Positions 1 to 64,000 of a stretch of 64,000 bases of DNA are shown here, piece after piece (the stretch's first letter is position 1; each line of letters opens with the position of its first letter). Both the position numbers and the translations under genes were made by a program. This stretch comes from Mesorhizobium sp. J8. GTDB taxonomy: Bacteria > Pseudomonadota > Alphaproteobacteria > Rhizobiales > Rhizobiaceae. The stretch is from assembly GCF_016591715.1 (NCBI RefSeq), contig NZ_AP024109.1, forward strand, positions 310,001-374,000, read 5' to 3'. Below the pieces are notes generated by a model, which worked only from the letters and a program-made list of their open reading frames with translations, searched no databases and was not told the DNA's origin.

Positions 1-42
1 GCCCCGCCCGTGCAAGGGCGCAAGCCAATGGCGGAGCCATGA
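1..42 (+). CDS. Possible 3' end of an upstream gene (partial)
   Basis: The window opens in a short open frame that ends with TGA at 40-42, two bases before the ureE start. Such tight spacing is typical of a coupled upstream gene in the urease operon, for example the end of a gene between ureC and ureE. A second frame ends at 45-47 and overlaps the ureE start as ATGACATGA, so the true frame cannot be decided. Only about 13 residues are visible and no family can be named. Confidence 0.25.
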
Positions 43-43
43 C

Positions 44-658
44 ATGAAGCTCAACATCACCACCGATTTCACCAAATTTCCCCGCGCCGTCTCGGTGCTT
101 GCCGCCGGCGATCCGGCTTCGAGCGCACCCTACGACAAGGCCGTGCTGCCGCATGACGAGCGGCATCTGCGCCGCCGCGCCATAGAGACGGCGGCCGGCG
201 ACAAGGTGCTGGTCGACCTGCCCGAGCCGGTGGCGCTCAATGATGGCGACCGGCTGGTGCTGGAAGACGGCCGCCAGATCGAGATCGTCGCGGCGCCCGA
301 GGAGGTCTACGACATCCGCGCCCGCGACGCCGTTCATCTCACCGAGCTTGCCTGGCACATCGGCAACCGTCACCTTGCCGCGGCGATCGAGGCGGACCGC
401 ATCCTCATCCTGCGCGATCATGTCATCAAGGCGATGCTTGAAGGCCTTGGCGCCACGGTGAACGAGGTTTCGCAGCCGTTCAGCCCGGTGCGCGGCGCCT
501 ATTCCGGGCATGGCTACGACCACGCCCATTCGCACCACCACCATGACCATGATCATCATGGCCATCGCCATGGCCATGACCACGACCACGAGGGCCACGA
601 TAGCCACGATCATGACCATCACCACCACGATCACGGCCACCATCACCACCATGACTGA
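44..658 (+). CDS. ureE: Urease accessory protein UreE, nickel metallochaperone with long His-rich tail
   Basis: UreE hands nickel to the urease apoprotein together with UreG, UreF and UreD in the cytoplasm. The N-terminal half fits the UreE peptide-binding and metal-binding domains, including the segment around [12 protein letters not shown] (about residues 99-110) and the ILRDHV region. The last 45 or so residues are almost only His, Asp and Gly, with about 27 histidines, which is a nickel storage or binding tail. The start at 44 has a GGAG sequence just upstream. The stop overlaps the ureF start by 8 bases, so translation is probably coupled. The tail is unusually rich, but histidine tails of this kind are known in UreE of other bacteria. 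Confidence 0.95.
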
Positions 659-1322
659 CCAGCCGTCGTCGATAGCGCTGCTGCGGCTGATGACCTGGCT
701 GTCGCCGGCCTTTCCGGTCGGCGGCTTCTCTTATAGCCACGGCCTCGAGCGCGCCGTGCAGGATGGACTGATCGCGGATCGCGAGGATCTCGCCGGCTGG
801 CTGGAGACGCTGGTCGAGATGGGGTCGGGGTGGAACGACGCCGTGCTCTTCGCCGAAAGCTGGCGCCGCGTTCGTAATGACGGCGACCTGGCGGAAGTCG
901 CAGCACTTGCCGAGGCGCTTGCCGGATCGCGGGAGCGTCATCTCGAAACCATGCTGCAGGGCACGGCTTTTCTCCAGGCTGCAACCGTCTGGCCGTCTCA
1001 GGCGCTGCAGCGACTGCCGGCCGATTGTCCCTATTGCGTTGCGGTCGGCGCCGTTGCGGGCAGCGGGGGTGTCGGCCTCGCGGAATCGCTTTGCGCCTTC
1101 CTGCAGGCTTTCTTCTCCAATCTCGTGCAGGCGGCGATCAGGCTTGGCGTCGTCGGTCAAAGCGATGCCGTCGTGCTGTTAGCCGGCTTTGAATCTCTGG
1201 CGCTGGCAACCGCATCACGCGCCGCCGCTTCCAGCCTGGACGATTTGGGCGGCGCGACCTTTGTCTCCGACATAGCGGCGATGAATCACGAAACCCAATA
1301 CTCGCGGCTGTTCCGCTCATGA
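651..1322 (+). CDS. ureF: Urease accessory protein UreF
   Basis: UreF is an all-helical protein that joins UreD and UreG in the complex that activates urease and acts on the GTPase step of UreG. The 223-residue product begins [13 protein letters not shown] and carries the family segment [18 protein letters not shown] near the N-terminus and an [16 protein letters not shown] C-terminus. The frame is open further upstream, to 510, but that part overlaps the His tail of ureE in another frame. The start at 651 gives the usual UreF N-terminus and an 8-base overlap with ureE. The stop overlaps the next start as ATGA. Confidence 0.93.
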
Positions 1323-1759
1323 TCGTGCTTGCCGTCGCTCTCTCCTTCATCCTGCTCTTGATCACCACCCTGCATGTCTATTGGGGCATAGGCGGCATCT
1401 GGCCGGGCACGGATCAGGCATCCTGCGCCCGCGCCGTCGTCGGCTTCCGCGGTGTCGACGAGATGCCTTCGACCTTCGCGAGTTTTGCCGTCGCCGCGTG
1501 CCTCGCGCTCGCGACGCTCTGGCCGCTGGCGCTGGCCGGCGTCTTCGCGACACCCTTTCCACGGGAGGGCCTGGCCGCCACGGCGTTGATGATCGGCCTC
1601 TTCTTCCTTGGCCGCGGCATCGCGGGCTTCACGCCCTGGTGGCGAAGGCTCGCGCCCGAGCAGCCTTTCGCGCGGCTCGACCAAAGCCTCTATTCGCCGT
1701 TCTGCCTGTTGATCGGGCTGGGCTTTGTCATTCTCTCTATCTCGGAGTTTCCGGCATGA
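1319..1759 (+). CDS. DUF3995 integral membrane protein inside the urease operon
   Basis: This 146-residue protein has four predicted membrane segments at about residues 1-25, 55-80, 88-108 and 118-142. The early motif [12 protein letters not shown] is typical of the DUF3995 family. No function is established for the family as far as I know. The gene overlaps ureF upstream and ureG downstream, both as ATGA, so all three are probably made from one message by translational coupling. The placement suggests a role linked to urease maturation or nickel/urea handling in the membrane, but that is inference from position only. Confidence 0.85.
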
Positions 1760-2388
1760 CGTCGAAAAATGGTCCTCTTCGCATCGGCATCGGCGGCCCT
1801 GTCGGCTCCGGCAAGACCACGCTCACCGAAAAGCTTTGCAAGGCGCTGCGCGACGATTTCTCCATCGCCGTCGTCACCAACGACATCTACACGAAGGAAG
1901 ATGCGATGATGCTCGCGCGGCTGCAGGCGTTGCCTGAAGAGCGCATCGTCGGGGTCGAGACCGGTGGCTGTCCGCACACCGCCATCCGGGAGGACGCCTC
2001 GATCAATCTGCGGGCGATAGCTGAGCTGAACAAAAAGTTTCCGGATCTCGACATCATCTTCATCGAATCCGGTGGCGACAATCTCGCCGCCACCTTCTCG
2101 CCGGACCTTGCCGACCTGACGCTCTATGTCATCTCGGTCTGCCAGGGCGAGGAGATTCCGAGGAAGGGCGGCCCGGCCATCACCCGCTCCGATTTCCTGA
2201 TCATCAACAAGAGCGATCTGGCGCCCTATGTGAACGTCAACCTCGACGTCATGGAGTCGGATGCCGGCCGCATGCGCGGCAAAAGGCCGTTCGGTTTCAC
2301 CGACTTGTCGCGCGGCAAGGGCTTGCAGGAGGTGATCGACTTCATCGTCGAGCAGGGCGGGCTGCAGTCGGCGCGCCCGGCGGCTTGA
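1756..2388 (+). CDS. ureG: Urease accessory GTPase UreG
   Basis: UreG is the SIMIBI-class GTPase that powers nickel insertion into urease. The 210-residue product has the P-loop GPVGSGKT at 14-21, the metal-binding Cys-Pro-His motif at 72-74 within VETGGCPH, and the guanine-specificity motif NKSD near residue 150. The start at 1756 overlaps the DUF3995 stop as ATGA and gives the standard UreG N-terminus. A longer upstream reading in this frame runs through the DUF3995 gene in another phase and is not credible. This appears to be the last gene of the urease operon. Confidence 0.97.
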
Positions 2389-2471
2389 TCCACTGAGCCA
2401 CCGATTATCGGTTGCTGGCAGCGGCGTCGCACGGCATTGTCGGAAAAACAAACCCAAGCGGAGGATTTTCA

Positions 2472-3239
2472 ATGAGCCTTGCCCGCCTGCACAAGGAGCC
2501 GCTGAGCAACCTGCCCTATTACGAGGAGCGGGTCGACCTTGCCGCCGCCTTCCGCTGGACTGCCCGGCTCAACATGCACGAGGCGGTGGCCAACCACTTC
2601 TCGCTGTCCGTCAATGAGGACGGCACGAAGTTCCTGATGAACCCGAACCAGGTGCATTTCTCGCGCATCAAGGCGAGCGACCTGCTCCTGATCGACGCCA
2701 ACGATCCCGACACGCTGTCCGGCCCCAACGCGCCCGACCCGACCGCCTGGGGCCTGCATGGCGCCATCCATCGCAACGTCCCGCATGCGCGCTGCGCCAT
2801 GCATGTCCATTCGATCCACGCCACGGTGCTTGCCTCGCTGGCCGATTCGACGCTGCCGCCGGTCGACCAGAACTCGGCCATGTTCTTCAACCGCCATGTC
2901 GTCGACGCCAATTATGGCGGGCTGGCTTTCGAGGAAGAGGGCGAACGCTGCTCACAGCTTCTCACCGACCCCAAGGTCAAGGTGATGGTCATGGGCAATC
3001 ACGGCGTGATGGTCATCGGCGACACCGTCGCCGACACCTTCAACCGCATGTTCTATTTCGAGCGCGCCGCCGAGACCTACATCAAGGCGCTGTGGACCGG
3101 CCGTCCGCTGCGTACGCTCTCCGATGAGATCGCCGAGAAGACCGCGCGCGAGATGGACGATTATCCGGGCCAGGCCGAGCGCCATCTGGCCGAGCTGAAA
3201 GCGATCCTCGACGAGGAAGAGCCGGTCTACCGGAATTGA
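2472..3239 (+). CDS. Class II aldolase/adducin family protein
   Basis: This 255-residue protein belongs to the zinc-dependent class II aldolase/adducin family, which includes fuculose-1-phosphate and ribulose-phosphate aldolases and epimerases. Metal-binding histidines are visible in MHVHSIHATV and a further conserved one in GNHGVMVIGDT. The start at 2472 has the good ribosome site GGAGGATT and was preferred over an in-frame ATG at 2412 with no such site. The gene stands alone, about 80 bases after ureG, and its substrate cannot be read from context. Some relatives are catalytically different or adducin-like, so the reaction is left open. Confidence 0.85.
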   Translation: MSLARLHKEPLSNLPYYEERVDLAAAFRWTARLNMHEAVANHFSLSVNEDGTKFLMNPNQVHFSRIKASDLLLIDANDPDTLSGPNAPDPTAWGLHGAIHRNVPHARCAMHVHSIHATVLASLADSTLPPVDQNSAMFFNRHVVDANYGGLAFEEEGERCSQLLTDPKVKVMVMGNHGVMVIGDTVADTFNRMFYFERAAETYIKALWTGRPLRTLSDEIAEKTAREMDDYPGQAERHLAELKAILDEEEPVYRN

Positions 3240-3244
3240 AGCTC

Positions 3245-3305
3245 CTTTCCTTCCCCCGTTCACGGGGAGAAGGTGCCGGCAGGCGGATGAGGGGCAGCGC
3301 CGACG
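3245..3305. repeat. Palindromic repeat, family B copy
   Basis: Between two convergent genes lies a hairpin of CCTTCCCCCG and CGGGGAGAAGG, followed by a tail reading GGCGGATGAGGGGCAGCG. Related sequence recurs at 11505-11610, 37288-37440 and 57497-57670. It looks like a dispersed intergenic palindrome (REP/BIME-like) and may also end transcription from both sides. Confidence 0.7.
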
Positions 3306-3312
3306 TTCGGGG

Positions 3313-3945
3313 TTAAAGCCCCAGTTGTGCCCGCAGCTCCTCGGCGCTGCTGATCACGATCGCGCCGGCCGGACCTTCCATCGGCGCTTCCGGCCAGAAG
3401 ATCGTCTTCATGCCGGCCGCCAGTCCGGCCATGGCGCCGGTCAGGCTGTCGTCGACCGCGAACGCGTCCGCCGGCTCGACCCCGGCCAGATAGGCGGCGC
3501 GCAAAAAGGGCTCGGGCAGCGGCTTGCCGTCGATCACATCGTTGCGGCTGACCGTCAGCATGCCGGGATAGGTGAGGCCGACGGCGCGCAGATTGGCGTC
3601 GACGATCAGACGGTCGGAGTTGGACACCACCGCCTGCGCGACGCCGAGCGCGCGCAATTCGTTGAACACTTCGATCGCGCCGGGGCGCGGCTTCAGCGTT
3701 TCGGCCAGCGGCAAATAGTGATCGTATTTGCGCACGATCCAGTCATCGAAGGGCAGGGCGAGGCCGAATTCGTCGCGCAGCATCTCGTAGACCGGCCATG
3801 CCGCGATGCCCAGCACGCGCTCATGCAGGTCGTGCGGCGGGGCGATGCCGACGCTGCGCAGCGCCGCCGCCAGCGCCGCCGCGTGCAACGGCTCGCTGTC
3901 GACCAGTGTTCCGTCCATATCCCAGAAAACGGCTTTCGGCGTCAT
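3313..3945 (-). CDS. HAD-superfamily phosphatase, beta-phosphoglucomutase-like
   Basis: This 210-residue HAD hydrolase begins MTPKAVFWDMDGTLVDSE, which holds the nucleophile and general-acid aspartates of motif I (DMDGT). Motif II is seen as VSNSDR and the acidic metal site as VDDSLTGAMAG. The helical cap between residues 15 and 80 is that of subfamily IA. Such enzymes dephosphorylate small sugar phosphates or glycolate phosphate. It converges with the aldolase gene and is divergent from the regulator at 4155. The substrate is unknown. Confidence 0.88.
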   Translation of the reverse strand: MTPKAVFWDMDGTLVDSEPLHAAALAAALRSVGIAPPHDLHERVLGIAAWPVYEMLRDEFGLALPFDDWIVRKYDHYLPLAETLKPRPGAIEVFNELRALGVAQAVVSNSDRLIVDANLRAVGLTYPGMLTVSRNDVIDGKPLPEPFLRAAYLAGVEPADAFAVDDSLTGAMAGLAAGMKTIFWPEAPMEGPAGAIVISSAEELRAQLGL

Positions 3946-4059
3946 GCGCGGCTCCTTTCGCCGATCCCCTTAATCGGTTTCCGGGTGGAGATAAACCATC
4001 CCGCCGGCAAATGCTTGGGCGGACGGCTGACTGGTCCGTCGAGAGCCTTCAACACGTGC

Positions 4060-4071
4060 AAGCAATTGCTC
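4060..4071. promoter_or_regulatory. Candidate operator of the SorC-type regulator (own promoter)
   Basis: AAGCAATTGCTC, with a perfect 10-bp palindrome AGCAATTGCT at 4061-4070, lies 84 bases before the GTG start of the regulator. A second half-like element ACAATTGC follows at 4081-4088. A close relative, GAGTAATTGCTC, sits at 6444-6455 in the promoter of the polyol transport operon. Shared position and sequence suggest the binding site of this regulator; it is not proven. Confidence 0.5.
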
Positions 4072-4154
4072 TTTCGATAGACAATTGCGCGTCGCGATAT
4101 TCGCTGTAAGCTATGGCGCCCGTTTCAGCATTCTCGCGGGCGGGGAGGCAGGAC

Positions 4155-5111
4155 GTGTATTCGCGACAGGAAACCGGCAGCACCAGGTTGGACGACGCCG
4201 CGCGCGCCGGCTGGCTCTATTACGTCGCCGGCAACACGCAGGACCAGATCGCCGCCAAGCTCGGCATCTCCAGGCAGACGGCGCAGCGGCTGGTGTCGCT
4301 TGCCATGTCGGAAGGGCTGATCAAGGTGCGGGTCGACCATCCGATCGCCAATTGCCTCGACCTCGCCGCGCGGCTGAAGTCGCGCTTCGCGCTCGACCTT
4401 GTGGAAGTTGTGCCGAGCGACCCGACCTCGAACTCGACGACGATCGGCATCGCCGAGGCGGCCGCCGCCGAGATCGAACGCCGGCTGCGTTCCGAAGCCC
4501 CCATCGTCATGGCGATCGGCACCGGGCGCACGCTGAAGGCCGCCATCGAGCAGCTGCCGCCGATGGACTGCCCGCAGCACAAGGTCGTGTCCTTGACCGG
4601 CAACATCTCGCCCGACGGCTCGGCCGCCTTCTACAACGTCATCTTCACCATGGCCGACCGCGTCAAGGCGCGGTCTTTCCCGATGCCGCTGCCCGTCATC
4701 GCCTCCTCGCCGGAAGAGCGCGAGATGCTGCTCAACCAGCCGATGATCCAGCCGACGCTGGCGCTGGCCGCGGAAGCCGACGTCACCTTCGTCGGCATCG
4801 GCGATCTCGGGCCCAAGGCGCCGCTCTACGAAGACGGCTTCATTTCAGAAGGCGAGCTGAAGGCGCTGCAGAAGGCCGGCGGCATCGCCGAGATCGTCGG
4901 CTGGGTCTTCGACCGCGAGGGCCGCATGATCGAAGGTATCACCAACGACCGCGTTTCTTCCGCCGCGCTGCCGTCGCGGGAGAAGTCGCTGGTCATCGCC
5001 TTGGCCATGGGCGAGCGCAAGCTGCCGGGCATCCTGGCGGCCGTCAACCGCCGGCTGGTCAATGGCCTCATCACCGACGAGCGGACTGCCGAAGCCCTGC
5101 TTGCCGGCTGA
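4155..5111 (+). CDS. SorC/DeoR-type sugar-binding transcriptional regulator
   Basis: The 318-residue product has an N-terminal helix-turn-helix at about residues 25-50 (TQDQIAAKLGISRQTAQRL) and a C-terminal sugar-phosphate-sensing domain of the SorC family, with the segments VMAIGTGRTLKAAI and FVGIGDLG. The GTG start at 4155 follows a strong GGGGAGG site; an ATG at 4113 would add 14 residues with no clear site. In rhizobia a regulator of this type stands before the smo polyol operon. Here that operon begins 1.4 kb downstream, and a common palindrome is found before both genes. It probably controls sorbitol/mannitol uptake and oxidation. Confidence 0.88.
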   Translation: MYSRQETGSTRLDDAARAGWLYYVAGNTQDQIAAKLGISRQTAQRLVSLAMSEGLIKVRVDHPIANCLDLAARLKSRFALDLVEVVPSDPTSNSTTIGIAEAAAAEIERRLRSEAPIVMAIGTGRTLKAAIEQLPPMDCPQHKVVSLTGNISPDGSAAFYNVIFTMADRVKARSFPMPLPVIASSPEEREMLLNQPMIQPTLALAAEADVTFVGIGDLGPKAPLYEDGFISEGELKALQKAGGIAEIVGWVFDREGRMIEGITNDRVSSAALPSREKSLVIALAMGERKLPGILAAVNRRLVNGLITDERTAEALLAG

Positions 5112-5131
5112 TTGCCCATAAAACAGCCGGC

Positions 5132-5317
5132 TTATTGCGAGGGGCTGCGCGGGTCGTTGCCGTCGAGAAACCCCATGTCGCGCTGCAGATGCTCGGATAG
5201 TTCCCGGACATCGATATAGCCGCGCCTGCGACCCGAAAACCATGCAAATCCGCGCATGAGCGCGTAAAACCAGCCGTGCGCCGGGGTGGAAACGAGTTTT
5301 TCCTGAACCGTGACCAT
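5132..5317 (-). CDS. Small DUF1127-like protein
   Basis: The 61-residue product ends in VRELSEHLQRDMGFLDG, which matches the pattern of DUF1127 proteins: a short arginine-rich segment followed by a helix ending in RD-[IM]-G. Short DUF1127 proteins in alphaproteobacteria have been linked to RNA turnover and phosphate or carbon metabolism. The gene is read away from the LysR gene at 5418 and its end converges with the regulator at 4155. Assignment rests on a short motif. Confidence 0.6.
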   Translation of the reverse strand: MVTVQEKLVSTPAHGWFYALMRGFAWFSGRRRGYIDVRELSEHLQRDMGFLDGNDPRSPSQ

Positions 5318-5417
5318 GATCGTCAGCCTTGAACTGGATTGATCGTTGATCCCAAATATCTGTCTGGCCGGTTCGTGCTTCCAATTAAACCTCGATCATG
5401 ACCCATAAGGAGGCCTT

Positions 5418-6326
5418 ATGCCCGATCTCAGCCCTCCGCAGCTTGCGCCGCTGCCGCCGCTGCAGGCGATCCGGGTGTTCGAAGCGGTGGCAAGGCACCT
5501 GTCCTTCACCAAGGCGGCGCAGGAACTGGGCATGACCCAGGCGGCCGCGAGCTACCAGATCAAGGTGCTGGAGGAGCGCATCGGCGCGCCGCTGTTCCTG
5601 CGCAGGCCTAAGCAGATCGAGCTGACCGAGCCCGGCCGGCGCCTGGCGCCTGCCGTCAGCGAAGCTTTTTCCATCCTGGGCCAGGCCTATGCCGCGGCGC
5701 GCGGCGGCGCCGACGGACTGCTCTGCGTCACCACCGTGCTGACCTTCGCCTCCAACTGGCTGGCGCAGCATCTGGGCTCGTTCCAACTCGCCCATCCGGC
5801 CCTTGCCGTGCGGCTCGACACGTCGAGCCGCCTCACCGATTTCGCGCGCGAGGATGTCGATCTCGCCATCCGCTCCGGCGGCGGCAAGTGGCCGGGCCTG
5901 GAAGCGCACAAGCTGCTCGACGCCGACTTCACGCCGATGCTGAGCCCCAAGCTCGCCGCGAGCATCGGCGGCGTCACGGAGCCGGCCGACCTCTTGCGCC
6001 TGCCGATCCTCGATCCGGGCGACATCTGGTGGTCGCAATGGTTCGAAGCCGCCGGCGTGACCGGGCACGATCTCGCCAAGCGGCCGGGCTCCAGCATGGG
6101 CGCGCAGGCCTATGAGGCGAACGCGGCGATGGCCGGCCATGGCGTGGCGATCCTGACCAGGGCGCTGTTCAAGAACGAGCTCGCCGACGGCCGCCTGATC
6201 CAGCCTTTCGATCTGGTCGGTGATGACGGCCATGCTTATTGGCTGGTCTATCCGACCGCCCGCCGCAACGTGCCGAAGATCCGCGCCTTCCGCGACTGGA
6301 TCCTGGCCGAGATCGCCTGCCCGTAA
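5418..6326 (+). CDS. LysR-family transcriptional regulator, GcvA-like
   Basis: The 302-residue protein has the N-terminal winged helix-turn-helix (about residues 12-70, with HLSFTKAAQELGMTQAAASYQI) typical of the GcvA branch of LysR regulators, and a periplasmic-binding-like effector domain from about residue 95. A strong AAGGAGG site precedes the ATG at 5418. The gene is divergent from the DUF1127 gene and is followed by a strong hairpin, so it is probably a single transcription unit. No target is evident next to it. Confidence 0.9.
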   Translation: MPDLSPPQLAPLPPLQAIRVFEAVARHLSFTKAAQELGMTQAAASYQIKVLEERIGAPLFLRRPKQIELTEPGRRLAPAVSEAFSILGQAYAAARGGADGLLCVTTVLTFASNWLAQHLGSFQLAHPALAVRLDTSSRLTDFAREDVDLAIRSGGGKWPGLEAHKLLDADFTPMLSPKLAASIGGVTEPADLLRLPILDPGDIWWSQWFEAAGVTGHDLAKRPGSSMGAQAYEANAAMAGHGVAILTRALFKNELADGRLIQPFDLVGDDGHAYWLVYPTARRNVPKIRAFRDWILAEIACP

Positions 6327-6354
6327 GAAGACCTCCCCAGCTTCCCGCTCCCTT

Positions 6355-6378
6355 CCGCCCGGCGACGTCGCCGGGCGG
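6355..6378 (+). terminator. Hairpin terminator after the LysR gene
   Basis: A perfect 24-base palindrome (arms CCGCCCGGCGAC and GTCGCCGGGCGG) starts 28 bases after the LysR stop and is followed by TTTACG. The stem is very GC-rich and the T run short, so termination is likely but efficiency is uncertain. Confidence 0.7.
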
Positions 6379-6422
6379 TTTACGTGACGTCATTTCTGTT
6401 GCGCCGCAGCATAGATTCCGGC

Positions 6423-6455
6423 TTGACATAAATCACGGTAAGTGAGTAATTGCTC
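6423..6455 (+). promoter_or_regulatory. Promoter and operator of the polyol transport operon
   Basis: TTGACA at 6423-6428 is followed after 18 bases by TAATTG at 6447-6452, a plausible sigma-70 type promoter. The near-palindrome GAGTAATTGCTC at 6444-6455 covers the -10 element, and it resembles AAGCAATTGCTC before the SorC-type regulator gene. A repressor bound here would block the polymerase. Promoter calls in alphaproteobacteria from consensus alone are moderate at best. Confidence 0.5.
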
Positions 6456-6498
6456 AAAGCCAAGGCAAATGCTCATCTTGGTTTAAGGGAGGAATTTG

Positions 6499-7809
<1,311 letters not shown>

Positions 7810-7856
7810 GGCTCCTCCCGGTGCCGAACGCCGGCCGCCTATCATGACCGGCAAGG

Positions 7857-7884
7857 GGCCGCCCGAAACCCAGTTCGGGCGGCC
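7857..7884 (+). promoter_or_regulatory. Intercistronic stem-loop after smoE
   Basis: GGCCGCCCGAA and TTCGGGCGGCC form an 11-bp stem with a six-base loop, between the binding-protein gene and the first permease gene. Stem-loops at this place commonly protect the upstream mRNA or stop part of the transcripts, so that binding protein exceeds permease. No long T run follows, which favours partial rather than full termination. Confidence 0.7.
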
Positions 7885-7952
7885 ACCCTTCAAAATCGGG
7901 AAAATTCTGGCACAACACTGAAAATCCGGCTGACTTTGGGAGGGTGACCGTC

Positions 7953-8825
7953 ATGGCTACTCAGCAAACCCGTTCGCTTGCCCGTTTCATGATGGCGCCA
8001 TCGGTGATCCTGCTGTTCGTCTGGATGATCGTGCCGCTGCTGTTCACGCTCTGGTTCTCGTTCCAGCAATACAATCCGCTGAACCCGATGCGTGACGGCT
8101 TCGTCGGCTTCTCCAACTACGCGCTGTTCTATTCCAACCCGGCCTTCCTCTCCTCGATTCTCAACACGCTGATCATCGTCGTCAGCGTGCTGGTCATCAC
8201 GGTGGTCGGCGGCATCCTTCTGGCGATGCTGCTCGACCAGCCGATCTGGGGCCAGGGCATCGTGCGCATCCTGGTCATCTCGCCGTTCTTCGTCATGCCG
8301 CCGGTCGCGGCCCTTGTCTGGAAGAACATGATCATGCACCCGCAATACGGCGTCTTCGCCGACATAGCGCGCTTCTTCGGTGCCCAGCCGATCGACTGGT
8401 TCGGCCAGCACCCGCTGACCGCCATCATCCTGATCGTCGCCTGGCAGTGGCTGCCCTTCGCCACGCTGATCCTGCTCACCTCGCTGCAGTCGCTCGACGG
8501 CGAGCAGAAGGAGGCGGCCGAGATGGACGGCGCCGGCTTCCTCAGCCGCTTCTGGTATCTGACGCTGCCGCATATGTCGCGCGCCATCACCGTCGTCATC
8601 CTGATCCAGACGATCTTCCTGCTCTCGATCTATGCCGAGATACTGGTCACCACCAATGGCGGCCCGGGCTACGCCTCCACCAACCTGCCCTTCCTCGTCT
8701 ACCAGAAGGCGCTGCTGGAGTTCAAAATCGGCCAGGCATCCGCCGGTGGCGTCATCGCCGTCATTCTCGCCAACATCGTTGCCTTCTTCGCCATGCGCGC
8801 CGTCGGCAAGAACCTGGACAAATAA
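7953..8825 (+). CDS. smoF: Polyol ABC transporter permease (first)
   Basis: The 290-residue membrane protein has about six transmembrane segments and the permease loop motif EAAEMDGAGFLSRFWYLTLP near residue 190, which docks the ATPase. The N-terminal segment MMAPSVILLFVWMIVPLLF is the first membrane helix. The ATG at 7953 is nine bases from a GGGAGG site; a GTG at 7944 would overlap that site. The downstream gene begins 11 bases after the stop. Confidence 0.88.
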   Translation: MATQQTRSLARFMMAPSVILLFVWMIVPLLFTLWFSFQQYNPLNPMRDGFVGFSNYALFYSNPAFLSSILNTLIIVVSVLVITVVGGILLAMLLDQPIWGQGIVRILVISPFFVMPPVAALVWKNMIMHPQYGVFADIARFFGAQPIDWFGQHPLTAIILIVAWQWLPFATLILLTSLQSLDGEQKEAAEMDGAGFLSRFWYLTLPHMSRAITVVILIQTIFLLSIYAEILVTTNGGPGYASTNLPFLVYQKALLEFKIGQASAGGVIAVILANIVAFFAMRAVGKNLDK

Positions 8826-8836
8826 GGGAGGACAAG

Positions 8837-9661
8837 ATGGCCCGCGCAGTCACCACCCAGCACAAGACCATCGCCACGGCCGCGGCCTGGGTCGTCGCCC
8901 TGCTGATCTTCTTTCCGATCCTCTACACGATCATCACCTCGTTCAAATCGGAGCAGGAGGCGATCCAGGGCTTCAACCTGATCCCGTCCGGGACCTTCGA
9001 GAGCTATTCGGAGGTCCAGCAGCAGAGCGGCTACTTCAAGTTCTTCTTCAATTCGGTGCTGCTGTCGGTCGGCTCGACGATCCTCGCACTTATCATCGCT
9101 ATCCCGGCGGCCTGGTCGATGGCGTTCTCGCCGACCAAGCGCACCAAGGACATCCTGATGTGGATGCTGTCCACCAAGATGATGCCGGCGGTCGCGGTGC
9201 TGTTCCCGATCTACCTGATCTTCCGCGACTCCGGGCTGCTCGACAGCCGTATCGGCCTTACCGTGATGCTGATGCTGATCAACCTGCCGATCGTGGTCTG
9301 GATGCTCTACACCTATTTCCGTGAGATCCCGGGCGAGATCCTGGAGGCGGCCCGCATGGACGGCGCCTCGCTGTGGAACGAGATCATCTATGTGCTGACG
9401 CCGATGGCCGTTCCCGGCATCGCTTCGACCATGCTGCTCAATATCATCCTGGCCTGGAACGAGGCGTTCTGGACCATCCGGCTCACCACCACCAACGCCG
9501 CGCCGCTGACGGCCTTCATCAGCTCCTTCTCCAGTCCGCAAGGCCTGTTCTGGGCAAAGCTCTCGGCGGCCTCGACATTGGCGATCGCGCCGATCCTGAT
9601 CATGGGCTGGTTCAGCCAGAAGCAGCTGGTGCGCGGCCTGACCTTTGGCGCCGTGAAGTAG
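8837..9661 (+). CDS. smoG: Polyol ABC transporter permease (second)
   Basis: This 274-residue inner-membrane permease belongs to the carbohydrate ABC transporter family 2 and pairs with the preceding permease. The ATPase-docking loop is seen as [20 protein letters not shown] near residue 175. The ATG at 8837 follows GGGAGGACAAG. The protein ends in the common family tail [11 protein letters not shown]. Confidence 0.88.
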
Positions 9662-9707
9662 GAACGCCCAAGCGGCGGACGACGATAGATATCCCCGGGA
9701 GGAAACC

Positions 9708-10712
<1,005 letters not shown>

Positions 10713-10722
10713 GGATGGAAAA

Positions 10723-11493
10723 GTGAGGCTGAAAGGCAAATCGGCGCTGATCACCGGATCGGCGCGGGGTATCGGCAGGGCTTTCGCCGAAGCCTATGCG
10801 CGCGAAGGCGCGACGGTGGCGATTGCCGACATCGACCTCGACGCGGCGCAAGCGACGGCGAAGGCGATCGGTTCCGCGGCTTACGCGATCCGGCTCGACG
10901 TCACCGACCAGGCCTCGATCGAGGCGGCGGTGAAGGCGGTCGAGGCGAAGACCGGCGGGCTCGATGTGCTGATCAACAACGCGGCGATCTTCGACCTGGC
11001 GCCGATCGTCGAGATAACCAGGGCGAGCTACGACAAGCTGTTCGCGGTCAATGTCGCCGGCACGCTGTTCATGCTGCAGGCCGCCGCCCGCTCGATGATC
11101 GCGCGTGGCAAGGGCGGCAGGATCATCAATATGGCGAGCCAGGCAGGCCGTCGCGGCGAGCCGCTGGTCGCGGTCTATTGCGCCACCAAGGCCGCCGTCA
11201 TCTCCCTGACGCAGTCGGCCGGGCTCGACCTCATCAAGCACCGCATCAACGTCAACGGCATAGCGCCGGGCGTCGTGGACAGCGACATGTGGGACCAGGT
11301 CGACGCGCTGTTCGCCAAATATGAGAACCGTCCGAAGGGCGAGAAGAAGCGGCTGGTCGGCGAAGGCGTTCCCTATGGCCGCATGGGCAAGCCCGAGGAC
11401 CTTGCCGGCATGGCCGTGTTCCTCGCCAGCGACGAGGCCGAATACATTGTCGCCCAGACCTACAATGTCGATGGCGGCCAATGGATGAGCTGA
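10723..11493 (+). CDS. smoS: Sorbitol dehydrogenase, short-chain type
   Basis: This 256-residue SDR enzyme probably oxidises D-sorbitol to D-fructose with NAD. The cofactor motif TGSARGIG is near residue 11, NNAAI near 90, and the catalytic Ser and Tyr-Lys lie in NMASQAG and YCATKAA. Its length and place match the SmoS sorbitol dehydrogenase of alphaproteobacterial polyol operons, and galactitol is a possible further substrate. Translation appears to start at GTG (10723), 11 bases after smoK, with GGATGGAAAA upstream. Confidence 0.85.
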   Translation: MRLKGKSALITGSARGIGRAFAEAYAREGATVAIADIDLDAAQATAKAIGSAAYAIRLDVTDQASIEAAVKAVEAKTGGLDVLINNAAIFDLAPIVEITRASYDKLFAVNVAGTLFMLQAAARSMIARGKGGRIINMASQAGRRGEPLVAVYCATKAAVISLTQSAGLDLIKHRINVNGIAPGVVDSDMWDQVDALFAKYENRPKGEKKRLVGEGVPYGRMGKPEDLAGMAVFLASDEAEYIVAQTYNVDGGQWMS

Positions 11494-11504
11494 CGGGATG
11501 AGTT

Positions 11505-11622
11505 GAGGGGGAAGGCGCTTCTCTCTTTTCCTCCGGAGAAAGCGTCGCGGGGCAGGTGAGGGGCAGCATACTGGAACACCAGGTGTTGCCCCTCATCCTC
11601 GCTCCTCTGAAGGAGGCGTAAT
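11505..11622. repeat. Family B-like palindromic repeat between smoS and mtlK
   Basis: The spacer holds hairpin-forming sequence, including the arms GAGGGGCA and TGCCCCTC about 24 bases apart and a CTCTTTTCCTCCGGAGAAAG element. The GGTGAGGGGCAGC part resembles the copy near 3290. It is a degenerate member of the intergenic palindrome family and may lower transcription into mtlK. Confidence 0.55.
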
Positions 11623-11657
11623 CAGTCGGGCTGCAGATCGGCCAAAGGGTAAATGAG

Positions 11658-13136
11658 ATGACCGTGAAACTCTCTTCCTCGAACCTCGCCAGGCTCCCGG
11701 CCAAGGTCGTCGGTCCGAAATACGATCGCTCCACGCTGAAGGCCGGCATCGTCCATTTCGGCGTCGGCAATTTCCACCGCTCGCACCAGGCGGTCTACCT
11801 CGACGATCTGTTCGCTACGGGCGAGGGCCACGACTGGGCGCTGATCGGCGCCGGTGTGTTCGAAGGCGAGAAGATCGGCCGTTCCAAGCTGCAGGAACAG
11901 GACTGGCTGACCACCGTGGTCGAGCAGGACCAGGGCCATATGAGCGCCCGCGTCACCGGCGCCATGATCGATTTCCTGACGCCCGGCGATGCCGCCGCCA
12001 TCATCGAGCGGCTCGCCGATCCCGCGATCAAGATCGTCTCGCTGACCATCACCGAAGGCGGCTATTTCATCGATCCGGCTTCGGGCAAGTTCAACCCTGC
12101 CCATCCCGACATCGTCGCCGACGCACAGCAGGGGGCTACGCCGAAAACCGTCTTCGGCATCATTTTGGCCGGCCTGCTGCGCCGGCGCGCGGACGGCATC
12201 GTGCCATTCACCGTCATGTCCTGCGACAACATCCCCCATAACGGCCATGTGACCTCCGACGGCGTCATCGGCCTTGCCCGGCTGATCGACGAGGATCTCG
12301 CCAGATGGGTAGAGGACAAGGTCGCCTTCCCCAACGGCATGGTCGATCGCATCACCCCGGCCACGACCGATCGCGAGCGGAAGATCCTGGCCGACGATTT
12401 CGGGCTGGAGGACAATTGGCCGGTGTTCTGCGAGCCGTTCAAGCAGTGGGTGCTGGAGGACCATTTCACCGCCGGCCGCCCGGCCTTGGAAAAGGTCGGC
12501 GTAGAATTCGTCAAGGATGTCTCGCCCTACGAGCTGATGAAGATCCGCATTCTCAATGGTGGCCATGCAACGATAGCCTATCCGGCCGGCCTGATGGACA
12601 TCCATTTCGTGCATGAAGGCATGCAGGAGCCGCTGGTGCGCGCCTTCCTGTCGAAGCTCGAGCATGACGAGATCATCCCGACCGTGCCGCCGGTGCCGAA
12701 TACCGATCTCGAGGAGTACTACCAGCTCATCGAGCGCCGCTTCTCCAATCCGAAGATCGGCGACACCATCCGCCGGCTTTGCCTCGACGGCTCCAACCGC
12801 CAGCCGAAATTCATCATCCCGACGATCGCCGATCGGCTGAAGGCAGGCAAGGGCGTCGCCGGCCTCGCGCTGGAATCCGCGCTCTGGTGCCGCTATTGCT
12901 TCGGCACCACCGACAGCGGCGCCGTCATCGAGCCGAACGATCCGAACTGGGACCGCATGCAGGCCACAGCGAAGGCGGCCAAGGCCGATCCCAAGGCCTG
13001 GCTGGCGATGGAGGACATCTACGGCGATGTCGGCCGCTCTCCCGTCTTCGCCGAGGCGTTCGGCCATGCCTTGAAGGCGCTGTGGGCGGACGGCGCGCGC
13101 GAGACCCTGACGCGCTATCTTGCCGGCAAGCTCTGA
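11658..13136 (+). CDS. mtlK: Mannitol dehydrogenase family protein
   Basis: The 492-residue enzyme belongs to the polyol-specific long-chain dehydrogenases and should oxidise D-mannitol (or D-arabinitol) to the ketose with NAD. The nucleotide-binding start GVGNFHRSHQAVYLDDLF lies near residue 35. The catalytic Lys, Asn and His of the family are in LMKIRILNGGHATIAY near residue 298. Position and length match mtlK of rhizobial polyol operons. The HAD gene follows closely. Confidence 0.9.
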   Translation: MTVKLSSSNLARLPAKVVGPKYDRSTLKAGIVHFGVGNFHRSHQAVYLDDLFATGEGHDWALIGAGVFEGEKIGRSKLQEQDWLTTVVEQDQGHMSARVTGAMIDFLTPGDAAAIIERLADPAIKIVSLTITEGGYFIDPASGKFNPAHPDIVADAQQGATPKTVFGIILAGLLRRRADGIVPFTVMSCDNIPHNGHVTSDGVIGLARLIDEDLARWVEDKVAFPNGMVDRITPATTDRERKILADDFGLEDNWPVFCEPFKQWVLEDHFTAGRPALEKVGVEFVKDVSPYELMKIRILNGGHATIAYPAGLMDIHFVHEGMQEPLVRAFLSKLEHDEIIPTVPPVPNTDLEEYYQLIERRFSNPKIGDTIRRLCLDGSNRQPKFIIPTIADRLKAGKGVAGLALESALWCRYCFGTTDSGAVIEPNDPNWDRMQATAKAAKADPKAWLAMEDIYGDVGRSPVFAEAFGHALKALWADGARETLTRYLAGKL

Positions 13137-13158
13137 CGCCCACTGGAAGCAGATCGCG

Positions 13159-13842
13159 ATGCGGCCGGAACTGGTCATCTTCGACTGTGACGGCGTGCTG
13201 GTCGACAGCGAGGCGCTTTCGGTCTCCGCGCTGCTCGGCATGATCGAGCTCGCCGGCGGCACGGTCAGCGAGGACGCCGCCTACGAGCATTTCCTGGGCA
13301 AGAGCATGAAGAGCGTGCGCGAGATTCTCGGCCAAGAGTTCGGGCTCGACATCAGCGACCAGCACCTGACCGCCATGCGCGTCGACCTGATGCGCAAGTT
13401 CCGCGAGGAGTTGAAGCCGATCCCGGGCGTCAAGGAGGTGCTGCCGAAGCTCGGCCTGCCATGCTGCGTCGCCTCGTCCGGCACGCTGGAGCGCATTCGC
13501 TATGCGCTCGACGTCACCGGCCTGCTGCCGCTGCTGGAGCCGCATCTGTTCAGCGCCACCATGGTCAAACGCGGCAAGCCGGCGCCCGATCTCTTCCTCC
13601 ATGCCGCCGCCTCGATGCGCGCGCATCCGGGCAACTGCCTGGTGATCGAGGACAGCCCCGCCGGCGTCGCCGCTGCCCGCGCGGCCGGCATGCGCGTCCT
13701 GGCCTTCACCGGCGGCTCGCATGCGTCCAACCCGGCGCTGAAGGCGCGGCTTGCGTCGACCGAGCCTGACTTTATATTCGCTGACATGCTGCAATTGCCC
13801 GATCTGATTGCAGGCCTGGGAGCGAGAGAAAAAGCATCTTGA
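13159..13842 (+). CDS. HAD-superfamily phosphatase in the polyol operon
   Basis: This 227-residue hydrolase begins MRPELVIFDCDGVLVDSE, with the nucleophile in DCDG, and shows motif II as VASSGT and the acidic motif as VIEDSPAGVAAARAAG. It probably removes phosphate from a sugar or polyol phosphate, possibly limiting build-up of phosphorylated intermediates. An earlier ATG at 13120 would overlap mtlK by 17 bases and add an atypical N-terminus. The stop overlaps the kinase start as TTGA, which couples the two. Confidence 0.85.
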   Translation: MRPELVIFDCDGVLVDSEALSVSALLGMIELAGGTVSEDAAYEHFLGKSMKSVREILGQEFGLDISDQHLTAMRVDLMRKFREELKPIPGVKEVLPKLGLPCCVASSGTLERIRYALDVTGLLPLLEPHLFSATMVKRGKPAPDLFLHAAASMRAHPGNCLVIEDSPAGVAAARAAGMRVLAFTGGSHASNPALKARLASTEPDFIFADMLQLPDLIAGLGAREKAS

Positions 13843-15417
13843 CGAAGAGTTTCGTTTGCGCGGTCGATGTCGGCACCGGGAGCGCTCGCGCGGGCATTCT
13901 CGACGCGCGCGGCAACCTGCTCGGCCGCGCCGATCATCCGATCGCCATGCACCAGCCCAAGCCCGATCATGCCGAGCACGATTCCGAAGACATCTGGTCG
14001 GCGGTCTGCAAATCCGTACGGTCCGCGCTCGAGAAATCCGGGGTCGCCGCAGGCGATGTCGCCGGCATCTCTTTCGACGCGACCTGCTCGCTGGTCGTCC
14101 GTGACAGGCGAGGCGGCCAGATCAGCGTCTCGGTCACCGGCGAGAAGCGCTGGGACACGCTTGTCTGGCTCGATCACCGCGCCATCGTCGAGGCCGACGA
14201 ATGCACGACCAGCGGCCACGCCGTGCTCGACTATATCGGCGGCGTGATGTCGCCGGAGATGGAAACGCCGAAGCTGATGTGGCTGAAGCGCGGCCTGCCG
14301 AAGACATGGAATGAAGCCGGCTATCTATTCGACCTCGCCGATTTCCTGACCTGGAAGGCGTCGGGCTCGCTCGCCCGCTCGCAATGCACGCTGACGGCCA
14401 AATGGACCTATCTCGCCCATGAGGAGAAAAGCTGGCGCCGCGATTTCTTCGAGCTTGTCGGGCTCGGCGATCTGTTCGAGCACGGCAATCTTCCGGAAAA
14501 GGCGAGCCCGGTCGGCGCCGATATCGGCCCGCTGACGGCGAAGGCCGCCTCTGAGCTCGGCCTGACCGAGAAATGCCGGGTCGGCGCCGGTGTCATTGAT
14601 GCCTATGCCGGCGCGCTGGGCGTCCTGGGCGGCTTTGCCGGCGACGAGAAGAACATCAGCCGCCATCTGGCGCTGATCGCCGGCACATCGTCTTGCGTGA
14701 TGGCGATGTCGCCCGACCCGCAGCCCTTTGCCGGCGTCTGGGGTCCGTATTACGGCACGGCATTGCCGACGCTTTGGCTGTCGGAAGGCGGCCAGTCGGC
14801 CACCGGCGCGCTGCTCGACCACATCATCCGCTGGCACGGCGCCGGCGGCGAGCCGGACGCGGCCATGCATATGAAGATCGCCAGGCGCGTCGCCGAGCTG
14901 CGCGCCGAGGATGGCGATGCGCTGGCGGCCAGGCTGCACGTGCTGCCTGATTTCCACGGCAATCGCTCGCCGCTCGCCGACCCGCATGCGGTCGGCGTCA
15001 TCAGCGGCCTGACGCTCGATTCCTCCTTCGACAGCCTGTGCAAGCTCTACTGGCGCACCGCCGTCGGCATCGCGCTCGGCGTGCGCCATGTGCTCGAGGC
15101 GCTGAACGAGAACGGCTACCTGATCGACACGCTGCATGTCACAGGCGGCCACACCAAGAACCCGCTTTTGATGGAGCTCTACGCCGACGCCACCGGTTGC
15201 ACGGTGGTCGAGCCGCTGGCCGACGAGGCGGTGCTGCTCGGCACCGGCATGGTGGCGGCGACCGCCGCCGGGCTCTATCCCGACCTCAACGCGGCTTGTG
15301 TCGCCATGCAGCAGGGCGGCAAGACGCGCGCGCCCAGCAAGGAAGCCGGCGCGCGCTTCGATCGCGACTACCGCATCTTCCTCGAAATGCACCGTCAGCG
15401 GCAGGTGCTCGACGCGA

Positions 15418-15425
<8 letters not shown>
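13839..15425 (+). CDS. FGGY-family pentulose kinase, D-ribulokinase-like
   Basis: The 528-residue kinase has the FGGY N-terminal phosphate motif DVGTGSARAGI near residue 10 and the second ATPase half with VTGGHTKNPLLMELYADATG near residue 433. It most resembles the ribulokinase/D-ribulose kinase branch and would phosphorylate a pentulose made by polyol oxidation. Translation seems to start at TTG (13839), overlapping the HAD stop by four bases. Its end overlaps the convergent ATPase gene by eight bases. Xylulokinase activity cannot be excluded. Confidence 0.82.
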
Positions 15426-16509
<1,084 letters not shown>

Positions 16510-16512
16510 GCC

Positions 16513-17559
16513 TTACCCCTTCTCGCCGGTCAGCAGGATCTGCAGCTTGACGTCCTGCGGCTGGCCTTGCGCCGCGCGCTCGAACGCCTGGATGCTTTCG
16601 GAAAAGTCATAAGTGCCGGTGATCAGCGGCTTGAGGTCGACCTTGCCGGAGGCGATCAGCTGCAAGGCGCGATCGAAGATGTTGGCATAGCGGAACACCG
16701 TCTCGATGCGCACTTCCTTGGAGATCGCCGCCGGCACGTTGAGCTCAACCGTTTCCACCGGCAGCCCGACCAGCACCACCGCGCCGCCCGGCCGCACGAT
16801 GTCGAACAGATTGTCGAAGGCCTTCGGGCTGCCGCTCGCCTCGAACACGATATCGGCGCCCCAATTGTCGGTCGCGGCCCGCACGGCATCGACCAGCGAC
16901 TGCTCGCCGATATTGACGGGCACAATGCCGGGATACCGGGCGGCGATCTCCAGCTTGGGCGCGGAGAAGTCCGAGATCAGCACTTTTGCGCAGCCGCCCG
17001 CCAGCGCGGCCAAGGCGATCATGATGCCGATCGGCCCGCAGCCGACCACGACGGCGACGTCGCCCGGCACGATACGGGCGCGCGCCGCCGCCTGCATGCC
17101 GATGGCGAAGGGCTCGACCATCGCGCCCTCGGCGAAGGAGACATTGTCCGGCAGCTTGTAGGTGAAGGCCGCCGGATGAACGGCATAAGGCGCCAGCACC
17201 CCATGCACAGGCGGCGTTGCCCAGAAGCGGACATCCGGATCGACATTGTAGATGCCGAGCTTGGTCGCGCGCGACGCAAGGTTCGGCACGCCCGGCTCCA
17301 TGCAGACGCGGTCGCCCACCTTCAGGCTGGTGACGTTGGCGCCGACCTCGACGATCGTTCCCGAGGCCTCATGGCCGAGCACCATCGGCTGGCGCACGAT
17401 GTAGCTGCCGATGGCGCCATGCGTGTAGTAATGCACGTCGCTGCCGCAGACGCCGACCGTGTGGATGGCGATCCGAAGATCGTCCGGTCCGACGTCTTGC
17501 GGCAGCGCGATCTCGCGCAGCGACAGTTCGCCTTTTTTCTCAAGCACCAGTGCCCGCAT
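16513..17559 (-). CDS. Zinc-type NAD-dependent polyol dehydrogenase, xylitol dehydrogenase-like
   Basis: The 348-residue medium-chain dehydrogenase resembles xylitol and sorbitol dehydrogenases that turn xylitol into D-xylulose. Catalytic zinc ligands are Cys38, His63 and Glu64, with a later Glu in VEPFAIG. The NAD fold starts at VVGCGPIG. The loop that in many relatives carries four structural-zinc cysteines (about residues 90-105) has none, as in some animal sorbitol dehydrogenases. It sits between the permease and ATPase genes of an importer, so uptake and first oxidation are co-expressed. Confidence 0.85.
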
Positions 17560-17573
17560 CGGGTATCCTCACT

Positions 17574-18401
17574 TCAACTTTTCTTTGGCCGGAAAACGGA
17601 ATTCAGGAAGCCGCTCAAAACGCCGAGGAACAAAAGCGGCGGCAGCGAAAGGAGCACGACCGAGGCGTTGAGGATGCCCCACGGCACGTTCATGCCTTGC
17701 TGCGACAGCTCGGACGCCACGATCGGCAGCGTCTTGGCGTTGGAGCTCGACAGCATCAGCGCGATCAGGAACTCGTTCCAGACCAAGACGAAGCTGAAGG
17801 CGATGGCGCCGATCAGCGAGCGCGCCGCGACGGGAAGCGCGATCCGCCAGAAGACCGCATAAGCGCCGTAGCCGTCGACGAAGGCCGCCTCCTCGATCTC
17901 CTTCGGCACGCCCTGGAAGGCCGGGATGGCGAGCCACATGATGACGGAGATGGTGAGCAGCGAGTAGGTGACGATCAGCGCCGGCAAAGTGTCGTAGAGC
18001 CCGAGCTGCAGCCAGATCACCATCAGCGGGATCGCCACCGCCACGGGCGGCAGGAAGCGCAGCGACAACACGAAGAACTGGATGTCGCCGGCGAAGCGAT
18101 TGGGATAGCGCGCCACCGCATAGGCCGCCGGCAGGCCGAGCACGATGCCGATCAGCACCGCCACGCCGCAGGCGACCGCGGAGTTGTAGAGGCCGGTCAG
18201 CACGCTGTCGCGGCCGAGGATGTAGCTGACGTTGGCGAGCGTCGGCGTGAAGATCACCTTCGGCACGCGGGTGATGATGTCGACATTGTTCTTCAACGCG
18301 TTGAGCGCCGTCCACACCAGCGGGAACACGGCCAGGAATCCGGCCAGCGCCAGGATGGCCCTGGCGACCAGGCGGCCCGGTCTCATCCGATATTGCTTCA
18401 T
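17574..18401 (-). CDS. Sugar ABC transporter permease (second, family 2)
   Basis: The 275-residue permease begins MKQYRMRPGRLVARAIL and has about six membrane segments and the docking loop EEAAFVDGYGAYAVFWRIALP near residue 185. The start overlaps the stop of the preceding permease as ATGA. Longer upstream reading in this frame runs antisense-like through the other permease gene and is not real. It forms the channel with the product of the next gene upstream. Confidence 0.88.
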   Translation of the reverse strand: MKQYRMRPGRLVARAILALAGFLAVFPLVWTALNALKNNVDIITRVPKVIFTPTLANVSYILGRDSVLTGLYNSAVACGVAVLIGIVLGLPAAYAVARYPNRFAGDIQFFVLSLRFLPPVAVAIPLMVIWLQLGLYDTLPALIVTYSLLTISVIMWLAIPAFQGVPKEIEEAAFVDGYGAYAVFWRIALPVAARSLIGAIAFSFVLVWNEFLIALMLSSSNAKTLPIVASELSQQGMNVPWGILNASVVLLSLPPLLFLGVLSGFLNSVFRPKKS

Positions 18402-19264
18402 GCCTGCACCCGCTTCCAAAGCATGGTGAAGGTGATGACGGTCGCGATCATCATCAGCACGGCCATCGCCGAAGCGTAGGAGACCTTGCCGGACTCGATG
18501 AAGCCTTGCGAGAAGGCATACATGTCGAGCGTCTCGGTCGCGACGCCGGGCCCGCCGCGCGTCATCACATAGATCAGGTCGAAGGAGCGCAGCGACTCGA
18601 TCATCTTGACGAACATCAGGCTGATCAGCGGCGCCTTCAGCATCGGCAGGGTCACATAGGCATGGATCTGCCAGCGCCTGGCGTGGTCGAGCCTGGCCGC
18701 CTCGATCGGCTGCGGCGGCAGGGTTTCGAGCAGCTTCAGCACGATGACGGCGAAGAACAGGCCCCATTGCCAGACATCGACCGAAGCGACTGCGAAGAGC
18801 GCGGTGCCCGGCTTGGATAGCGGATCGAAGATCAACCCGCCGGTGATCAGCCGGTAGGGATAGGTGGCGATGCCGTAGAGCGGGTGATAGGCGAATTTCC
18901 AGACGAAGGCGGCGGAGACGCGCGGCAAAAGCACCGGGATGATGAACAGCAGGCAGTAGAAATTGCGCAGGCGCGGGCCGGCGACCTCGAACATCAGCAC
19001 GCCAAGCCCGATAGCCACCACCATGGTCGCGATGACGGTGACGATCTCCCACTTCACCGAAACCCAGACGGCGTTGAGGAAGCGGCGGTCGGCAAAGAGA
19101 TCGACGAAGTTCGAGAACCACACCCAGGAATAGCCGGGCGCGCTCAACTCCCGGTTCTGCAGCGCGATCACGACGGCGTAGAGCGTCGGCACCATCGACA
19201 GCACCAGGAGGATGGCAAGGGTGGGAACCAGGAATGTGACCGGCAGGGAAGAGCGTCGGCGCAT
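18398..19264 (-). CDS. Sugar ABC transporter permease (first, family 1)
   Basis: This 288-residue inner-membrane protein has six or so membrane helices, the first being VTFLVPTLAILLVLSMVPTL. The docking loop is seen in IEAARLDHARRWQIHAYVTLP. It pairs with the following permease, and its stop codon overlaps the next start. The binding-protein gene lies about 100 bases upstream, across a strong stem-loop. Confidence 0.88.
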   Translation of the reverse strand: MRRRSSLPVTFLVPTLAILLVLSMVPTLYAVVIALQNRELSAPGYSWVWFSNFVDLFADRRFLNAVWVSVKWEIVTVIATMVVAIGLGVLMFEVAGPRLRNFYCLLFIIPVLLPRVSAAFVWKFAYHPLYGIATYPYRLITGGLIFDPLSKPGTALFAVASVDVWQWGLFFAVIVLKLLETLPPQPIEAARLDHARRWQIHAYVTLPMLKAPLISLMFVKMIESLRSFDLIYVMTRGGPGVATETLDMYAFSQGFIESGKVSYASAMAVLMMIATVITFTMLWKRVQA

Positions 19265-19308
19265 TGCCTCTCCTCGGATTTATCGCGGTGCCTTGGATCG
19301 AGGGTGAA

Positions 19309-19362
19309 CCCGCGGCGCGGATCCCGGCATTCGTTCGAATGCCGTGGACCGTGCGCCGCGGG
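19309..19362 (-). promoter_or_regulatory. Intercistronic stem-loop between binding-protein and permease genes
   Basis: The outer arms CCCGCGGCGC (19309-19318) and GCGCCGCGGG (19353-19362) match perfectly and enclose an inner hairpin of CGGCATTCG and CGAATGCCG. It lies directly after the binding-protein stop. It is likely to raise the level of binding protein over permease by protecting the mRNA end or by partial termination. Confidence 0.75.
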
Positions 19363-19370
19363 CGGGAGGA

Positions 19371-20645
19371 TTACTTCTTCTTCACCAACTCGTTGGCATA
19401 CGCCTCGAGCTCGTTGAGGCCGCCCTTGATGTCGGTGCGCGTGCCGGTGACCAGCTCTTCGAGGATGATGCCCCAGCGGTCGCCGAGATCCGGCCAGCGC
19501 GGATCCTGCCAGAAGTTCACCGCCGTCACCTTGCCGGTTTCGGCCAGCGCCTGGCCGAGATCGGCGCCGTAGATGTCGGCGAATTCCTTGCTGGAGAGGA
19601 TGCTGGTGCGGTTCAGCTCGCCGAACTGATGCGCGTCGAGCCGGCGCTTCTCGTTCTCCTTCGACGTCGCCCAGGCGATGAACAGGCCGGCGCATTTCTT
19701 CGCGGCGTCATCCGCATTGGCCTTGGTGCCGATGGCAAGCCCATGGCCGTAGCCGCCGCCCGGCAGCGGCGAGGGCGGCGGCAAGAAGCCGACCTTACCG
19801 ACCACCTGCGAGGTCTTCGGGTCCACCGCCATGCCCGACAATGGCGTCGATTCGACGAGGATGGCGACCTGGCCGGAAAGGAAGGCGCCGGTCGATTCAT
19901 CCCAGCTGCCGGTCTGCGTGCCGGGCGCCGAGTCCTTGAATAGCTTGAGATAGGTCTCGGTCGCCTTGACCGCGGCGTCCGAATTGAAGGCCGGCTTGTC
20001 GCCGTCGAACCACTTGCCGCCATAGGCTTTGAAGAACGGCATCCAGCGCCAGACATTGGCGCCCGAGCCGCGGGCGCCGCGCAGCGCGATGCCGTACATG
20101 CCCTTGTCGGCATTGGTCAGCTTCGGCACGTCGGCGATCAGCTCGTCCAGCGTCTTCGGCGGCTGGATGCCGGCGGCCTCAAGCACGTCCTTGCGATAGA
20201 CCATCAGATCGCCGCCGCCGGTCAGCGGCGCGAACCACACCTTGCCGTCATAGGTGGCAACCTTCTGGCGACCGGGATCGAAATCGGCATAGTCATAGTC
20301 AGCTGGGTAGTAATCGGTAAGCGGTGCGATCCAGCCAGACGAGGCGAACAGCGCCACATTGGCCTCGTCGACATAGTAGACGTTGTAGTTGCCGACGGTG
20401 GAGGCGTCGGCGCGCGACTTGGCGCGGCGGTCGTTCTCATTGAGGTAATCGATCTGGAACGAGGCGCCGGAGAGTTTTTTGAACTCGTCCTTGGAGTCCT
20501 CCAGAAGCGTCAGGCCGTCGCGTGGCTGCGCCAGCACCTTGACCGGTGCCGAGCAGACCGGCGCCTGGGCAAGTGCCGCGGTTGATACGGAAGCGGTAAG
20601 CACGAACGCTGCGCCGAGGCTGGCAGCGAGCCGATTTGAATTCAT
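19371..20645 (-). CDS. Sugar ABC transporter substrate-binding protein
   Basis: The 424-residue binding protein starts MNSNRLAASLGAAF and has a signal peptide ending near residue 26 (ALAQA). The mature part is of the family 1 sugar-binding type, with a WMPFFKAYGGKWFDG segment. The start at 20645 has a GGAGGAG site; the frame is open 28 codons further upstream but without a site. The neighbouring xylitol-dehydrogenase-like gene suggests a sugar alcohol as ligand. It is the first gene of the operon downstream of the AraC regulator. Confidence 0.87.
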   Translation of the reverse strand: MNSNRLAASLGAAFVLTASVSTAALAQAPVCSAPVKVLAQPRDGLTLLEDSKDEFKKLSGASFQIDYLNENDRRAKSRADASTVGNYNVYYVDEANVALFASSGWIAPLTDYYPADYDYADFDPGRQKVATYDGKVWFAPLTGGGDLMVYRKDVLEAAGIQPPKTLDELIADVPKLTNADKGMYGIALRGARGSGANVWRWMPFFKAYGGKWFDGDKPAFNSDAAVKATETYLKLFKDSAPGTQTGSWDESTGAFLSGQVAILVESTPLSGMAVDPKTSQVVGKVGFLPPPSPLPGGGYGHGLAIGTKANADDAAKKCAGLFIAWATSKENEKRRLDAHQFGELNRTSILSSKEFADIYGADLGQALAETGKVTAVNFWQDPRWPDLGDRWGIILEELVTGTRTDIKGGLNELEAYANELVKKK

Positions 20646-20886
20646 TGGTTTTTCTCCTCCAGGAACACTCGCGGAAGCGGCAAATCCGCAGGCCAAGCGA
20701 CCCTCACCGTCGCCCGGGTGACTTGCCACCCATCGCCAAAATGAGCAGTTGGAGGAGGCGAGGCTAGAAGCCTCGTTGCAGCAGACCTGTACTTTTATGC
20801 ATTGTGCGCCGCAAAATATGGAGAAGGCAGAGTCCGCTCGTCACACGAGTATCAGTACCATTGAAGCGGCCGTTATCGCGGCTGCC

Positions 20887-21804
20887 TTACGCCCGTAACG
20901 TCAGCCGTTGCCGCGACAGCTTGCGGTAGGAGGACGGCGTCATCTTGTGCTTGCGCAGGAAGGCCCGGTTGAAGTTGGAGATGTTCATGTAGCCGACCTG
21001 GAAGCAGATGTCGGTGATCGGGATCTCGGTGTCGGCGAGCAGCTTGCAGGCCTGCCAGAGCCTGAGCTTGGTGAGGTGGTCGCTGAAGGAGTTGCCGGTG
21101 TTCTTCTGGAAGAACCGGGAAAAACTGCTTTCGCTCATGCCGGCCAACTGAGCCACCTCCGGCAGCTTCAGGTCCTCGGCGAAATGCTGGAACAGATAGG
21201 TGAGCGATCGCTGGATGATATCCAGCGACTCGGCGTCGAGCAGCGGCGAGAAGTCAGGCGACGACAAAAGCTGGTATTCGTCGGTGGTGGCCAGAAGCTC
21301 GAGCAGCTCGAGGAACATGCGGAACCGCGCCAGCCCGTGAACCTCGCCCATCCGCTCCATCAGCTCGGCGCCGTCGAGCGCCGTCCGGCCATGGAAGACC
21401 ATGCCGCGCAGCGAGCGCTCCAGGAACGGCTCAAGCTCGCGCAGCTCCGGCAGCAGTCCGGAAGAGCCGCGCAGCCGCTCGGGATCGAATTGCAGCACGA
21501 TATCGCGGCCCTCGATCAGCTCGCCGGGCTGCACCGCCGTCACCCAGTCGTGCGGCAGCCCGCCGCCGACGATGGTCAGATAGCCTGGCCCGAACTCGCC
21601 GATATGATCGCCGACCAGCACCACGCCGGACGATTTCCTGAGCAGATGGATTTCGTATTCCGGATGGAAATTCCAGACATTGCGCTCCCACGGATAATCG
21701 TCCAGCCGCCACAGGAAGCTCTCGCTCGCCTCGGTCACGATGTGCTCGAAGGCGGGCGCCGTGCGAGGGATCGCGGCCGTGTTCTTTCTGCGCCTGAACG
21801 GCAT
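20887..21804 (-). CDS. AraC-family transcriptional regulator
   Basis: The 305-residue protein has an N-terminal cupin-like effector domain (about 30-170, with HPEYEIHLL and GPGYLTIVGGGLPHDW) and two C-terminal helix-turn-helix units (about 205-300, with LAGMSESSFSRFFQKNTG and DICFQVGYMNISNFNRAF). It is read in the same direction as, and just upstream of, the sugar-alcohol import operon and probably activates it. The start at 21804 follows GGGAGG; an upstream ATG at 21909 lacks a site. Confidence 0.9.
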   Translation of the reverse strand: MPFRRRKNTAAIPRTAPAFEHIVTEASESFLWRLDDYPWERNVWNFHPEYEIHLLRKSSGVVLVGDHIGEFGPGYLTIVGGGLPHDWVTAVQPGELIEGRDIVLQFDPERLRGSSGLLPELRELEPFLERSLRGMVFHGRTALDGAELMERMGEVHGLARFRMFLELLELLATTDEYQLLSSPDFSPLLDAESLDIIQRSLTYLFQHFAEDLKLPEVAQLAGMSESSFSRFFQKNTGNSFSDHLTKLRLWQACKLLADTEIPITDICFQVGYMNISNFNRAFLRKHKMTPSSYRKLSRQRLTLRA

Positions 21805-22044
21805 CCATTCCTCCCGGCATGGGGCGCCTGCTGCATGCTGGGCATCCGTAGCAGCCCAAGGCCGGCAAATGAAAGAGGCGTCGCGGAATCCGGGCTCCGC
21901 CTGGATCAATCGCTAGCCGGGCCTCCTCCCTTGCCAACATGTCGCTTTTCGTCCACAAGGCGACGCAAATGGCGCCATTTTGCGCCGTTGCTGTACGGCT
22001 TCCGGCTTTTTTGCCGACGCGCCGTGTTCTGAAAGAGCGGAACA

Positions 22045-23448
22045 ATGTCTGCGATCGAAGCCGGCGCTCGCGCGCCGGAAAACCTTTGGCGTCAGGAAAT
22101 CAGGGCGACGATCGCGCTTGCCTGGCCGATGGTGCTGACCAATCTCGGCCAGACCGCCATGACCGCGACGGACGTCATGATGATGGGCCGGCTCGGACCC
22201 GATACGCTCGCCGCCGGCGCGCTCGGCTCCAACCTCTATTTCATGCCGCTGATCTTCGGCCTCGGCTTGATGCTGGCGACCTCGCCGATGATGGCGACCG
22301 AGCTCGGTCGTCATCGCCATTCGGTGCGCGACCTGCGCCGCACCGTGCGCCAGGGCTTGTGGCTGGCGATCCTGATCTCGATCCCGATCTGGATTTTTCT
22401 CTGGCATGGCGAGGAGGTGCTCCTGGCCATGGGCCAGAAGCCGGAACTCGCGCACGAGGCCGGCATCTACCTGCACTGGCTGCAATGGGCGGTGCTGCCC
22501 TTCTATGGCTATATCGTGCTGCGCTCCTTCATCTCGGCGCTGGAACGGCCGGGCTGGGCGCTGATCATCGTTTTCGTCGCGGTCGCCTGCAACGCCTTCT
22601 TCAACTGGGTGTTCATGTTCGGCAATCTCGGCGTCAGGTCGATGGGCATCGCCGGCTCGGGCCTCGCCACGACTTTGTCCAGCACGCTGATGTTCGTCGG
22701 CCTCGCCGCCGTGGTGATCAAGGAGAAAAAGTTTCGCCGTTACCGTCTGTTCGGCCGCTTCTGGCGCGCCGACTGGCCGCGCTTCCGCGGCCTGTTGAGA
22801 CTCGGCCTGCCGATCGCCGGCATCCTCGCCTTCGAGGTGACGATCTTCAATGCAGCGGCCCTGCTGATGGGCCTGATCGACGCGGATTCGCTGGCCGCCC
22901 ACGCCATCGCCATCCAGATCGCCTCGATCTCCTTCATGGTGCCGCTCGGCCTCAACCAGGCGGTCACCGTGCGGGTTGGCCTTGCGCATGGCGCCGGCAA
23001 CCCGGAAGGCGTATCGCGCGCCGGCTGGACCGCCTTCGTCATCGGCGTGTCCTTCATGGCGCTGATGGGATTGGTGATGATTCTCTGGCCGCACACGCTG
23101 ATCAGCGCCTTCATCGATCTTGCCGATCCCGCCAATGCCCGGGTGATCACGCTTGCCGTCTCGTTCCTTGCCTTCGCCGCGCTGTTCCAGATTTTCGATG
23201 GTGCCCAGGCCGTTGCGGCCGGCATGCTGCGCGGCCTGCACGACACCAAGGTGCCGATGATCTATGCGGCGATCGGCTATTGGGGCGTCGGCCTGCCGCT
23301 CGGCGTGCTGCTCGCCTTCCATTTCGGCCTGAACGGCGTCGGCATCTGGATCGGACTGGCCTCGGGGCTGGCCGTGGTGGCGGCGCTGCTGCTCGCGCGC
23401 TGGCTCCGGCGCGACCGCATCGCGCCGGCGCTGTCGTTCGAGCATTGA
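22045..23448 (+). CDS. MATE-family multidrug efflux transporter, NorM type
   Basis: This 467-residue inner-membrane protein has the twelve-helix layout of MATE exporters, with the family patterns PMVLTNLGQTAMTATDVMMMG near residue 33 and the related repeat in the second half (MVPLGLNQAVTVRVG). MATE proteins expel cationic drugs or metabolites in exchange for sodium ions or protons. The gene stands alone on the plus strand between the AraC gene and a convergent importer operon, so the substrate cannot be inferred. Confidence 0.9.
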   Translation: MSAIEAGARAPENLWRQEIRATIALAWPMVLTNLGQTAMTATDVMMMGRLGPDTLAAGALGSNLYFMPLIFGLGLMLATSPMMATELGRHRHSVRDLRRTVRQGLWLAILISIPIWIFLWHGEEVLLAMGQKPELAHEAGIYLHWLQWAVLPFYGYIVLRSFISALERPGWALIIVFVAVACNAFFNWVFMFGNLGVRSMGIAGSGLATTLSSTLMFVGLAAVVIKEKKFRRYRLFGRFWRADWPRFRGLLRLGLPIAGILAFEVTIFNAAALLMGLIDADSLAAHAIAIQIASISFMVPLGLNQAVTVRVGLAHGAGNPEGVSRAGWTAFVIGVSFMALMGLVMILWPHTLISAFIDLADPANARVITLAVSFLAFAALFQIFDGAQAVAAGMLRGLHDTKVPMIYAAIGYWGVGLPLGVLLAFHFGLNGVGIWIGLASGLAVVAALLLARWLRRDRIAPALSFEH

Positions 23449-23459
23449 TCGACAGAGGG

Positions 23460-23478
23460 CTGCCGGTCCGGTCGGCAG
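23460..23478. terminator. Hairpin terminator between MATE and permease genes
   Basis: CTGCCG and CGGCAG form a short stem with a seven-base loop, followed on the plus strand by TCTTTC. It lies in the 42-base gap between two convergent genes and could end transcription of either, mainly the MATE gene. Confidence 0.5.
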
Positions 23479-23490
23479 TCTTTCGCCGGC

Positions 23491-24138
23491 TCAGCGCATC
23501 GGAGCCTGCTTTTCGAGCCGGCGCGCATATTGCGTCAGCGGGAAGCACATCACGAAGAAGATCAGCGCCACCAGCCCGTAGACCTTGAACGGCTCGAAGG
23601 TCGCGTTGTTGATGGCGTTTGAGGTCCTGACCAGTTCCTCGAAGCCGATGATCGAGGTCAGCGCCGTCGATTTGATGAGCTGCACCAGGAAGCCGACCGT
23701 CGGCGCGCGGGTGATGGCGAAGGCCTGCGGCAGGATGATCAGCCTGAGCTCCTGCAGATAGTGCAGCCCGAGGCTGGCGCCGGCGTCCCATTGGCCGCGC
23801 GGCAGCGCGTCGACGCCGCCGCGCCAGATCTCGGCGAGGTAAGCGCTGGCGAAGAAGGTCAGCCCAAGCATCGCCGCCGTCCACGGCTCGATGCGCAGCC
23901 CGAGCATCGGCAGGCCGAAGAACATCAGGAAGAGCTGCATCAAAAGCGGCGTGCCCTGGAACAGCGCGATGTAACCCGAGGCGATGCGCTTCACCCATTT
24001 GTTGCGGGCGATGCGGAAGAACAGCACGAGCAGCCCGACCAGCGCGCCGCCGATGAAGGCGGCGAGCGACAAAAGCACCGTCCAGCGGGCGGCAAGCAGA
24101 AGGTTGCGGACGATGTCCCAGAAGGTGAACTCGATCAT
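23491..24138 (-). CDS. Polar amino acid-type ABC permease (second)
   Basis: The 215-residue permease is of the His/Glu/Gln type, with about five membrane helices and the docking loop LPRGQWDAGASLGLHYLQELRLIILPQA near residue 115. The start overlaps the stop of the other permease gene as ATGA. With it and the binding protein it forms an importer whose ligand is probably linked to the agmatinase-family enzyme encoded first in the operon. No ATPase gene follows. Confidence 0.88.
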   Translation of the reverse strand: MIEFTFWDIVRNLLLAARWTVLLSLAAFIGGALVGLLVLFFRIARNKWVKRIASGYIALFQGTPLLMQLFLMFFGLPMLGLRIEPWTAAMLGLTFFASAYLAEIWRGGVDALPRGQWDAGASLGLHYLQELRLIILPQAFAITRAPTVGFLVQLIKSTALTSIIGFEELVRTSNAINNATFEPFKVYGLVALIFFVMCFPLTQYARRLEKQAPMR

Positions 24139-24803
24139 GACACGCCTGCTCCAAGCGCCCGGCGGCCGCCGGCGACCAGCAGCCGGCGCAGCCCCATCGA
24201 CAGGCCGAGATAGACCATGGTCACCACGAAATAGGTTTCGAACGCGCGAAACGTGCGGGCCTGCAGCATGTCGGCCTCATAGGTCAATTCGCGCACGGCG
24301 ATCTGCGACACGACGGCCGATTCCAGCATCATGATGACGATCTGGCTGGTCAGCGCCGGATAGATCACCTTCAGCGCCTGCGGCAGCACGATCTTGACGA
24401 ACACCTGGCGGGGCCGGAGCCCAAGCGCAAGCGCGGCTTCGGTCTGCCCGCGCGGCACGGCGTCGAGTCCCGCGCCGACGATCTCGATCGTGTAGGCCGC
24501 CATGTTGAGCGTCATCGCCAGCATGGCGGCCACGATCGGGTCCAGCCTGATCCCCAGCGTGGGCAGCCCGAAGAAGATGAAGAACAGCTGCACCAGGAAC
24601 GGCGTGTTGCGCATCACCTCGACATAACAGGCGATCGCCGCCTGAAGCGGCTTAGGCCCGTTTCGCTTGCCGGCAGCGCCGAGGATGCTGAGGAAGGTGC
24701 CGGCGAGCGTGGTGACGGCGATCAACAGAAGTGTCATCGCCGCGCCGCGCGCGATCACGCCCGCCGCACCCGCAAGCCAGCCGAAGTCGAGGCTGTAGCC
24801 CAT
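24135..24803 (-). CDS. Polar amino acid-type ABC permease (first)
   Basis: This 222-residue membrane protein has the His/Glu/Gln permease layout and the docking loop VPRGQTEAALALGLRPRQVFVKIVLPQA near residue 118. It pairs with the downstream permease. The gap of 68 bases to the binding-protein gene upstream holds a stem-loop. Confidence 0.88.
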   Translation of the reverse strand: MGYSLDFGWLAGAAGVIARGAAMTLLLIAVTTLAGTFLSILGAAGKRNGPKPLQAAIACYVEVMRNTPFLVQLFFIFFGLPTLGIRLDPIVAAMLAMTLNMAAYTIEIVGAGLDAVPRGQTEAALALGLRPRQVFVKIVLPQALKVIYPALTSQIVIMMLESAVVSQIAVRELTYEADMLQARTFRAFETYFVVTMVYLGLSMGLRRLLVAGGRRALGAGVS

Positions 24804-24831
24804 GGCGATCGACCTTATTGGAACAGTCGGA

Positions 24832-24863
24832 GCGGCTCAGAGCTTTGTCGCGAGCTGAGCCGC
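24832..24863 (-). promoter_or_regulatory. Intercistronic stem-loop after the amino acid-type binding protein gene
   Basis: GCGGCTCAG (24832-24840) and CTGAGCCGC (24855-24863) form a nine-bp stem with a 14-base loop, just downstream of the binding-protein stop. It repeats the arrangement seen at the other binding-protein/permease junctions in this window. Confidence 0.65.
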
Positions 24864-24871
24864 CCTGGAGA

Positions 24872-25669
24872 TCAATCCTTGAGGTTGTCGGGATTGAGCG
24901 GCGTCTTCAGCCATGCCTTCGAGCTCTCGTCGAGCTTGCCGTCGGCGAGCATCTTGGCGACCGCATCATTCACCGCCTTCTTCAGCCTGTCCTCGTTCTT
25001 GTTGAGGCCGATGTGCGAGGGCGAGGTGAGCAACTGGAATTTCTGCTCCGGCTGCAACGCGTCCTGCTTGGCCAGCACCTGCGCGCCGACATCGTTGCCC
25101 ACTACCATCAGCTGCGTCTGGCCGGAGATGAAGGCCTGGATGACGGAGTTGTAGTTGTCGAAGCGGCGGATATCGGCGGAAGCCGGCGCCGCTTCCGTCA
25201 GCGACGTATCCTCAAGCGTCCCGCGATTGACGGCGATCGACTTGTCGGCAAGGTCTTCCTTGCCTTTGACGGCGAGCGCTTTCGGCCCGATGACGGCGAT
25301 GTAATAAGGCGCGTAGGCAGCGGCGAAATCGATCACCTGCTCACGCTCCTTGGAATAGCCGACGCTCATCAACAGATCGACGCGCTTGTCGGTGAGATAG
25401 GGAATGCGGCTCTGGCCGGTGACGCTGACGAGGTTGAGCTTCACCTTCAAGGCATCGGCAATCGCCTGCGCGACGTCGACATCGTAGCCCTTGATGCTCA
25501 TATCGGCGCTGGCCGAGGAGAAAGGCGGGAAGTCCGAGAAGATGCCGACATTGATGGCGCCGGCCTTCGTGATGTCGTCGATGGCGTCCGCCTTGGCCTG
25601 CGTGGCGAGACCGGCGCCAAGGATGACGGCTGCGGTGATGACGGATTTCAGTGCGTTGCGAAGAGTCAT
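24872..25669 (-). CDS. Polar amino acid-type substrate-binding protein
   Basis: The 265-residue periplasmic binding protein of the SBP family 3 type has a signal peptide ending near residue 27 (TQAKA/DA). Ligand-binding segments such as IFSDFPPFSS and KGYDVDVAQAIAD are present. Being directly downstream of an agmatinase-family gene, it may bind a guanidino compound or basic amino acid. That ligand is inferred from context only. Confidence 0.87.
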   Translation of the reverse strand: MTLRNALKSVITAAVILGAGLATQAKADAIDDITKAGAINVGIFSDFPPFSSASADMSIKGYDVDVAQAIADALKVKLNLVSVTGQSRIPYLTDKRVDLLMSVGYSKEREQVIDFAAAYAPYYIAVIGPKALAVKGKEDLADKSIAVNRGTLEDTSLTEAAPASADIRRFDNYNSVIQAFISGQTQLMVVGNDVGAQVLAKQDALQPEQKFQLLTSPSHIGLNKNEDRLKKAVNDAVAKMLADGKLDESSKAWLKTPLNPDNLKD

Positions 25670-25747
25670 TTTTGGTTCCCCTGCTGGAAGCTTGTTGTTG
25701 CATCCGGCCGCCGGCTCCAGCGCGGCGGCCGTATTTCGTTTGTTGTA

Positions 25748-26803
25748 TCAGCCTTTCTTGATCGCCGGGCTGAACACCATCAGGCTCAGGATCTCGAACA
25801 GGACCTGGGCGCCGACATGGGCGGTGTTGGTGGTCGAGTCATATTGCGGCGCCACCTCGACGACGTCGCCGCCGACGATGTTGAGACCTTTCAGCCCGCG
25901 CAGCAACTCGAGCACCTCGCGCGTCGTCAGCCCACCGACTTCCGGCGTGCCGGTGCCCGGCGCGAAGGCCGGATCGATGCTGTCGACGTCGAAGGAGATG
26001 TAGGTCGGCCCGTCGCCGACGATTTTCCGGGCCTTCTCGATGATGGCAGGGATGCCGAGCCCGGTCACCTCCTCGGCATGCACGACGGTCATGCCGGACT
26101 CGTAGGTGAACTCCCACAGATATTCCGCCGAGCCGCGAATGCCGATCTGGATGGTGCGCGACGGATCGAGCACGCCGTCCAGCACCGCGTTGCGGAACGG
26201 TCCGCCATGGTGGAACTTGGTCATGTCGAACAGCCCGCTGGTGTCGCAATGGGCGTCGATATGGATCATGCCGACCGGCGCCTTTTTGCCGACCGCCTTC
26301 AGGATCGGGTGGCTGATCGAATGGTCGCCGCCGACCGAGAGCGGCAGCACGCCGGCATCGACGATCTGGTTGGTGCGCTTCTCGATGTCCTCGTGGCTGA
26401 TCTCCAGCCGGTAGCGGCTGCGGAACGGCGTGTCGCCGATGTCGGCGACGCGCAGCTCATGCGTCGGCGCGCATTCCAGCACATGATTGTACGGGCCGAT
26501 GCGCTCGATGGCGCGCAGCGCGCGCGGCCCGAAGCGCGAGCCGGGGCGATTGGTAACGCCGAGATCCATCGGCACGCCGATCATCGCCACCTGCAGGTCG
26601 CCGAAATCCGGGTTCTCGGCGGCGATTTCGCGGTAGGGCGCGGCGAGGAAGGTCGGGATTCCGGAATAGGGGGCGAGGCGTGTGCCCGACTTGTTGAAGA
26701 TCTTGTCGGCGACCTTGCGGAATTTCGGATCGAACATCTCGCCGCCATGGCTCTCGCCATATTTGCGGCGCAACGCTTCGAGCTTGCCGCGATCGTAACC
26801 CAT
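25748..26803 (-). CDS. speB: Agmatinase-family ureohydrolase
   Basis: This 351-residue enzyme belongs to the arginase/agmatinase family, which splits guanidino compounds into urea and an amine or amino acid with two manganese ions. The metal-binding motifs GGDHSI, IHIDAHCD and SFDVDSIDPAFAPG are all present. The start at 26803 (MGYDRGKLEALRRKYG) has an AGGAG site; a longer frame upstream is open but lacks one. It leads an operon with a binding protein and two permeases. The true substrate may be agmatine, guanidinobutyrate or a similar compound. Confidence 0.85.
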   Translation of the reverse strand: MGYDRGKLEALRRKYGESHGGEMFDPKFRKVADKIFNKSGTRLAPYSGIPTFLAAPYREIAAENPDFGDLQVAMIGVPMDLGVTNRPGSRFGPRALRAIERIGPYNHVLECAPTHELRVADIGDTPFRSRYRLEISHEDIEKRTNQIVDAGVLPLSVGGDHSISHPILKAVGKKAPVGMIHIDAHCDTSGLFDMTKFHHGGPFRNAVLDGVLDPSRTIQIGIRGSAEYLWEFTYESGMTVVHAEEVTGLGIPAIIEKARKIVGDGPTYISFDVDSIDPAFAPGTGTPEVGGLTTREVLELLRGLKGLNIVGGDVVEVAPQYDSTTNTAHVGAQVLFEILSLMVFSPAIKKG

Positions 26804-26974
26804 GTCCGGTCTCCTCTGCTTGCTGCCCGCACGGACGATTTGCCAAGCCAGCCTGTTGTCCGGCTGGATCGTTGCCCGCTGCGCCATGCGGATTTCACGT
26901 CTCTTGAAAGCTGTTCCGGGTAAAAGTGTCGGGCAGCCGCATTGAAAAATCAATTGATATTGTTAGGGTCTCGA

Positions 26975-26993
26975 TTGTGAGAAAATCTCACAA
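26975..26993. promoter_or_regulatory. Perfect inverted repeat before the LysR gene
   Basis: TTGTGAGA-AAA-TCTCACAA is an exact 8+3+8 inverted repeat, 14 bases before the LysR start, in the spacer shared with the divergent agmatinase operon. The spacer is visibly richer in A and T. It is a good candidate for autorepression, or for a different repressor. Confidence 0.55.
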
Positions 26994-27007
26994 AGTAGGA
27001 GATCTCC

Positions 27008-27982
27008 ATGGCCAAGCGCCTGCCGCCGCTGAACCCGTTGCGCGCCTTCGAGGCCACGGCGCGGCACGCCTCGCTGACCAAGGCGGCGGGTGAGCTCAAC
27101 GTCACCCACGGCGCCGTCAGCCATCAGATCAAGGCGCTCGAGCAGTCGCTCGGCGTGAAGCTCTTCGAGCGCACCGGTCAGCGCGTGAAGCTGACGCCGC
27201 ATGGCGCGGAATTCCTGCCGGCGGTCTCGGCCGCTTTCGAGGGCATCGCTGCCGCCACCCAGCGCATGACCAGGCCGGCGAGCGCCGGCGCGCTCTCGGT
27301 CTCCTGCGTGCCGGCGCTGCTGTTGCTGTGGATGACGCCGCGGCTCGGCTCGTTCACGGCGCAATATCCCGACATCCAGCTGACGCTGATCCCGTCCAAC
27401 GATCCCAAGGACATCCGCGCCGCGGATATCGACGTCTGCGTGCATTATGGCGACGGCGGCTGGAGCGACTGCTGGATACGCAAATGGTCCGGGCTGGAGC
27501 TCTTCCCCGTCGTCAGTCCGACGTTGATCAACAACCGGCCGATCCGCAGCGTCCGCGACCTCGCCGACCATGTGTTCCTGCATGGCGACGACGGCCGTGA
27601 ATGGCACACCTGGCTGGCCGCCGCCGATGCGCTCGATCTGGAGCGCGGCCGCCGCCACCGTCTGGGAGATGCGCGCATGGCGACGGAGGCCGCCGTGCAC
27701 GGCCACGGCGTGGCGCTCGGCGATTCCGTCACCGCGCGCGCCTTGCTTGCCAGGGGCATGCTCGTCGCGCCCTTTACCCTGTCGGTGCCGGCAGTCGACG
27801 ATTTCTACGTCGTCTGCCGCAACGAGATGCGCTCGGCGCCGATCGTCCAGCTCTTCATCGATTGGCTGTTCGCTGAAAAGGAGCAGGACGAGGCCCGCGC
27901 CGACGCCCCAGTGGCCGGTCGCGTGCCGGGCCGCAGGAAACGCCCGTCGCTCAAGGTCGTAGGTGCCAGAACCGGGCACTGA
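27008..27982 (+). CDS. LysR-family transcriptional regulator, GcvA-like
   Basis: The 324-residue protein shows the LysR helix-turn-helix (residues 10-68, with HASLTKAAGELNVTHGAVSHQI) and effector domain. It is of the GcvA type, with a C-terminal extension rich in Arg and Lys after about residue 300. It is divergent from the agmatinase/importer operon and probably controls it. A perfect palindrome overlies its leader. Confidence 0.9.
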   Translation: MAKRLPPLNPLRAFEATARHASLTKAAGELNVTHGAVSHQIKALEQSLGVKLFERTGQRVKLTPHGAEFLPAVSAAFEGIAAATQRMTRPASAGALSVSCVPALLLLWMTPRLGSFTAQYPDIQLTLIPSNDPKDIRAADIDVCVHYGDGGWSDCWIRKWSGLELFPVVSPTLINNRPIRSVRDLADHVFLHGDDGREWHTWLAAADALDLERGRRHRLGDARMATEAAVHGHGVALGDSVTARALLARGMLVAPFTLSVPAVDDFYVVCRNEMRSAPIVQLFIDWLFAEKEQDEARADAPVAGRVPGRRKRPSLKVVGARTGH

Positions 27983-28172
27983 CGGCTGGACTTGCTTAGC
28001 TGCTTTTTGTCGGGCCAGCTTGCAAAGCGGGGAGCGCGTTCGAAAATACAATGCTAAGAGGCAGTTGGCTAAAGCAATTCCATGCGACGGTCCTCCGTTC
28101 GGAATTGTTCAAACAAGGATCTGAGGCGTGACGCCCGCGTTTCCGTGCGTTGCGCTTTATGGATGAGCGAGC

Positions 28173-29477
28173 ATGGCAAAGACCGATATAGCGCGGCGCG
28201 TCTACAACCACACCTGGAAGCTGGACCCGATCGTCCGCAGCCTGCTGGACACCGACTTCTACAAGCTTCTGATGCTGCAGATGATCTGGGGCATGTATCC
28301 CAAGGTCGACGCCACCTTCTCCCTGATCAACCGCACCACTTCGGTGCGCCTGGCCGACGAGATCGACGAGGGGGAGCTGCGTGAGCAGCTCGACCATGCC
28401 CGCACCTTGCGCTTTTCCAAGAAGGAGATGATCTGGCTGGGCGGCAACACCTTCTACGGCCGCAAGCAGATCTTCGAGCCGGAATTCCTCGCCTGGCTCG
28501 AGGATTTCCGCCTGCCCGACTACGAGTTGTCCAGGCGCGACGGCCAGTTCGAGCTCTCCTTCGCCGGGCCCTGGATGTACACGACGCTCTGGGAAATCCC
28601 GGCTTTGGCCATCATCAACGAGCTGCGCTCGCGAGCGGCGATGCGCTCCTTCGGCCCGTTCACGCTCGACGTGCTCTACGCCCGCGCCAAGGCCAAGATG
28701 TGGGACAAGACCGAGCGGCTGAAGGCCTTGCCCGGCATCCGTATTTCCGACTTCGGCACAAGGCGCCGCCATTCGTTTCTGTGGCAGCGCTGGTGCGTCG
28801 AGGCGCTGAAGGAAGGCATCGGCGAAGCCTTCACCGGCACGTCCAACGTGCTTCTGGCCATGGACAACGACCTTGAGGCTTTGGGCACCAACGCGCATGA
28901 ACTGCCGATGGTCTTCGCGGCGCTCGCCAATTCCGAGGAGGAGCTGAGGCAGTCACCCTACAAGGTGCTGCAGGACTGGCAGCGCTACTATGGCGGCAAT
29001 CTGCTGATCGTGCTGCCCGACACGTTCGGTACGGCCGCGTTCCTGCGCGATGCGCCGGACTGGATCGCCGATTGGACAGGCTTCCGCCCCGACAGCGCGC
29101 CGCCGATCGAAGGCGGCGAGAAGATCCTCGCCTGGTGGCGCGAGAAGGGCAAGGATCCCAAGCAGAAGCTGCTCATCTTCTCCGACGGCCTGGAAGTCGA
29201 GACCATCGAGGAGACCTATCGTCACTTCAAGGGCAAGGTGCGCATGTCCTTCGGCTGGGGCACAAACCTCACCAACGATTTCGAGGGCTGCGCGCCGACC
29301 GAAACCAAGAGCCTCGACGCCATCTCGCTCGTCTGCAAGGTCAGCGAGGCCAATGGAAGGCCGGCGGTGAAGCTGTCGGACAACCCCGCCAAGGCGACGG
29401 GGGACGAGAAGGAGATCAAAAGATATCTCAGGATTTTCGGCGAGAAGGGGCGGGTGGAGCAACTGGTGAAGGTGTAG
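28173..29477 (+). CDS. pncB: Nicotinate phosphoribosyltransferase
   Basis: PncB makes nicotinate mononucleotide from nicotinate, PRPP and ATP in NAD salvage. The 434-residue length and the segments [16 protein letters not shown] near residue 30, [11 protein letters not shown] near 195 and [24 protein letters not shown] near 222 fit the bacterial enzyme well. It is followed 10 kb later by nicotinamidase and a probable nicotinate-degrading operon. No known NAD-regulator site was recognised upstream. Confidence 0.94.
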
Positions 29478-29550
29478 AGCGGTGGCGGTGATGTCCTCGC
29501 CTGGATCACCACCTGACGCCCATAACCCCGAAATGTTGAGCTCCCGCCCA

Positions 29551-29705
29551 CCCCCCTCTGTCCTGCCGGACATCTCCCCCGCAAGGGGGGAGATCGGATG
29601 TCGCCTCGGCCTTCGCCAATTTTCGACGTCGCAGAAAGAGGCGGTGCGCTCGAAGCTGCCAATCTCCCCCCTTGCGGGGGAGATGTCCGGCAGGACAGAG
29701 GGGGG
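29551..29705. repeat. Palindromic repeat, family A, perfect 44-bp arms
   Basis: Positions 29551-29594 and 29662-29705 are exact inverted copies of each other, 44 bases each, around a 67-base core. Each arm holds its own small hairpin (ATCTCCCCC and GGGGGGAGAT). The outer ends read CCCCCCTCTGTCCTGCCGG. A second copy lies at 52832-52991. The structure fits a non-autonomous palindromic repeat of the REP/BIME or MITE sort. Confidence 0.85.
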
Positions 29706-29706
29706 T

Positions 29707-31122
29707 GTGAAGGATCGCGGCGCTGGCGTTGTTTTCGCATTGGCCACCGCCCTCGCCGCTCTCCCCACCTCCGCCTTCGCCCACGCCTCCGACGGCGGCC
29801 ACGTGCTGCTTCTCCCGACGGGCTACTACATCGCCGGCGGCGCTTTTGCCGTGGCCGTCAGCTTCCTCGTCCTGGCGTTTCTGCCGCCCGCCGCGCTCGA
29901 CAATTTCTTGCGCAAGCGCCTGGCGCTCTTCGCGTTCGGCGATCGCCCTCGCGCCATCGTCAGCCTGATTTCATTTGCCGGCTTCGTATTGCTGATCGCG
30001 GCGGGCCTTCTCGGCAGCCGCGACCCGCTTTCCAACCCGCTGCCGCTCGTGATTTGGACGCTGCTTTGGGCCGGCTTCACGCTGCTGCAGGGCGTGTTCG
30101 GCGACCTGTGGTCGTGGCTCAACCCGTGGTACGGCCCTTGGCGCGTCGCCTCTCGCGTCTTCGGCCTTCAAAGCGACGAGGCAAAGCCGTCACGCCTGCC
30201 GCCATGGCTGGGCTACTGGCCGGCCTTCGCGCTGTTCGTCGCCTTCGCCTGGTTCGAGCTGGTCGACCCGGCGCCCGACGATCCGGCCCGCCTTGCCTTT
30301 GCCGCCGGCATCTACTGGCTGGCGAGCTTTGTCGCGATGCTTCTCTTCGGCTATGGCGGCTGGAGCAAGCGCGGCGAATTCCTCACGGTCTTCTTTTCCA
30401 TGGTCGCCCGCTTCGCGCCACTTGAGCGGCGGGATGGCCGGCTGTCGCTCTGCTGGCCCGGCGCCAAGCTGCTCGCCGCCGAGCCGCTGCCGTTGAGCGG
30501 CACGGCTTTCCTCCTGCTGTCGCTGTCGTCGGTATCCTTCGACGGCCTGTCGAAAACCTTCTTCTGGCTCGGCCTGTTCGGCGTCAATCCGCTGGAATAT
30601 CCCGGCCGCACCGCGCTGATCGGCGTCGGCAGCTTCGGCCTCGTGCTCACCTTTGTCCTGCTCGCGGCGGTGTTCACGTTGGCCGTCTTTCTCGGCCAGC
30701 GCCTCGCCGGCGATGCGCAGTCGTTCGGAAAAACCGCCGGCCTGCTGGTCTGGTCGATCGTGCCGATCGCGCTTGCCTATCACATCGCGCATTACCTCAC
30801 GGTGCTTTTGGTAGACGGCCAGTATGCGCTGGTCGCGCTCTCCGATCCTTTCGGGCTCGGCTGGAACCTGTTCGGCACCGCCAATAGGATGGTCGAGGCC
30901 GGCATCGTCGCCGGCGCGGAGTCGGCCTGGTGGCTGTGGAACCTGCAGGCCGGCGTCATCATCGCCGGCCATGTGCTGGCGGTGGTCGTCGCGCATGGCC
31001 TCACCTGGCGGCTGCATCCGCAAGCCTCCCGCGCGGCACTCAGCCAGCTTCCGCTGACGCTCCTGATGATCGCCTATACGATATTCGGCCTTTGGTTGCT
31101 TGCCACACCGACGGCGGGATGA
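29707..31122 (+). CDS. Polytopic membrane protein of unknown function
   Basis: The 471-residue product has a signal-like N-terminus (VVFALATALAALPTSAFA) and about ten further hydrophobic segments; no catalytic motif is recognised. The GTG at 29707 directly abuts the right arm of a palindromic repeat, and the frame stays open through the whole repeat back to 29482. The true start is therefore uncertain. It lies between pncB and a branched-chain-type importer. I cannot name a family; a transporter-like or respiratory membrane role are both possible. Confidence 0.7.
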   Translation: MKDRGAGVVFALATALAALPTSAFAHASDGGHVLLLPTGYYIAGGAFAVAVSFLVLAFLPPAALDNFLRKRLALFAFGDRPRAIVSLISFAGFVLLIAAGLLGSRDPLSNPLPLVIWTLLWAGFTLLQGVFGDLWSWLNPWYGPWRVASRVFGLQSDEAKPSRLPPWLGYWPAFALFVAFAWFELVDPAPDDPARLAFAAGIYWLASFVAMLLFGYGGWSKRGEFLTVFFSMVARFAPLERRDGRLSLCWPGAKLLAAEPLPLSGTAFLLLSLSSVSFDGLSKTFFWLGLFGVNPLEYPGRTALIGVGSFGLVLTFVLLAAVFTLAVFLGQRLAGDAQSFGKTAGLLVWSIVPIALAYHIAHYLTVLLVDGQYALVALSDPFGLGWNLFGTANRMVEAGIVAGAESAWWLWNLQAGVIIAGHVLAVVVAHGLTWRLHPQASRAALSQLPLTLLMIAYTIFGLWLLATPTAG

Positions 31123-31185
31123 GACAAGGGCGCCCTCAATACCGTTGGGGAAGCTCGCTTGCCACGTCGCGGCTTTGGTGATTTA

Positions 31186-31199
31186 GTTTGTACACATGC
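31186..31199. promoter_or_regulatory. Weak match to the candidate MarR operator, before the importer operon
   Basis: GTTTGTACACATGC shares the core TTTGTAyAC with the two stronger sites at 38275 and 50641 and contains the small palindrome TGTACA. It is 77 bases before the binding-protein start. The possible promoter TTGCCA (31159-31164), 17 bases, TTTAGT (31182-31187) would overlap it. Support is limited because only about half of the positions agree. Confidence 0.3.
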
Positions 31200-31275
31200 A
31201 ATTTTCGCGTCCTCCGAGCGCGGAGGATCGAGCCGCCTTATCGCTGGTCAAGACTGAAAAAACAGGGGAACGGAC

Positions 31276-32580
31276 ATGGCTGACAAGAACGGATTTTTCG
31301 ACCTCTCCAAGACGACGCTGTCGCGCCGCAGCGCGCTGAAGGGCATCGCCGCGGGCACCGGCCTTGCGCTGGCCCCCGGCTTCGTCCGCTACAGCCAGGC
31401 GCAGAGCTCGGCGCCCATCAGAATAGGCTTCCAGTCGCACCGCACCGGCATCGGCGCCGCCTATGGCCGCTGGTACGAGAGGACGAGCGCGGCCGCCGTC
31501 AAGGCGATCAACGACGCCGGCGGCATCGGCGGCCGCAAGGTCGAGCTGGTGATCGAAGATGACGGCACCGATCCGGCGCGCGGCGCCGAAGTGGTCAACA
31601 AATTCGCCAAGCAGCACAAGACCGACATCGTTTTCGGCACGCTTTTTTCGCATGTCGTGATCGGCTCGGCGCCGGCCGCCGGCGAGAACAAGATCCCCTA
31701 TTTCGTGGTCAGCGAAGGCCATCACGTCGCCTCCACCAAGCTCAACCGCTACGTCTTCCAGCCCGGCATCACCGATGTGAAGAGCCAGATCCAGTCGATG
31801 GCGCCGTGGATCGCTGCCAACGCCGGCAAGAAGGTGACGCAGATCTTCCCCGACTTCGCCTTCGGCTACGACCATCGCGACTACCTGCCGCCTGCGCTGA
31901 AGGCGCAGGGCGCCGACGTGATCGCCCAGATCGCCATCCCGCCGACGGAGTCGTCCTTCACGAAATACTTCCCGCAGATCCCGGCCGAGACCGAGGTGAT
32001 CTACCACGTCATGGTCGGCCCTGCCGTGCTCACCTTCGTCAAGGAGCTCGGCGAGTTCTACGGCTCGCAGCGACCGCAACTCTTCGGCTTCATCGATTCG
32101 CTCGAAGCCGTCGACATCAACAGCCCCGGCCTCGAATTCCTCGATGGCAGCCATTTCTGGGAAGGCTCGCCGCGCTATGCGCAGCCTGACGATTCCGCTG
32201 CGCAAAAAGCCTATCGCGCCGCCGTCGGCATCGACGACAATGGCGCCGCCGTCGGTGATCCCAAGGACGTCTCCACCGCAGCCCATATGTTCGGCTGCTG
32301 GGAAACGCTCTATGTCGTCAAGAAGGCGATGGAGGATGCCGGCTACAAGGGACCCGAGGACCGCGCCAAACTGATCGAGGCCACCGAGGCGTTGAAGGAA
32401 TTCGCCGAAGGGCCGGAGCATCCGCAGGGCCCGAAAACCTTCAACGGCAAGATCCACCAGTGCTTCGGCATCCAGAACATCTCCAAGATCGAAGGCGGCA
32501 AGCTCAAGGTCGTCCACAAGACCAAGATCGAAGACGGGCTCTACGAGCCGGAAGGGGATTACACGACGCAGGCGCTGTGA
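31276..32580 (+). CDS. Branched-chain-type ABC substrate-binding protein with Tat-like signal
   Basis: This 434-residue binding protein of the Leu/Ile/Val and urea/amide type starts with a twin-arginine-like leader (SRRSALKGIAAGTGLAL) ending near residue 42. The mature part opens IRIGFQSHRTGIGAAYG. Proteins of this group bind amino acids, amides, urea or aromatic acids. It heads a five-gene importer operon near nicotinate genes, so an aromatic or N-heterocyclic acid is a reasonable ligand. The permease gene follows after 16 bases, without a stem-loop. Confidence 0.87.
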   Translation: MADKNGFFDLSKTTLSRRSALKGIAAGTGLALAPGFVRYSQAQSSAPIRIGFQSHRTGIGAAYGRWYERTSAAAVKAINDAGGIGGRKVELVIEDDGTDPARGAEVVNKFAKQHKTDIVFGTLFSHVVIGSAPAAGENKIPYFVVSEGHHVASTKLNRYVFQPGITDVKSQIQSMAPWIAANAGKKVTQIFPDFAFGYDHRDYLPPALKAQGADVIAQIAIPPTESSFTKYFPQIPAETEVIYHVMVGPAVLTFVKELGEFYGSQRPQLFGFIDSLEAVDINSPGLEFLDGSHFWEGSPRYAQPDDSAAQKAYRAAVGIDDNGAAVGDPKDVSTAAHMFGCWETLYVVKKAMEDAGYKGPEDRAKLIEATEALKEFAEGPEHPQGPKTFNGKIHQCFGIQNISKIEGGKLKVVHKTKIEDGLYEPEGDYTTQAL

Positions 32581-32596
32581 GCTTGCCTCATAGCTG

Positions 32597-33478
32597 ATGC
32601 ACTTCGGACCCCACCTCCTCCTCGCCGCTCTCGAAGGCCTCGTCACTTCTGCGGTGCTGGCGCTGACGGCGCTTGGGCTGTCGCTGGTGTTCGGCGTCAT
32701 GCGCGTCGTCAACGTCGCGCATGGCGAGTTCTTCATGCTGGGCGCGGTGCTCGCCTGGGCGGTCTCGACGGCGATCTCCGGCCACCCGGCGATCGGCTTC
32801 GTGGCAGCACTTGTGATCGCGCCCTTGCTCGTCGGGCTGGTCGCGCTCGTCGCCGAGCGGCTGGTGTTGCGCCGGCTGAACTACAATCCCGAAGGCACCA
32901 TCGTCGCCACTATCGGCATGCTCTACATCATCCAGCAACTGGCGCTGACCTTCTACGGCCCCGAGGCGCGCCCGGTGGAGCCGCCCTTCAGCTACCGCAT
33001 CCTTTTGCCGTGGTTCGGCTATTCCGGCTACAAGCTGTCGGTGGTCGCCGCCTCCGCCATTCTGCTGGTGATCACCTGGCTGGTGCTGACCCGGACGAAA
33101 ATCGGCCTGATCATGCGCGCCACGCAATATGACCGCGAGACGGCGCAGGCCTTCGGCATTCCGGTCGAGCGCGTCTATGCCGGCGTCTTCGCCGTCGGCG
33201 CCATGCTGGCGGCGATCGCCGCGGTGCTGATAGTGCCGATCAGCCAGGCGCATTATCTGATGGGACAAGACCCGCTGCTGCTCTCCTTCATCGTCGTCAT
33301 CATCGGCGGACTCGGCTCGTTGCGCGGCACCATCGTCGCGGCGGTCCTGATCGGCCTCTCCGACGGCATCGTCTCGATGTTCTTCTCGCCGACGCTCGCC
33401 AAGATCATCGCCACGCTGGTCGTCGCCATGGTGCTGGTGTTCCGGCCGCAAGGCCTGTTCGGGACGACATCCAGATGA
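32597..33478 (+). CDS. Branched-chain-type ABC permease (LivH type)
   Basis: The 293-residue inner-membrane permease has the LivH pattern, with the motifs GLSLVFGVMRVVNVAHGEF near residue 30 and the late IIGGLGSLRGTIVAAVLIG. It forms the translocation pore with the LivM-type protein whose gene overlaps its stop as ATGA. Confidence 0.9.
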   Translation: MHFGPHLLLAALEGLVTSAVLALTALGLSLVFGVMRVVNVAHGEFFMLGAVLAWAVSTAISGHPAIGFVAALVIAPLLVGLVALVAERLVLRRLNYNPEGTIVATIGMLYIIQQLALTFYGPEARPVEPPFSYRILLPWFGYSGYKLSVVAASAILLVITWLVLTRTKIGLIMRATQYDRETAQAFGIPVERVYAGVFAVGAMLAAIAAVLIVPISQAHYLMGQDPLLLSFIVVIIGGLGSLRGTIVAAVLIGLSDGIVSMFFSPTLAKIIATLVVAMVLVFRPQGLFGTTSR

Positions 33479-34437
33479 GGGATGCTTCGCCGGCAAAGAC
33501 CTACGCCCTGCATATCGGCGTCATCGCGCTTCTGTTCGCGCTGAACTTCGTCCTGCCGGATTATCACCAGGGCCTGTTCGCCCGCATCATGGCGCTGGCC
33601 GTCTTCGCCATGGGCTACAACCTGCTCTTCGGCTATGTCGGCCTGCTCAGCCTCGGCCACGCCATGTTCTTCTCCGCCGGCCTGTACGGCGCCGGCCTGA
33701 CCATGTATCACCTCGGCTGGGGCGTTCCGGAAGCCTTCGTCGCCGGTATCGCCTGCGGCGCGCTGCTGGCCCTGGCCGTCGGCCTACTGGCGCTGCGCAC
33801 CTCGGGTGTCGCCTTCATGATCGTCACCATGATGTTCGCCCAGGTCTTCTATCTGCTTATCCTCTATTTCGCCGCCTGGACCGGCGGCGACCAGGGCCTC
33901 GTCATCCAGCAGGCGTCGCGGGTGGTCTCGATCGGCGGCGCCTCCTTCGACCTGACCGATCCAACCGTGCGCTACATGAGCGCGCTGGCGCTGTTCGCGG
34001 TCGTGCTGCTCATCACACTTGCCGTCGTCCGCTCCCGCTTCGGCCGTGTGCTGGTCGCGATCCGCGAGAACGAGGAACGGACCAGGATGCTGGGCTACGA
34101 CACGGTCGCCAACAAGCTTGCCGCGGTCGTCGCCTCCGGCGCCATCTGCGCTGCGTCCGGTGCTGCCTATGCCTTGCTGTTCGGCTATGTCGGATCGAAT
34201 TTCGCATCGATCCAGTATTCGATCCTGCCGCTGCTCTGGGTGCTGCTCGGGGGTGCCGCGACCACGCTCGGCCCGCTGGTCGGCACCCTGTTCATGTATT
34301 ATGTCACCGACATCACCAGCGGCTTCACCTCCGCCTATCTGCTGATCGTCGGCGTGGCGCTCATCCTGCTCGTCCTGTTCGCCCCGAAAGGCATTATGGG
34401 CAGCATCCGCGAGCGCTGGCTGGGGTGGCTGCCATGA
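33475..34437 (+). CDS. Branched-chain-type ABC permease (LivM type)
   Basis: This 320-residue permease shows the LivM layout of about eight membrane segments, with NLLFGYVGLLSLGHAMFF near residue 50 and the docking motif AIRENEERTRMLGYD near residue 198. Its start and stop both overlap neighbouring genes as ATGA, which indicates tight translational coupling within the importer operon. Confidence 0.9.
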   Translation: MRDASPAKTYALHIGVIALLFALNFVLPDYHQGLFARIMALAVFAMGYNLLFGYVGLLSLGHAMFFSAGLYGAGLTMYHLGWGVPEAFVAGIACGALLALAVGLLALRTSGVAFMIVTMMFAQVFYLLILYFAAWTGGDQGLVIQQASRVVSIGGASFDLTDPTVRYMSALALFAVVLLITLAVVRSRFGRVLVAIRENEERTRMLGYDTVANKLAAVVASGAICAASGAAYALLFGYVGSNFASIQYSILPLLWVLLGGAATTLGPLVGTLFMYYVTDITSGFTSAYLLIVGVALILLVLFAPKGIMGSIRERWLGWLP

Positions 34438-35162
34438 CGCCGCTGCTCACCACCAAGGGCCTGTCGCGCAATTTCGGCGGCTTGCGCGCCGTCGACGGCG
34501 TCGACTTCGCGCTGATGCCGGGCGAGATCCGCGCCGTCATCGGTCCCAATGGCGCCGGCAAGACCACTTTCGTCAGCCTGCTCTCGGGCCGCATCCGTCC
34601 GTCCTCCGGCAGGGTCGTCTTCGACGGCGCCGATATCACTGCCATGCCGGCTTACAAACGAGTTCGCCTCGGCGTCGCCTACACGTTCCAGATCACCAGC
34701 GTCTTTGCCAATCTCACGGCCTTCGACAATGTCGCGCTGCCGGTGCAACGCACGCTGACCGACGGCCGCTCGAAGGGGCAGGTCAGGACCGGCGTCATGG
34801 CGGCGCTCGAACGCACCGGCCTGGCCGACCGCGCCGGCACGCCGGCCGGGCAGCTTTCCTACGGACACCAGCGCCTGCTCGAAGTCGCGATGGGCCTGGC
34901 GCTGAAGCCGCGCCTGCTCATCCTCGACGAGCCGACACAAGGCCTGGCCGATAGCGAGATCGACAATTTCATCACGCTGGTGCGCGAGATCGCCAAGGAC
35001 GCAACGGTGCTTCTGATCGAGCACAACATGCCGGTGGTCATGCAGCTTGCCGACCGCATCACCGTCGTCAATTCGGGAAAGATCCTCGCCGAAGGTACGC
35101 CGGATGAGATCCGCGCCAACCGCCAAGTCCAGGACGCCTATCTCGGAGCGACCCATGGCTGA
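34434..35162 (+). CDS. Branched-chain-type ABC ATPase (LivG type)
   Basis: The 242-residue ATPase has Walker A GPNGAGKTTF near residue 37, the LivG-type signature QLSYGHQRLLEVAMGLA near 141, and Walker B LLILDEPTQGL near 162. The ATG at 34434 overlaps the LivM-type stop; the GTG nine bases earlier is less likely. Confidence 0.92.
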   Translation: MTPLLTTKGLSRNFGGLRAVDGVDFALMPGEIRAVIGPNGAGKTTFVSLLSGRIRPSSGRVVFDGADITAMPAYKRVRLGVAYTFQITSVFANLTAFDNVALPVQRTLTDGRSKGQVRTGVMAALERTGLADRAGTPAGQLSYGHQRLLEVAMGLALKPRLLILDEPTQGLADSEIDNFITLVREIAKDATVLLIEHNMPVVMQLADRITVVNSGKILAEGTPDEIRANRQVQDAYLGATHG

Positions 35163-35883
35163 CACCGTTGGAACCGATGGTGGATTGCTTGCCATCTCCG
35201 GCCTCGATTGCTTCTATGGCGAGGTGCAGGTGCTCTACGGTCTCGACCTGGCCTTGAACAAGGGCGAGGTGCTGTGTCTGTTCGGCCGCAACGGCGCCGG
35301 CAAGACGACGACGCTGAAGGCGATCATGGGTCTGGTGCCGGCAGCGGCCGGCTCGATCAAGCTGGACGGCAAGGAACTGACCGGCCTCGCCGCGCATGAC
35401 GTGCCGAAGGCCGGCGTCGCCTATGTACCCCAGGGCAGGCGGCTGTTCGCCGAGATGACGGTGGCGGAGAACATCGAGATCGGGCTGATGGCGCGCGGCA
35501 AGGGCAGAGAGGCGCGTGAAAACGTCCTCGATCTCTTCCCGTTGCTCAGGGAGCGGCTGAAGCAGCGCTCCGGCACGCTCTCCGGCGGCGAGCAGCAGAT
35601 GCTGGCCATGGCCCGCGCGCTCTGCCTCGAGCCGCAGGTGCTGCTACTCGACGAGCCGACCGAAGGATTGATGCCGTCGATGATCGCCAAGATCCGCGAG
35701 ACGGTGGCGAAGTTGCGCGAGCTCGGCGTCTCGACCATCCTGGTCGAGCAGCGTGTCGACGCCGTGCTGTCGGTGGCGGATCGTGTCTGCTTCATCGAGA
35801 ACGGCCGCAACCGCGAGACGGTCGATGTCGAGGCACTGCGGGCCGATCCGTCGGCGGTGCGAAGATATGTGGGTGTCGGTTAG
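35155..35883 (+). CDS. Branched-chain-type ABC ATPase (LivF type)
   Basis: This 242-residue ATPase has Walker A GRNGAGKTTT near residue 42, the signature TLSGGEQQMLAMARAL near 142 and Walker B LLLDEPTEGL. It works as a heterodimer with the LivG-type ATPase. The start at 35155 overlaps the previous gene by eight bases. Its stop codon overlaps the stop of the convergent antiporter gene, so no spacer is left between the two units. Confidence 0.92.
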   Translation: MADTVGTDGGLLAISGLDCFYGEVQVLYGLDLALNKGEVLCLFGRNGAGKTTTLKAIMGLVPAAAGSIKLDGKELTGLAAHDVPKAGVAYVPQGRRLFAEMTVAENIEIGLMARGKGREARENVLDLFPLLRERLKQRSGTLSGGEQQMLAMARALCLEPQVLLLDEPTEGLMPSMIAKIRETVAKLRELGVSTILVEQRVDAVLSVADRVCFIENGRNRETVDVEALRADPSAVRRYVGVG

Positions 35884-37298
35884 AAAAAAAGGAATCCCGC
35901 AATCAAAAACGTCGGGATCAGCACAAGGCCCGACCACGCCATGTAGCCGAAGAAGCCCGGCATCTTGAAGCCGCGATGCCTGGCGATGGCAAAGACCATG
36001 AAGTTCGGCGCGTTGCCGATATAGGTGTTGGCGCCCATGAACACCGCGCCGGCCGAGATCGCGGCAAGCGTCGAGGCGGTCTCCGTCATCAAGTGGCGCG
36101 CATCGCCGCCGGCCAGCTCGAAGAACACCAGATAGGTCGGCGCGTTGTCGAGGAAGGACGACAGCGCCCCGGTCAGCCAGAAATAGGCGAGGTCGTTGGG
36201 CTGGCCTTCCGTGGAGCTGACCAGCGCCACCAGCGGCGCCAGCGCGCCGTCCTGGCCGGCCCGCAGGATAGCGATGACCGGCACGATGCAGACGAAGATT
36301 CCGGCAAAGAGTTTCGCCACTTCGGCGATCGGCCCCCAGGTGAAGCCATTGGCCTCCCTGTGGCTCTTGTACGAGACCTTCAGCGACAGCAAGGCCAGCG
36401 CCAGGATGATGGCGTCGCGCACCAGGTTCTGCAGCTCGAGGCCAACGCCGAGGATCGGGACGCTGACGCCCGGTTTCCAGCTCGCCGAAAGCAGGATGGC
36501 GCCGATCACGCCGGCGAGCAACGGCAAATTGGCCAGGCCGCGCAGGCGCACCTTCGTGTCCGGCGTCGGGTCCTTGATCTTCGGCATGCCACCCTCCCGC
36601 CGATGCAGCACAGTGTCGAGCGCCAGGAAGACGATGAGCACCAGCCCGCCTGTGAACAGCGTCTCGCGCCACAGATTCGCGGTCGTCCAGAAGAAATCGA
36701 CGCCGCGCAGGAAGCCGACGAACAAGGGCGGGTCGCCGAGCGGCGTCAGCGAACCGCCTATGTTGGAGACCAGGAAGATGAAGAAGATGACCACATGGGC
36801 GTTGAACGGCCGGTTGTCGTTGGCGCGCAGCATCGGCCGGATCAGGATCATAGAGGCGCCGGTCGTGCCGATCACCGAGGCGAGCAGCGCGCCGATGAGC
36901 AGCAGGCCGGCATTGGTGAGCGGCGTGCCGTGGATGTTGCCGGCAAGCAGGATACCGCCCGAGATCGTGTAGAGCGCGAACAACAGGATGATGAAGGACA
37001 GATACTCGGTGAGCAGCGTGTGCAGCACCGCTTCGCCTGCGGTCGCGATGCCGAAGGCGACTGCCAGAGGAACCACGACCAGCGCCGCCCAGGCGGCGGC
37101 GATCTTGCCGTAGTGATGTTCCCAGACATGTTGGAAGAGCAGCGGTCCGGTGGCGATCGATAAAAGCAGGCCGGCGAAGGGCAACGCCCACCAGAGCGAC
37201 ATGGCGGCGCCCGGCAACTCATGGATTTCGGCGGCGAAAGCTTGTGCAGGAAGCAGCAGCGCGATCGCGAGCGCGGCAAATGCGAGACGCCCCCTCAT
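35880..37298 (-). CDS. Sodium/proton antiporter, NhaD-like (ion transporter superfamily)
   Basis: The 472-residue membrane protein has a cleavable-looking leader (MRGRLAFAALAIALLLPAQA), then about 11 membrane segments. The motif SNIGGSLTPLGDPPLF near residue 185 and the later SSFLDNAPTYLVFF are typical of NhaD-type antiporters. The ATG at 37298 lies inside the end of a palindromic repeat (CCGGATGAGGGG) and has no clear ribosome site. No later start keeps the leader. It is convergent with the importer operon; a functional link to it is not evident. Confidence 0.82.
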   Translation of the reverse strand: MRGRLAFAALAIALLLPAQAFAAEIHELPGAAMSLWWALPFAGLLLSIATGPLLFQHVWEHHYGKIAAAWAALVVVPLAVAFGIATAGEAVLHTLLTEYLSFIILLFALYTISGGILLAGNIHGTPLTNAGLLLIGALLASVIGTTGASMILIRPMLRANDNRPFNAHVVIFFIFLVSNIGGSLTPLGDPPLFVGFLRGVDFFWTTANLWRETLFTGGLVLIVFLALDTVLHRREGGMPKIKDPTPDTKVRLRGLANLPLLAGVIGAILLSASWKPGVSVPILGVGLELQNLVRDAIILALALLSLKVSYKSHREANGFTWGPIAEVAKLFAGIFVCIVPVIAILRAGQDGALAPLVALVSSTEGQPNDLAYFWLTGALSSFLDNAPTYLVFFELAGGDARHLMTETASTLAAISAGAVFMGANTYIGNAPNFMVFAIARHRGFKMPGFFGYMAWSGLVLIPTFLIAGFLFF

Positions 37299-37440
37299 CC
37301 GGCCGCTTCGCGGCCACCTTCTCCCCGGTGGGGAGAAGAGGCTGGCGCCAGCGCCGGCGACCTCCTCTCCCCTCGGGGAGAGGTCGGATTGCCCCGAATT
37401 GCTCTTCGCAATTCGGTTGGCAATCCGGGTGAGGGGGGCC
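37288..37440. repeat. Palindromic repeat, family B, large copy
   Basis: Several nested hairpins lie here: CCGGCCGCTT with its inverted GCGGCC partner, CTTCTCCCC with GGGGAGAAG, CCTCTCCCC with GGGGAGAGG, and GAATTGC with GCAATTC. The ends read CCCCTCATCCGG and GGGTGAGGGG. It fills the gap between the nicotinamidase and antiporter genes and carries the antiporter's apparent start codon. Confidence 0.8.
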
Positions 37441-37455
37441 TTCCCCACAGTCCGG

Positions 37456-38070
37456 TCAATCCGCCGAATGATCTTCGAGCGTCACGCCGGCTTCGCGCAT
37501 GCGTTTCAGCATCGCCTCGACCGAGCCGTTGAGATCGATGCCGCGGCAGGCGTCGAGCCTGACCGTGGTCTTGAAGCCCTGCTTCGCGGCGTCGAGGGCG
37601 GAGAAGGCGACGCAGAAGTCGGTGGCGAGCCCAACCAGCGTGATCGTGTCGATGCCGCGTTCCTTGAGATAGCCGCCAAGGCCGGTCGGCGTCGTGTGGT
37701 CGTTCTCGAAGAAGGCCGAATAGGAATCGATCGCGGTGCGGAAACCCTTGCGGATCACCAGTTCCGCCTTGGTCCATGCCAGCCCGGAATGGAAATCGGA
37801 ACCAAGGCTCCCCTGGATGCAATGATCCGGCCACAGCGTCTGCGGTCCGTAAGGCATCTCGATCGTCTCGAACGCTTGCCTTCCGCGATGGCTGGAGGCA
37901 AAGCTCGAATGTCCGGCCGGGTGCCAGTCCTGCGTCAGGATCACATGGTCGGTCCGGCGGATCAGGTCGTTGACCAAAGGCACGATCTCGTCGCCGCCGG
38001 CAACCGCCAGCGCGCCGCCCGGGCAAAAATCGTTCTGCAGGTCGATGACGATGAGCGCTTCTTCGGCCAT
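37456..38070 (-). CDS. pncA: Nicotinamidase
   Basis: PncA turns nicotinamide into nicotinate and ammonia. The 204-residue protein has the catalytic triad Asp10, Lys108 and Cys153 (VIDLQNDF, RKGF, ATDFCV) and the metal ligands Asp48, His50 and His54 in TQDWHPAGH. The gene is divergent from the hydroxylase operon, so nicotinate made from nicotinamide could feed either NAD salvage through PncB or degradation by that operon. Confidence 0.94.
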   Translation of the reverse strand: MAEEALIVIDLQNDFCPGGALAVAGGDEIVPLVNDLIRRTDHVILTQDWHPAGHSSFASSHRGRQAFETIEMPYGPQTLWPDHCIQGSLGSDFHSGLAWTKAELVIRKGFRTAIDSYSAFFENDHTTPTGLGGYLKERGIDTITLVGLATDFCVAFSALDAAKQGFKTTVRLDACRGIDLNGSVEAMLKRMREAGVTLEDHSAD

Positions 38071-38248
38071 GCGGCTTCCTCTCGTTTCGGCCCTGGTTCT
38101 ACCCCCTGGTTGGTTTGGGGGCTCCAGTCCAAAGCCGCTGACGCGACCGGAGAGGGAACCTTGACCAGATGGCCCGCGGCGTCAACCTCCGGCGCCATAA
38201 CAATCGCGTTCAGCTCTTCGCGGCGCCAACTCCGGCCCAACTCCGGCT

Positions 38249-38276
38249 TTGACAATTCCGAACGGCCTGATATCAT
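38249..38276 (+). promoter_or_regulatory. Promoter of the hydroxylase/reductase operon
   Basis: TTGACA at 38249-38254 and TATCAT at 38271-38276 are 16 bases apart and form the best promoter-like pair in the region, 117 bases before the first start codon. The -10 overlaps the candidate MarR operator. Confidence 0.6.
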
Positions 38277-38288
38277 TTGCATACGAAT
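38275..38288. promoter_or_regulatory. Candidate MarR operator, hydroxylase promoter
   Basis: ATTTGCATACGAAT is an imperfect palindrome. It matches the site at 50641 in 12 of 14 positions, and in 16 of 19 when the flanks are included. It covers the end of the -10 element, where a bound repressor would block transcription. The MarR gene at the end of the same operon is the natural candidate to bind it. Confidence 0.6.
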
Positions 38289-38392
38289 GAATTTGACCGG
38301 CCCGTGCGCCGGCAAGAACACCCGAAGCAGGCACTTCGGAGGGCCAGGGGAAGGCTCTTTTTCGGGAAGGCCAATTGTCTGGAAGGCAGAGC

Positions 38393-39250
38393 GTGATCCG
38401 TTATGCGAAACCCACCACGGTCGACGAGGCGCTCGCTCTGCTTGGCGAGGATCGCTGGCGCATCCTCGCCGGCGGCACGGATTTCTACCCAGCGCAGGGC
38501 GCGAAACCTTTCCGCGACAACATCCTCGACATCAACGGTCTCGCCGAACTGCGCGGCATTGCCGAGACCGACGAGCATTGGCGCATCGGCGCCCGCACGA
38601 CCTGGACCGATATCGTGCGCTACCCATTGCCGGCGGCGTTCGAGGCGTTGAAATCGGCGGCGCGCGAGGTCGGCTCGGTCCAGATCCAGAACGTCGCCTC
38701 GGTTGCGGGCAATCTCTGCAATGCCTCGCCCGCTGCCGATGGCGTGCCGGCGCTTTCGGTCCTCGACGCCGATGTCGAATTGCGCTCGGCGAAAGCCACC
38801 CGCCATCTGCCGCTCGGCGCGTTCATCCTCGGCAATCGCCGCACGGCGCTGCAGCCCGGCGAGATGGTCACCGCCATCCGTGTCCCGAAGCGTTCCGCGG
38901 CCGGCGCCTCGGCTTTCGTCAAGCTCGGCGCCCGGCGCTATCTCGTCATCTCGATCGCCATGGCCGCGGCGCGGCTGGTGGTCGAGGATGGCATCGTCGC
39001 CGAAGCGGCGATCGCCGTCGGCTCCTGTTCGGCGGTCGCATGCCGTCTCGCCGGCGTCGAGGCGGTCCTGCGTGGCCGGCCAGTCACGTCCGCGCTTGCC
39101 GATGCCGTGCTGTCGGCGCCGTTCGATGAACTGTCGCCGATCGCCGATGTGCGCGGCAGCGCCGAATACCGGGAGCAAGCGGCGCGCGAGATCGTCGTCC
39201 GCGCCATGCGCGCGGCAACCGGGCTCGATCAAAGCAAGGTGGCCGCATGA
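38393..39250 (+). CDS. FAD-binding subunit of a xanthine dehydrogenase-family hydroxylase
   Basis: The 285-residue FAD subunit passes electrons from the iron-sulfur clusters of the partner to an acceptor. The FAD-binding segments LAGGTDFYP near residue 27 and [23 protein letters not shown] near 100 are present. The GTG at 38393 (start [14 protein letters not shown]) has a GGAAGG site; a TTG at 38375 would add six residues. The stop overlaps the next gene as ATGA. With the fused subunit downstream it should form a molybdenum hydroxylase. Confidence 0.85.
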
Positions 39251-42045
39251 GCATGGTCCAATCCGGCACCGCCAAATCCGGCATGGCCCAATCCGGAATG
39301 GAACGCGCCGACATTGCCTTCGAGGTCAACGGCGCCGCCGTCAGCGTCTCCGTGCCGCCGGTGCGGCGCCTGTCGCAGGTCTTGCGCGACGAGTTGCAGC
39401 TGACCGGCACCAAGGTTGGCTGCGATGCCGGCGATTGCGGCGCCTGTACGGTGCTTGTCGACGGCAATCCGGTCTGTGCCTGCCTGATGCCGGCGGCCAC
39501 GGTGTCCGGTGCCGCCGTCACCACCGTCGAGGGCCTTGCCAATGGCAGGCTGTCGGCGCTGCAGGCCTCGTTCCTCGAACATGGCGCCGCGCAATGCGGC
39601 ATCTGTACACCCGGCCTGCTGGTCGCGGCCACCGCGCTTTTGGAGCGCAACCCCACGCCAAGCGAGGCCGAGACGCAGGATGCGCTGGGCGGCGTGCTCT
39701 GCCGCTGCACTGGCTACAGGAAGATCGTCGCGGCGGTGATGGGCGCGTCGCGGCACATGAACGGGATCGATCTTCGCCTGCCGGAAGCGGGCCGCGCCGT
39801 CGGCGCCTCGCCGATCCGCCTCGACGGCATGCCGAAGGTCACCGGCGGCGAGAAGTTCGGCGGCGATTCCTTTCCAGCCGACGCGTTGTCCGTGCTGGTC
39901 ATCCGCTCACCGCACTATCATGCCCGCTTCAGCTTTGGCGATCTCGGCGCCTGGACCAAGGCACATCCAGGCATCGCCGGCGTCTTCACCGCCGCCGATA
40001 TTCCGGGAAAGAATTGCTTCGGCGTCATCGGTCCCTTTGCCGACCAGCCGGCGCTTGCCGAGGATTTTGTCCGCTTGCGCGGCGAGGCGGTGGCGCTGGT
40101 GGCGGGCGAGCGTGAGGCCATTCTCGATCTCGACCTGACGGATTTTCCGATCACTTGGACCGAACTGCCGCCTATGCTGCAGCCGTGCGAAGCAAAGGCC
40201 GAAGGCGCCGCGCTGATCCACAGCCACCGTCCCGCGAACCTGCTCACCTCCGGCTATGTCGAGCGCGGCGATCCTGAAGCAGCGCTTGCAGGTGCTGCCG
40301 CCAGGGTCTCGGGCGCCATCGAGACTTCCTTCGTCGAGCACGCCTATATCGAGCCGGAAGCCGGTTACGCTTACATGGATGGCGACACGCTCGTCGTCGT
40401 CGCCTGCACCCAGGCCCCTTACATGGACCGCGACGAGACGGCCAAGGTGCTGGGCCTTGCCGTCGACAAGGTGCGCATCGTGCCGACCGCCACCGGCGGC
40501 GGCTTCGGCTCGAAGCTCGATGTCTCGCTGCAGCCGCTCATCGGCCTTGTCGCGATGAAGACGGGCCGGCCGGCCGCGCTCGCCTACACCCGCAACGAAT
40601 CGATGATGTCGACCACCAAGCGTCACCCCGCCGAGATGAAGGCGTCCATCGGCGCCGACGCCGAAGGCCGTATCACCGGCATGGTCTTCGAGGGCGATTT
40701 CAACACCGGCGCCTATGCCAGTTGGGGGCCGACCGTCGCCAACCGCGTGCCGGTGCATGCCTCCGGTCCCTATCTTACGCCGAACTACCGGGCGACCGGC
40801 CATGCCATCCACACCAATGGCCCGATCGCCGGCGCCTTCCGCGGTTTCGGCGTGCCGCAAGCCACCATCATGCAGGAGACGCTCTATGACGAGCTCGCCG
40901 GCAAGCTTGGCATGGATAGGCTGGAGTTCCGGCTAAGGAACTGCCTGCGCGACGGCTGCGAGACGGTCACCGGCCAGCGCCTGGAGTCCGGCGTCGGCAT
41001 CGGCGAATGCCTCGAGCAGCTCAAACCGCATTGGGCGCGCGCGCTGGCGGATGCGGAGGCGTTCAACGCGGCCCATGCCGCAAGCAAGCGCGGCGTCGGC
41101 ATCGCCTCCTGCTGGTATGGCTGCGGCAACACTTCCTTGCCCAATCCCTCGACCATCAAGGTCGGCATTTCGCCTTCCGGCGAGGTGATCCTGCATCAGG
41201 GCGCGGTCGACATCGGCCAGGGCTCCAACACGGTCATCACCCAGATCTGCGCCGACGCGCTCGGCCTGCCGCTGGACAGGTTCAAGCTGAAGAGCGCCGA
41301 TACCGCCATCACGCCTGACGCCGGCAAGACATCCGCCTCGCGCCAGACCTTTGTCACGGGCAAGGCGGCGGAGAAAGCAGGCCGCGCCTTGCGCGAGAAG
41401 ATCCTGCGCTTCGCCAATGTGTCGGAGCAGGCGACGATCGCGCTGGACGGCGCAAGCATCTCCATCCGCGAAGGCGATGCTGCGCGGCGCATCGATCTCG
41501 CGGCGCTGAAGGCCGATGCAGACGGTTTTGTCTTCGTCGCCGAGGAAACCTACGACCCGCCGACCCTGCCGCTCGACGCCAGGGGCCAGGGCAAGCCCTA
41601 TGCCGTCTATGGCTATGGCGCGCAGATCGCCGAGCTCGAGGTCGATCTCAAGCTCGGCACCGTGAAGCTCATCAAGATCACGGCCGCGCATGACGTCGGC
41701 AAGGCGATCAACCCGGTGCTGGTCGAGGGCCAGATCGAGGGCGGAATCGCGCAAGGCATCGGCATGGCGCTGATGGAGGAATACATCCCCGGCCGCACCG
41801 AGAACCTGCACGATTATCTCATTCCTACCATCGGCGACGTGCCGCCGGTCGAGCACATACTGGTCGAGGTTCCGGATCCCGAAGGGCCGTTCGGCGCCAA
41901 GGGTCTGGGCGAGCATGTGCTGATCCCGACAGCGCCGGCGATCCTCAACGCCATCCGTCATGCAACCGGCGTCCTGGTCACCAAGGTGCCGGCGACGCCG
42001 AGCCGCATCCTGGCGGCGATCCGCGAGAAGGAGGCGCGCCGATGA
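39247..42045 (+). CDS. Molybdenum hydroxylase with fused 2Fe-2S and molybdopterin domains, likely nicotinate-type
   Basis: The 932-residue protein joins two parts that are often separate. Residues 24-180 hold two 2Fe-2S clusters (Cys59, 64, 67, 79 and Cys117, 120, 152, 154). From about 190 comes the molybdopterin domain, with [29 protein letters not shown] and the catalytic-glutamate motif GAKGLGEH. Such enzymes add hydroxyl from water to N-heterocycles. The next gene encodes a 6-hydroxynicotinate reductase-like protein, so nicotinate to 6-hydroxynicotinate is the likely reaction; other heterocycles are possible. The N-terminus carries a short QSG repeat, so the exact start may be 39247, 39283 or 39298. 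Confidence 0.85.
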
Positions 42046-43580
42046 GCGAGCTTGCCGAACGTTTCGAAACTCACGATCCCGGCGAGAAGCAGGTGGCGGA
42101 GAAGATCCGCTGCGATGCCTGTCCGGTCATGTGCTACATCGCCGACGGCCGAACCGGCGCTTGCGACCGCTACGGCAATATCGGCGGCCGCATCGTGCGC
42201 ATGGACCCGCTGACCATCCTCGACCACGCGGCCGAGACCGGCGGCGCGGTCGTGCCGTTCGTCGCCGAAGGCGAAGCCTGGAGCGGCGAGCTGGTCAACA
42301 CCGGCCGCCGCTTCGTCACCGCGATCGGCGCCGGCACCACCTATCCCGATTACAAGCCGGCGCCCTTCATCGTCAGCCAGGAGGTCGAGGGCGTCGACCT
42401 CGTCACTGTCGTCACCGAAGGCATTTTTTCGTACTGCGGCGTCAAGGTGAAGATCGACACCGATCGCCATATCGGCGACGAGACGGCGACGGTGCGTTCC
42501 GAAGGCGAGGCGATCGGCCATGTCACGACAGGCGAATACGGCTCGCAGATGCTGTCGCTCGGCGGCGTGCATCACCTGACCGGCGGCTCGAAGGCGGAGG
42601 GGCGCGCCACCTGCGACGCGCTGCTCAATCTCTGCAACAGGAAGCCGGTCGAGCTCACCATCGATGGCGGCGCGACGGTCATCGTCGAAGCCGGCAAGGC
42701 GCCGGTCATCGACGGCAAGATCGAACACCGCATGCGCGTCGGCTGCGGCTCGGCCACCATCGGCATGTTCGCCACGCAATGGCGCGGTCTGGTCGATGAG
42801 GTGGTGGTGGTCGACGACCACATCACCGGCGTCGTCTCCGAACATCAGGCCGGCAAGGTTCTGGGCTGGGAGGACACCGGCATAAAGATCATCGGCCGCC
42901 GTTCTACGCCCGGCCGCTACTTCAAGGTCTCGGAGCCCGGCCTCGGCTGGGGCGGCACGACGATCTCCGACCCGCTGTCGATCCTTGGCGACTGGAACGC
43001 CAAGAAGGGCGCGCGCCCCGGCCTGTCGCTGCTGATGGTGTCGACCACCGGCGAGCAGTTCGCCTATTACGAGTTGGACGACGAGTTGAAGCCGGTCCAG
43101 AAGCCATTTCCAGAGCGGTTGCAAAAGTCGGTCGGCCTGATCGAGGACAATTGCGAGCCGGCGCTCTGCACGGTGCTGTTCATCGGCGGCGCCGGCGGCT
43201 CGCTCCGCGCCGGCGTCACCGAAAACCCCGTCAACCTCACCCGCTCGGTTCAGGGCTTGAAGACCTATGTGACCGTCGGCGGCGCGCCTGTTTATGTCTG
43301 GCCGGGCGGCGGCATCACGCTGATGGTCGACGTCACCCGCGTGCCGGAAGGCGCCTTCGGCTATGTGCCGACGCCGGCGCTGGTGGCGCCCATCGAGTTC
43401 ACCATGCGCCGCGACGACTATGTCCGGCTCGGCGGCTACGAGAATGAGATCCGCAGCGTCGAGGACATTCTCGCCAAGGGTGGCGAGTATCTAAACCCGC
43501 GCAGCAATACCGGCGCGCCGGCCGGCAATCCCTGGCCGCCGCTGGCGCAGTTGCGGCGCGCGGCGAACGGTGCCGGCTGA
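42042..43580 (+). CDS. 6-hydroxynicotinate reductase-like iron-sulfur protein
   Basis: This 512-residue protein resembles 6-hydroxynicotinate reductase, the ferredoxin-dependent enzyme that reduces 6-hydroxynicotinate to 1,4,5,6-tetrahydro-6-oxonicotinate in Eubacterium barkeri and, by pathway, in Azorhizobium. An N-terminal iron-sulfur motif is formed by Cys24, Cys27, Cys31 and Cys41 (CDACPVMC). Further conserved parts include [18 protein letters not shown] and the Gly-rich [13 protein letters not shown]. It overlaps its neighbours on both sides (ATGA, TGATG). The family is little studied and the exact substrate here is inferred. Confidence 0.8.
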
Positions 43581-44464
43581 TGAACGGCCCGCAGGCGCAT
43601 TGGCTTGCCGACGGCCGGCGACTCCATCTCAACCACGGGCCGATCGATCTGATCGTGGAGGCTTTTGGTGAGCCGGATGAGCGTCGCGCCGCCTACGAGC
43701 AGGCTGTCGCGCGCTTCCAGACGATCCTGATCGAGGTCGTCGAGGAACTGCCCGAGTTGCGCCTGCCGGCCTTCTTCCTGGCGCCGCGTGACTTCGCCGG
43801 CCCGACCGCCCGCCGTATGGAGGCCGCTGTCATGCCGCTGGCGGAATGCTTCATCACGCCGATGGCCGCCGTTGCCGGTTCGGTAGCCGACGAAATTCTC
43901 GGCGCCATGCTCGCCGGCCGGCGGCTCGACCGCGCCTATGTCAACAACGGCGGCGACTGCGCGCTCCATCTTGGCAGCGGCCGGTCGATGACGGTGGCGA
44001 TCGCCGGCACCGGGAATGGCATGGCCGATCGTGTCGGCATCCGCGCCGAGGATGGCGTTCGCGGTGTTGCCACCAGCGGCTGGCGCGGGCGGTCGTTTTC
44101 GCTGGGCATTGCCGATGCCGTCACCGTTTTAGCGCGCACCGGCGCCGAGGCCGACGCCGCGGCAACGCTGATTGCCAACGCCGTCGACCTGCCCGGTCAC
44201 CCTGCCATCGCGCGCGTTCCGGCGCGCGACCTCGCGCCCGACAGCGATCTGGGTGAGCAGCTGGTGACACAAAGCGTCGGCGCGCTTTCGCCCGACGAGG
44301 TTGCCCGGGCGCTGGACAAGGGCCTCGCGGTCGCCGAAGATTTTCGCCGGCGCGGCCTGATCGCCGCCTCGGCGCTGTTTCTGGCGGGCGAGGCCCGCAT
44401 CAGTGGCTCGGTGACGCTCGCTGCGCCCAACAAGCATGCACAGGAGGAATTTGCCGATGCCTGA
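43580..44464 (+). CDS. UPF0280 family protein (ApbE-superfamily-like)
   Basis: The 294-residue protein matches UPF0280/COG2122, a family grouped with the ApbE flavin-transferase superfamily but without a known reaction. Conserved parts are MAAVAGSVADEIL near residue 94, VNNGGDCALHL near 118 and ATSGWRGRSFSLGIADAVTVLA near 160. It is translationally coupled to the reductase upstream by a one-base overlap and overlaps the next gene by eight bases. A role in supplying or attaching a flavin to the hydroxylase or reductase would fit but is not shown. Confidence 0.82.
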   Translation: MNGPQAHWLADGRRLHLNHGPIDLIVEAFGEPDERRAAYEQAVARFQTILIEVVEELPELRLPAFFLAPRDFAGPTARRMEAAVMPLAECFITPMAAVAGSVADEILGAMLAGRRLDRAYVNNGGDCALHLGSGRSMTVAIAGTGNGMADRVGIRAEDGVRGVATSGWRGRSFSLGIADAVTVLARTGAEADAAATLIANAVDLPGHPAIARVPARDLAPDSDLGEQLVTQSVGALSPDEVARALDKGLAVAEDFRRRGLIAASALFLAGEARISGSVTLAAPNKHAQEEFADA

Positions 44465-45041
44465 GTTTCCGATCCGCAAGATCGCGGTGCTGAATGAGGA
44501 GATCTTCCACGAGGGCGGACCAGCGGCGAAGGAGCCGCGCCTGCGCGCCGCTGCCATGGCGCTTGTGAAGAATCCATTCGCCGGCCGTTATGTCGAGGAT
44601 CTGCAGGGCGCGATGGAAGACCTTAAGCCGCTCGGGCTTCTGCTGTCGGACAGGCTGATCGCGGCGCTCGGCGGCGACGTCAAGAAGATCGACGGCTACG
44701 GCAAGGGCGCCATCGTTGGCACGGCCGGCGAATTGGAGCATGGCGCGCTCTGGCACGTGCCGGGCGGCTACGCCATGCGCGAGCGTCTCGGCGACGCCAA
44801 GGCCATCGTGCCCTCGGCCAAGAAGGTCGGCGCGTTCGGGTCAAAGCTCGACGTGCCGCTCGGCCACATCAACGCCGCCTATGTCCGCAGCCATTTCGAC
44901 GCGATGGAAGTGGGCATCAGCGACGGCCCGCGTCCCGACGAGATCCTGTTCTGCCTCGCCATGACCTGCGGTCCGCGCGTCCACAACCGCATGGGCGGCC
45001 TGGCGGCAGAGGACATCAAGGCATGGGATGGCCTCAGATGA
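44457..45041 (+). CDS. AA_synth (amino acid synthesis) family protein
   Basis: This 194-residue protein belongs to the AA_synth family (PF06684), whose name is historical and whose function is unclear. Conserved parts are KNPFAGRYVEDL, GKGAIVGTAGELEHGALWH and AYVRSHFDAMEVGISDGPRPDEI. The start at 44457 follows AGGAGGAAT. The MarR gene begins within its stop. The position between reductase and regulator suggests a step after ring reduction, perhaps ring opening or isomerisation; this is inference. Confidence 0.82.
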   Translation: MPEFPIRKIAVLNEEIFHEGGPAAKEPRLRAAAMALVKNPFAGRYVEDLQGAMEDLKPLGLLLSDRLIAALGGDVKKIDGYGKGAIVGTAGELEHGALWHVPGGYAMRERLGDAKAIVPSAKKVGAFGSKLDVPLGHINAAYVRSHFDAMEVGISDGPRPDEILFCLAMTCGPRVHNRMGGLAAEDIKAWDGLR

Positions 45042-45499
45042 GCGGCGAGGACAATCTGCTGCGGCTGGTCGAGGCCGAGGATGGCGACGAGAACAACTAC
45101 CATCTGCAGGACCAGGTCGGATTCATCCTGCGCAAGGCGCATCAGCGCCATGTCTCGATCTTTGCCTCGCATATCGGCGACCTGACACCGCCGCAATTCG
45201 CTGCTTTGGCCAAGCTCTACGACATCGGCGAGACCTCCCAGAACCAGTTGGGAACGCTGATTGCCATGGACGCCGCAACCGTGAAGGGCGTCATCGACCG
45301 GCTGAAGGCGCGCGGCCTTGTCGAAGTCTCCAAGCACGAGGTCGACAAAAGGCGGCTGCTGGTCAATCTGACGCCGGAAGGCCGGGAGGCGATCGAGCGG
45401 TTGATCCCGCTCGCGCGCGCCATCACCGAGGAGACGCTGGCGCCGCTGACCGCCAAGGAAGTCGCGACATTCCTGCGACTGCTGGCAAAACTAGCTTAG
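45038..45499 (+). CDS. MarR-family transcriptional regulator
   Basis: The 153-residue protein has the MarR winged helix (residues 60-105, TSQNQLGTLIAMDAATVKGVI and the wing KHEVDKRRLLVNLT). It is the last gene of the hydroxylase/reductase operon, coupled by ATGA overlap, so it probably controls its own operon. MarR regulators govern nicotinate degradation elsewhere (BpsR of Bordetella responds to 6-hydroxynicotinate). The palindromes at 38275 and 50641 are candidate sites. Confidence 0.9.
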   Translation: MSGEDNLLRLVEAEDGDENNYHLQDQVGFILRKAHQRHVSIFASHIGDLTPPQFAALAKLYDIGETSQNQLGTLIAMDAATVKGVIDRLKARGLVEVSKHEVDKRRLLVNLTPEGREAIERLIPLARAITEETLAPLTAKEVATFLRLLAKLA

Positions 45500-45559
45500 A
45501 GCTCATCCGAAAGCTGGGACCCGGTTTTCGGAAAGATCATGCCCTGACAAAAGTTAAGG
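45500..45559. repeat. Family C repeat fragment
   Basis: Directly after the MarR stop comes TTTTCGGAAAGATCATGCCC followed by TGACAAA, which is nearly the inverse of the sequence at the end of murQ (63170-63200). It is a half copy of the same palindromic family and lies between two convergent genes. Confidence 0.6.
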
Positions 45560-46663
45560 TCAGGATGCGGCTTCGGCTACCGGCTTTGAGGACCATGCAC
45601 CCGTCACCCTCTTGCCGTCGCTGATGCTTGCGGTGCGCCGCCAGATCAAGGCCACGACCAGCATCGAAACGTAGCCGTCAGCAGCATAGTGCCAGCCTGT
45701 ATAGACCGAACCGAACAGGATGACGATCGCGAATGCCCAGCCTGCAATGCCGAGCCAGCGGTTGAGCCGCCCAAGGTAAAACGCATTCAGCGTGGCGACC
45801 GCCATATGCATGCTGGGCATGGCGGAAATCCCGGAACCAAGCGCCGGCATGTCGTTCTTATAGGTGGCAAGAAGGTAGCTGGAATAAGATAGGACGTGCT
45901 CGTTGGAGGGCCGCTGCTTCAACACGTCCAGAAGCTCGGCATAGCGATCGCCGCCCACCAATTCCTGGTAAAAGATCGGGCCGACGGAGGAAAACAACGT
46001 CGCCATGACCGTTCCGACCACCATAAACACAAGGGCCATCGCGGCGAGATACCGCAGGTGCACCGGCTGGTTGGCGAGTAGCGCTGCAAAAAACACCAAG
46101 CCGAACCATTCGAGAAACCAGAGTCTGGCATAGGTCACCGCTACGACCGTCGCCAGAAGGTCGGAGTCGAATGCGTGAGCGATGCGCCATGGCGCCTGAC
46201 CGTGCAGCAGTTCGCCGAAATCGGCCAGGGCTTTGTCGCAGTAAAAGGGGACGATGTCGGGTATGTTCACCTTGTAGGTCGTGAACGCGGAGAGCATCAG
46301 CATGAACATGATCACGACAATCGCCGCCCGCAGCCCATTGGTGCGGATCGACATTGCGATGAATGTGACCGGAGCCTTCGGCGACAGGGCAATCGCCATT
46401 GGGATCGCCACTGCCAGAAAGCTGAGCGGTCCAAAGACGAAAAGCCGCAGCAAGTACATCTCTGCCATCGCGGAATATGCCGACGGCCAGATCAGCGCCG
46501 CCATGGTGATATAGACCAGGCACAGCCCGAACAGCTTTTGCGGAACATTGCCCAATTCGGGGAAACGCGCGAGCCGACCAAGTTGCCATCGCGCACGGTC
46601 TGGTGAACTTGCACTCTCAAGTAAATCGTCGGATAGCTCCACGACCGTCCCCCGAAACGTCAT
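45560..46663 (-). CDS. PAP2-superfamily membrane phosphatase-like protein
   Basis: The 367-residue protein has about eight membrane segments and the PAP2 motifs SAMPSMHMA near residue 285 and GWHYAADGY near 326, in the form seen in the PAP2_3 / inositolphosphotransferase-like group. It may act on lipid phosphates or transfer a lipid head group. Base use is richer in A and T than in the flanking genes, and the 106-base upstream region is strongly AT-rich, so it may have been acquired separately. It splits the MarR-ended operon from the hyuBA pair. Confidence 0.8.
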   Translation of the reverse strand: MTFRGTVVELSDDLLESASSPDRARWQLGRLARFPELGNVPQKLFGLCLVYITMAALIWPSAYSAMAEMYLLRLFVFGPLSFLAVAIPMAIALSPKAPVTFIAMSIRTNGLRAAIVVIMFMLMLSAFTTYKVNIPDIVPFYCDKALADFGELLHGQAPWRIAHAFDSDLLATVVAVTYARLWFLEWFGLVFFAALLANQPVHLRYLAAMALVFMVVGTVMATLFSSVGPIFYQELVGGDRYAELLDVLKQRPSNEHVLSYSSYLLATYKNDMPALGSGISAMPSMHMAVATLNAFYLGRLNRWLGIAGWAFAIVILFGSVYTGWHYAADGYVSMLVVALIWRRTASISDGKRVTGAWSSKPVAEAAS

Positions 46664-46769
46664 CGAGGGTTCCTATCTATAATTGTCGGCTTAATATCTC
46701 CTTATCCAATCGGTTCATGTCCGAAGTTCCAAACGGGTAACTATTTTAGGCGTATATAATATATTGATA
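46664..46769. other. AT-rich spacer upstream of the PAP2 gene
   Basis: This 106-base stretch, with runs such as GTATATAATATATTGATAC, is the most AT-rich part of the window. It probably holds the promoter of the PAP2 gene, read leftward, and the 3' end of the hyuA-hyuB message. No gene is seen in it. Confidence 0.55.
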
Positions 46770-48485
46770 CTATAGCCGGGGAGCGCCCGGCGGCGAAGAG
46801 ACAACTATGCCGAACATCTCCTCCGCCTGTTCGGATGTATAGTAGCCAAGTCGAATGTCTTCCGCGACCAGCTTCGGGTCGCGCTCGCGCGGGTCGCCAT
46901 AGCCGCCGCCGCCCGGCGTGCCGACGCGCACGCGGTCGCCGGCTTTCAGCGCGATGTCCTGTTCCTTGGAAAGATGCGGCGGCACATGCGCTTCGCCGTT
47001 CCGGAACACGGTCACGCTGTTCGGCGCGCCGTCCTTGCCGCCGAGCGCGCCCTGCGGGCCGAAGCGGCCGTGGTCCATGACGAAGGAAGCACGGGCCTCG
47101 CCGCGCAGGATTTCAACCTCATAGGCAAGCCCGAAGCCGCCGCGATGTTTTCCCGCGCCGCCGGAGCCTTCGCGCAGCGCGTAGTGCCGGTAGAGCACCG
47201 GAAACGCCTGCTCCATGATTTCGACCGGCGGCGATTTCGAAATGCCGATGGTCGAGCAGCCATTGCTCAAGCCGTCATGGCTGGCATTGCCGCCATAGCC
47301 GCCGCCGGAAATCTGGTACATGACATAGTCGCGCCCGCGCGCCGGATCGTTGCCGCCGAGCGCGAAATTCCCGCTGGAACCGGCGGGTGCGGCCGTCACC
47401 TTCTCCGGCAATGCCTGCACCATCGCCGCGAATACCGCCTCGGCGATGCGCTGTGAAACCTCCGCCGCGCAGCCCGAGACCGGCCGAGGATATTTCGCGT
47501 CGAGGAAGGTGCCCTCCGGCCGCTTGACGGTCAGCGGCTCGAAGGCGCCGGCGCTGATCGGCACCTCCGGGAAAATATGCCGCATGGCGAGATAGACCGA
47601 CGATAAGGTCGTCGCCAGCACGCTGTTCATCGGGCCTGCACATGGCTTCGACGAGCCGGCGAAATCGAAGGCCAGCGTGTCGCCTTTTTTCTCGACGGCG
47701 AGATTGATGGTCAGCGGCTCGTTCACCACGCCGTCGGAATCGACGAAGGCCTGAGAGCGGTAGGTACCGTCGGGTATGACGGCGATCGAGGCGCGCATCT
47801 GCTCGGCGGCGCGGCTGCGCAGCTCCGCGATCGCCTCGACGACGGTTTCGTCACCGTAACGATCCAGGATTTCGTTCAGCCTGTCCTGGCCAATCACCAA
47901 AGCCGCCGCCTGCGCGCGGATGTCGCCGATGCGCTGGTCGGCAACGCGGATGTTCGAGCAGATGATGGCGTAGATCTCGGGATCGAGCACGCCCTTCTTG
48001 AACAGTTTGACCGGCGGCAGCCTGAGCCCTTCCTGCTCGACGGCAGTGGCCGAAGCGGAGAAGCCGCCAGGCACCGAGCCGCCGATATCCGGCCAATGCC
48101 CGGTGTTGGAAAGCCAGCAAAAGATCTTGCCGCCGCGATAGACCGGCATGACGAAGCGCACATCCATCAGATGCGTCCCGCCGAGATAGGGATCGTTGAC
48201 GATGTAAATGTCGCCCGGCTCCGGTGCGAGGCAGCGACCGTCGGCGATCATCTCGATCACCATCCTGGTCGAATATTGCATGACGCCGACGAAGACCGGC
48301 AGGCCCTGGCTGCCTTGCGCGATCAGCGAGCCGTCGACGGCCGAGTAGATGCCGTCAGAGCGGTCGTTGGCTTCGGCGATGACCGGCGAGAAGGCCGCGC
48401 GCGAGAAGGTCAGGTCCATCTCGTCGCAGACCTGCTGCAGCGCCGCCTGCAGCACCGAAAGCGTGATCGTGTCGAGCGTGCTCAT
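46770..48485 (-). CDS. hyuB: Hydantoinase B/oxoprolinase family protein
   Basis: This 571-residue protein is the partner subunit of ATP-dependent hydantoinase/5-oxoprolinase enzymes, which open lactam or imide rings. Family segments include SPVIAEANDRSDGIYSAVDG near residue 35, GDIYIVNDPYLGGTHLMDV near 92 and the C-terminal VRVGTPGGGGYGDP. The start is one base after the hyuA stop. Given the nearby reductase that would make a cyclic lactam, ring opening of that product is a possible role; hydantoins or oxoproline are alternatives. Confidence 0.9.
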   Translation of the reverse strand: MSTLDTITLSVLQAALQQVCDEMDLTFSRAAFSPVIAEANDRSDGIYSAVDGSLIAQGSQGLPVFVGVMQYSTRMVIEMIADGRCLAPEPGDIYIVNDPYLGGTHLMDVRFVMPVYRGGKIFCWLSNTGHWPDIGGSVPGGFSASATAVEQEGLRLPPVKLFKKGVLDPEIYAIICSNIRVADQRIGDIRAQAAALVIGQDRLNEILDRYGDETVVEAIAELRSRAAEQMRASIAVIPDGTYRSQAFVDSDGVVNEPLTINLAVEKKGDTLAFDFAGSSKPCAGPMNSVLATTLSSVYLAMRHIFPEVPISAGAFEPLTVKRPEGTFLDAKYPRPVSGCAAEVSQRIAEAVFAAMVQALPEKVTAAPAGSSGNFALGGNDPARGRDYVMYQISGGGYGGNASHDGLSNGCSTIGISKSPPVEIMEQAFPVLYRHYALREGSGGAGKHRGGFGLAYEVEILRGEARASFVMDHGRFGPQGALGGKDGAPNSVTVFRNGEAHVPPHLSKEQDIALKAGDRVRVGTPGGGGYGDPRERDPKLVAEDIRLGYYTSEQAEEMFGIVVSSPPGAPRL

Positions 48486-48486
48486 C

Positions 48487-50559
48487 TCAGGCCTCGCCGA
48501 TGTCGATGATGATGTTGCCGTCGGCGTCCGAGCGCGCCCGGTCGCCGGGTTCGAGCACGGTGGTGGCGTCCATTTGTTCGAGGATCGCCGGCCCTTCGAT
48601 CACGGCGTCGAGCGGCAGCTTTTCGCGGGCATAAACCGGCGTGTCGTGCCAGGTGCCGTGATACCAAACCGGACGGATCTCCCGCCGCGCTTCCTCGAGC
48701 GTCGCCGCGCGTCCTGCCGGATCGATCAGCCGCGACAGGTCGATCTGCGGCCGCACGCCGGTGACCGAGGTGTTGAGGTTGACGAGGTTGGCGCGGATTT
48801 CCGGCAACTCGACCTTGAAGCGGGCGAAGTAAGCTTTTTCGAACAGAAGCTGCAGCGTTTCTCGTGAAACCGAGGACGACGGCAGCGGCACGTTGATGAT
48901 GTGTGTCTGGCCGACGAACTGCATGTCGGCCGAATGGGTGACGCGGATCGCGTCCGGCTTCACCGCTTCCTTGGCGATGAGCATCTCGCCTTCGTTACGG
49001 TGCCGTTCCAATACCTCGCGAAGCATGGCTTCGTCGAGCAGCTTCACTGGCTGGTTGATTGTGTTGACGAAGTCGTGCCGCAGATCCGCGACGACGCAGC
49101 CGAGCGCGTTGGTGATGCCCGGGCGCGCCGGCACCAGCACGCGCGGGAGGCCGAGCTCGCGGGCAAGCGCCGTCGCGTGCAGCGGTCCGGCGCCGCCGAA
49201 GGCGAACAGCGCGAAATCGCGTGGGTCATGGCCGCGCGACACCGAGACCATGCGGATCGCGCCCGCCATCTTCATGTTGCCGAGCCTGAGCACCGCGCCC
49301 GCCGCCTCGACGCCGGAAAGGCCGGTGCGCTTGCCGATCGTCTCTTCGAAAATGCCGGTGACGCGTTCGACGGTGACCGGATTGTCGACCGCGAGCAGCC
49401 TCTTCGGCGCCAGGCGCCCCAGCACGAGATTGGCGTCGGTGATCGTCGGCTGGGTGCCGCCGCGCCCGTAGCAGATCGGGCCGGGATTGGCGCCGGCGCT
49501 TTCCGGGCCTATCTGGATCAGCCCTGCTGCGTCGACCCGCGCGATCGAGCCGCCGCCGGCGCCGACCGTATGCACCGCCACCATCGGCACATGGATCGGC
49601 ATCGCATATTCGATCTCGATCTCGTTCGAGACGGCGGGTTCCGCATTGCGGATCAGCGCCACGTCGGTCGAGGTGCCGCCCATGTCGTAGGTGACGAGGT
49701 TGCCGAAGCCGGCGCGCTTGCCCGTATAGGCGGCGGCGATCACGCCCGAGGCCGGACCGGACATCACGGTCTTCGCCGATTCCAGCGTGACGAAGCGGGC
49801 TGAGATCATGCCACCATTGCCGTTCATGATCAGGAAGTCGCGGGCGTAGCCTTTCGCGCCGAGCTCTTTGCGCAGCCGCTCGACATAGCGCTCGAGGATC
49901 GGCTGCACGGAGGCGTTGACCGCTGCCGTCACGCCGCGCTCGAACTCGCGCGCTTCCGAAAGCAGCGCGTGTCCGGTGGTGATATGGCCGTTCGGCCAGA
50001 GCTCCGCCGCGATCTCCGCCGCCCGCCTTTCATGCGCTGGGTTGGCGTAGGAATGCAGGAAGTGGATGACCAGCGACTCGCAGCCGGCGTCGAGCAGCTT
50101 CTTCACCGCATCGCGCATCTCGGCTTCGTCGAGTTGAATGCGCACGGCGCCGGAAGCCTCGACCCGTTCCGACACTTCGAGCCGAAGGTCGCGGGGAATG
50201 ACGGGGACAAACGTACCCGTCATGCCATAGGCCTGCGGCCTCGTGCGGCGGCCAAGCTCGATCACGTCACGAAAGCCGCGCGTGGTGATCATGCCGGTCC
50301 GCGCCAGGCGGCGCTCCAGCACGGCGTTGGTCGTGGTCGTCGTGCCATGCACGATGAGGTCGATGCCGTCGATCGGAAAGCCGGTCGCGCCGAGCGCGGC
50401 GACCACGCCGAAGGCCTGGTTTTCCACCGTGGTCGGGGTCTTGGCGATATGGACCTTGCCGCCGGCCTTGCCATCTATCAAAAGCAGGTCGGTGAAGGTT
50501 CCGCCTACATCGATGCCAGCCACGACGCTTCCCGCCGACGCTGAAAATTTCTCATTCAT
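48487..50559 (-). CDS. hyuA: Hydantoinase A/oxoprolinase family protein
   Basis: The 690-residue protein is the ATP-binding subunit of the hydantoinase/5-oxoprolinase type. The N-terminal phosphate motif DVGGTFTD is at 17-24 and HGTTTTTNAVLERR near 72. The segments VTYDMGGTSTDVALI and AVHTVGAGGGSIA mark the second half of the ATPase core. ATP is used to activate a lactam carbonyl for hydrolysis. It is the first gene of a two-gene unit whose leader contains the palindrome shared with the hydroxylase promoter. Confidence 0.92.
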   Translation of the reverse strand: MNEKFSASAGSVVAGIDVGGTFTDLLLIDGKAGGKVHIAKTPTTVENQAFGVVAALGATGFPIDGIDLIVHGTTTTTNAVLERRLARTGMITTRGFRDVIELGRRTRPQAYGMTGTFVPVIPRDLRLEVSERVEASGAVRIQLDEAEMRDAVKKLLDAGCESLVIHFLHSYANPAHERRAAEIAAELWPNGHITTGHALLSEAREFERGVTAAVNASVQPILERYVERLRKELGAKGYARDFLIMNGNGGMISARFVTLESAKTVMSGPASGVIAAAYTGKRAGFGNLVTYDMGGTSTDVALIRNAEPAVSNEIEIEYAMPIHVPMVAVHTVGAGGGSIARVDAAGLIQIGPESAGANPGPICYGRGGTQPTITDANLVLGRLAPKRLLAVDNPVTVERVTGIFEETIGKRTGLSGVEAAGAVLRLGNMKMAGAIRMVSVSRGHDPRDFALFAFGGAGPLHATALARELGLPRVLVPARPGITNALGCVVADLRHDFVNTINQPVKLLDEAMLREVLERHRNEGEMLIAKEAVKPDAIRVTHSADMQFVGQTHIINVPLPSSSVSRETLQLLFEKAYFARFKVELPEIRANLVNLNTSVTGVRPQIDLSRLIDPAGRAATLEEARREIRPVWYHGTWHDTPVYAREKLPLDAVIEGPAILEQMDATTVLEPGDRARSDADGNIIIDIGEA

Positions 50560-50640
50560 TGCCGAAACCCGAAATACCAGGACTACGGATATGCCGCGGT
50601 TTGGAACCGCATTTTACGTCGCCATCTTGACCTCAAGATC

Positions 50641-50654
50641 ATTTGTATACTAAT
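50641..50654. promoter_or_regulatory. Candidate MarR operator upstream of hyuA
   Basis: ATTTGTATACTAAT lies 81 bases before the hyuA start and 127 bases before the ferredoxin reductase start. It is a near-palindrome centred on GTATAC and matches the site at 38275 in 12 of 14 bases. On the plus strand it would overlap a possible -10 (TAATAA) 18 bases after TTGACC, so either divergent gene might be the target. Confidence 0.55.
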
Positions 50655-50781
50655 AAGTTTCCGACACAAGAGCTTACCGCTAGGCAATGTGCAGCGGGCA
50701 CGTCGGAACCTGACCGTTCGGACGCGCAGGAGAAAGTTTGGCGCCCGGTGCGTTTCGTCTGGGCCGGAAAGTTGGGTTGGA

Positions 50782-51609
50782 ATGAACACGACATCCGCGT
50801 TGAACGTCGCTGGCGCAAGGCCGCTGCAGTTCCCGATCCCGGCCAATGTCTATGCCGAAACCGTGGTGTCGGTGAAGCATTACACTGACCGGCTGTTCTC
50901 CTTCCGCATCACCCGGCCGCAGTCACTGCGCTTCCGTTCCGGCGAGTTCGTCATGATCGGCCTGCCCAATGCCGAGAAGCCGATCTTCCGAGCCTATTCC
51001 GTCGCCAGCCCGGCCTGGGATGATGAGCTCGAATTCTTCTCGATCAAGGTGCCGGACGGCCCGCTGACCTCCGAGCTGCAAAAAATTCAGGTCGGCGACA
51101 CCGTCATCATGCGCCAGAAGGCGACCGGCACGCTAGTGCTCGATGCGCTGACGCCCGCCAAGCGCGTGTTCATGATCTCGACCGGCACCGGCATAGCGCC
51201 TTTCGCCAGCCTGCTGCGCGATCCCGACACCTATGAGAAGTTCGATCAGGTGATCCTCACCCACACCTGCCGCGACATTGCAGAGCTCACTTACGGCCAG
51301 GAACTGGTGGCGGCGCTCGAGAACGATCCTCTGATCGGTGAGCTGACCGCGGGCCGCGTCACGCTATACAATTCGACGACCCGCGAGGAATCGGCGCGCA
51401 TGGGCCGTATCACCGCGCTGATCGGGTCCGGAAAATTCTATTCCGACCTCGGCATCGACAAGCTCAATCCCGAGACCGACCGCATCATGATCTGCGGCTC
51501 GATGCATATGCTGAAGGACGTCAAGGAGCTTGCCGAAAGCCTCGGCTTCCAGGAAGGCTCCTTGAGCCATCCGGCCAGCTTCGTCGTCGAGCGCGCCTTC
51601 GTCGGCTGA
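50782..51609 (+). CDS. fpr: Ferredoxin-NADP reductase
   Basis: The 275-residue flavoprotein moves electrons between NADPH and ferredoxin or flavodoxin. The FAD motif RAYSVASP is near residue 72 and the NADP-binding STGTGIAPFASLLRDP near 133. It ends in the short aromatic-free tail VVERAFVG usual in bacterial Fpr of this class. The start at 50782 gives the normal N-terminus; an ATG at 50689 is upstream. It could supply reduced ferredoxin to the 6-hydroxynicotinate reductase-like protein, but it is also a housekeeping enzyme. Confidence 0.9.
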   Translation: MNTTSALNVAGARPLQFPIPANVYAETVVSVKHYTDRLFSFRITRPQSLRFRSGEFVMIGLPNAEKPIFRAYSVASPAWDDELEFFSIKVPDGPLTSELQKIQVGDTVIMRQKATGTLVLDALTPAKRVFMISTGTGIAPFASLLRDPDTYEKFDQVILTHTCRDIAELTYGQELVAALENDPLIGELTAGRVTLYNSTTREESARMGRITALIGSGKFYSDLGIDKLNPETDRIMICGSMHMLKDVKELAESLGFQEGSLSHPASFVVERAFVG

Positions 51610-51625
51610 GGCACGCGTCCGCCGG

Positions 51626-51643
51626 TTTGACCCTGCGGTCAAA
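51626..51643. terminator. Small hairpin after fpr
   Basis: TTTGACC and GGTCAAA form a seven-bp stem with loop CTGC, 17 bases after the fpr stop. The A run that follows does not favour intrinsic termination on the plus strand, so the call is tentative. Confidence 0.35.
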
Positions 51644-51691
51644 AATCGGCTGCTTTTGCTGTCTTTTTCCGCTATGAGCCACCGAAAGACT

Positions 51692-51710
51692 CGTGAAGCA
51701 ACGCTTCACG
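51692..51710. promoter_or_regulatory. Hairpin in the deoC leader
   Basis: CGTGAAGC and GCTTCACG form an eight-bp stem with a three-base loop, 42 bases before the deoC start. It could be an end-point for fpr transcription or an RNA structure in the deoC leader. No regulator site is recognised. Confidence 0.4.
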
Positions 51711-51751
51711 GGCTATCCTTCGGCGTACGCAGCTGAATAAGAGGGCAGGAG

Positions 51752-52798
51752 ATGAGCACGATCCGCGAAGCAGGCGCAGGCGCGTCCAAGGTGATGCCGC
51801 TGCCGGCGCGCGCCGCCGCCAACACGCCGCTGCCGCTGGAACACGGCATCGCCCGCAACCCCGGCATGAAGCTCGATCTCGGCTTCCTGGAATCGGTGCG
51901 CAGCGTCAACCGCTCGGCGCTGGAGCGTCGTGTCGCCACGCTCACCAAGCGGCGCTCGATCAAGGCCGACAACCAGGCGGCCTGGCTTTTGCGGGCCATC
52001 GCCTGCATGGACCTCACGACGCTCAATTCCAACGACACCGACGAGCGCGTGCGCCGACTCTGTGCCAAGGCGATCAACCCGCTGCGCCGCGACATCGTCG
52101 AGGGTCTCGGCATATCGGGCGAGACGATCCGGCCGGCGGCGGTCTGCGTCTATCATCCCTTCGTCGCGACCGCGGTCGACGCCGTGCGCGGCACAGGCAT
52201 CCATGTCGCCGCGGTCTCCACCGCCTTTCCGCACGGCCTGGCGCCGCTCTCGACCCGCCTGCAGGAGATCGAGGCCTCGGTGAAGGACGGCGCCGACGAG
52301 ATCGACGTCGTCATCCCGCGCGGCCTGGTCTACGGCGCCAAGTGGCGCGAGCTGTTCAACGAGATCGTCGCCATGCGCGCCGCCTGCGGCGACGCCCATC
52401 TCAAGGTCATCCTCGGCACCGGCGACCTTTCCACGCTGCGCAATGTGATGCTCGCCTCGATGGTGGCGATGATGGCGGGCGCCGATTTCATCAAGACCTC
52501 GACCGGCAAGGAAAGCGTCAACGCCACGCTTCCCGTCGGTCTTGCCATGGTCCGCGCCATCCGCGCCTATTTCGAGGAAACCGGCTATCTCATCGGCTTC
52601 AAGCCGGCGGGCGGCATCTCCACCGCCAAGGTCGCGCTCGACTGGCTGGTGCTGATGAAGGAAGAGCTTGGCCGGCCCTGGCTTGAGCCGGAGCTGTTCC
52701 GCTTCGGCGCGTCGAGCCTGCTCACCGACATCGAACGCCAGCTCGAACATCATCTGACCGGCCACTATTCGGCCAACCACCGCCACGCGATGGCGTAG
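51752..52798 (+). CDS. deoC: Deoxyribose-phosphate aldolase
   Basis: DeoC splits 2-deoxyribose-5-phosphate to acetaldehyde and glyceraldehyde-3-phosphate. The 348-residue length is that of the long form common in alphaproteobacteria. The Schiff-base lysine is in GADFIKTSTGKE near residue 251, with the second active-site lysine in GFKPAGGI near 287. The aldehyde dehydrogenase gene that follows can oxidise the acetaldehyde made here. The two are separated by a palindromic repeat. Confidence 0.93.
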   Translation: MSTIREAGAGASKVMPLPARAAANTPLPLEHGIARNPGMKLDLGFLESVRSVNRSALERRVATLTKRRSIKADNQAAWLLRAIACMDLTTLNSNDTDERVRRLCAKAINPLRRDIVEGLGISGETIRPAAVCVYHPFVATAVDAVRGTGIHVAAVSTAFPHGLAPLSTRLQEIEASVKDGADEIDVVIPRGLVYGAKWRELFNEIVAMRAACGDAHLKVILGTGDLSTLRNVMLASMVAMMAGADFIKTSTGKESVNATLPVGLAMVRAIRAYFEETGYLIGFKPAGGISTAKVALDWLVLMKEELGRPWLEPELFRFGASSLLTDIERQLEHHLTGHYSANHRHAMA

Positions 52799-52831
52799 GG
52801 CGAGCGAAGGCCTTGAGCGCCGAGCTCCTTC

Positions 52832-52991
52832 GCGCCCCCCTCTGTCCTGCCGGACATCTCCCCCACAAGGGGGGAGATCAGCTCGCGCCTTTGTCCGCTC
52901 CAGTCCTGCAACGCTGGAGATTGGCGAAATCGCCGATGACGGCCAATCTCCCCACAAGTGGGGGAGATGTCCGGCAGGACAGAGGGGGGCG
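52832..52991. repeat. Palindromic repeat, family A, second copy
   Basis: Arms at 52832-52878 and 52946-52991 are inverted copies that begin GCGCCCCCCTCTGTCCTGCC and differ only in the small inner hairpin loops. The core of about 67 bases is unlike that of the copy at 29551-29705. Conserved arms with a variable core point to a mobile palindrome or to paired REPs. Confidence 0.85.
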
Positions 52992-53039
52992 CCGTAGAGC
53001 GCCAACTTATCCTGAAATATTCTCCGGAAGGAGCGCCCC

Positions 53040-55415
53040 ATGAACATCCTAGAACGCTATCACGCCATGGAATACGGTCCGGCGCCGGAGGCCCGCAACG
53101 AGGCCGATGCCTGGTTGGCCTCGCGCGATTTCTCCAAGGCCCTGTTTATCGACGGCGCCTGGAAGGCGGCGGCCGGCGGCAAGACCTTCGACACCAGCGA
53201 GCCGTCCTCCGGCAAGCTTCTGGCCAAGGTCTCGGATGCCGGCGCCGCCGACATCGATGCCGCGGTCCAGGCCGCCGCCAAGGCGCTGCCGAAATGGTCG
53301 GCTTCCTCCGGCTACGCCCGCGCAAAAATCCTCTACGCCATCGGCCGCGCCATGCAGCGCCACCAGCGCCTGTTCGCGGTTCTGGAATCGATCGACAACG
53401 GCAAGCCGATCCGCGAAAGCCGCGACATCGACGTGCCGCTGGCGATCCGCCATTTCATCCATCATGCCGGCTGGGCGCAAACGCTCGAGAAGGATTTTCC
53501 GGGCAACAAGCCGGTCGGCGTCGTCGGTCAGGTCATCCCGTGGAATTTCCCTCTGCTGATGCTGGCCTGGAAGATCGCGCCGGCTTTGGCCGCCGGCTGC
53601 ACCGTGGTGCTGAAGCCGGCCGAATTCACTCCGCTCACCGCGATCCTGTTCGCCGAGATCTGCGAGCGCGCCGGCGTGCCGAAAGGCGTCGTCAACATCG
53701 TCCAGGGCGGCCCTGAGGCGGGCGCTGCCATCGTCAACCATCCGGGCGTCCAGAAGATCGCCTTCACCGGCTCCTCGGAGGTCGGCAAGATCATCCGCAA
53801 GGCGACTGCGGGATCGGGCAAGAAGCTTTCGCTCGAGCTCGGCGGCAAATCGGCCTTCATCGTCTTCGAGGATGCCGATCTCGACAGCGCCGTCGAGGGC
53901 CTCGTCGACGGCATCTGGTTCAACCAGGGCCAGGTCTGCTGTGCCGGCTCGCGCCTCCTGGTTCAGGAAGGCATCGCGGAAGCCTTCATCGCCAAGGTCA
54001 AGGTCAGGATGAGCCGGCTGCGGGTCGGCAGCCCGCTCGACAAGAACACCGATATCGGCCCGCTGGTCGATCGCACCCAGCTCGACCGCGTCAAGGGCTT
54101 GATCGCCGAGGGCGCGAAGCAGGGCGCCGTCTGCTGGCAACCGGACGCAGCGCTGCCGTCCTCCGGCTACTATCACCTGCCGACGCTGGCGACTGGCGTT
54201 TCGCCGGCAAACATTCTGGCGCAGGAAGAAGTGTTCGGCCCGGTGCTGGCGACGATGAGCTTCCGCAACACCGAGGAAGCGATCGAGCTCGCCAACAACA
54301 CGCGCTACGGCCTCGCCGCTTCGGTGTGGAGCGAGAATGTCAATCTTGCCCTGCACGTCGCGCCGCAATTGAAGGCCGGCGTGGTGTGGGTCAACGGCAC
54401 CAACATGTTCGACGCCGCCTGCGGCTTCGGCGGCTATCGCGAAAGCGGCTTCGGCCGCGAAGGCGGCCGCGAGGGCATGTTCGAATATCTCGCGGCAAAG
54501 CTCCCCGTCGGCGCTGCCATCAAGCCGACGGCGGTCGGCTCGGCACAGCCGGTCGAGCAGGCTGACGGTACGGCCATCGACCGCACGGCAAAATTGTTCA
54601 TCGGTGGCAAGCAGGCGCGACCGGACGGCAACTATTCGCTCGCCGTCGTCACCGCCAAAGGCAAGCTTGCCGGTGAAGTCGGCCTCGGCAACCGCAAGGA
54701 CATCCGCGACGCCGTCGCCGCTGCCCGCACCTGCAAGGCCTGGCCGGACGCGACCGCTTATAACCGGAGCCAGGTGCTTTACTATTTCGCCGAAAACCTG
54801 TCCGGCCGCGCCGACGAGTTCGCCACGCGGCTTGTCCAGCTGACTGGCGTCACCGCCAAGGCCGCGCGCGAAGAGGTCGAGCAGTCGATCGAGCGGCTGT
54901 TCCTCTATGCCGGCCTTGCCGACAAATTCGAGGGCCGTGTCCATCAGCCGCCGGCCCGCGTCGTGACATTGGCGCTGCATGAGCCCGTCGGGGTCGTCGG
55001 CATCGTCGCGCCGGACAACCAGCCGCTGCTCAACTTCATATCGCTGGTCGCGCCGGCGCTCGCCATGGGCAACACCGTGGTCGCCGTTCCGTCGGAGCGG
55101 CATCCGCTGTTGGCCACCGACCTCTATCAGGTGATCGAATATTCCGACATTCCGGCCGGCGCCATCAACATCGTCACCGGCCGCAGCCCCGAGCTCGCCG
55201 GCGTGCTGGCGAAGCACGACGATGTGGACGGGCTCTGGCTGTTCGCCGATGCCGACACCTGCGCCAAGGCGGAAGCGGATTCGATCGGCAACCTCAAGCG
55301 CGTCTGGACTGGCAATGGCCGTACGCTCGATTGGACGTCGAGCGAGGCGGCCGGCGAGGCCTTCCTGCGCCGCGCCATCGAGGCCAAGAACGTCTGGGTT
55401 CCTTACGGCGATTGA
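53040..55415 (+). CDS. Two-domain aldehyde dehydrogenase, ALDH16-like
   Basis: This 791-residue protein has a complete N-terminal aldehyde dehydrogenase (about 30-500), with the glutamate motif LELGGKS near 265 and catalytic cysteine near 300 in NQGQVCCAGSRL. A second domain (about 540-790) resembles the NAD-binding half of an aldehyde dehydrogenase but has no catalytic-cysteine segment. That layout is known from the ALDH16 family. Directly after deoC, it should oxidise the acetaldehyde released by the aldolase to acetate. A GGAAGGAGCG site precedes the ATG. Confidence 0.9.
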   Translation: MNILERYHAMEYGPAPEARNEADAWLASRDFSKALFIDGAWKAAAGGKTFDTSEPSSGKLLAKVSDAGAADIDAAVQAAAKALPKWSASSGYARAKILYAIGRAMQRHQRLFAVLESIDNGKPIRESRDIDVPLAIRHFIHHAGWAQTLEKDFPGNKPVGVVGQVIPWNFPLLMLAWKIAPALAAGCTVVLKPAEFTPLTAILFAEICERAGVPKGVVNIVQGGPEAGAAIVNHPGVQKIAFTGSSEVGKIIRKATAGSGKKLSLELGGKSAFIVFEDADLDSAVEGLVDGIWFNQGQVCCAGSRLLVQEGIAEAFIAKVKVRMSRLRVGSPLDKNTDIGPLVDRTQLDRVKGLIAEGAKQGAVCWQPDAALPSSGYYHLPTLATGVSPANILAQEEVFGPVLATMSFRNTEEAIELANNTRYGLAASVWSENVNLALHVAPQLKAGVVWVNGTNMFDAACGFGGYRESGFGREGGREGMFEYLAAKLPVGAAIKPTAVGSAQPVEQADGTAIDRTAKLFIGGKQARPDGNYSLAVVTAKGKLAGEVGLGNRKDIRDAVAAARTCKAWPDATAYNRSQVLYYFAENLSGRADEFATRLVQLTGVTAKAAREEVEQSIERLFLYAGLADKFEGRVHQPPARVVTLALHEPVGVVGIVAPDNQPLLNFISLVAPALAMGNTVVAVPSERHPLLATDLYQVIEYSDIPAGAINIVTGRSPELAGVLAKHDDVDGLWLFADADTCAKAEADSIGNLKRVWTGNGRTLDWTSSEAAGEAFLRRAIEAKNVWVPYGD

Positions 55416-55734
55416 GGCGTTTGCCTGCCTGAGGCACCCCTGCCGGAGCCGTTTCTTCGGCCGCTGTCGCGAAGGTGATCGCCTTCGGGCTTGACGCCCG
55501 TCCGCGTGTTCTTTAACGAGAAAAAACATCTTTATCTGTGAAGCGGGAATCTGACCGCACGATGCCGGCCGTCTGGCACACGACGCCCGGGTCGGCCATC
55601 GATAGAGGCGGACGCACTGGCAATTCCAGGAAAGGTGTGAGCGGCTTTCCGTCCGGAATTGCGCCAAGCACAGATGGAGCGGTTCGCCGTTTCTGTGAAA
55701 CGGTGAAACGCTCCAGGCAGGCGAGGAGAAGAAC
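55416..55734. repeat. Intergenic stretch with two palindromic elements
   Basis: No gene is seen in these 319 bases. At 55621-55661 CAATTCC and GGAATTG flank an inner AGGAAAG/CTTTCC pair. At 55676-55714 GGAGCGGTTCGCCGTTTC and GAAACGGTGAAACGCTCC form an 18-bp stem with two mismatches and loop TGT, ending 20 bases before the SDR start. A short CGGGC/GCCCG hairpin at 55486-55500 may end transcription of the aldehyde dehydrogenase gene. Confidence 0.65.
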
Positions 55735-56466
55735 ATGGCGGATCTGGCAGGTAAAGTGGTCGTCGTCACCGCGGCGGCGCAAGGCATCGGCCGGGCGAGC
55801 GCGCTGGCCTTCGCCAAGGCAGGCGCGACCGTTCACGCCACCGATATCAACGAGCCGCTGCTGGCCGAACTGGGCAAAACGCCTGGCATCAAGACCCGCA
55901 AGCTCGACGTGCTGAGCGACGCGGCCGTTGCCTCCGCCTTCGCCGAGATCGGCCAGGTCGATGTCCTGTTCAACTGCGCCGGTTTCGTTCATGCCGGCTC
56001 GATCCTTGAGATGAAGGACGAGGATCTCGATTTCGCGATCAACCTCAATGTCCGTTCGATGATCCGCACCATCCGCGCCGTGCTGCCCGGCATGCTGGAA
56101 CGCGGCGATGGCTCGATCATCAACATGGCCTCGTTGGCAAGCTCGCAGAAGGGCGTGCCGAACCGCTTCGTCTACGGTCTGACCAAGGCGGCCGTGGTCG
56201 GCCTGACCAAGGCGGTCGCCGCCGATTATGTCGCCAAGGGGATTCGCTGCAACGCCATTTGCCCGGGCACGGTCGAAAGCCCGTCGCTGCAGGACCGCAT
56301 GCATGCGCAGGGCGACTATGAGGCAGCGCGCGCGGCCTTCATCGCCCGCCAGCCGATGGGCAGGCTTGGCACGCCGGAGGAGATCGCCGATCTCGCCGTC
56401 TATCTGGCCGGCGCGACTTACACGTCGGGGCAGGCCTACAACATCGACGGCGGCTGGTCGATCTGA
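55735..56466 (+). CDS. SDR-family oxidoreductase
   Basis: The 243-residue short-chain dehydrogenase has the cofactor motif TAAAQGIGRA near residue 12, the NCAGF motif near 80, and catalytic Ser and Tyr-Lys in NMASLAS and YGLTKAA. It is close to the group that includes 2-keto-3-deoxy-L-fuconate dehydrogenases and human BDH2. The downstream partner is a fumarylacetoacetate-hydrolase-family enzyme, the usual next step in oxidative deoxysugar acid breakdown. The substrate is inferred. Confidence 0.85.
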   Translation: MADLAGKVVVVTAAAQGIGRASALAFAKAGATVHATDINEPLLAELGKTPGIKTRKLDVLSDAAVASAFAEIGQVDVLFNCAGFVHAGSILEMKDEDLDFAINLNVRSMIRTIRAVLPGMLERGDGSIINMASLASSQKGVPNRFVYGLTKAAVVGLTKAVAADYVAKGIRCNAICPGTVESPSLQDRMHAQGDYEAARAAFIARQPMGRLGTPEEIADLAVYLAGATYTSGQAYNIDGGWSI

Positions 56467-56639
56467 CGAAAGGCTCGGGTATCGGTGAGGCGGTCGGATC
56501 GAAACGTCTGAAAAAATCGACGATTTGGTCGGCAAGCGGCAAGGCTTGCTTGCCGCCGACGGGGCCGGCGACTAGGGTCCGCTGGCTTTGATGGCAATTT
56601 GCAAAACCGGCCCTTGGCCGCAAGGTGGAGAACGTTGAG

Positions 56640-57485
56640 ATGAAGTTGTTGCGCTATGGCGAAGCTGGCAGCGAGAAGCCCGGCCTGCTTGATGCGGATG
56701 GGAATATCCGCGACCTTTCCGCCCATGTCGCCGACATCGCCGGCACGGCGCTTCATCCGGCCTCGCTGGAGATGCTTTCGAAGCTCGATCCGAAGTCGCT
56801 GCCGCTGGTCTCCGGCAAGCCGCGCCTGGGCGCCTGCGTCGCCGGCACCGGCAAGTTCATCTGCATCGGCCTCAACTATTCCGATCACGCCGCCGAGACC
56901 GGCGCCACCGTGCCGCCGGAGCCGATCATCTTCATGAAGGCGAGCTCGGCGATCGTCGGGCCGGATGACGATGTGCTGATCCCGCGCGGTTCGGAAAAGA
57001 CCGATTGGGAAGTCGAGCTCGCCGTCATCATCGGCAAGACCGCGAAATACGTCTCGGAGGATGATGCGCTGGATTATGTCGCCGGCTACGCCGTTGCGCA
57101 TGACGTGTCGGAGCGCGCCTTCCAGGCCGAGCGCCAGGGCCAGTGGACCAAGGGCAAGTCCTGCGACACGTTCGGCCCGACCGGCCCGTGGCTGGTTACC
57201 AAGGACGAGGTCGCCGACCCGCAGAACCTGAAGATGTGGCTGACCGTCAACGGCAAGACCATGCAGAACGGCTCGACCAAGACCATGGTCTATGGCGTGA
57301 AATATCTGGTCTCCTATCTCAGCCAGTTCATGTCGCTGCATCCCGGCGACATCATCTCCACCGGCACCCCGCCCGGCGTCGGACTGGGCATGAAGCCGCC
57401 GGTGTTCCTGAAGCCCGGCGACGTCGTCGAGCTCGGCATCGAAGGCCTCGGCCAGCAGAAGCAGACGTTCAAGGCGGACGAGTAG
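56640..57485 (+). CDS. Fumarylacetoacetate hydrolase family protein
   Basis: This 281-residue enzyme has the FAH fold, with CIGLNYSDHAAETG near residue 75, the acidic metal residues in DWEVELAVIIG near 122 and ISTGTPPGVGLG near 237. Members cleave 2,4-diketo acids such as 2,4-diketo-3-deoxy-L-fuconate, and many are labelled ureidoglycolate lyase by default. The ATG at 56640 is chosen over a GTG at 56625. Paired with the SDR gene, a deoxysugar-acid pathway is the best guess. Confidence 0.85.
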   Translation: MKLLRYGEAGSEKPGLLDADGNIRDLSAHVADIAGTALHPASLEMLSKLDPKSLPLVSGKPRLGACVAGTGKFICIGLNYSDHAAETGATVPPEPIIFMKASSAIVGPDDDVLIPRGSEKTDWEVELAVIIGKTAKYVSEDDALDYVAGYAVAHDVSERAFQAERQGQWTKGKSCDTFGPTGPWLVTKDEVADPQNLKMWLTVNGKTMQNGSTKTMVYGVKYLVSYLSQFMSLHPGDIISTGTPPGVGLGMKPPVFLKPGDVVELGIEGLGQQKQTFKADE

Positions 57486-57496
57486 GGCAGACCTCC

Positions 57497-57670
57497 CCTT
57501 CCTCCTTGTGGGAAGGTGGCCGCGAAGCGGCCGGATGAGGGGTGTTGGAAGGATCTCGGCGAAGCAGGATAAACGCCTGGAGCCCTTGAGGGCGCGCTCC
57601 GCTGGAGCACCCCTCATCCGTCTCGGCGCTGGCGCGCCGATCCACCTTCTCCCACAAGGGGAGAAGGAAA
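57497..57670. repeat. Palindromic repeat, family B, between convergent genes
   Basis: Left arm 57498-57544 (CCTTGTGGGAAGGTGG to CCGGATGAGGGGTG) and right arm 57608-57667 (CACCCCTCATCCG to CCCACAAGGGGAGAAGG) are inverted. Each arm carries its own hairpin. It fills most of the gap between two convergent operons and may work as a two-way terminator. Confidence 0.8.
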
Positions 57671-57678
57671 AAGGCGTG

Positions 57679-58677
<999 letters not shown>

Positions 58678-58692
58678 GGCTTCGTTCCTGTT

Positions 58693-59772
58693 TTAGAGTT
58701 TGACGGCGTTGCCGCTGCGTACGCTCTCGTCTGCGGCGAGGCAGACGGCGAGCGACTTCACGGCATCGTCCATGTGGCGGGTGAGGTCGATATCCTCGCG
58801 GATGGCCTTGAGCAGGAACGCCTGCTCTAGGTCGCAGAGTTCCTGGTGGCCCGGCTCGCCCTCCATCGACAGCAACTGGTCTTCCCTGGCGAACTTGCCG
58901 TCCGGCCCGGTCGCGGCACTGTGCAGCCGGATGGTCGAGGTCTTGGTGTGGGTGTCGATGTCGTCGGACTTCACGCCCTCCTTCATGACGATCGAAACGC
59001 ATCCTTTGGGCGACATCACGTCCTTCACGAAGAAGGCCGTCTCCGAGATCATCGGACCCCAGCCGGCCTCGTACCAGCCGACCGAGCCATCCTCGAACAG
59101 CACCTGCAGGTGGCCGTAATTGTACATGGAGGGGGCCACCTCGTCGGTCAGGCGCACGCCCATCCCGCGCACCTCGACCGGCCTCGCATCGGTGATCTGC
59201 AGCATCACGTCGAGATAATGCACGCCGCAATCGACGATCGGCGATGTGGTCCGCATCAGCTGCTTGTGCGTCTCCCAGGTGTGGCCGGAAGACTGCTGGT
59301 TTAGGTTCATGCGGAAGACATACGGGCCGCCGAGCTTGCGCGCCTCGGCGATCAGCCGGATCCAGGACGGATGGTGGCGCAATATATAGCCGATCACCAG
59401 CTTCCTGCCGTTGGCCTTGGCGGCGTCGACCACGCGTTGCGCGTCGGCCACCGTCGTTGCCAGCGGCTTCTCGACGAAGACATGGCAGCCGGCCTCGAAG
59501 GCACGCACCGCATAATCGGCGTGACTGTCGGAATAGGTCGCGATCGCCGCCACATCCGGCTTCTCGTCGCGCAATGCCTCCTCGAAGGAGCGGCGGATGC
59601 CGTAACGCCCAAGCCCATCGGGCAGCGGGACGTCGGATCGGTTGACGAGCGCGGCGATCTCGAAGCCCGGATTGGTGTGATAGGCCAGCGCATGGCTGCG
59701 CCCCATATTGCCGAGCCCGGCGACAATTACCCGTAGAGGATTTGGGACGCGAAGGGGTTTTTCTGAACTCAC
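58693..59772 (-). CDS. Gfo/Idh/MocA-family oxidoreductase
   Basis: The 359-residue NAD(P)-dependent enzyme has a Rossmann start VIVAGLGNMGRSHALAY near residue 15 and the catalytic-lysine motif VEKPLATT near 98. Family members oxidise or epimerise sugars, inositols and amino sugars. The GTG at 59772 overlaps the permease stop as GTGA; longer upstream reading in this frame lies within the permease gene and is not real. It probably acts on the imported sugar. Confidence 0.87.
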   Translation of the reverse strand: MSSEKPLRVPNPLRVIVAGLGNMGRSHALAYHTNPGFEIAALVNRSDVPLPDGLGRYGIRRSFEEALRDEKPDVAAIATYSDSHADYAVRAFEAGCHVFVEKPLATTVADAQRVVDAAKANGRKLVIGYILRHHPSWIRLIAEARKLGGPYVFRMNLNQQSSGHTWETHKQLMRTTSPIVDCGVHYLDVMLQITDARPVEVRGMGVRLTDEVAPSMYNYGHLQVLFEDGSVGWYEAGWGPMISETAFFVKDVMSPKGCVSIVMKEGVKSDDIDTHTKTSTIRLHSAATGPDGKFAREDQLLSMEGEPGHQELCDLEQAFLLKAIREDIDLTRHMDDAVKSLAVCLAADESVRSGNAVKL

Positions 59773-60608
59773 TTGACGGCTCCCGACGTGATGCCGCGGA
59801 TCAGCTGCCGCGAGAAGATGACATAGAGGATCAGCACCGGCAGGATCGCCAGCGACAGCGCCGCCAGGATCGCGTTCCAGTTGGTGACGAACTGGCCGAG
59901 GAAGAGCTGCGCGCCGAGCGTCACCGTCTTGGTCTGTTCCGAGGGCGCCAGGATCAGCGGGAACCACAGATCGTTCCAGATCGGGATCATGGTGAAGACG
60001 GCAACCGTCGCCATCGCCGGCCGAACCAGCGGCAGCACCAGCCGGAAGAAGATCGTGTATTCGGAAAGCCCGTCTATGCGGCCGGCATTCTTCAGGTCGT
60101 CGGACACCTGCTTCATGAATTCCGACAGGATGAAGATCGCCAGCGGCAGGCCTTGCGCGGTGTAGACCAGGATCAGCGCCGCCAGCGTGTTGACCAGCCC
60201 CGTCGCCACCATCAACTGCAGGATGGCCACCGTGCCGAGGCGGATCGGGATCATGATGCCGAGCGCCAGGTAGAGCCCCATCAGCGTGTTGCCGCGGAAG
60301 CGATATTCGGACAGCGCGAAGGCAGCCATCGCGCCGAACAAGAGCACGAAGAACAGCGAGAGCACGGTGACGATGAGGCTGTTCTGGAAATAGTGGAAGA
60401 AATCGCCCTGGCCGAACACCGTGGTGTAGCCGATCACGTCGAAGGTCTTCGGCGTCGGCGGCGTCAGCGGCGCGCCGAAGATGCCCGCGCGCGACTTGAA
60501 AGAGTTCATCACCACCAGGATCACCGGAAACAGCGCGATCACCGTGTAGGTGATAAGGATCGCATGCGCGCCGATAGTGCGGGGAAGCGAACGGGTGGCT
60601 GTGCTCAT
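59769..60608 (-). CDS. Sugar ABC transporter permease (second, family 2)
   Basis: This 279-residue permease starts MSTATRSLPRTIGAH and has about six membrane segments, the docking loop KNAGRIDGLSEYTIFFRLVLP near residue 190 and the common tail LIRGITSGAVK. The stop overlaps the oxidoreductase start. It pairs with the permease encoded eight bases upstream. Confidence 0.88.
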   Translation of the reverse strand: MSTATRSLPRTIGAHAILITYTVIALFPVILVVMNSFKSRAGIFGAPLTPPTPKTFDVIGYTTVFGQGDFFHYFQNSLIVTVLSLFFVLLFGAMAAFALSEYRFRGNTLMGLYLALGIMIPIRLGTVAILQLMVATGLVNTLAALILVYTAQGLPLAIFILSEFMKQVSDDLKNAGRIDGLSEYTIFFRLVLPLVRPAMATVAVFTMIPIWNDLWFPLILAPSEQTKTVTLGAQLFLGQFVTNWNAILAALSLAILPVLILYVIFSRQLIRGITSGAVK

Positions 60609-60616
60609 GGCGCGCC

Positions 60617-61561
60617 TCAGAACTGGTAGCGACGCAGGCGCGTCTGCACGAGGAACAGGTAGACGCAGACGCCGGCGAGGATGATCAGGAACATGATCGT
60701 GGCGATCGCGGCGCCCATATTGGGATCGCCGACCTGCAGCTGGAAGCCGAAGAAGGCGCGGTAGAGAAAGGTGCCGAGAATGTCGGTTGAATAGTTCGGC
60801 CCGGCGAGCGCCCCCTGTGCGGTATAGATCAGGTCGAAGGCGTTGAAATTGCCGACGAAGGTCAGGATCGAGATGATGCCGATCGAAGGCAGGATCAGCG
60901 GCAGCTTGATCTTCCAGAACTGCGCCATGCCGGTGACGCCGTCGCATTCGGCCGCTTCGATCACCTCGTCGGGGATCGACAGCAGCGCCGCGTAGATCAG
61001 CATCATCGGGATGCCGACGAACTGCCAGACCGACACCAGGCTGAGCGCGGTGAGCGCGTACTGCTCCTTGCCGAGCCATGGCGTGAAGAAGCTCTTCAAG
61101 CCGACGAAATCCATCAGATGCGGCGCCACGCCCCAGATCGGCGACAGGATCAGCTTCCAGGCGAAACCGACGATGACGAAGGACAGGATCGTCGGCACGA
61201 AGATCGCCGTGCGGTAGAAGGCGGTGAAACGCAGCCCGGGGCTGGAAAGAAGCGCCGCGAGCAGAATGCCGATCGGGTTCTGCACCAGCATGTGGATGAT
61301 GAAGAACCAGACATTGTTCCTGAGCGCGTTCCAGAAATTCACCGACCAGTTTGGATCGCCGAACAGCGTGCGGAAATTGCCGAGGCCGACGAAGACCTGG
61401 GACTGTTCGATGTTGCGGAACAGGGAGAGCTGGAGGGTGCCGAACAGCGGCAGGATCATGAAGGCGGTGTAGACCAGCACCGCCGGCGCCAGGAAGACGC
61501 CGACATGCCAGCGGATCGGTCTTTTCGCTCGCGTTTCTGCAGCCATGGTCTCGGTGTCCAT
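60617..61561 (-). CDS. Sugar ABC transporter permease (first, family 1)
   Basis: The 314-residue inner-membrane permease has the first helix HVGVFLAPAVLVYTAFMILP and the docking loop EAAECDGVTGMAQFWKIKLP near residue 220. Two starts five codons apart are possible (61561 and 61546). A strong stem-loop separates it from the binding-protein gene upstream. Confidence 0.88.
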   Translation of the reverse strand: MDTETMAAETRAKRPIRWHVGVFLAPAVLVYTAFMILPLFGTLQLSLFRNIEQSQVFVGLGNFRTLFGDPNWSVNFWNALRNNVWFFIIHMLVQNPIGILLAALLSSPGLRFTAFYRTAIFVPTILSFVIVGFAWKLILSPIWGVAPHLMDFVGLKSFFTPWLGKEQYALTALSLVSVWQFVGIPMMLIYAALLSIPDEVIEAAECDGVTGMAQFWKIKLPLILPSIGIISILTFVGNFNAFDLIYTAQGALAGPNYSTDILGTFLYRAFFGFQLQVGDPNMGAAIATIMFLIILAGVCVYLFLVQTRLRRYQF

Positions 61562-61745
61562 GAGTTCGGTTCCCCGCCGTCTCTGGGTTCCAGTTCAGGT
61601 GATGCTAGTTGATGCCTCGATGCACGGCCTGGCTGTCCCCTTCGGAGAAAGACAAGGCCAGCGACAGATCGGCTCGGTCTTCCCCGCGAGATCGAGGGTA
61701 AGACCGGGAGGCTGCACCGACAATCGCTATCTGGAATTGTTGATT

Positions 61746-61771
61746 GCCGGCCGGGCGCGCGCCCGGCCGGC
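61746..61771 (-). promoter_or_regulatory. Intercistronic stem-loop after the third sugar binding protein gene
   Basis: A perfect 26-base palindrome (half GCCGGCCGGGCGC) lies 15 bases after the binding-protein stop. About 185 further bases without a gene separate it from the permease start. As at the other importer operons, it probably favours binding protein over permease. Confidence 0.75.
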
Positions 61772-61786
61772 ATCGCAAGGGTGCTC

Positions 61787-63046
61787 TTACTTCGCCGGCT
61801 TGTACCAGCCGTCGAGGCCGGCCTGCAGCTTCTTGGCCGCGGCTTCCGGCGTGTCGGTGCCGTTGATCACATTGGCCGATTCAACCCAGGTCTCGTTCTC
61901 GAGATTCGGCGTGCCGCGCGACAGGATCTGGTAGGTCGAGCGGATGGTCGACTTGCACTTGCCGCGCCAGGAGACGAATTCCTGGGCCAGCGGGTCTTCC
62001 ATCTTCACCGGCGTCGAGTTCAGGCTGAAGAAGCCAGGCAGCGCGTTGGCATAGATGGTGGCGAAGTCCGGCGAGGCGACCCATGAGAGGAACTTCTTGG
62101 CCTCTTCCTGATGCTTCGACGCCGCGTTCAGGCCCATGCCGATGTCGGTGTGGTCGGAGATGTAGCAGGTGTCGCCGGCCTTCTCGACCGGCGGCGGGAA
62201 GGCGCCCATCTTGAACTGCGCCTGGGTGTTGAACAGTCCGATCTCCCACGAGCCGGCCGGATAGATGGCGGCGCGGCCGAGCGTGAACAGGTTCTGGCTG
62301 TCCGGATAGGTCTGCGCCTCGAAGCCGTCGCCGAGATAAGGCTTCCATTTGGCCAGTTCCTCAAAGGGCGCGACCCAGTCCTTGTCGGTCAGCTTCTGCT
62401 CGCCCTTGATCAGCGCCTGGCGGCCTTCCTCGCCCTTCCAGTAGTTCGGACCGATATTCTGGTAGCCCATGGTCGCCGCTTCCCAGAGATCCTTGGTGCC
62501 CATGGCCATCGGGATGTAGGTGCCGTCGGCCTTGATCTTGTCGAGCACGGCGAAGAACTCGTCGCGGGTCGTCGGCACCTTGAGGCCGAGCTTTTCGAAG
62601 GCGTCCTTGTTGTAGATGAAGCCGTGGATGACCGAGGCCATCGGCACGCAGAAGCTCGACTTGCCGTCGTCGGTCTGCCATGCGGCCTTGGCGACGGGCG
62701 AGAAGTTCTCCATGCCGGGCAGCGAGCTGATATCGGCAAGGTTGCCCTTCTTGAACAGTTCGAGCGACTTGTCGAAGGGGCGGCAGGTGATCAGGTCGCC
62801 GGCCGATCCGGCGGCGAGCTTGGCGCCGAGTGCTGCGTCATACTCCGTCGGGGCCGAAGGCGCGAACACCACCTTGATGCCGGGGTTCTTGGCTTCGAAG
62901 GCCGGGATCAGCTTGTCCTTCCAGATGGTCAGGTCGTCGCCGCGCCAGCTTTCGATGTTGAGCGTCACGTCCTCGGCCAGCGCCATCCCGGTCGTGCCGA
63001 GAATGCTTGTGCCGAGCAGTAGGGCCGTCAGTAGTTTGGTCTTCAT
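61787..63046 (-). CDS. Sugar ABC transporter substrate-binding protein
   Basis: The 419-residue binding protein has a signal peptide ending near residue 24 (GMALA/ED) and the family 1 sugar-binding fold, starting VTLNIESWRGDDLTIWKDK. It is the first gene of its operon, 118 bases after murQ on the same strand. The neighbour murQ hints at an amino sugar such as MurNAc or a cell-wall fragment as ligand; other sugars are equally possible from the protein alone. Confidence 0.87.
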   Translation of the reverse strand: MKTKLLTALLLGTSILGTTGMALAEDVTLNIESWRGDDLTIWKDKLIPAFEAKNPGIKVVFAPSAPTEYDAALGAKLAAGSAGDLITCRPFDKSLELFKKGNLADISSLPGMENFSPVAKAAWQTDDGKSSFCVPMASVIHGFIYNKDAFEKLGLKVPTTRDEFFAVLDKIKADGTYIPMAMGTKDLWEAATMGYQNIGPNYWKGEEGRQALIKGEQKLTDKDWVAPFEELAKWKPYLGDGFEAQTYPDSQNLFTLGRAAIYPAGSWEIGLFNTQAQFKMGAFPPPVEKAGDTCYISDHTDIGMGLNAASKHQEEAKKFLSWVASPDFATIYANALPGFFSLNSTPVKMEDPLAQEFVSWRGKCKSTIRSTYQILSRGTPNLENETWVESANVINGTDTPEAAAKKLQAGLDGWYKPAK

Positions 63047-63124
63047 CTTCAGTCTCCCTGTTGACCTTTTTCAGGTTCGGTTCTGATGAGAACAGGGGCT
63101 CAGCGCCCCTTGCTCCCCTCGCAA

Positions 63125-63162
63125 GCCTGTTTCAACCCAATGGAAATCGGGTTGAAACAGGC
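63125..63162 (-). terminator. Hairpin directly after murQ
   Basis: GCCTGTTTCAACCC and GGGTTGAAACAGGC form a perfect 14-bp stem with a ten-base loop, one base after the murQ stop. No T run follows on the minus strand. It may end murQ transcripts in part or protect their 3' ends. Confidence 0.55.
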
Positions 63163-63163
63163 C

Positions 63164-64000
63164 CTACTTCTTTGTCAGGGCATGATCTTTTCCGAAAAGC
63201 GGATTCCGCTTTTCGGGATCATGCCCCAGCGCGGAAAGCGCCGGCCGAAGCTTCTGGCCGGTTCCTTCCAGTATCTTCTCGGCCGCGCCGGTGCTGGCGG
63301 CACCCGCGGCGAGCAGAATGGCTGTCTTGACCACGCCGCCGCTTTCCTCGAGCAGGCGGGCGGCGTCGTCGCGGCTCTTGCCGCTGATGGCCGCGACCAT
63401 GCGCACGGCGCGGTCGCGCAGCTTGATGTTGTCGGCGGTGAGATTGACCATGTAGCCGTCATGGACATGGCCGAGATGAATGGCAGTCAGCGTCGACAGC
63501 ATGTTGAGCGCGATTTTCTGCGCGGTGCCGGCGCCCATGCGCGTCGAGCCGGCGATCAACTCCGGCGGGGTCTCGAGCAGGATGGCGACGTCGGCCTGTT
63601 TGAACAGCGCGGCGCCCCGGTTGTTGGCGATGGCGATGGTTGCCGCGCCGCGGCTCTTCGCATCCTGCAGCGCCTGGACCGCATAGGGGGTCGAGCCGCT
63701 GGCGGAGATGGCGATCAGGCAGTCGCCCTTGCCTATGGCGGCGGCGGCGACAGCCGCCGACGCTTCCCCGGTGTCGTCCTCCGGTCCGCCGGCCAGGGTG
63801 CGGAAGGCATTGTCGCCGCCGGCGATCAGGATAGCGATGCGGTCGCGCCCGATGCCGAAGGTGCCCGGCAGTTCCAGCGCGTCGGCCACCGCCATCAGGC
63901 CGGAGCTGCCGGCCGCCGCATAGGCGAGCCTGCCGCCGTTCTTCAATTGCTTCGCGATGACTTCGGCCGCAACGGCGATCGCTGGAATGGCGCCGTGCAC
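63164..64000 (-). CDS. murQ: N-acetylmuramic acid 6-phosphate etherase (N-terminus beyond window)
   Basis: MurQ removes the lactyl ether from MurNAc-6-phosphate to give GlcNAc-6-phosphate in cell-wall recycling. The visible 278 residues include AAAGSSGLMAVADALELPGTFG (the glutamate of ALELP matches a catalytic Glu), the SIS-domain ISASGSTPYAVQAL, and LIAGSTRMGAGTAQKIALN. The 5' end lies outside the window. The last 20 or so residues are encoded by a palindromic repeat and end in KDHALTKK, unlike usual MurQ tails. Confidence 0.9.
   Translation of the reverse strand: MHGAIPAIAVAAEVIAKQLKNGGRLAYAAAGSSGLMAVADALELPGTFGIGRDRIAILIAGGDNAFRTLAGGPEDDTGEASAAVAAAAIGKGDCLIAISASGSTPYAVQALQDAKSRGAATIAIANNRGAALFKQADVAILLETPPELIAGSTRMGAGTAQKIALNMLSTLTAIHLGHVHDGYMVNLTADNIKLRDRAVRMVAAISGKSRDDAARLLEESGGVVKTAILLAAGAASTGAAEKILEGTGQKLRPALSALGHDPEKRNPLFGKDHALTKK
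63170..63226. repeat. Family C palindromic repeat inside the murQ 3' end
   Basis: GGCATGATC, TTTTCCGAAAAGCGG and their inverse CCGCTTTTCGG, GATCATGCC (63179-63202 and 63206-63225) form a long palindrome with a three-base loop. A half copy lies after the MarR gene at 45500-45559. The element is in the reading frame of murQ. Confidence 0.75.

Follow-up and report, generated by a model that had tools for sequence, protein, structure and literature searches.

A reductive nicotinate gene cluster of Mesorhizobium sp. J8 in which a HyuAB-type pair probably stands in for enamidase

Eubacterium barkeri ferments nicotinate by means of 6-hydroxynicotinate reductase (Hnr, hereafter HNR) and then enamidase (Ena). 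In this route 6-hydroxynicotinate is reduced to 1,4,5,6-tetrahydro-6-oxonicotinate (THON) and the ring is then opened hydrolytically, according to two reports (PMC9304392, PMC3511419), with enamidase as the ring-opener (PMC9304392). A reductive nicotinate cluster of aerobic rhizobia is also already described and is not new here: PMC3511419 places it in Azorhizobium caulinodans, Bradyrhizobium, Rhodopseudomonas and strain SG-6C, whose HNR homologue matches E. barkeri Hnr at 42% and which grows on nicotinate or 6-hydroxynicotinate as sole carbon source.

By its gene content the cluster in the window (the whole 64,000-nucleotide stretch analysed) belongs to this rhizobial THON type, with HNR adjoining a molybdenum hydroxylase, UPF0280 and AA_synth. 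It differs from the four described clusters in having hyuAB and fpr and no enamidase orthologue. The proposed route resembles the E. barkeri fermentation, whereas the host is aerobic and its genome lacks an enamidase orthologue. Loci of a genus that is probably Bradyrhizobium differ in their molybdenum hydroxylase and carry AA_synth paralogue 2, with enamidase in 5/8. We consider it probable that the window holds a MarR-controlled nicotinate regulon in which hyuAB is a non-homologous replacement for enamidase within a known pathway. New here are the complementarity of enamidase and hyuB, a common palindrome, the co-occurrence of UPF0280 with HNR and the existence of two AA_synth paralogues.

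Profile searches and open reading frames recovered every gene that the original prediction had named from pncB to fpr (Table 1). The order it gave is real, although three genes were left out (the 546-aa membrane protein, the CitMHS_2 carrier and PAP2), and fpr lies just beyond the 28173..50654 span assigned to the cluster. Within the run of six genes from the FAD subunit to MarR, neighbours share 1-29 bases, so that the run appears to form a single transcription unit. pncA diverges from this operon and has an operator-like site in common with it. The importer probably takes up nicotinate or 6-hydroxynicotinate, while pncB, at the cluster edge, is only loosely tied to the pathway. Against the nicotinate dehydrogenase structure 3hrd (chain A) the molybdenum hydroxylase reaches E 1.8e-79; aldehyde oxidoreductases score higher.

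Table 1. Features of the nicotinate cluster (window positions).
Feature	Position	Strand	Support or location
pncB, nicotinate phosphoribosyltransferase (salvage)	28173-29477	+	TIGR01514 301.2 bits, cut-off 269.55
Membrane protein, 546 aa	29482-31122	+	
Five-gene branched-chain-type ABC importer (SBP, 2 permeases, 2 ATPases)	31276-35883	+	PF13458, PF02653 x2, PF00005 x2
CitMHS_2 carrier	35880-37448	-	
pncA, nicotinamidase	37456-38070	-	NF008623 216.5 bits, cut-off 174
Operator-like palindrome ATTTGCATACGAAT	38275..38288		pncA/FAD intergenic region
FAD subunit of nicotinate hydroxylase, start codon uncertain	38375-39250	+	PF00941, PF03450
Fused [2Fe-2S] + molybdopterin subunit, nicotinate (6-)hydroxylase	39247-42045	+	MoCoBD_1/2, Fer2, Fer2_2
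HNR, 6-hydroxynicotinate reductase	42042-43580	+	homology, best match 97% to a Mesorhizobium protein of that name
UPF0280/COG2122 protein	43580-44464	+	NF003322 397 bits, cut-off 290; ApbE-like fold
AA_synth paralogue 1	44436-45041	+	PF06684 234.4 bits, cut-off 27
MarR-type regulator	45023-45499	+	PF01047 47.6 bits, cut-off 24.6
PAP2 protein	45560-46663	-	
hyuB, putative beta subunit	46770-48485	-	PF02538 E 1.1e-159
hyuA, putative alpha (ATPase) subunit	48487-50559	-	PF01968, PF05378, PF19278
Operator-like palindrome ATTTGTATACTAAT	50641..50654		hyuA/fpr intergenic region
fpr, ferredoxin/flavodoxin-NADP reductase type	about 50782-51609 (start 50782 likely)	+	PF00175, PF00970

The original prediction had pointed to the neighbourhoods of HNR homologues, and the same neighbours do recur there beyond chance. 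Among 80 stretches around HNR-named genes, several of which end early at contig ends, UPF0280 was found in 79, the molybdenum hydroxylase in 78, the FAD subunit and AA_synth in 69 each, the first importer permease in 53 and pncA in 36. The fpr gene was present in 18/80 loci of this set and 15/55 of a second one, and a pncB homologue (71-72%) lies upstream of HNR in L148, L151 and L194 too. The two sets overlap (L122 = L188, L136 = L195), and duplicates were removed for distinct-locus counts; together they give 132 loci with HNR (130 distinct), 102 of them with full flanks (100 distinct), while locus L157 holds no HNR.

Gene content and its conservation are a matter of observation, as is the complementary distribution of the two ring-openers. 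HNR is present in 74/297 genomes of the host order. An enamidase orthologue (PDB 2vun) occurs in 42 of these 74 against 6/223 others, and an orthologue of the window hyuB in 34/74 against 3/223, the best 6 (enamidase) and best 4 (hyuB) first-look candidates being scored per genome. The 74 divide into 38 with enamidase only, 30 with hyuB only, 4 with both and 2 with neither, the last being 89-90% complete assemblies in 480-770 contigs (G032, G246). Rescoring of up to 23 enamidase and 17 hyuB candidates per genome agreed with this count, on 79 HNR genomes (73 of the 74, G183 being left out, and 6 from a phylum search). Three hyuB-type genomes (G064, G159, G245) match the window hyuB at 56-58% only. 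At the level of loci, the 100 distinct ones with >7.5 kb on both sides hold enamidase in 14 cases, hyuAB in 36 and both in none; the other 50 have neither within reach, so that the case for replacement there rests on whole-genome orthologues. The exclusion is strongly clustered by lineage, a tree built from 67 HNR proteins requiring no more than six switches, and a phylogeny-corrected exclusion test was not significant (independent pairs 0 concordant, 2-5 opposed of 7; sign-test p 0.06-0.5).

The M38 protein is enamidase-like (2vun, E 2.9e-101). In the window's own genome no enamidase orthologue was found at E<=1e-30 among 14 candidates scored, and none of its 24 Amidohydro_1 stretches is enamidase-like at that threshold. 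It is this absence, unnoticed in the original prediction, that gives hyuAB its role, though another amidohydrolase of the genome could open THON. Members of the HyuA-HyuB superfamily (CapAB, 5-oxoprolinase, N-methylhydantoinase) open cyclic amides in an ATP-dependent manner, and like them the window pair has both subunits with full-length Hydantoinase_A and Hydantoinase_B domains; HyuA matches the N-methylhydantoinase 7hk5 at E 2.7e-124. The pair falls far short of the caprolactamase CapAB cut-offs (495.3 and 325.5 bits against NF050156/NF050157, cut-off 1000), and the window pair, unlike CapAB, is linked to HNR. ATP-driven ring opening by hyuAB, which the original prediction called possible, is supported by the analysis.

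A further observation is that operator-like sites are shared. The palindrome ATTNGTATACNAAT precedes the FAD operon and pncA and recurs between hyuA and fpr. Since the pattern was derived from those two sites, counting it within the window is circular; across 2.96 Mb of HNR loci, 67 sites match at least 11/12 fixed positions (a score of 13, because two free positions count as matches). Of these, 63 fall near the start of a pathway gene, at most 400 bp ahead of it or 30 bp inside it, with gene starts, as for hyuAB placement below, extrapolated from tblastn. The 63 include sites at hyuA/fpr in two genomes that belong to the window's genus but have hyuAB unlinked from HNR (L220, L221), as well as enamidase sites in five other loci, four from one genus. 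With <=2 mismatches allowed, it precedes the importer in only 1/26 loci and the alternative molybdenum hydroxylase in 0/8. The MarR-type regulator presumably binds it. Because the openers are distributed in a complementary way and the palindrome is common to hyuA/fpr, FAD/pncA and enamidase, hyuAB most likely replaces enamidase as ATP-driven opener of THON. The open-licence literature yielded no mention of hyuAB as part of nicotinate breakdown and none that connects UPF0280 to HNR, which does not prove priority.

The assignment to nicotinate, also part of the original prediction, is supported by pncA and pncB alongside and by enamidase orthologues inside the same HNR cluster in other genomes, since the substrate of enamidase is the product of HNR. 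It is very improbable that some other N-heterocycle is the true substrate and the cluster nicotinate-related in name only: HNR names are indeed annotation transfers, but enamidase orthologues, pncA and pncB (three loci) recur with HNR, and the cluster-bearing SG-6C degrades both nicotinate and 6-hydroxynicotinate (PMC3511419). It is also unlikely, if less so, that AA_synth is the hydrolase that opens the ring, with hyuAB belonging to a different branch of the regulon and handling, say, an over-reduced lactam or other pyridine compound. PF06684 is named 'amino acid synthesis', yet we know of no reaction for it. Nor do we know of a hydrolase signature in it, which counts against such a role. The family forms two paralogues (labelled 1 and 2 by a split at 53% identity), one of which always adjoins cluster-linked enamidase, and its structural matches are 3byq and 2qtp. 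It is near-universal in the cluster (69/80), unlike hyuAB, and it occurs in a 7-hydroxycoumarin cluster with no lactone hydrolase identified (PMC7913881), where TgnF of trigonelline breakdown is named as a homologue; the authors nevertheless favour the cupin HcdF as hydrolase there. AA_synth is moreover present, often twice, beside enamidase, the E. barkeri ring-opener (PMC9304392), and has no match in four hyuB-type HNR genomes (G004, G064, G159, G245). We propose that AA_synth acts at or after ring opening.

UPF0280 tracks HNR almost perfectly (71/74 HNR genomes against 1/223 others) and has the ApbE flavin-transferase fold along nearly its whole chain. We therefore propose UPF0280 as a dedicated maturation factor of HNR, which perhaps attaches its flavin; a 2006 study reportedly found a covalent flavin in E. 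barkeri HNR. Like the ApbE/Ftp FMN transferases and the UPF0280 protein DVU1097 (2o34), the window protein retains the fold and the GGD, ATSG and ADxxAT residues (kept in 54-56/56). It differs from the transferases in giving no PF02424 match up to E 10 and in lacking the stretch around the ApbE His, which aligns to a gap. Fe-S or persulfide chemistry on HNR in place of flavin transfer, as proposed for COG2122 relatives, is quite possible, though we do not favour it. HNR has seven Cys conserved in 52/52 aligned sequences and one more in 51/52, including CxxCxxxCx9C, and these eight would suit such a role, as would the missing His region. In the sulfate reducer Desulfovibrio homocysteine synthesis depends on COG2122 together with DUF39 and NIL/ferredoxin proteins, and a persulfide function was suggested there; the same report cites COG2122 homology as seemingly stopping short of the flavin-binding region (PMC5764234). 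The near full-length fold and retained residues argue for flavin attachment instead, as does a distant UPF0280 (L189), which gives a PF02424 match with E 6.6e-4 that stays under the cut-off. For HNR itself, neither Pfam nor NCBIfam offered a family at E<=0.001; at E<=10 there was only a GCV_T_C stretch below the cut-off, and a PDB sequence search gave no relative with a solved structure (best E 0.66).

From sequence we infer the individual chemical steps as follows. Nicotinate would be taken up by the five-gene importer and nicotinamide converted by PncA, and the molybdenum hydroxylase would produce 6-hydroxynicotinate. HNR, a predicted Fe-S flavoenzyme matured by UPF0280, most likely through placement of a covalently held flavin, would reduce this to THON with NADPH electrons passed through Fpr and some ferredoxin, fpr being the candidate donor chain. 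HyuAB would then open the THON lactam at the cost of ATP, in place of enamidase, and AA_synth may handle the ring-opened product by deamination or decarboxylation of a 2-formylglutarate-type intermediate towards glutarate. The whole combination is rather doubtful: ATP-paid opening by HyuAB as a second way into the reduced ring in aerobic rhizobia, with several exchanges against enamidase beneath a single conserved MarR-type operator; UPF0280 as a new class of flavin-attaching HNR maturase; and AA_synth paralogues as a new 2-formyl-dicarboxylate enzyme family of nicotinate and trigonelline breakdown. The gene list nonetheless becomes four testable assignments, namely an ATP-dependent THON lactamase, an HNR maturation factor, a site for the regulator, and for PF06684 a pathway in which to place it. 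As COG2122 is needed for homocysteine synthesis, UPF0280 chemistry in a dispensable nicotinate pathway could settle a wider question.

Finally, the position of hyuAB varies between loci. It lies upstream of the FAD gene, with hyuB overlapping FAD, in L171, L177 and L184, stands 8 bases past AA_synth in L161, and follows the importer ATPase in L122 and L129.

The nicotinate cluster of the window is real, conserved and mostly described before. Gene calls and profile searches on the host genome, a single contig of 6.69 Mb, recovered every gene named in the original prediction in the order claimed. The prediction was corrected on three points: pncA lies on the minus strand, fpr runs past the predicted end of the cluster, and three genes had been missed (a 546-aa membrane protein, a CitMHS_2 carrier and a PAP2 protein). 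The genes for the FAD subunit, Mo hydroxylase, 6-hydroxynicotinate reductase (HNR, 97% identical to a Mesorhizobium protein), UPF0280, AA_synth and MarR look like one operon, since consecutive genes overlap end to start. A 'nicotinate degradation cluster' with an HNR 42% identical to E. barkeri Hnr is reported in PMC3511419, and in E. barkeri a bifunctional enamidase opens the HNR product THON to (S)-2-formylglutarate (PMC9304392), so the heart of the finding was already known. What appears new is the variant in which a predicted ATP-driven HyuAB would stand in for enamidase under a common operator. Roles for UPF0280 and AA_synth are proposed from gene context.

Features of the window that accompany the nicotinate cluster
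Feature	Coordinates	Strand	Location or remark
Palindrome ATTTGCATACGAAT	38275-38288		before FAD gene/pncA; from comparison of window intergenic regions
Palindrome ATTTGTATACTAAT	50641-50654		between hyuA and fpr; from comparison of window intergenic regions
CitMHS_2 carrier	35880-37448	-	PF16980, 633 bits; between importer and pncA
546-aa membrane protein			directly after pncB; no Pfam family
PAP2 protein			between MarR and hyuB
Shared stretch, FAD upstream region	38248-38268		14-of-16 match to pncB upstream region
pncB promoter, holding the shared stretch	28030-28180		14-of-16 match to FAD upstream region
Arginase-family gene	25748-26953		amino-acid ABC importer upstream; apparently unrelated to nicotinate cluster

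A 12-sequence HNR alignment was used as query, and the best 80 of at least 588 confirmed matches were taken as a first set of loci, many of them shortened by contig ends. UPF0280 (79/80), Mo hydroxylase (78/80), FAD and AA_synth (69/80 each) recur beside HNR among these best 80. Less frequent in the same set were the first importer permease (53), pncA (36), the CitMHS_2 carrier (21), hyuA (20), hyuB (19), fpr (18) and PAP2 (4). In a second set, which added 52 further HNR loci, 14 loci (two of which had already served in the first set) carried an amidohydrolase family of ∼399 aa that matched the enamidase structure 2vun (E 2.9e-101). Among 100 loci with >7.5 kb on both sides, after removal of two duplicates, 14 carried enamidase, 36 hyuAB, none both and 50 neither. 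The position of hyuAB varied: upstream of FAD with hyuB overlapping it (L171, L177, L182-L184), 8 bases 3′ of AA_synth (L161), or after the importer ATPase (L122, L129, L143). At eight loci (L148, L151, L155, L190-L194; the genus, at a guess, is Bradyrhizobium) another molybdenum enzyme, matching the window Mo hydroxylase in pieces of 24-43%, replaces nicotinate hydroxylase on the strand opposite HNR.

The same division was seen in whole genomes. A search of one set of 297 genomes from the order with five proteins found HNR in 74, enamidase (E<=1e-120) in 48, hyuB (E<=1e-180) in 37, UPF0280 in 72 and AA_synth (E<=1e-38) in 76. UPF0280 was present in 71/74 HNR genomes versus 1/223 others; the three exceptions (G120, G183, G224) are assemblies of 220-520 contigs, and the sole carrier lacking HNR, G185, comes from an HNR-bearing genus. 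Corresponding figures were 68/74 versus 8/223 for AA_synth, 42/74 versus 6/223 for enamidase and 34/74 versus 3/223 for hyuB. The 74 HNR genomes comprised 38 with enamidase only, 30 with hyuB only, four with both and two (G032, G246) with neither, an exclusion with Fisher p 4e-14 by genome and 3.6e-4 by genus (32 genera: enamidase 19, hyuB 8, both 4, neither 1). Among the four with both, enamidase (59-61%) lies in a different module, described below, in G209 and G248, the hyuB match of G038 is only 55%, and G098 has close matches to both (82% and 72%). The window's own genome, with 24 Amidohydro_1 stretches, gave no enamidase match at E<=1e-30.

This pattern calls for phylogenetic caution. A tree of 67 HNR proteins, out of 80 HNR genomes found in two genome searches, showed the opener states to be clustered: enamidase required 7 changes (22.6 in shuffles) and hyuB 8 (20.8 in shuffles), and the 62 rows with exactly one opener state were joined by 6 changes. 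In an independent-pairs test, enamidase and hyuB never changed together in 7 pairs; opposite changes occurred in 2-5/7, which is not significant (p 0.06-0.5). The distribution thus gives good support for hyuAB having replaced enamidase, short of proof from repeated independent swaps.

A shared palindrome links hyuAB and fpr with the nicotinate operon by evidence other than gene order. At <=2 mismatches the 64-kb window holds two sites only (three listed matches, one site being read on both strands); 0.23 matches were expected and three were reached in 0/100 shuffles, a circular count since the pattern was taken from those two sites, so that its test lies in relatives. The consensus ATTNGTATACNAAT occurred 67 times (<=1 mismatch) in 2.96 Mb of fetched loci, many from close relatives, and 63/67 sites fell no more than 400 bp before the start of a pathway gene or at most 30 bp inside it: FAD 31, pncA 26, fpr 17, hyuA 16, HNR 10, Mo hydroxylase 6, enamidase 5 and MarR 1, where one site may serve two genes and one duplicate context is included. 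At <=2 mismatches it lay upstream of FAD in 45/99 loci, hyuA in 22/45, enamidase in 9/31, the importer binding protein in 1/26 and the alternative Mo hydroxylase in 0/8. Two genomes of the window's genus (L220, L221) have fpr-hyuA-hyuB away from the HNR cluster and keep the palindrome there. In some other genomes enamidase is under the same kind of site. We infer that the cluster's MarR binds the palindrome. The stretch common to the FAD and pncB upstream regions (ACAATTCCGAACGG on one strand) may represent another regulatory site or a chance likeness. In three genomes of one genus (L213, L214, L215) fpr adjoins an unlinked enamidase gene; there the reductase partner is again paired with a ring-opener.

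AA_synth goes with the ring-opening side of the pathway and not with HNR as such. It falls into two groups by identity to the window copy, AAs1 (from ∼57% up) and AAs2 (46-52%); on a quick tree the labels require 2 changes. In the 100 full-flank loci, AAs2 accompanied 14/14 enamidase versus 2/36 hyuAB loci. Eleven stretches around enamidase genes (L202-L212) carry AAs1, AAs2 and enamidase but no HNR within the stretch, a composition by which AA_synth tracks ring opening; L212 additionally has FAD, Mo hydroxylase and UPF0280.

Trigonelline breakdown passes through a formylsuccinate-type intermediate. Because nicotinate (2-formylglutarate) and trigonelline share 2-formyl-dicarboxylate chemistry, AA_synth may act on such compounds; our preferred guess, held with low confidence, is a decarboxylase, tautomerase or imine hydrolase at this step. 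The structural matches of AA_synth are 3byq and 2qtp, and PMC2954203 describes the family as having a chorismate-mutase-like fold with no reaction known. As told in PMC7913881, the homologue HcdD stands beside a coumarin reductase, and TgnF of trigonelline breakdown, a further homologue, is credited there with stimulating the oxidation of succinate semialdehyde, an effect that attempts with HcdD failed to show.

A second AA_synth copy of the window's own genome (L198, C1:4964000-4983900; 34-38% identity) neighbours a luciferase-like monooxygenase, a flavin reductase, an aldehyde dehydrogenase and a PucR-type regulator, an arrangement that resembles a trigonelline-type cluster with a two-component ring-cleaving oxygenase. 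In L202-L205 and L207-L210 (e.g., L205:5757-12458), AAs1-AAs2-enamidase forms a second module. Close to it lie a PnrA-like (Bmp) nucleoside-type importer, inosine-uridine nucleoside hydrolases and a MarR gene, joined in several loci by an isochorismatase-type hydrolase. The module, found also in HNR-less genomes of a genus that includes Kaistia, has the look of a pathway acting on a pyridine nucleoside, at a guess possibly a damaged nicotinamide riboside.
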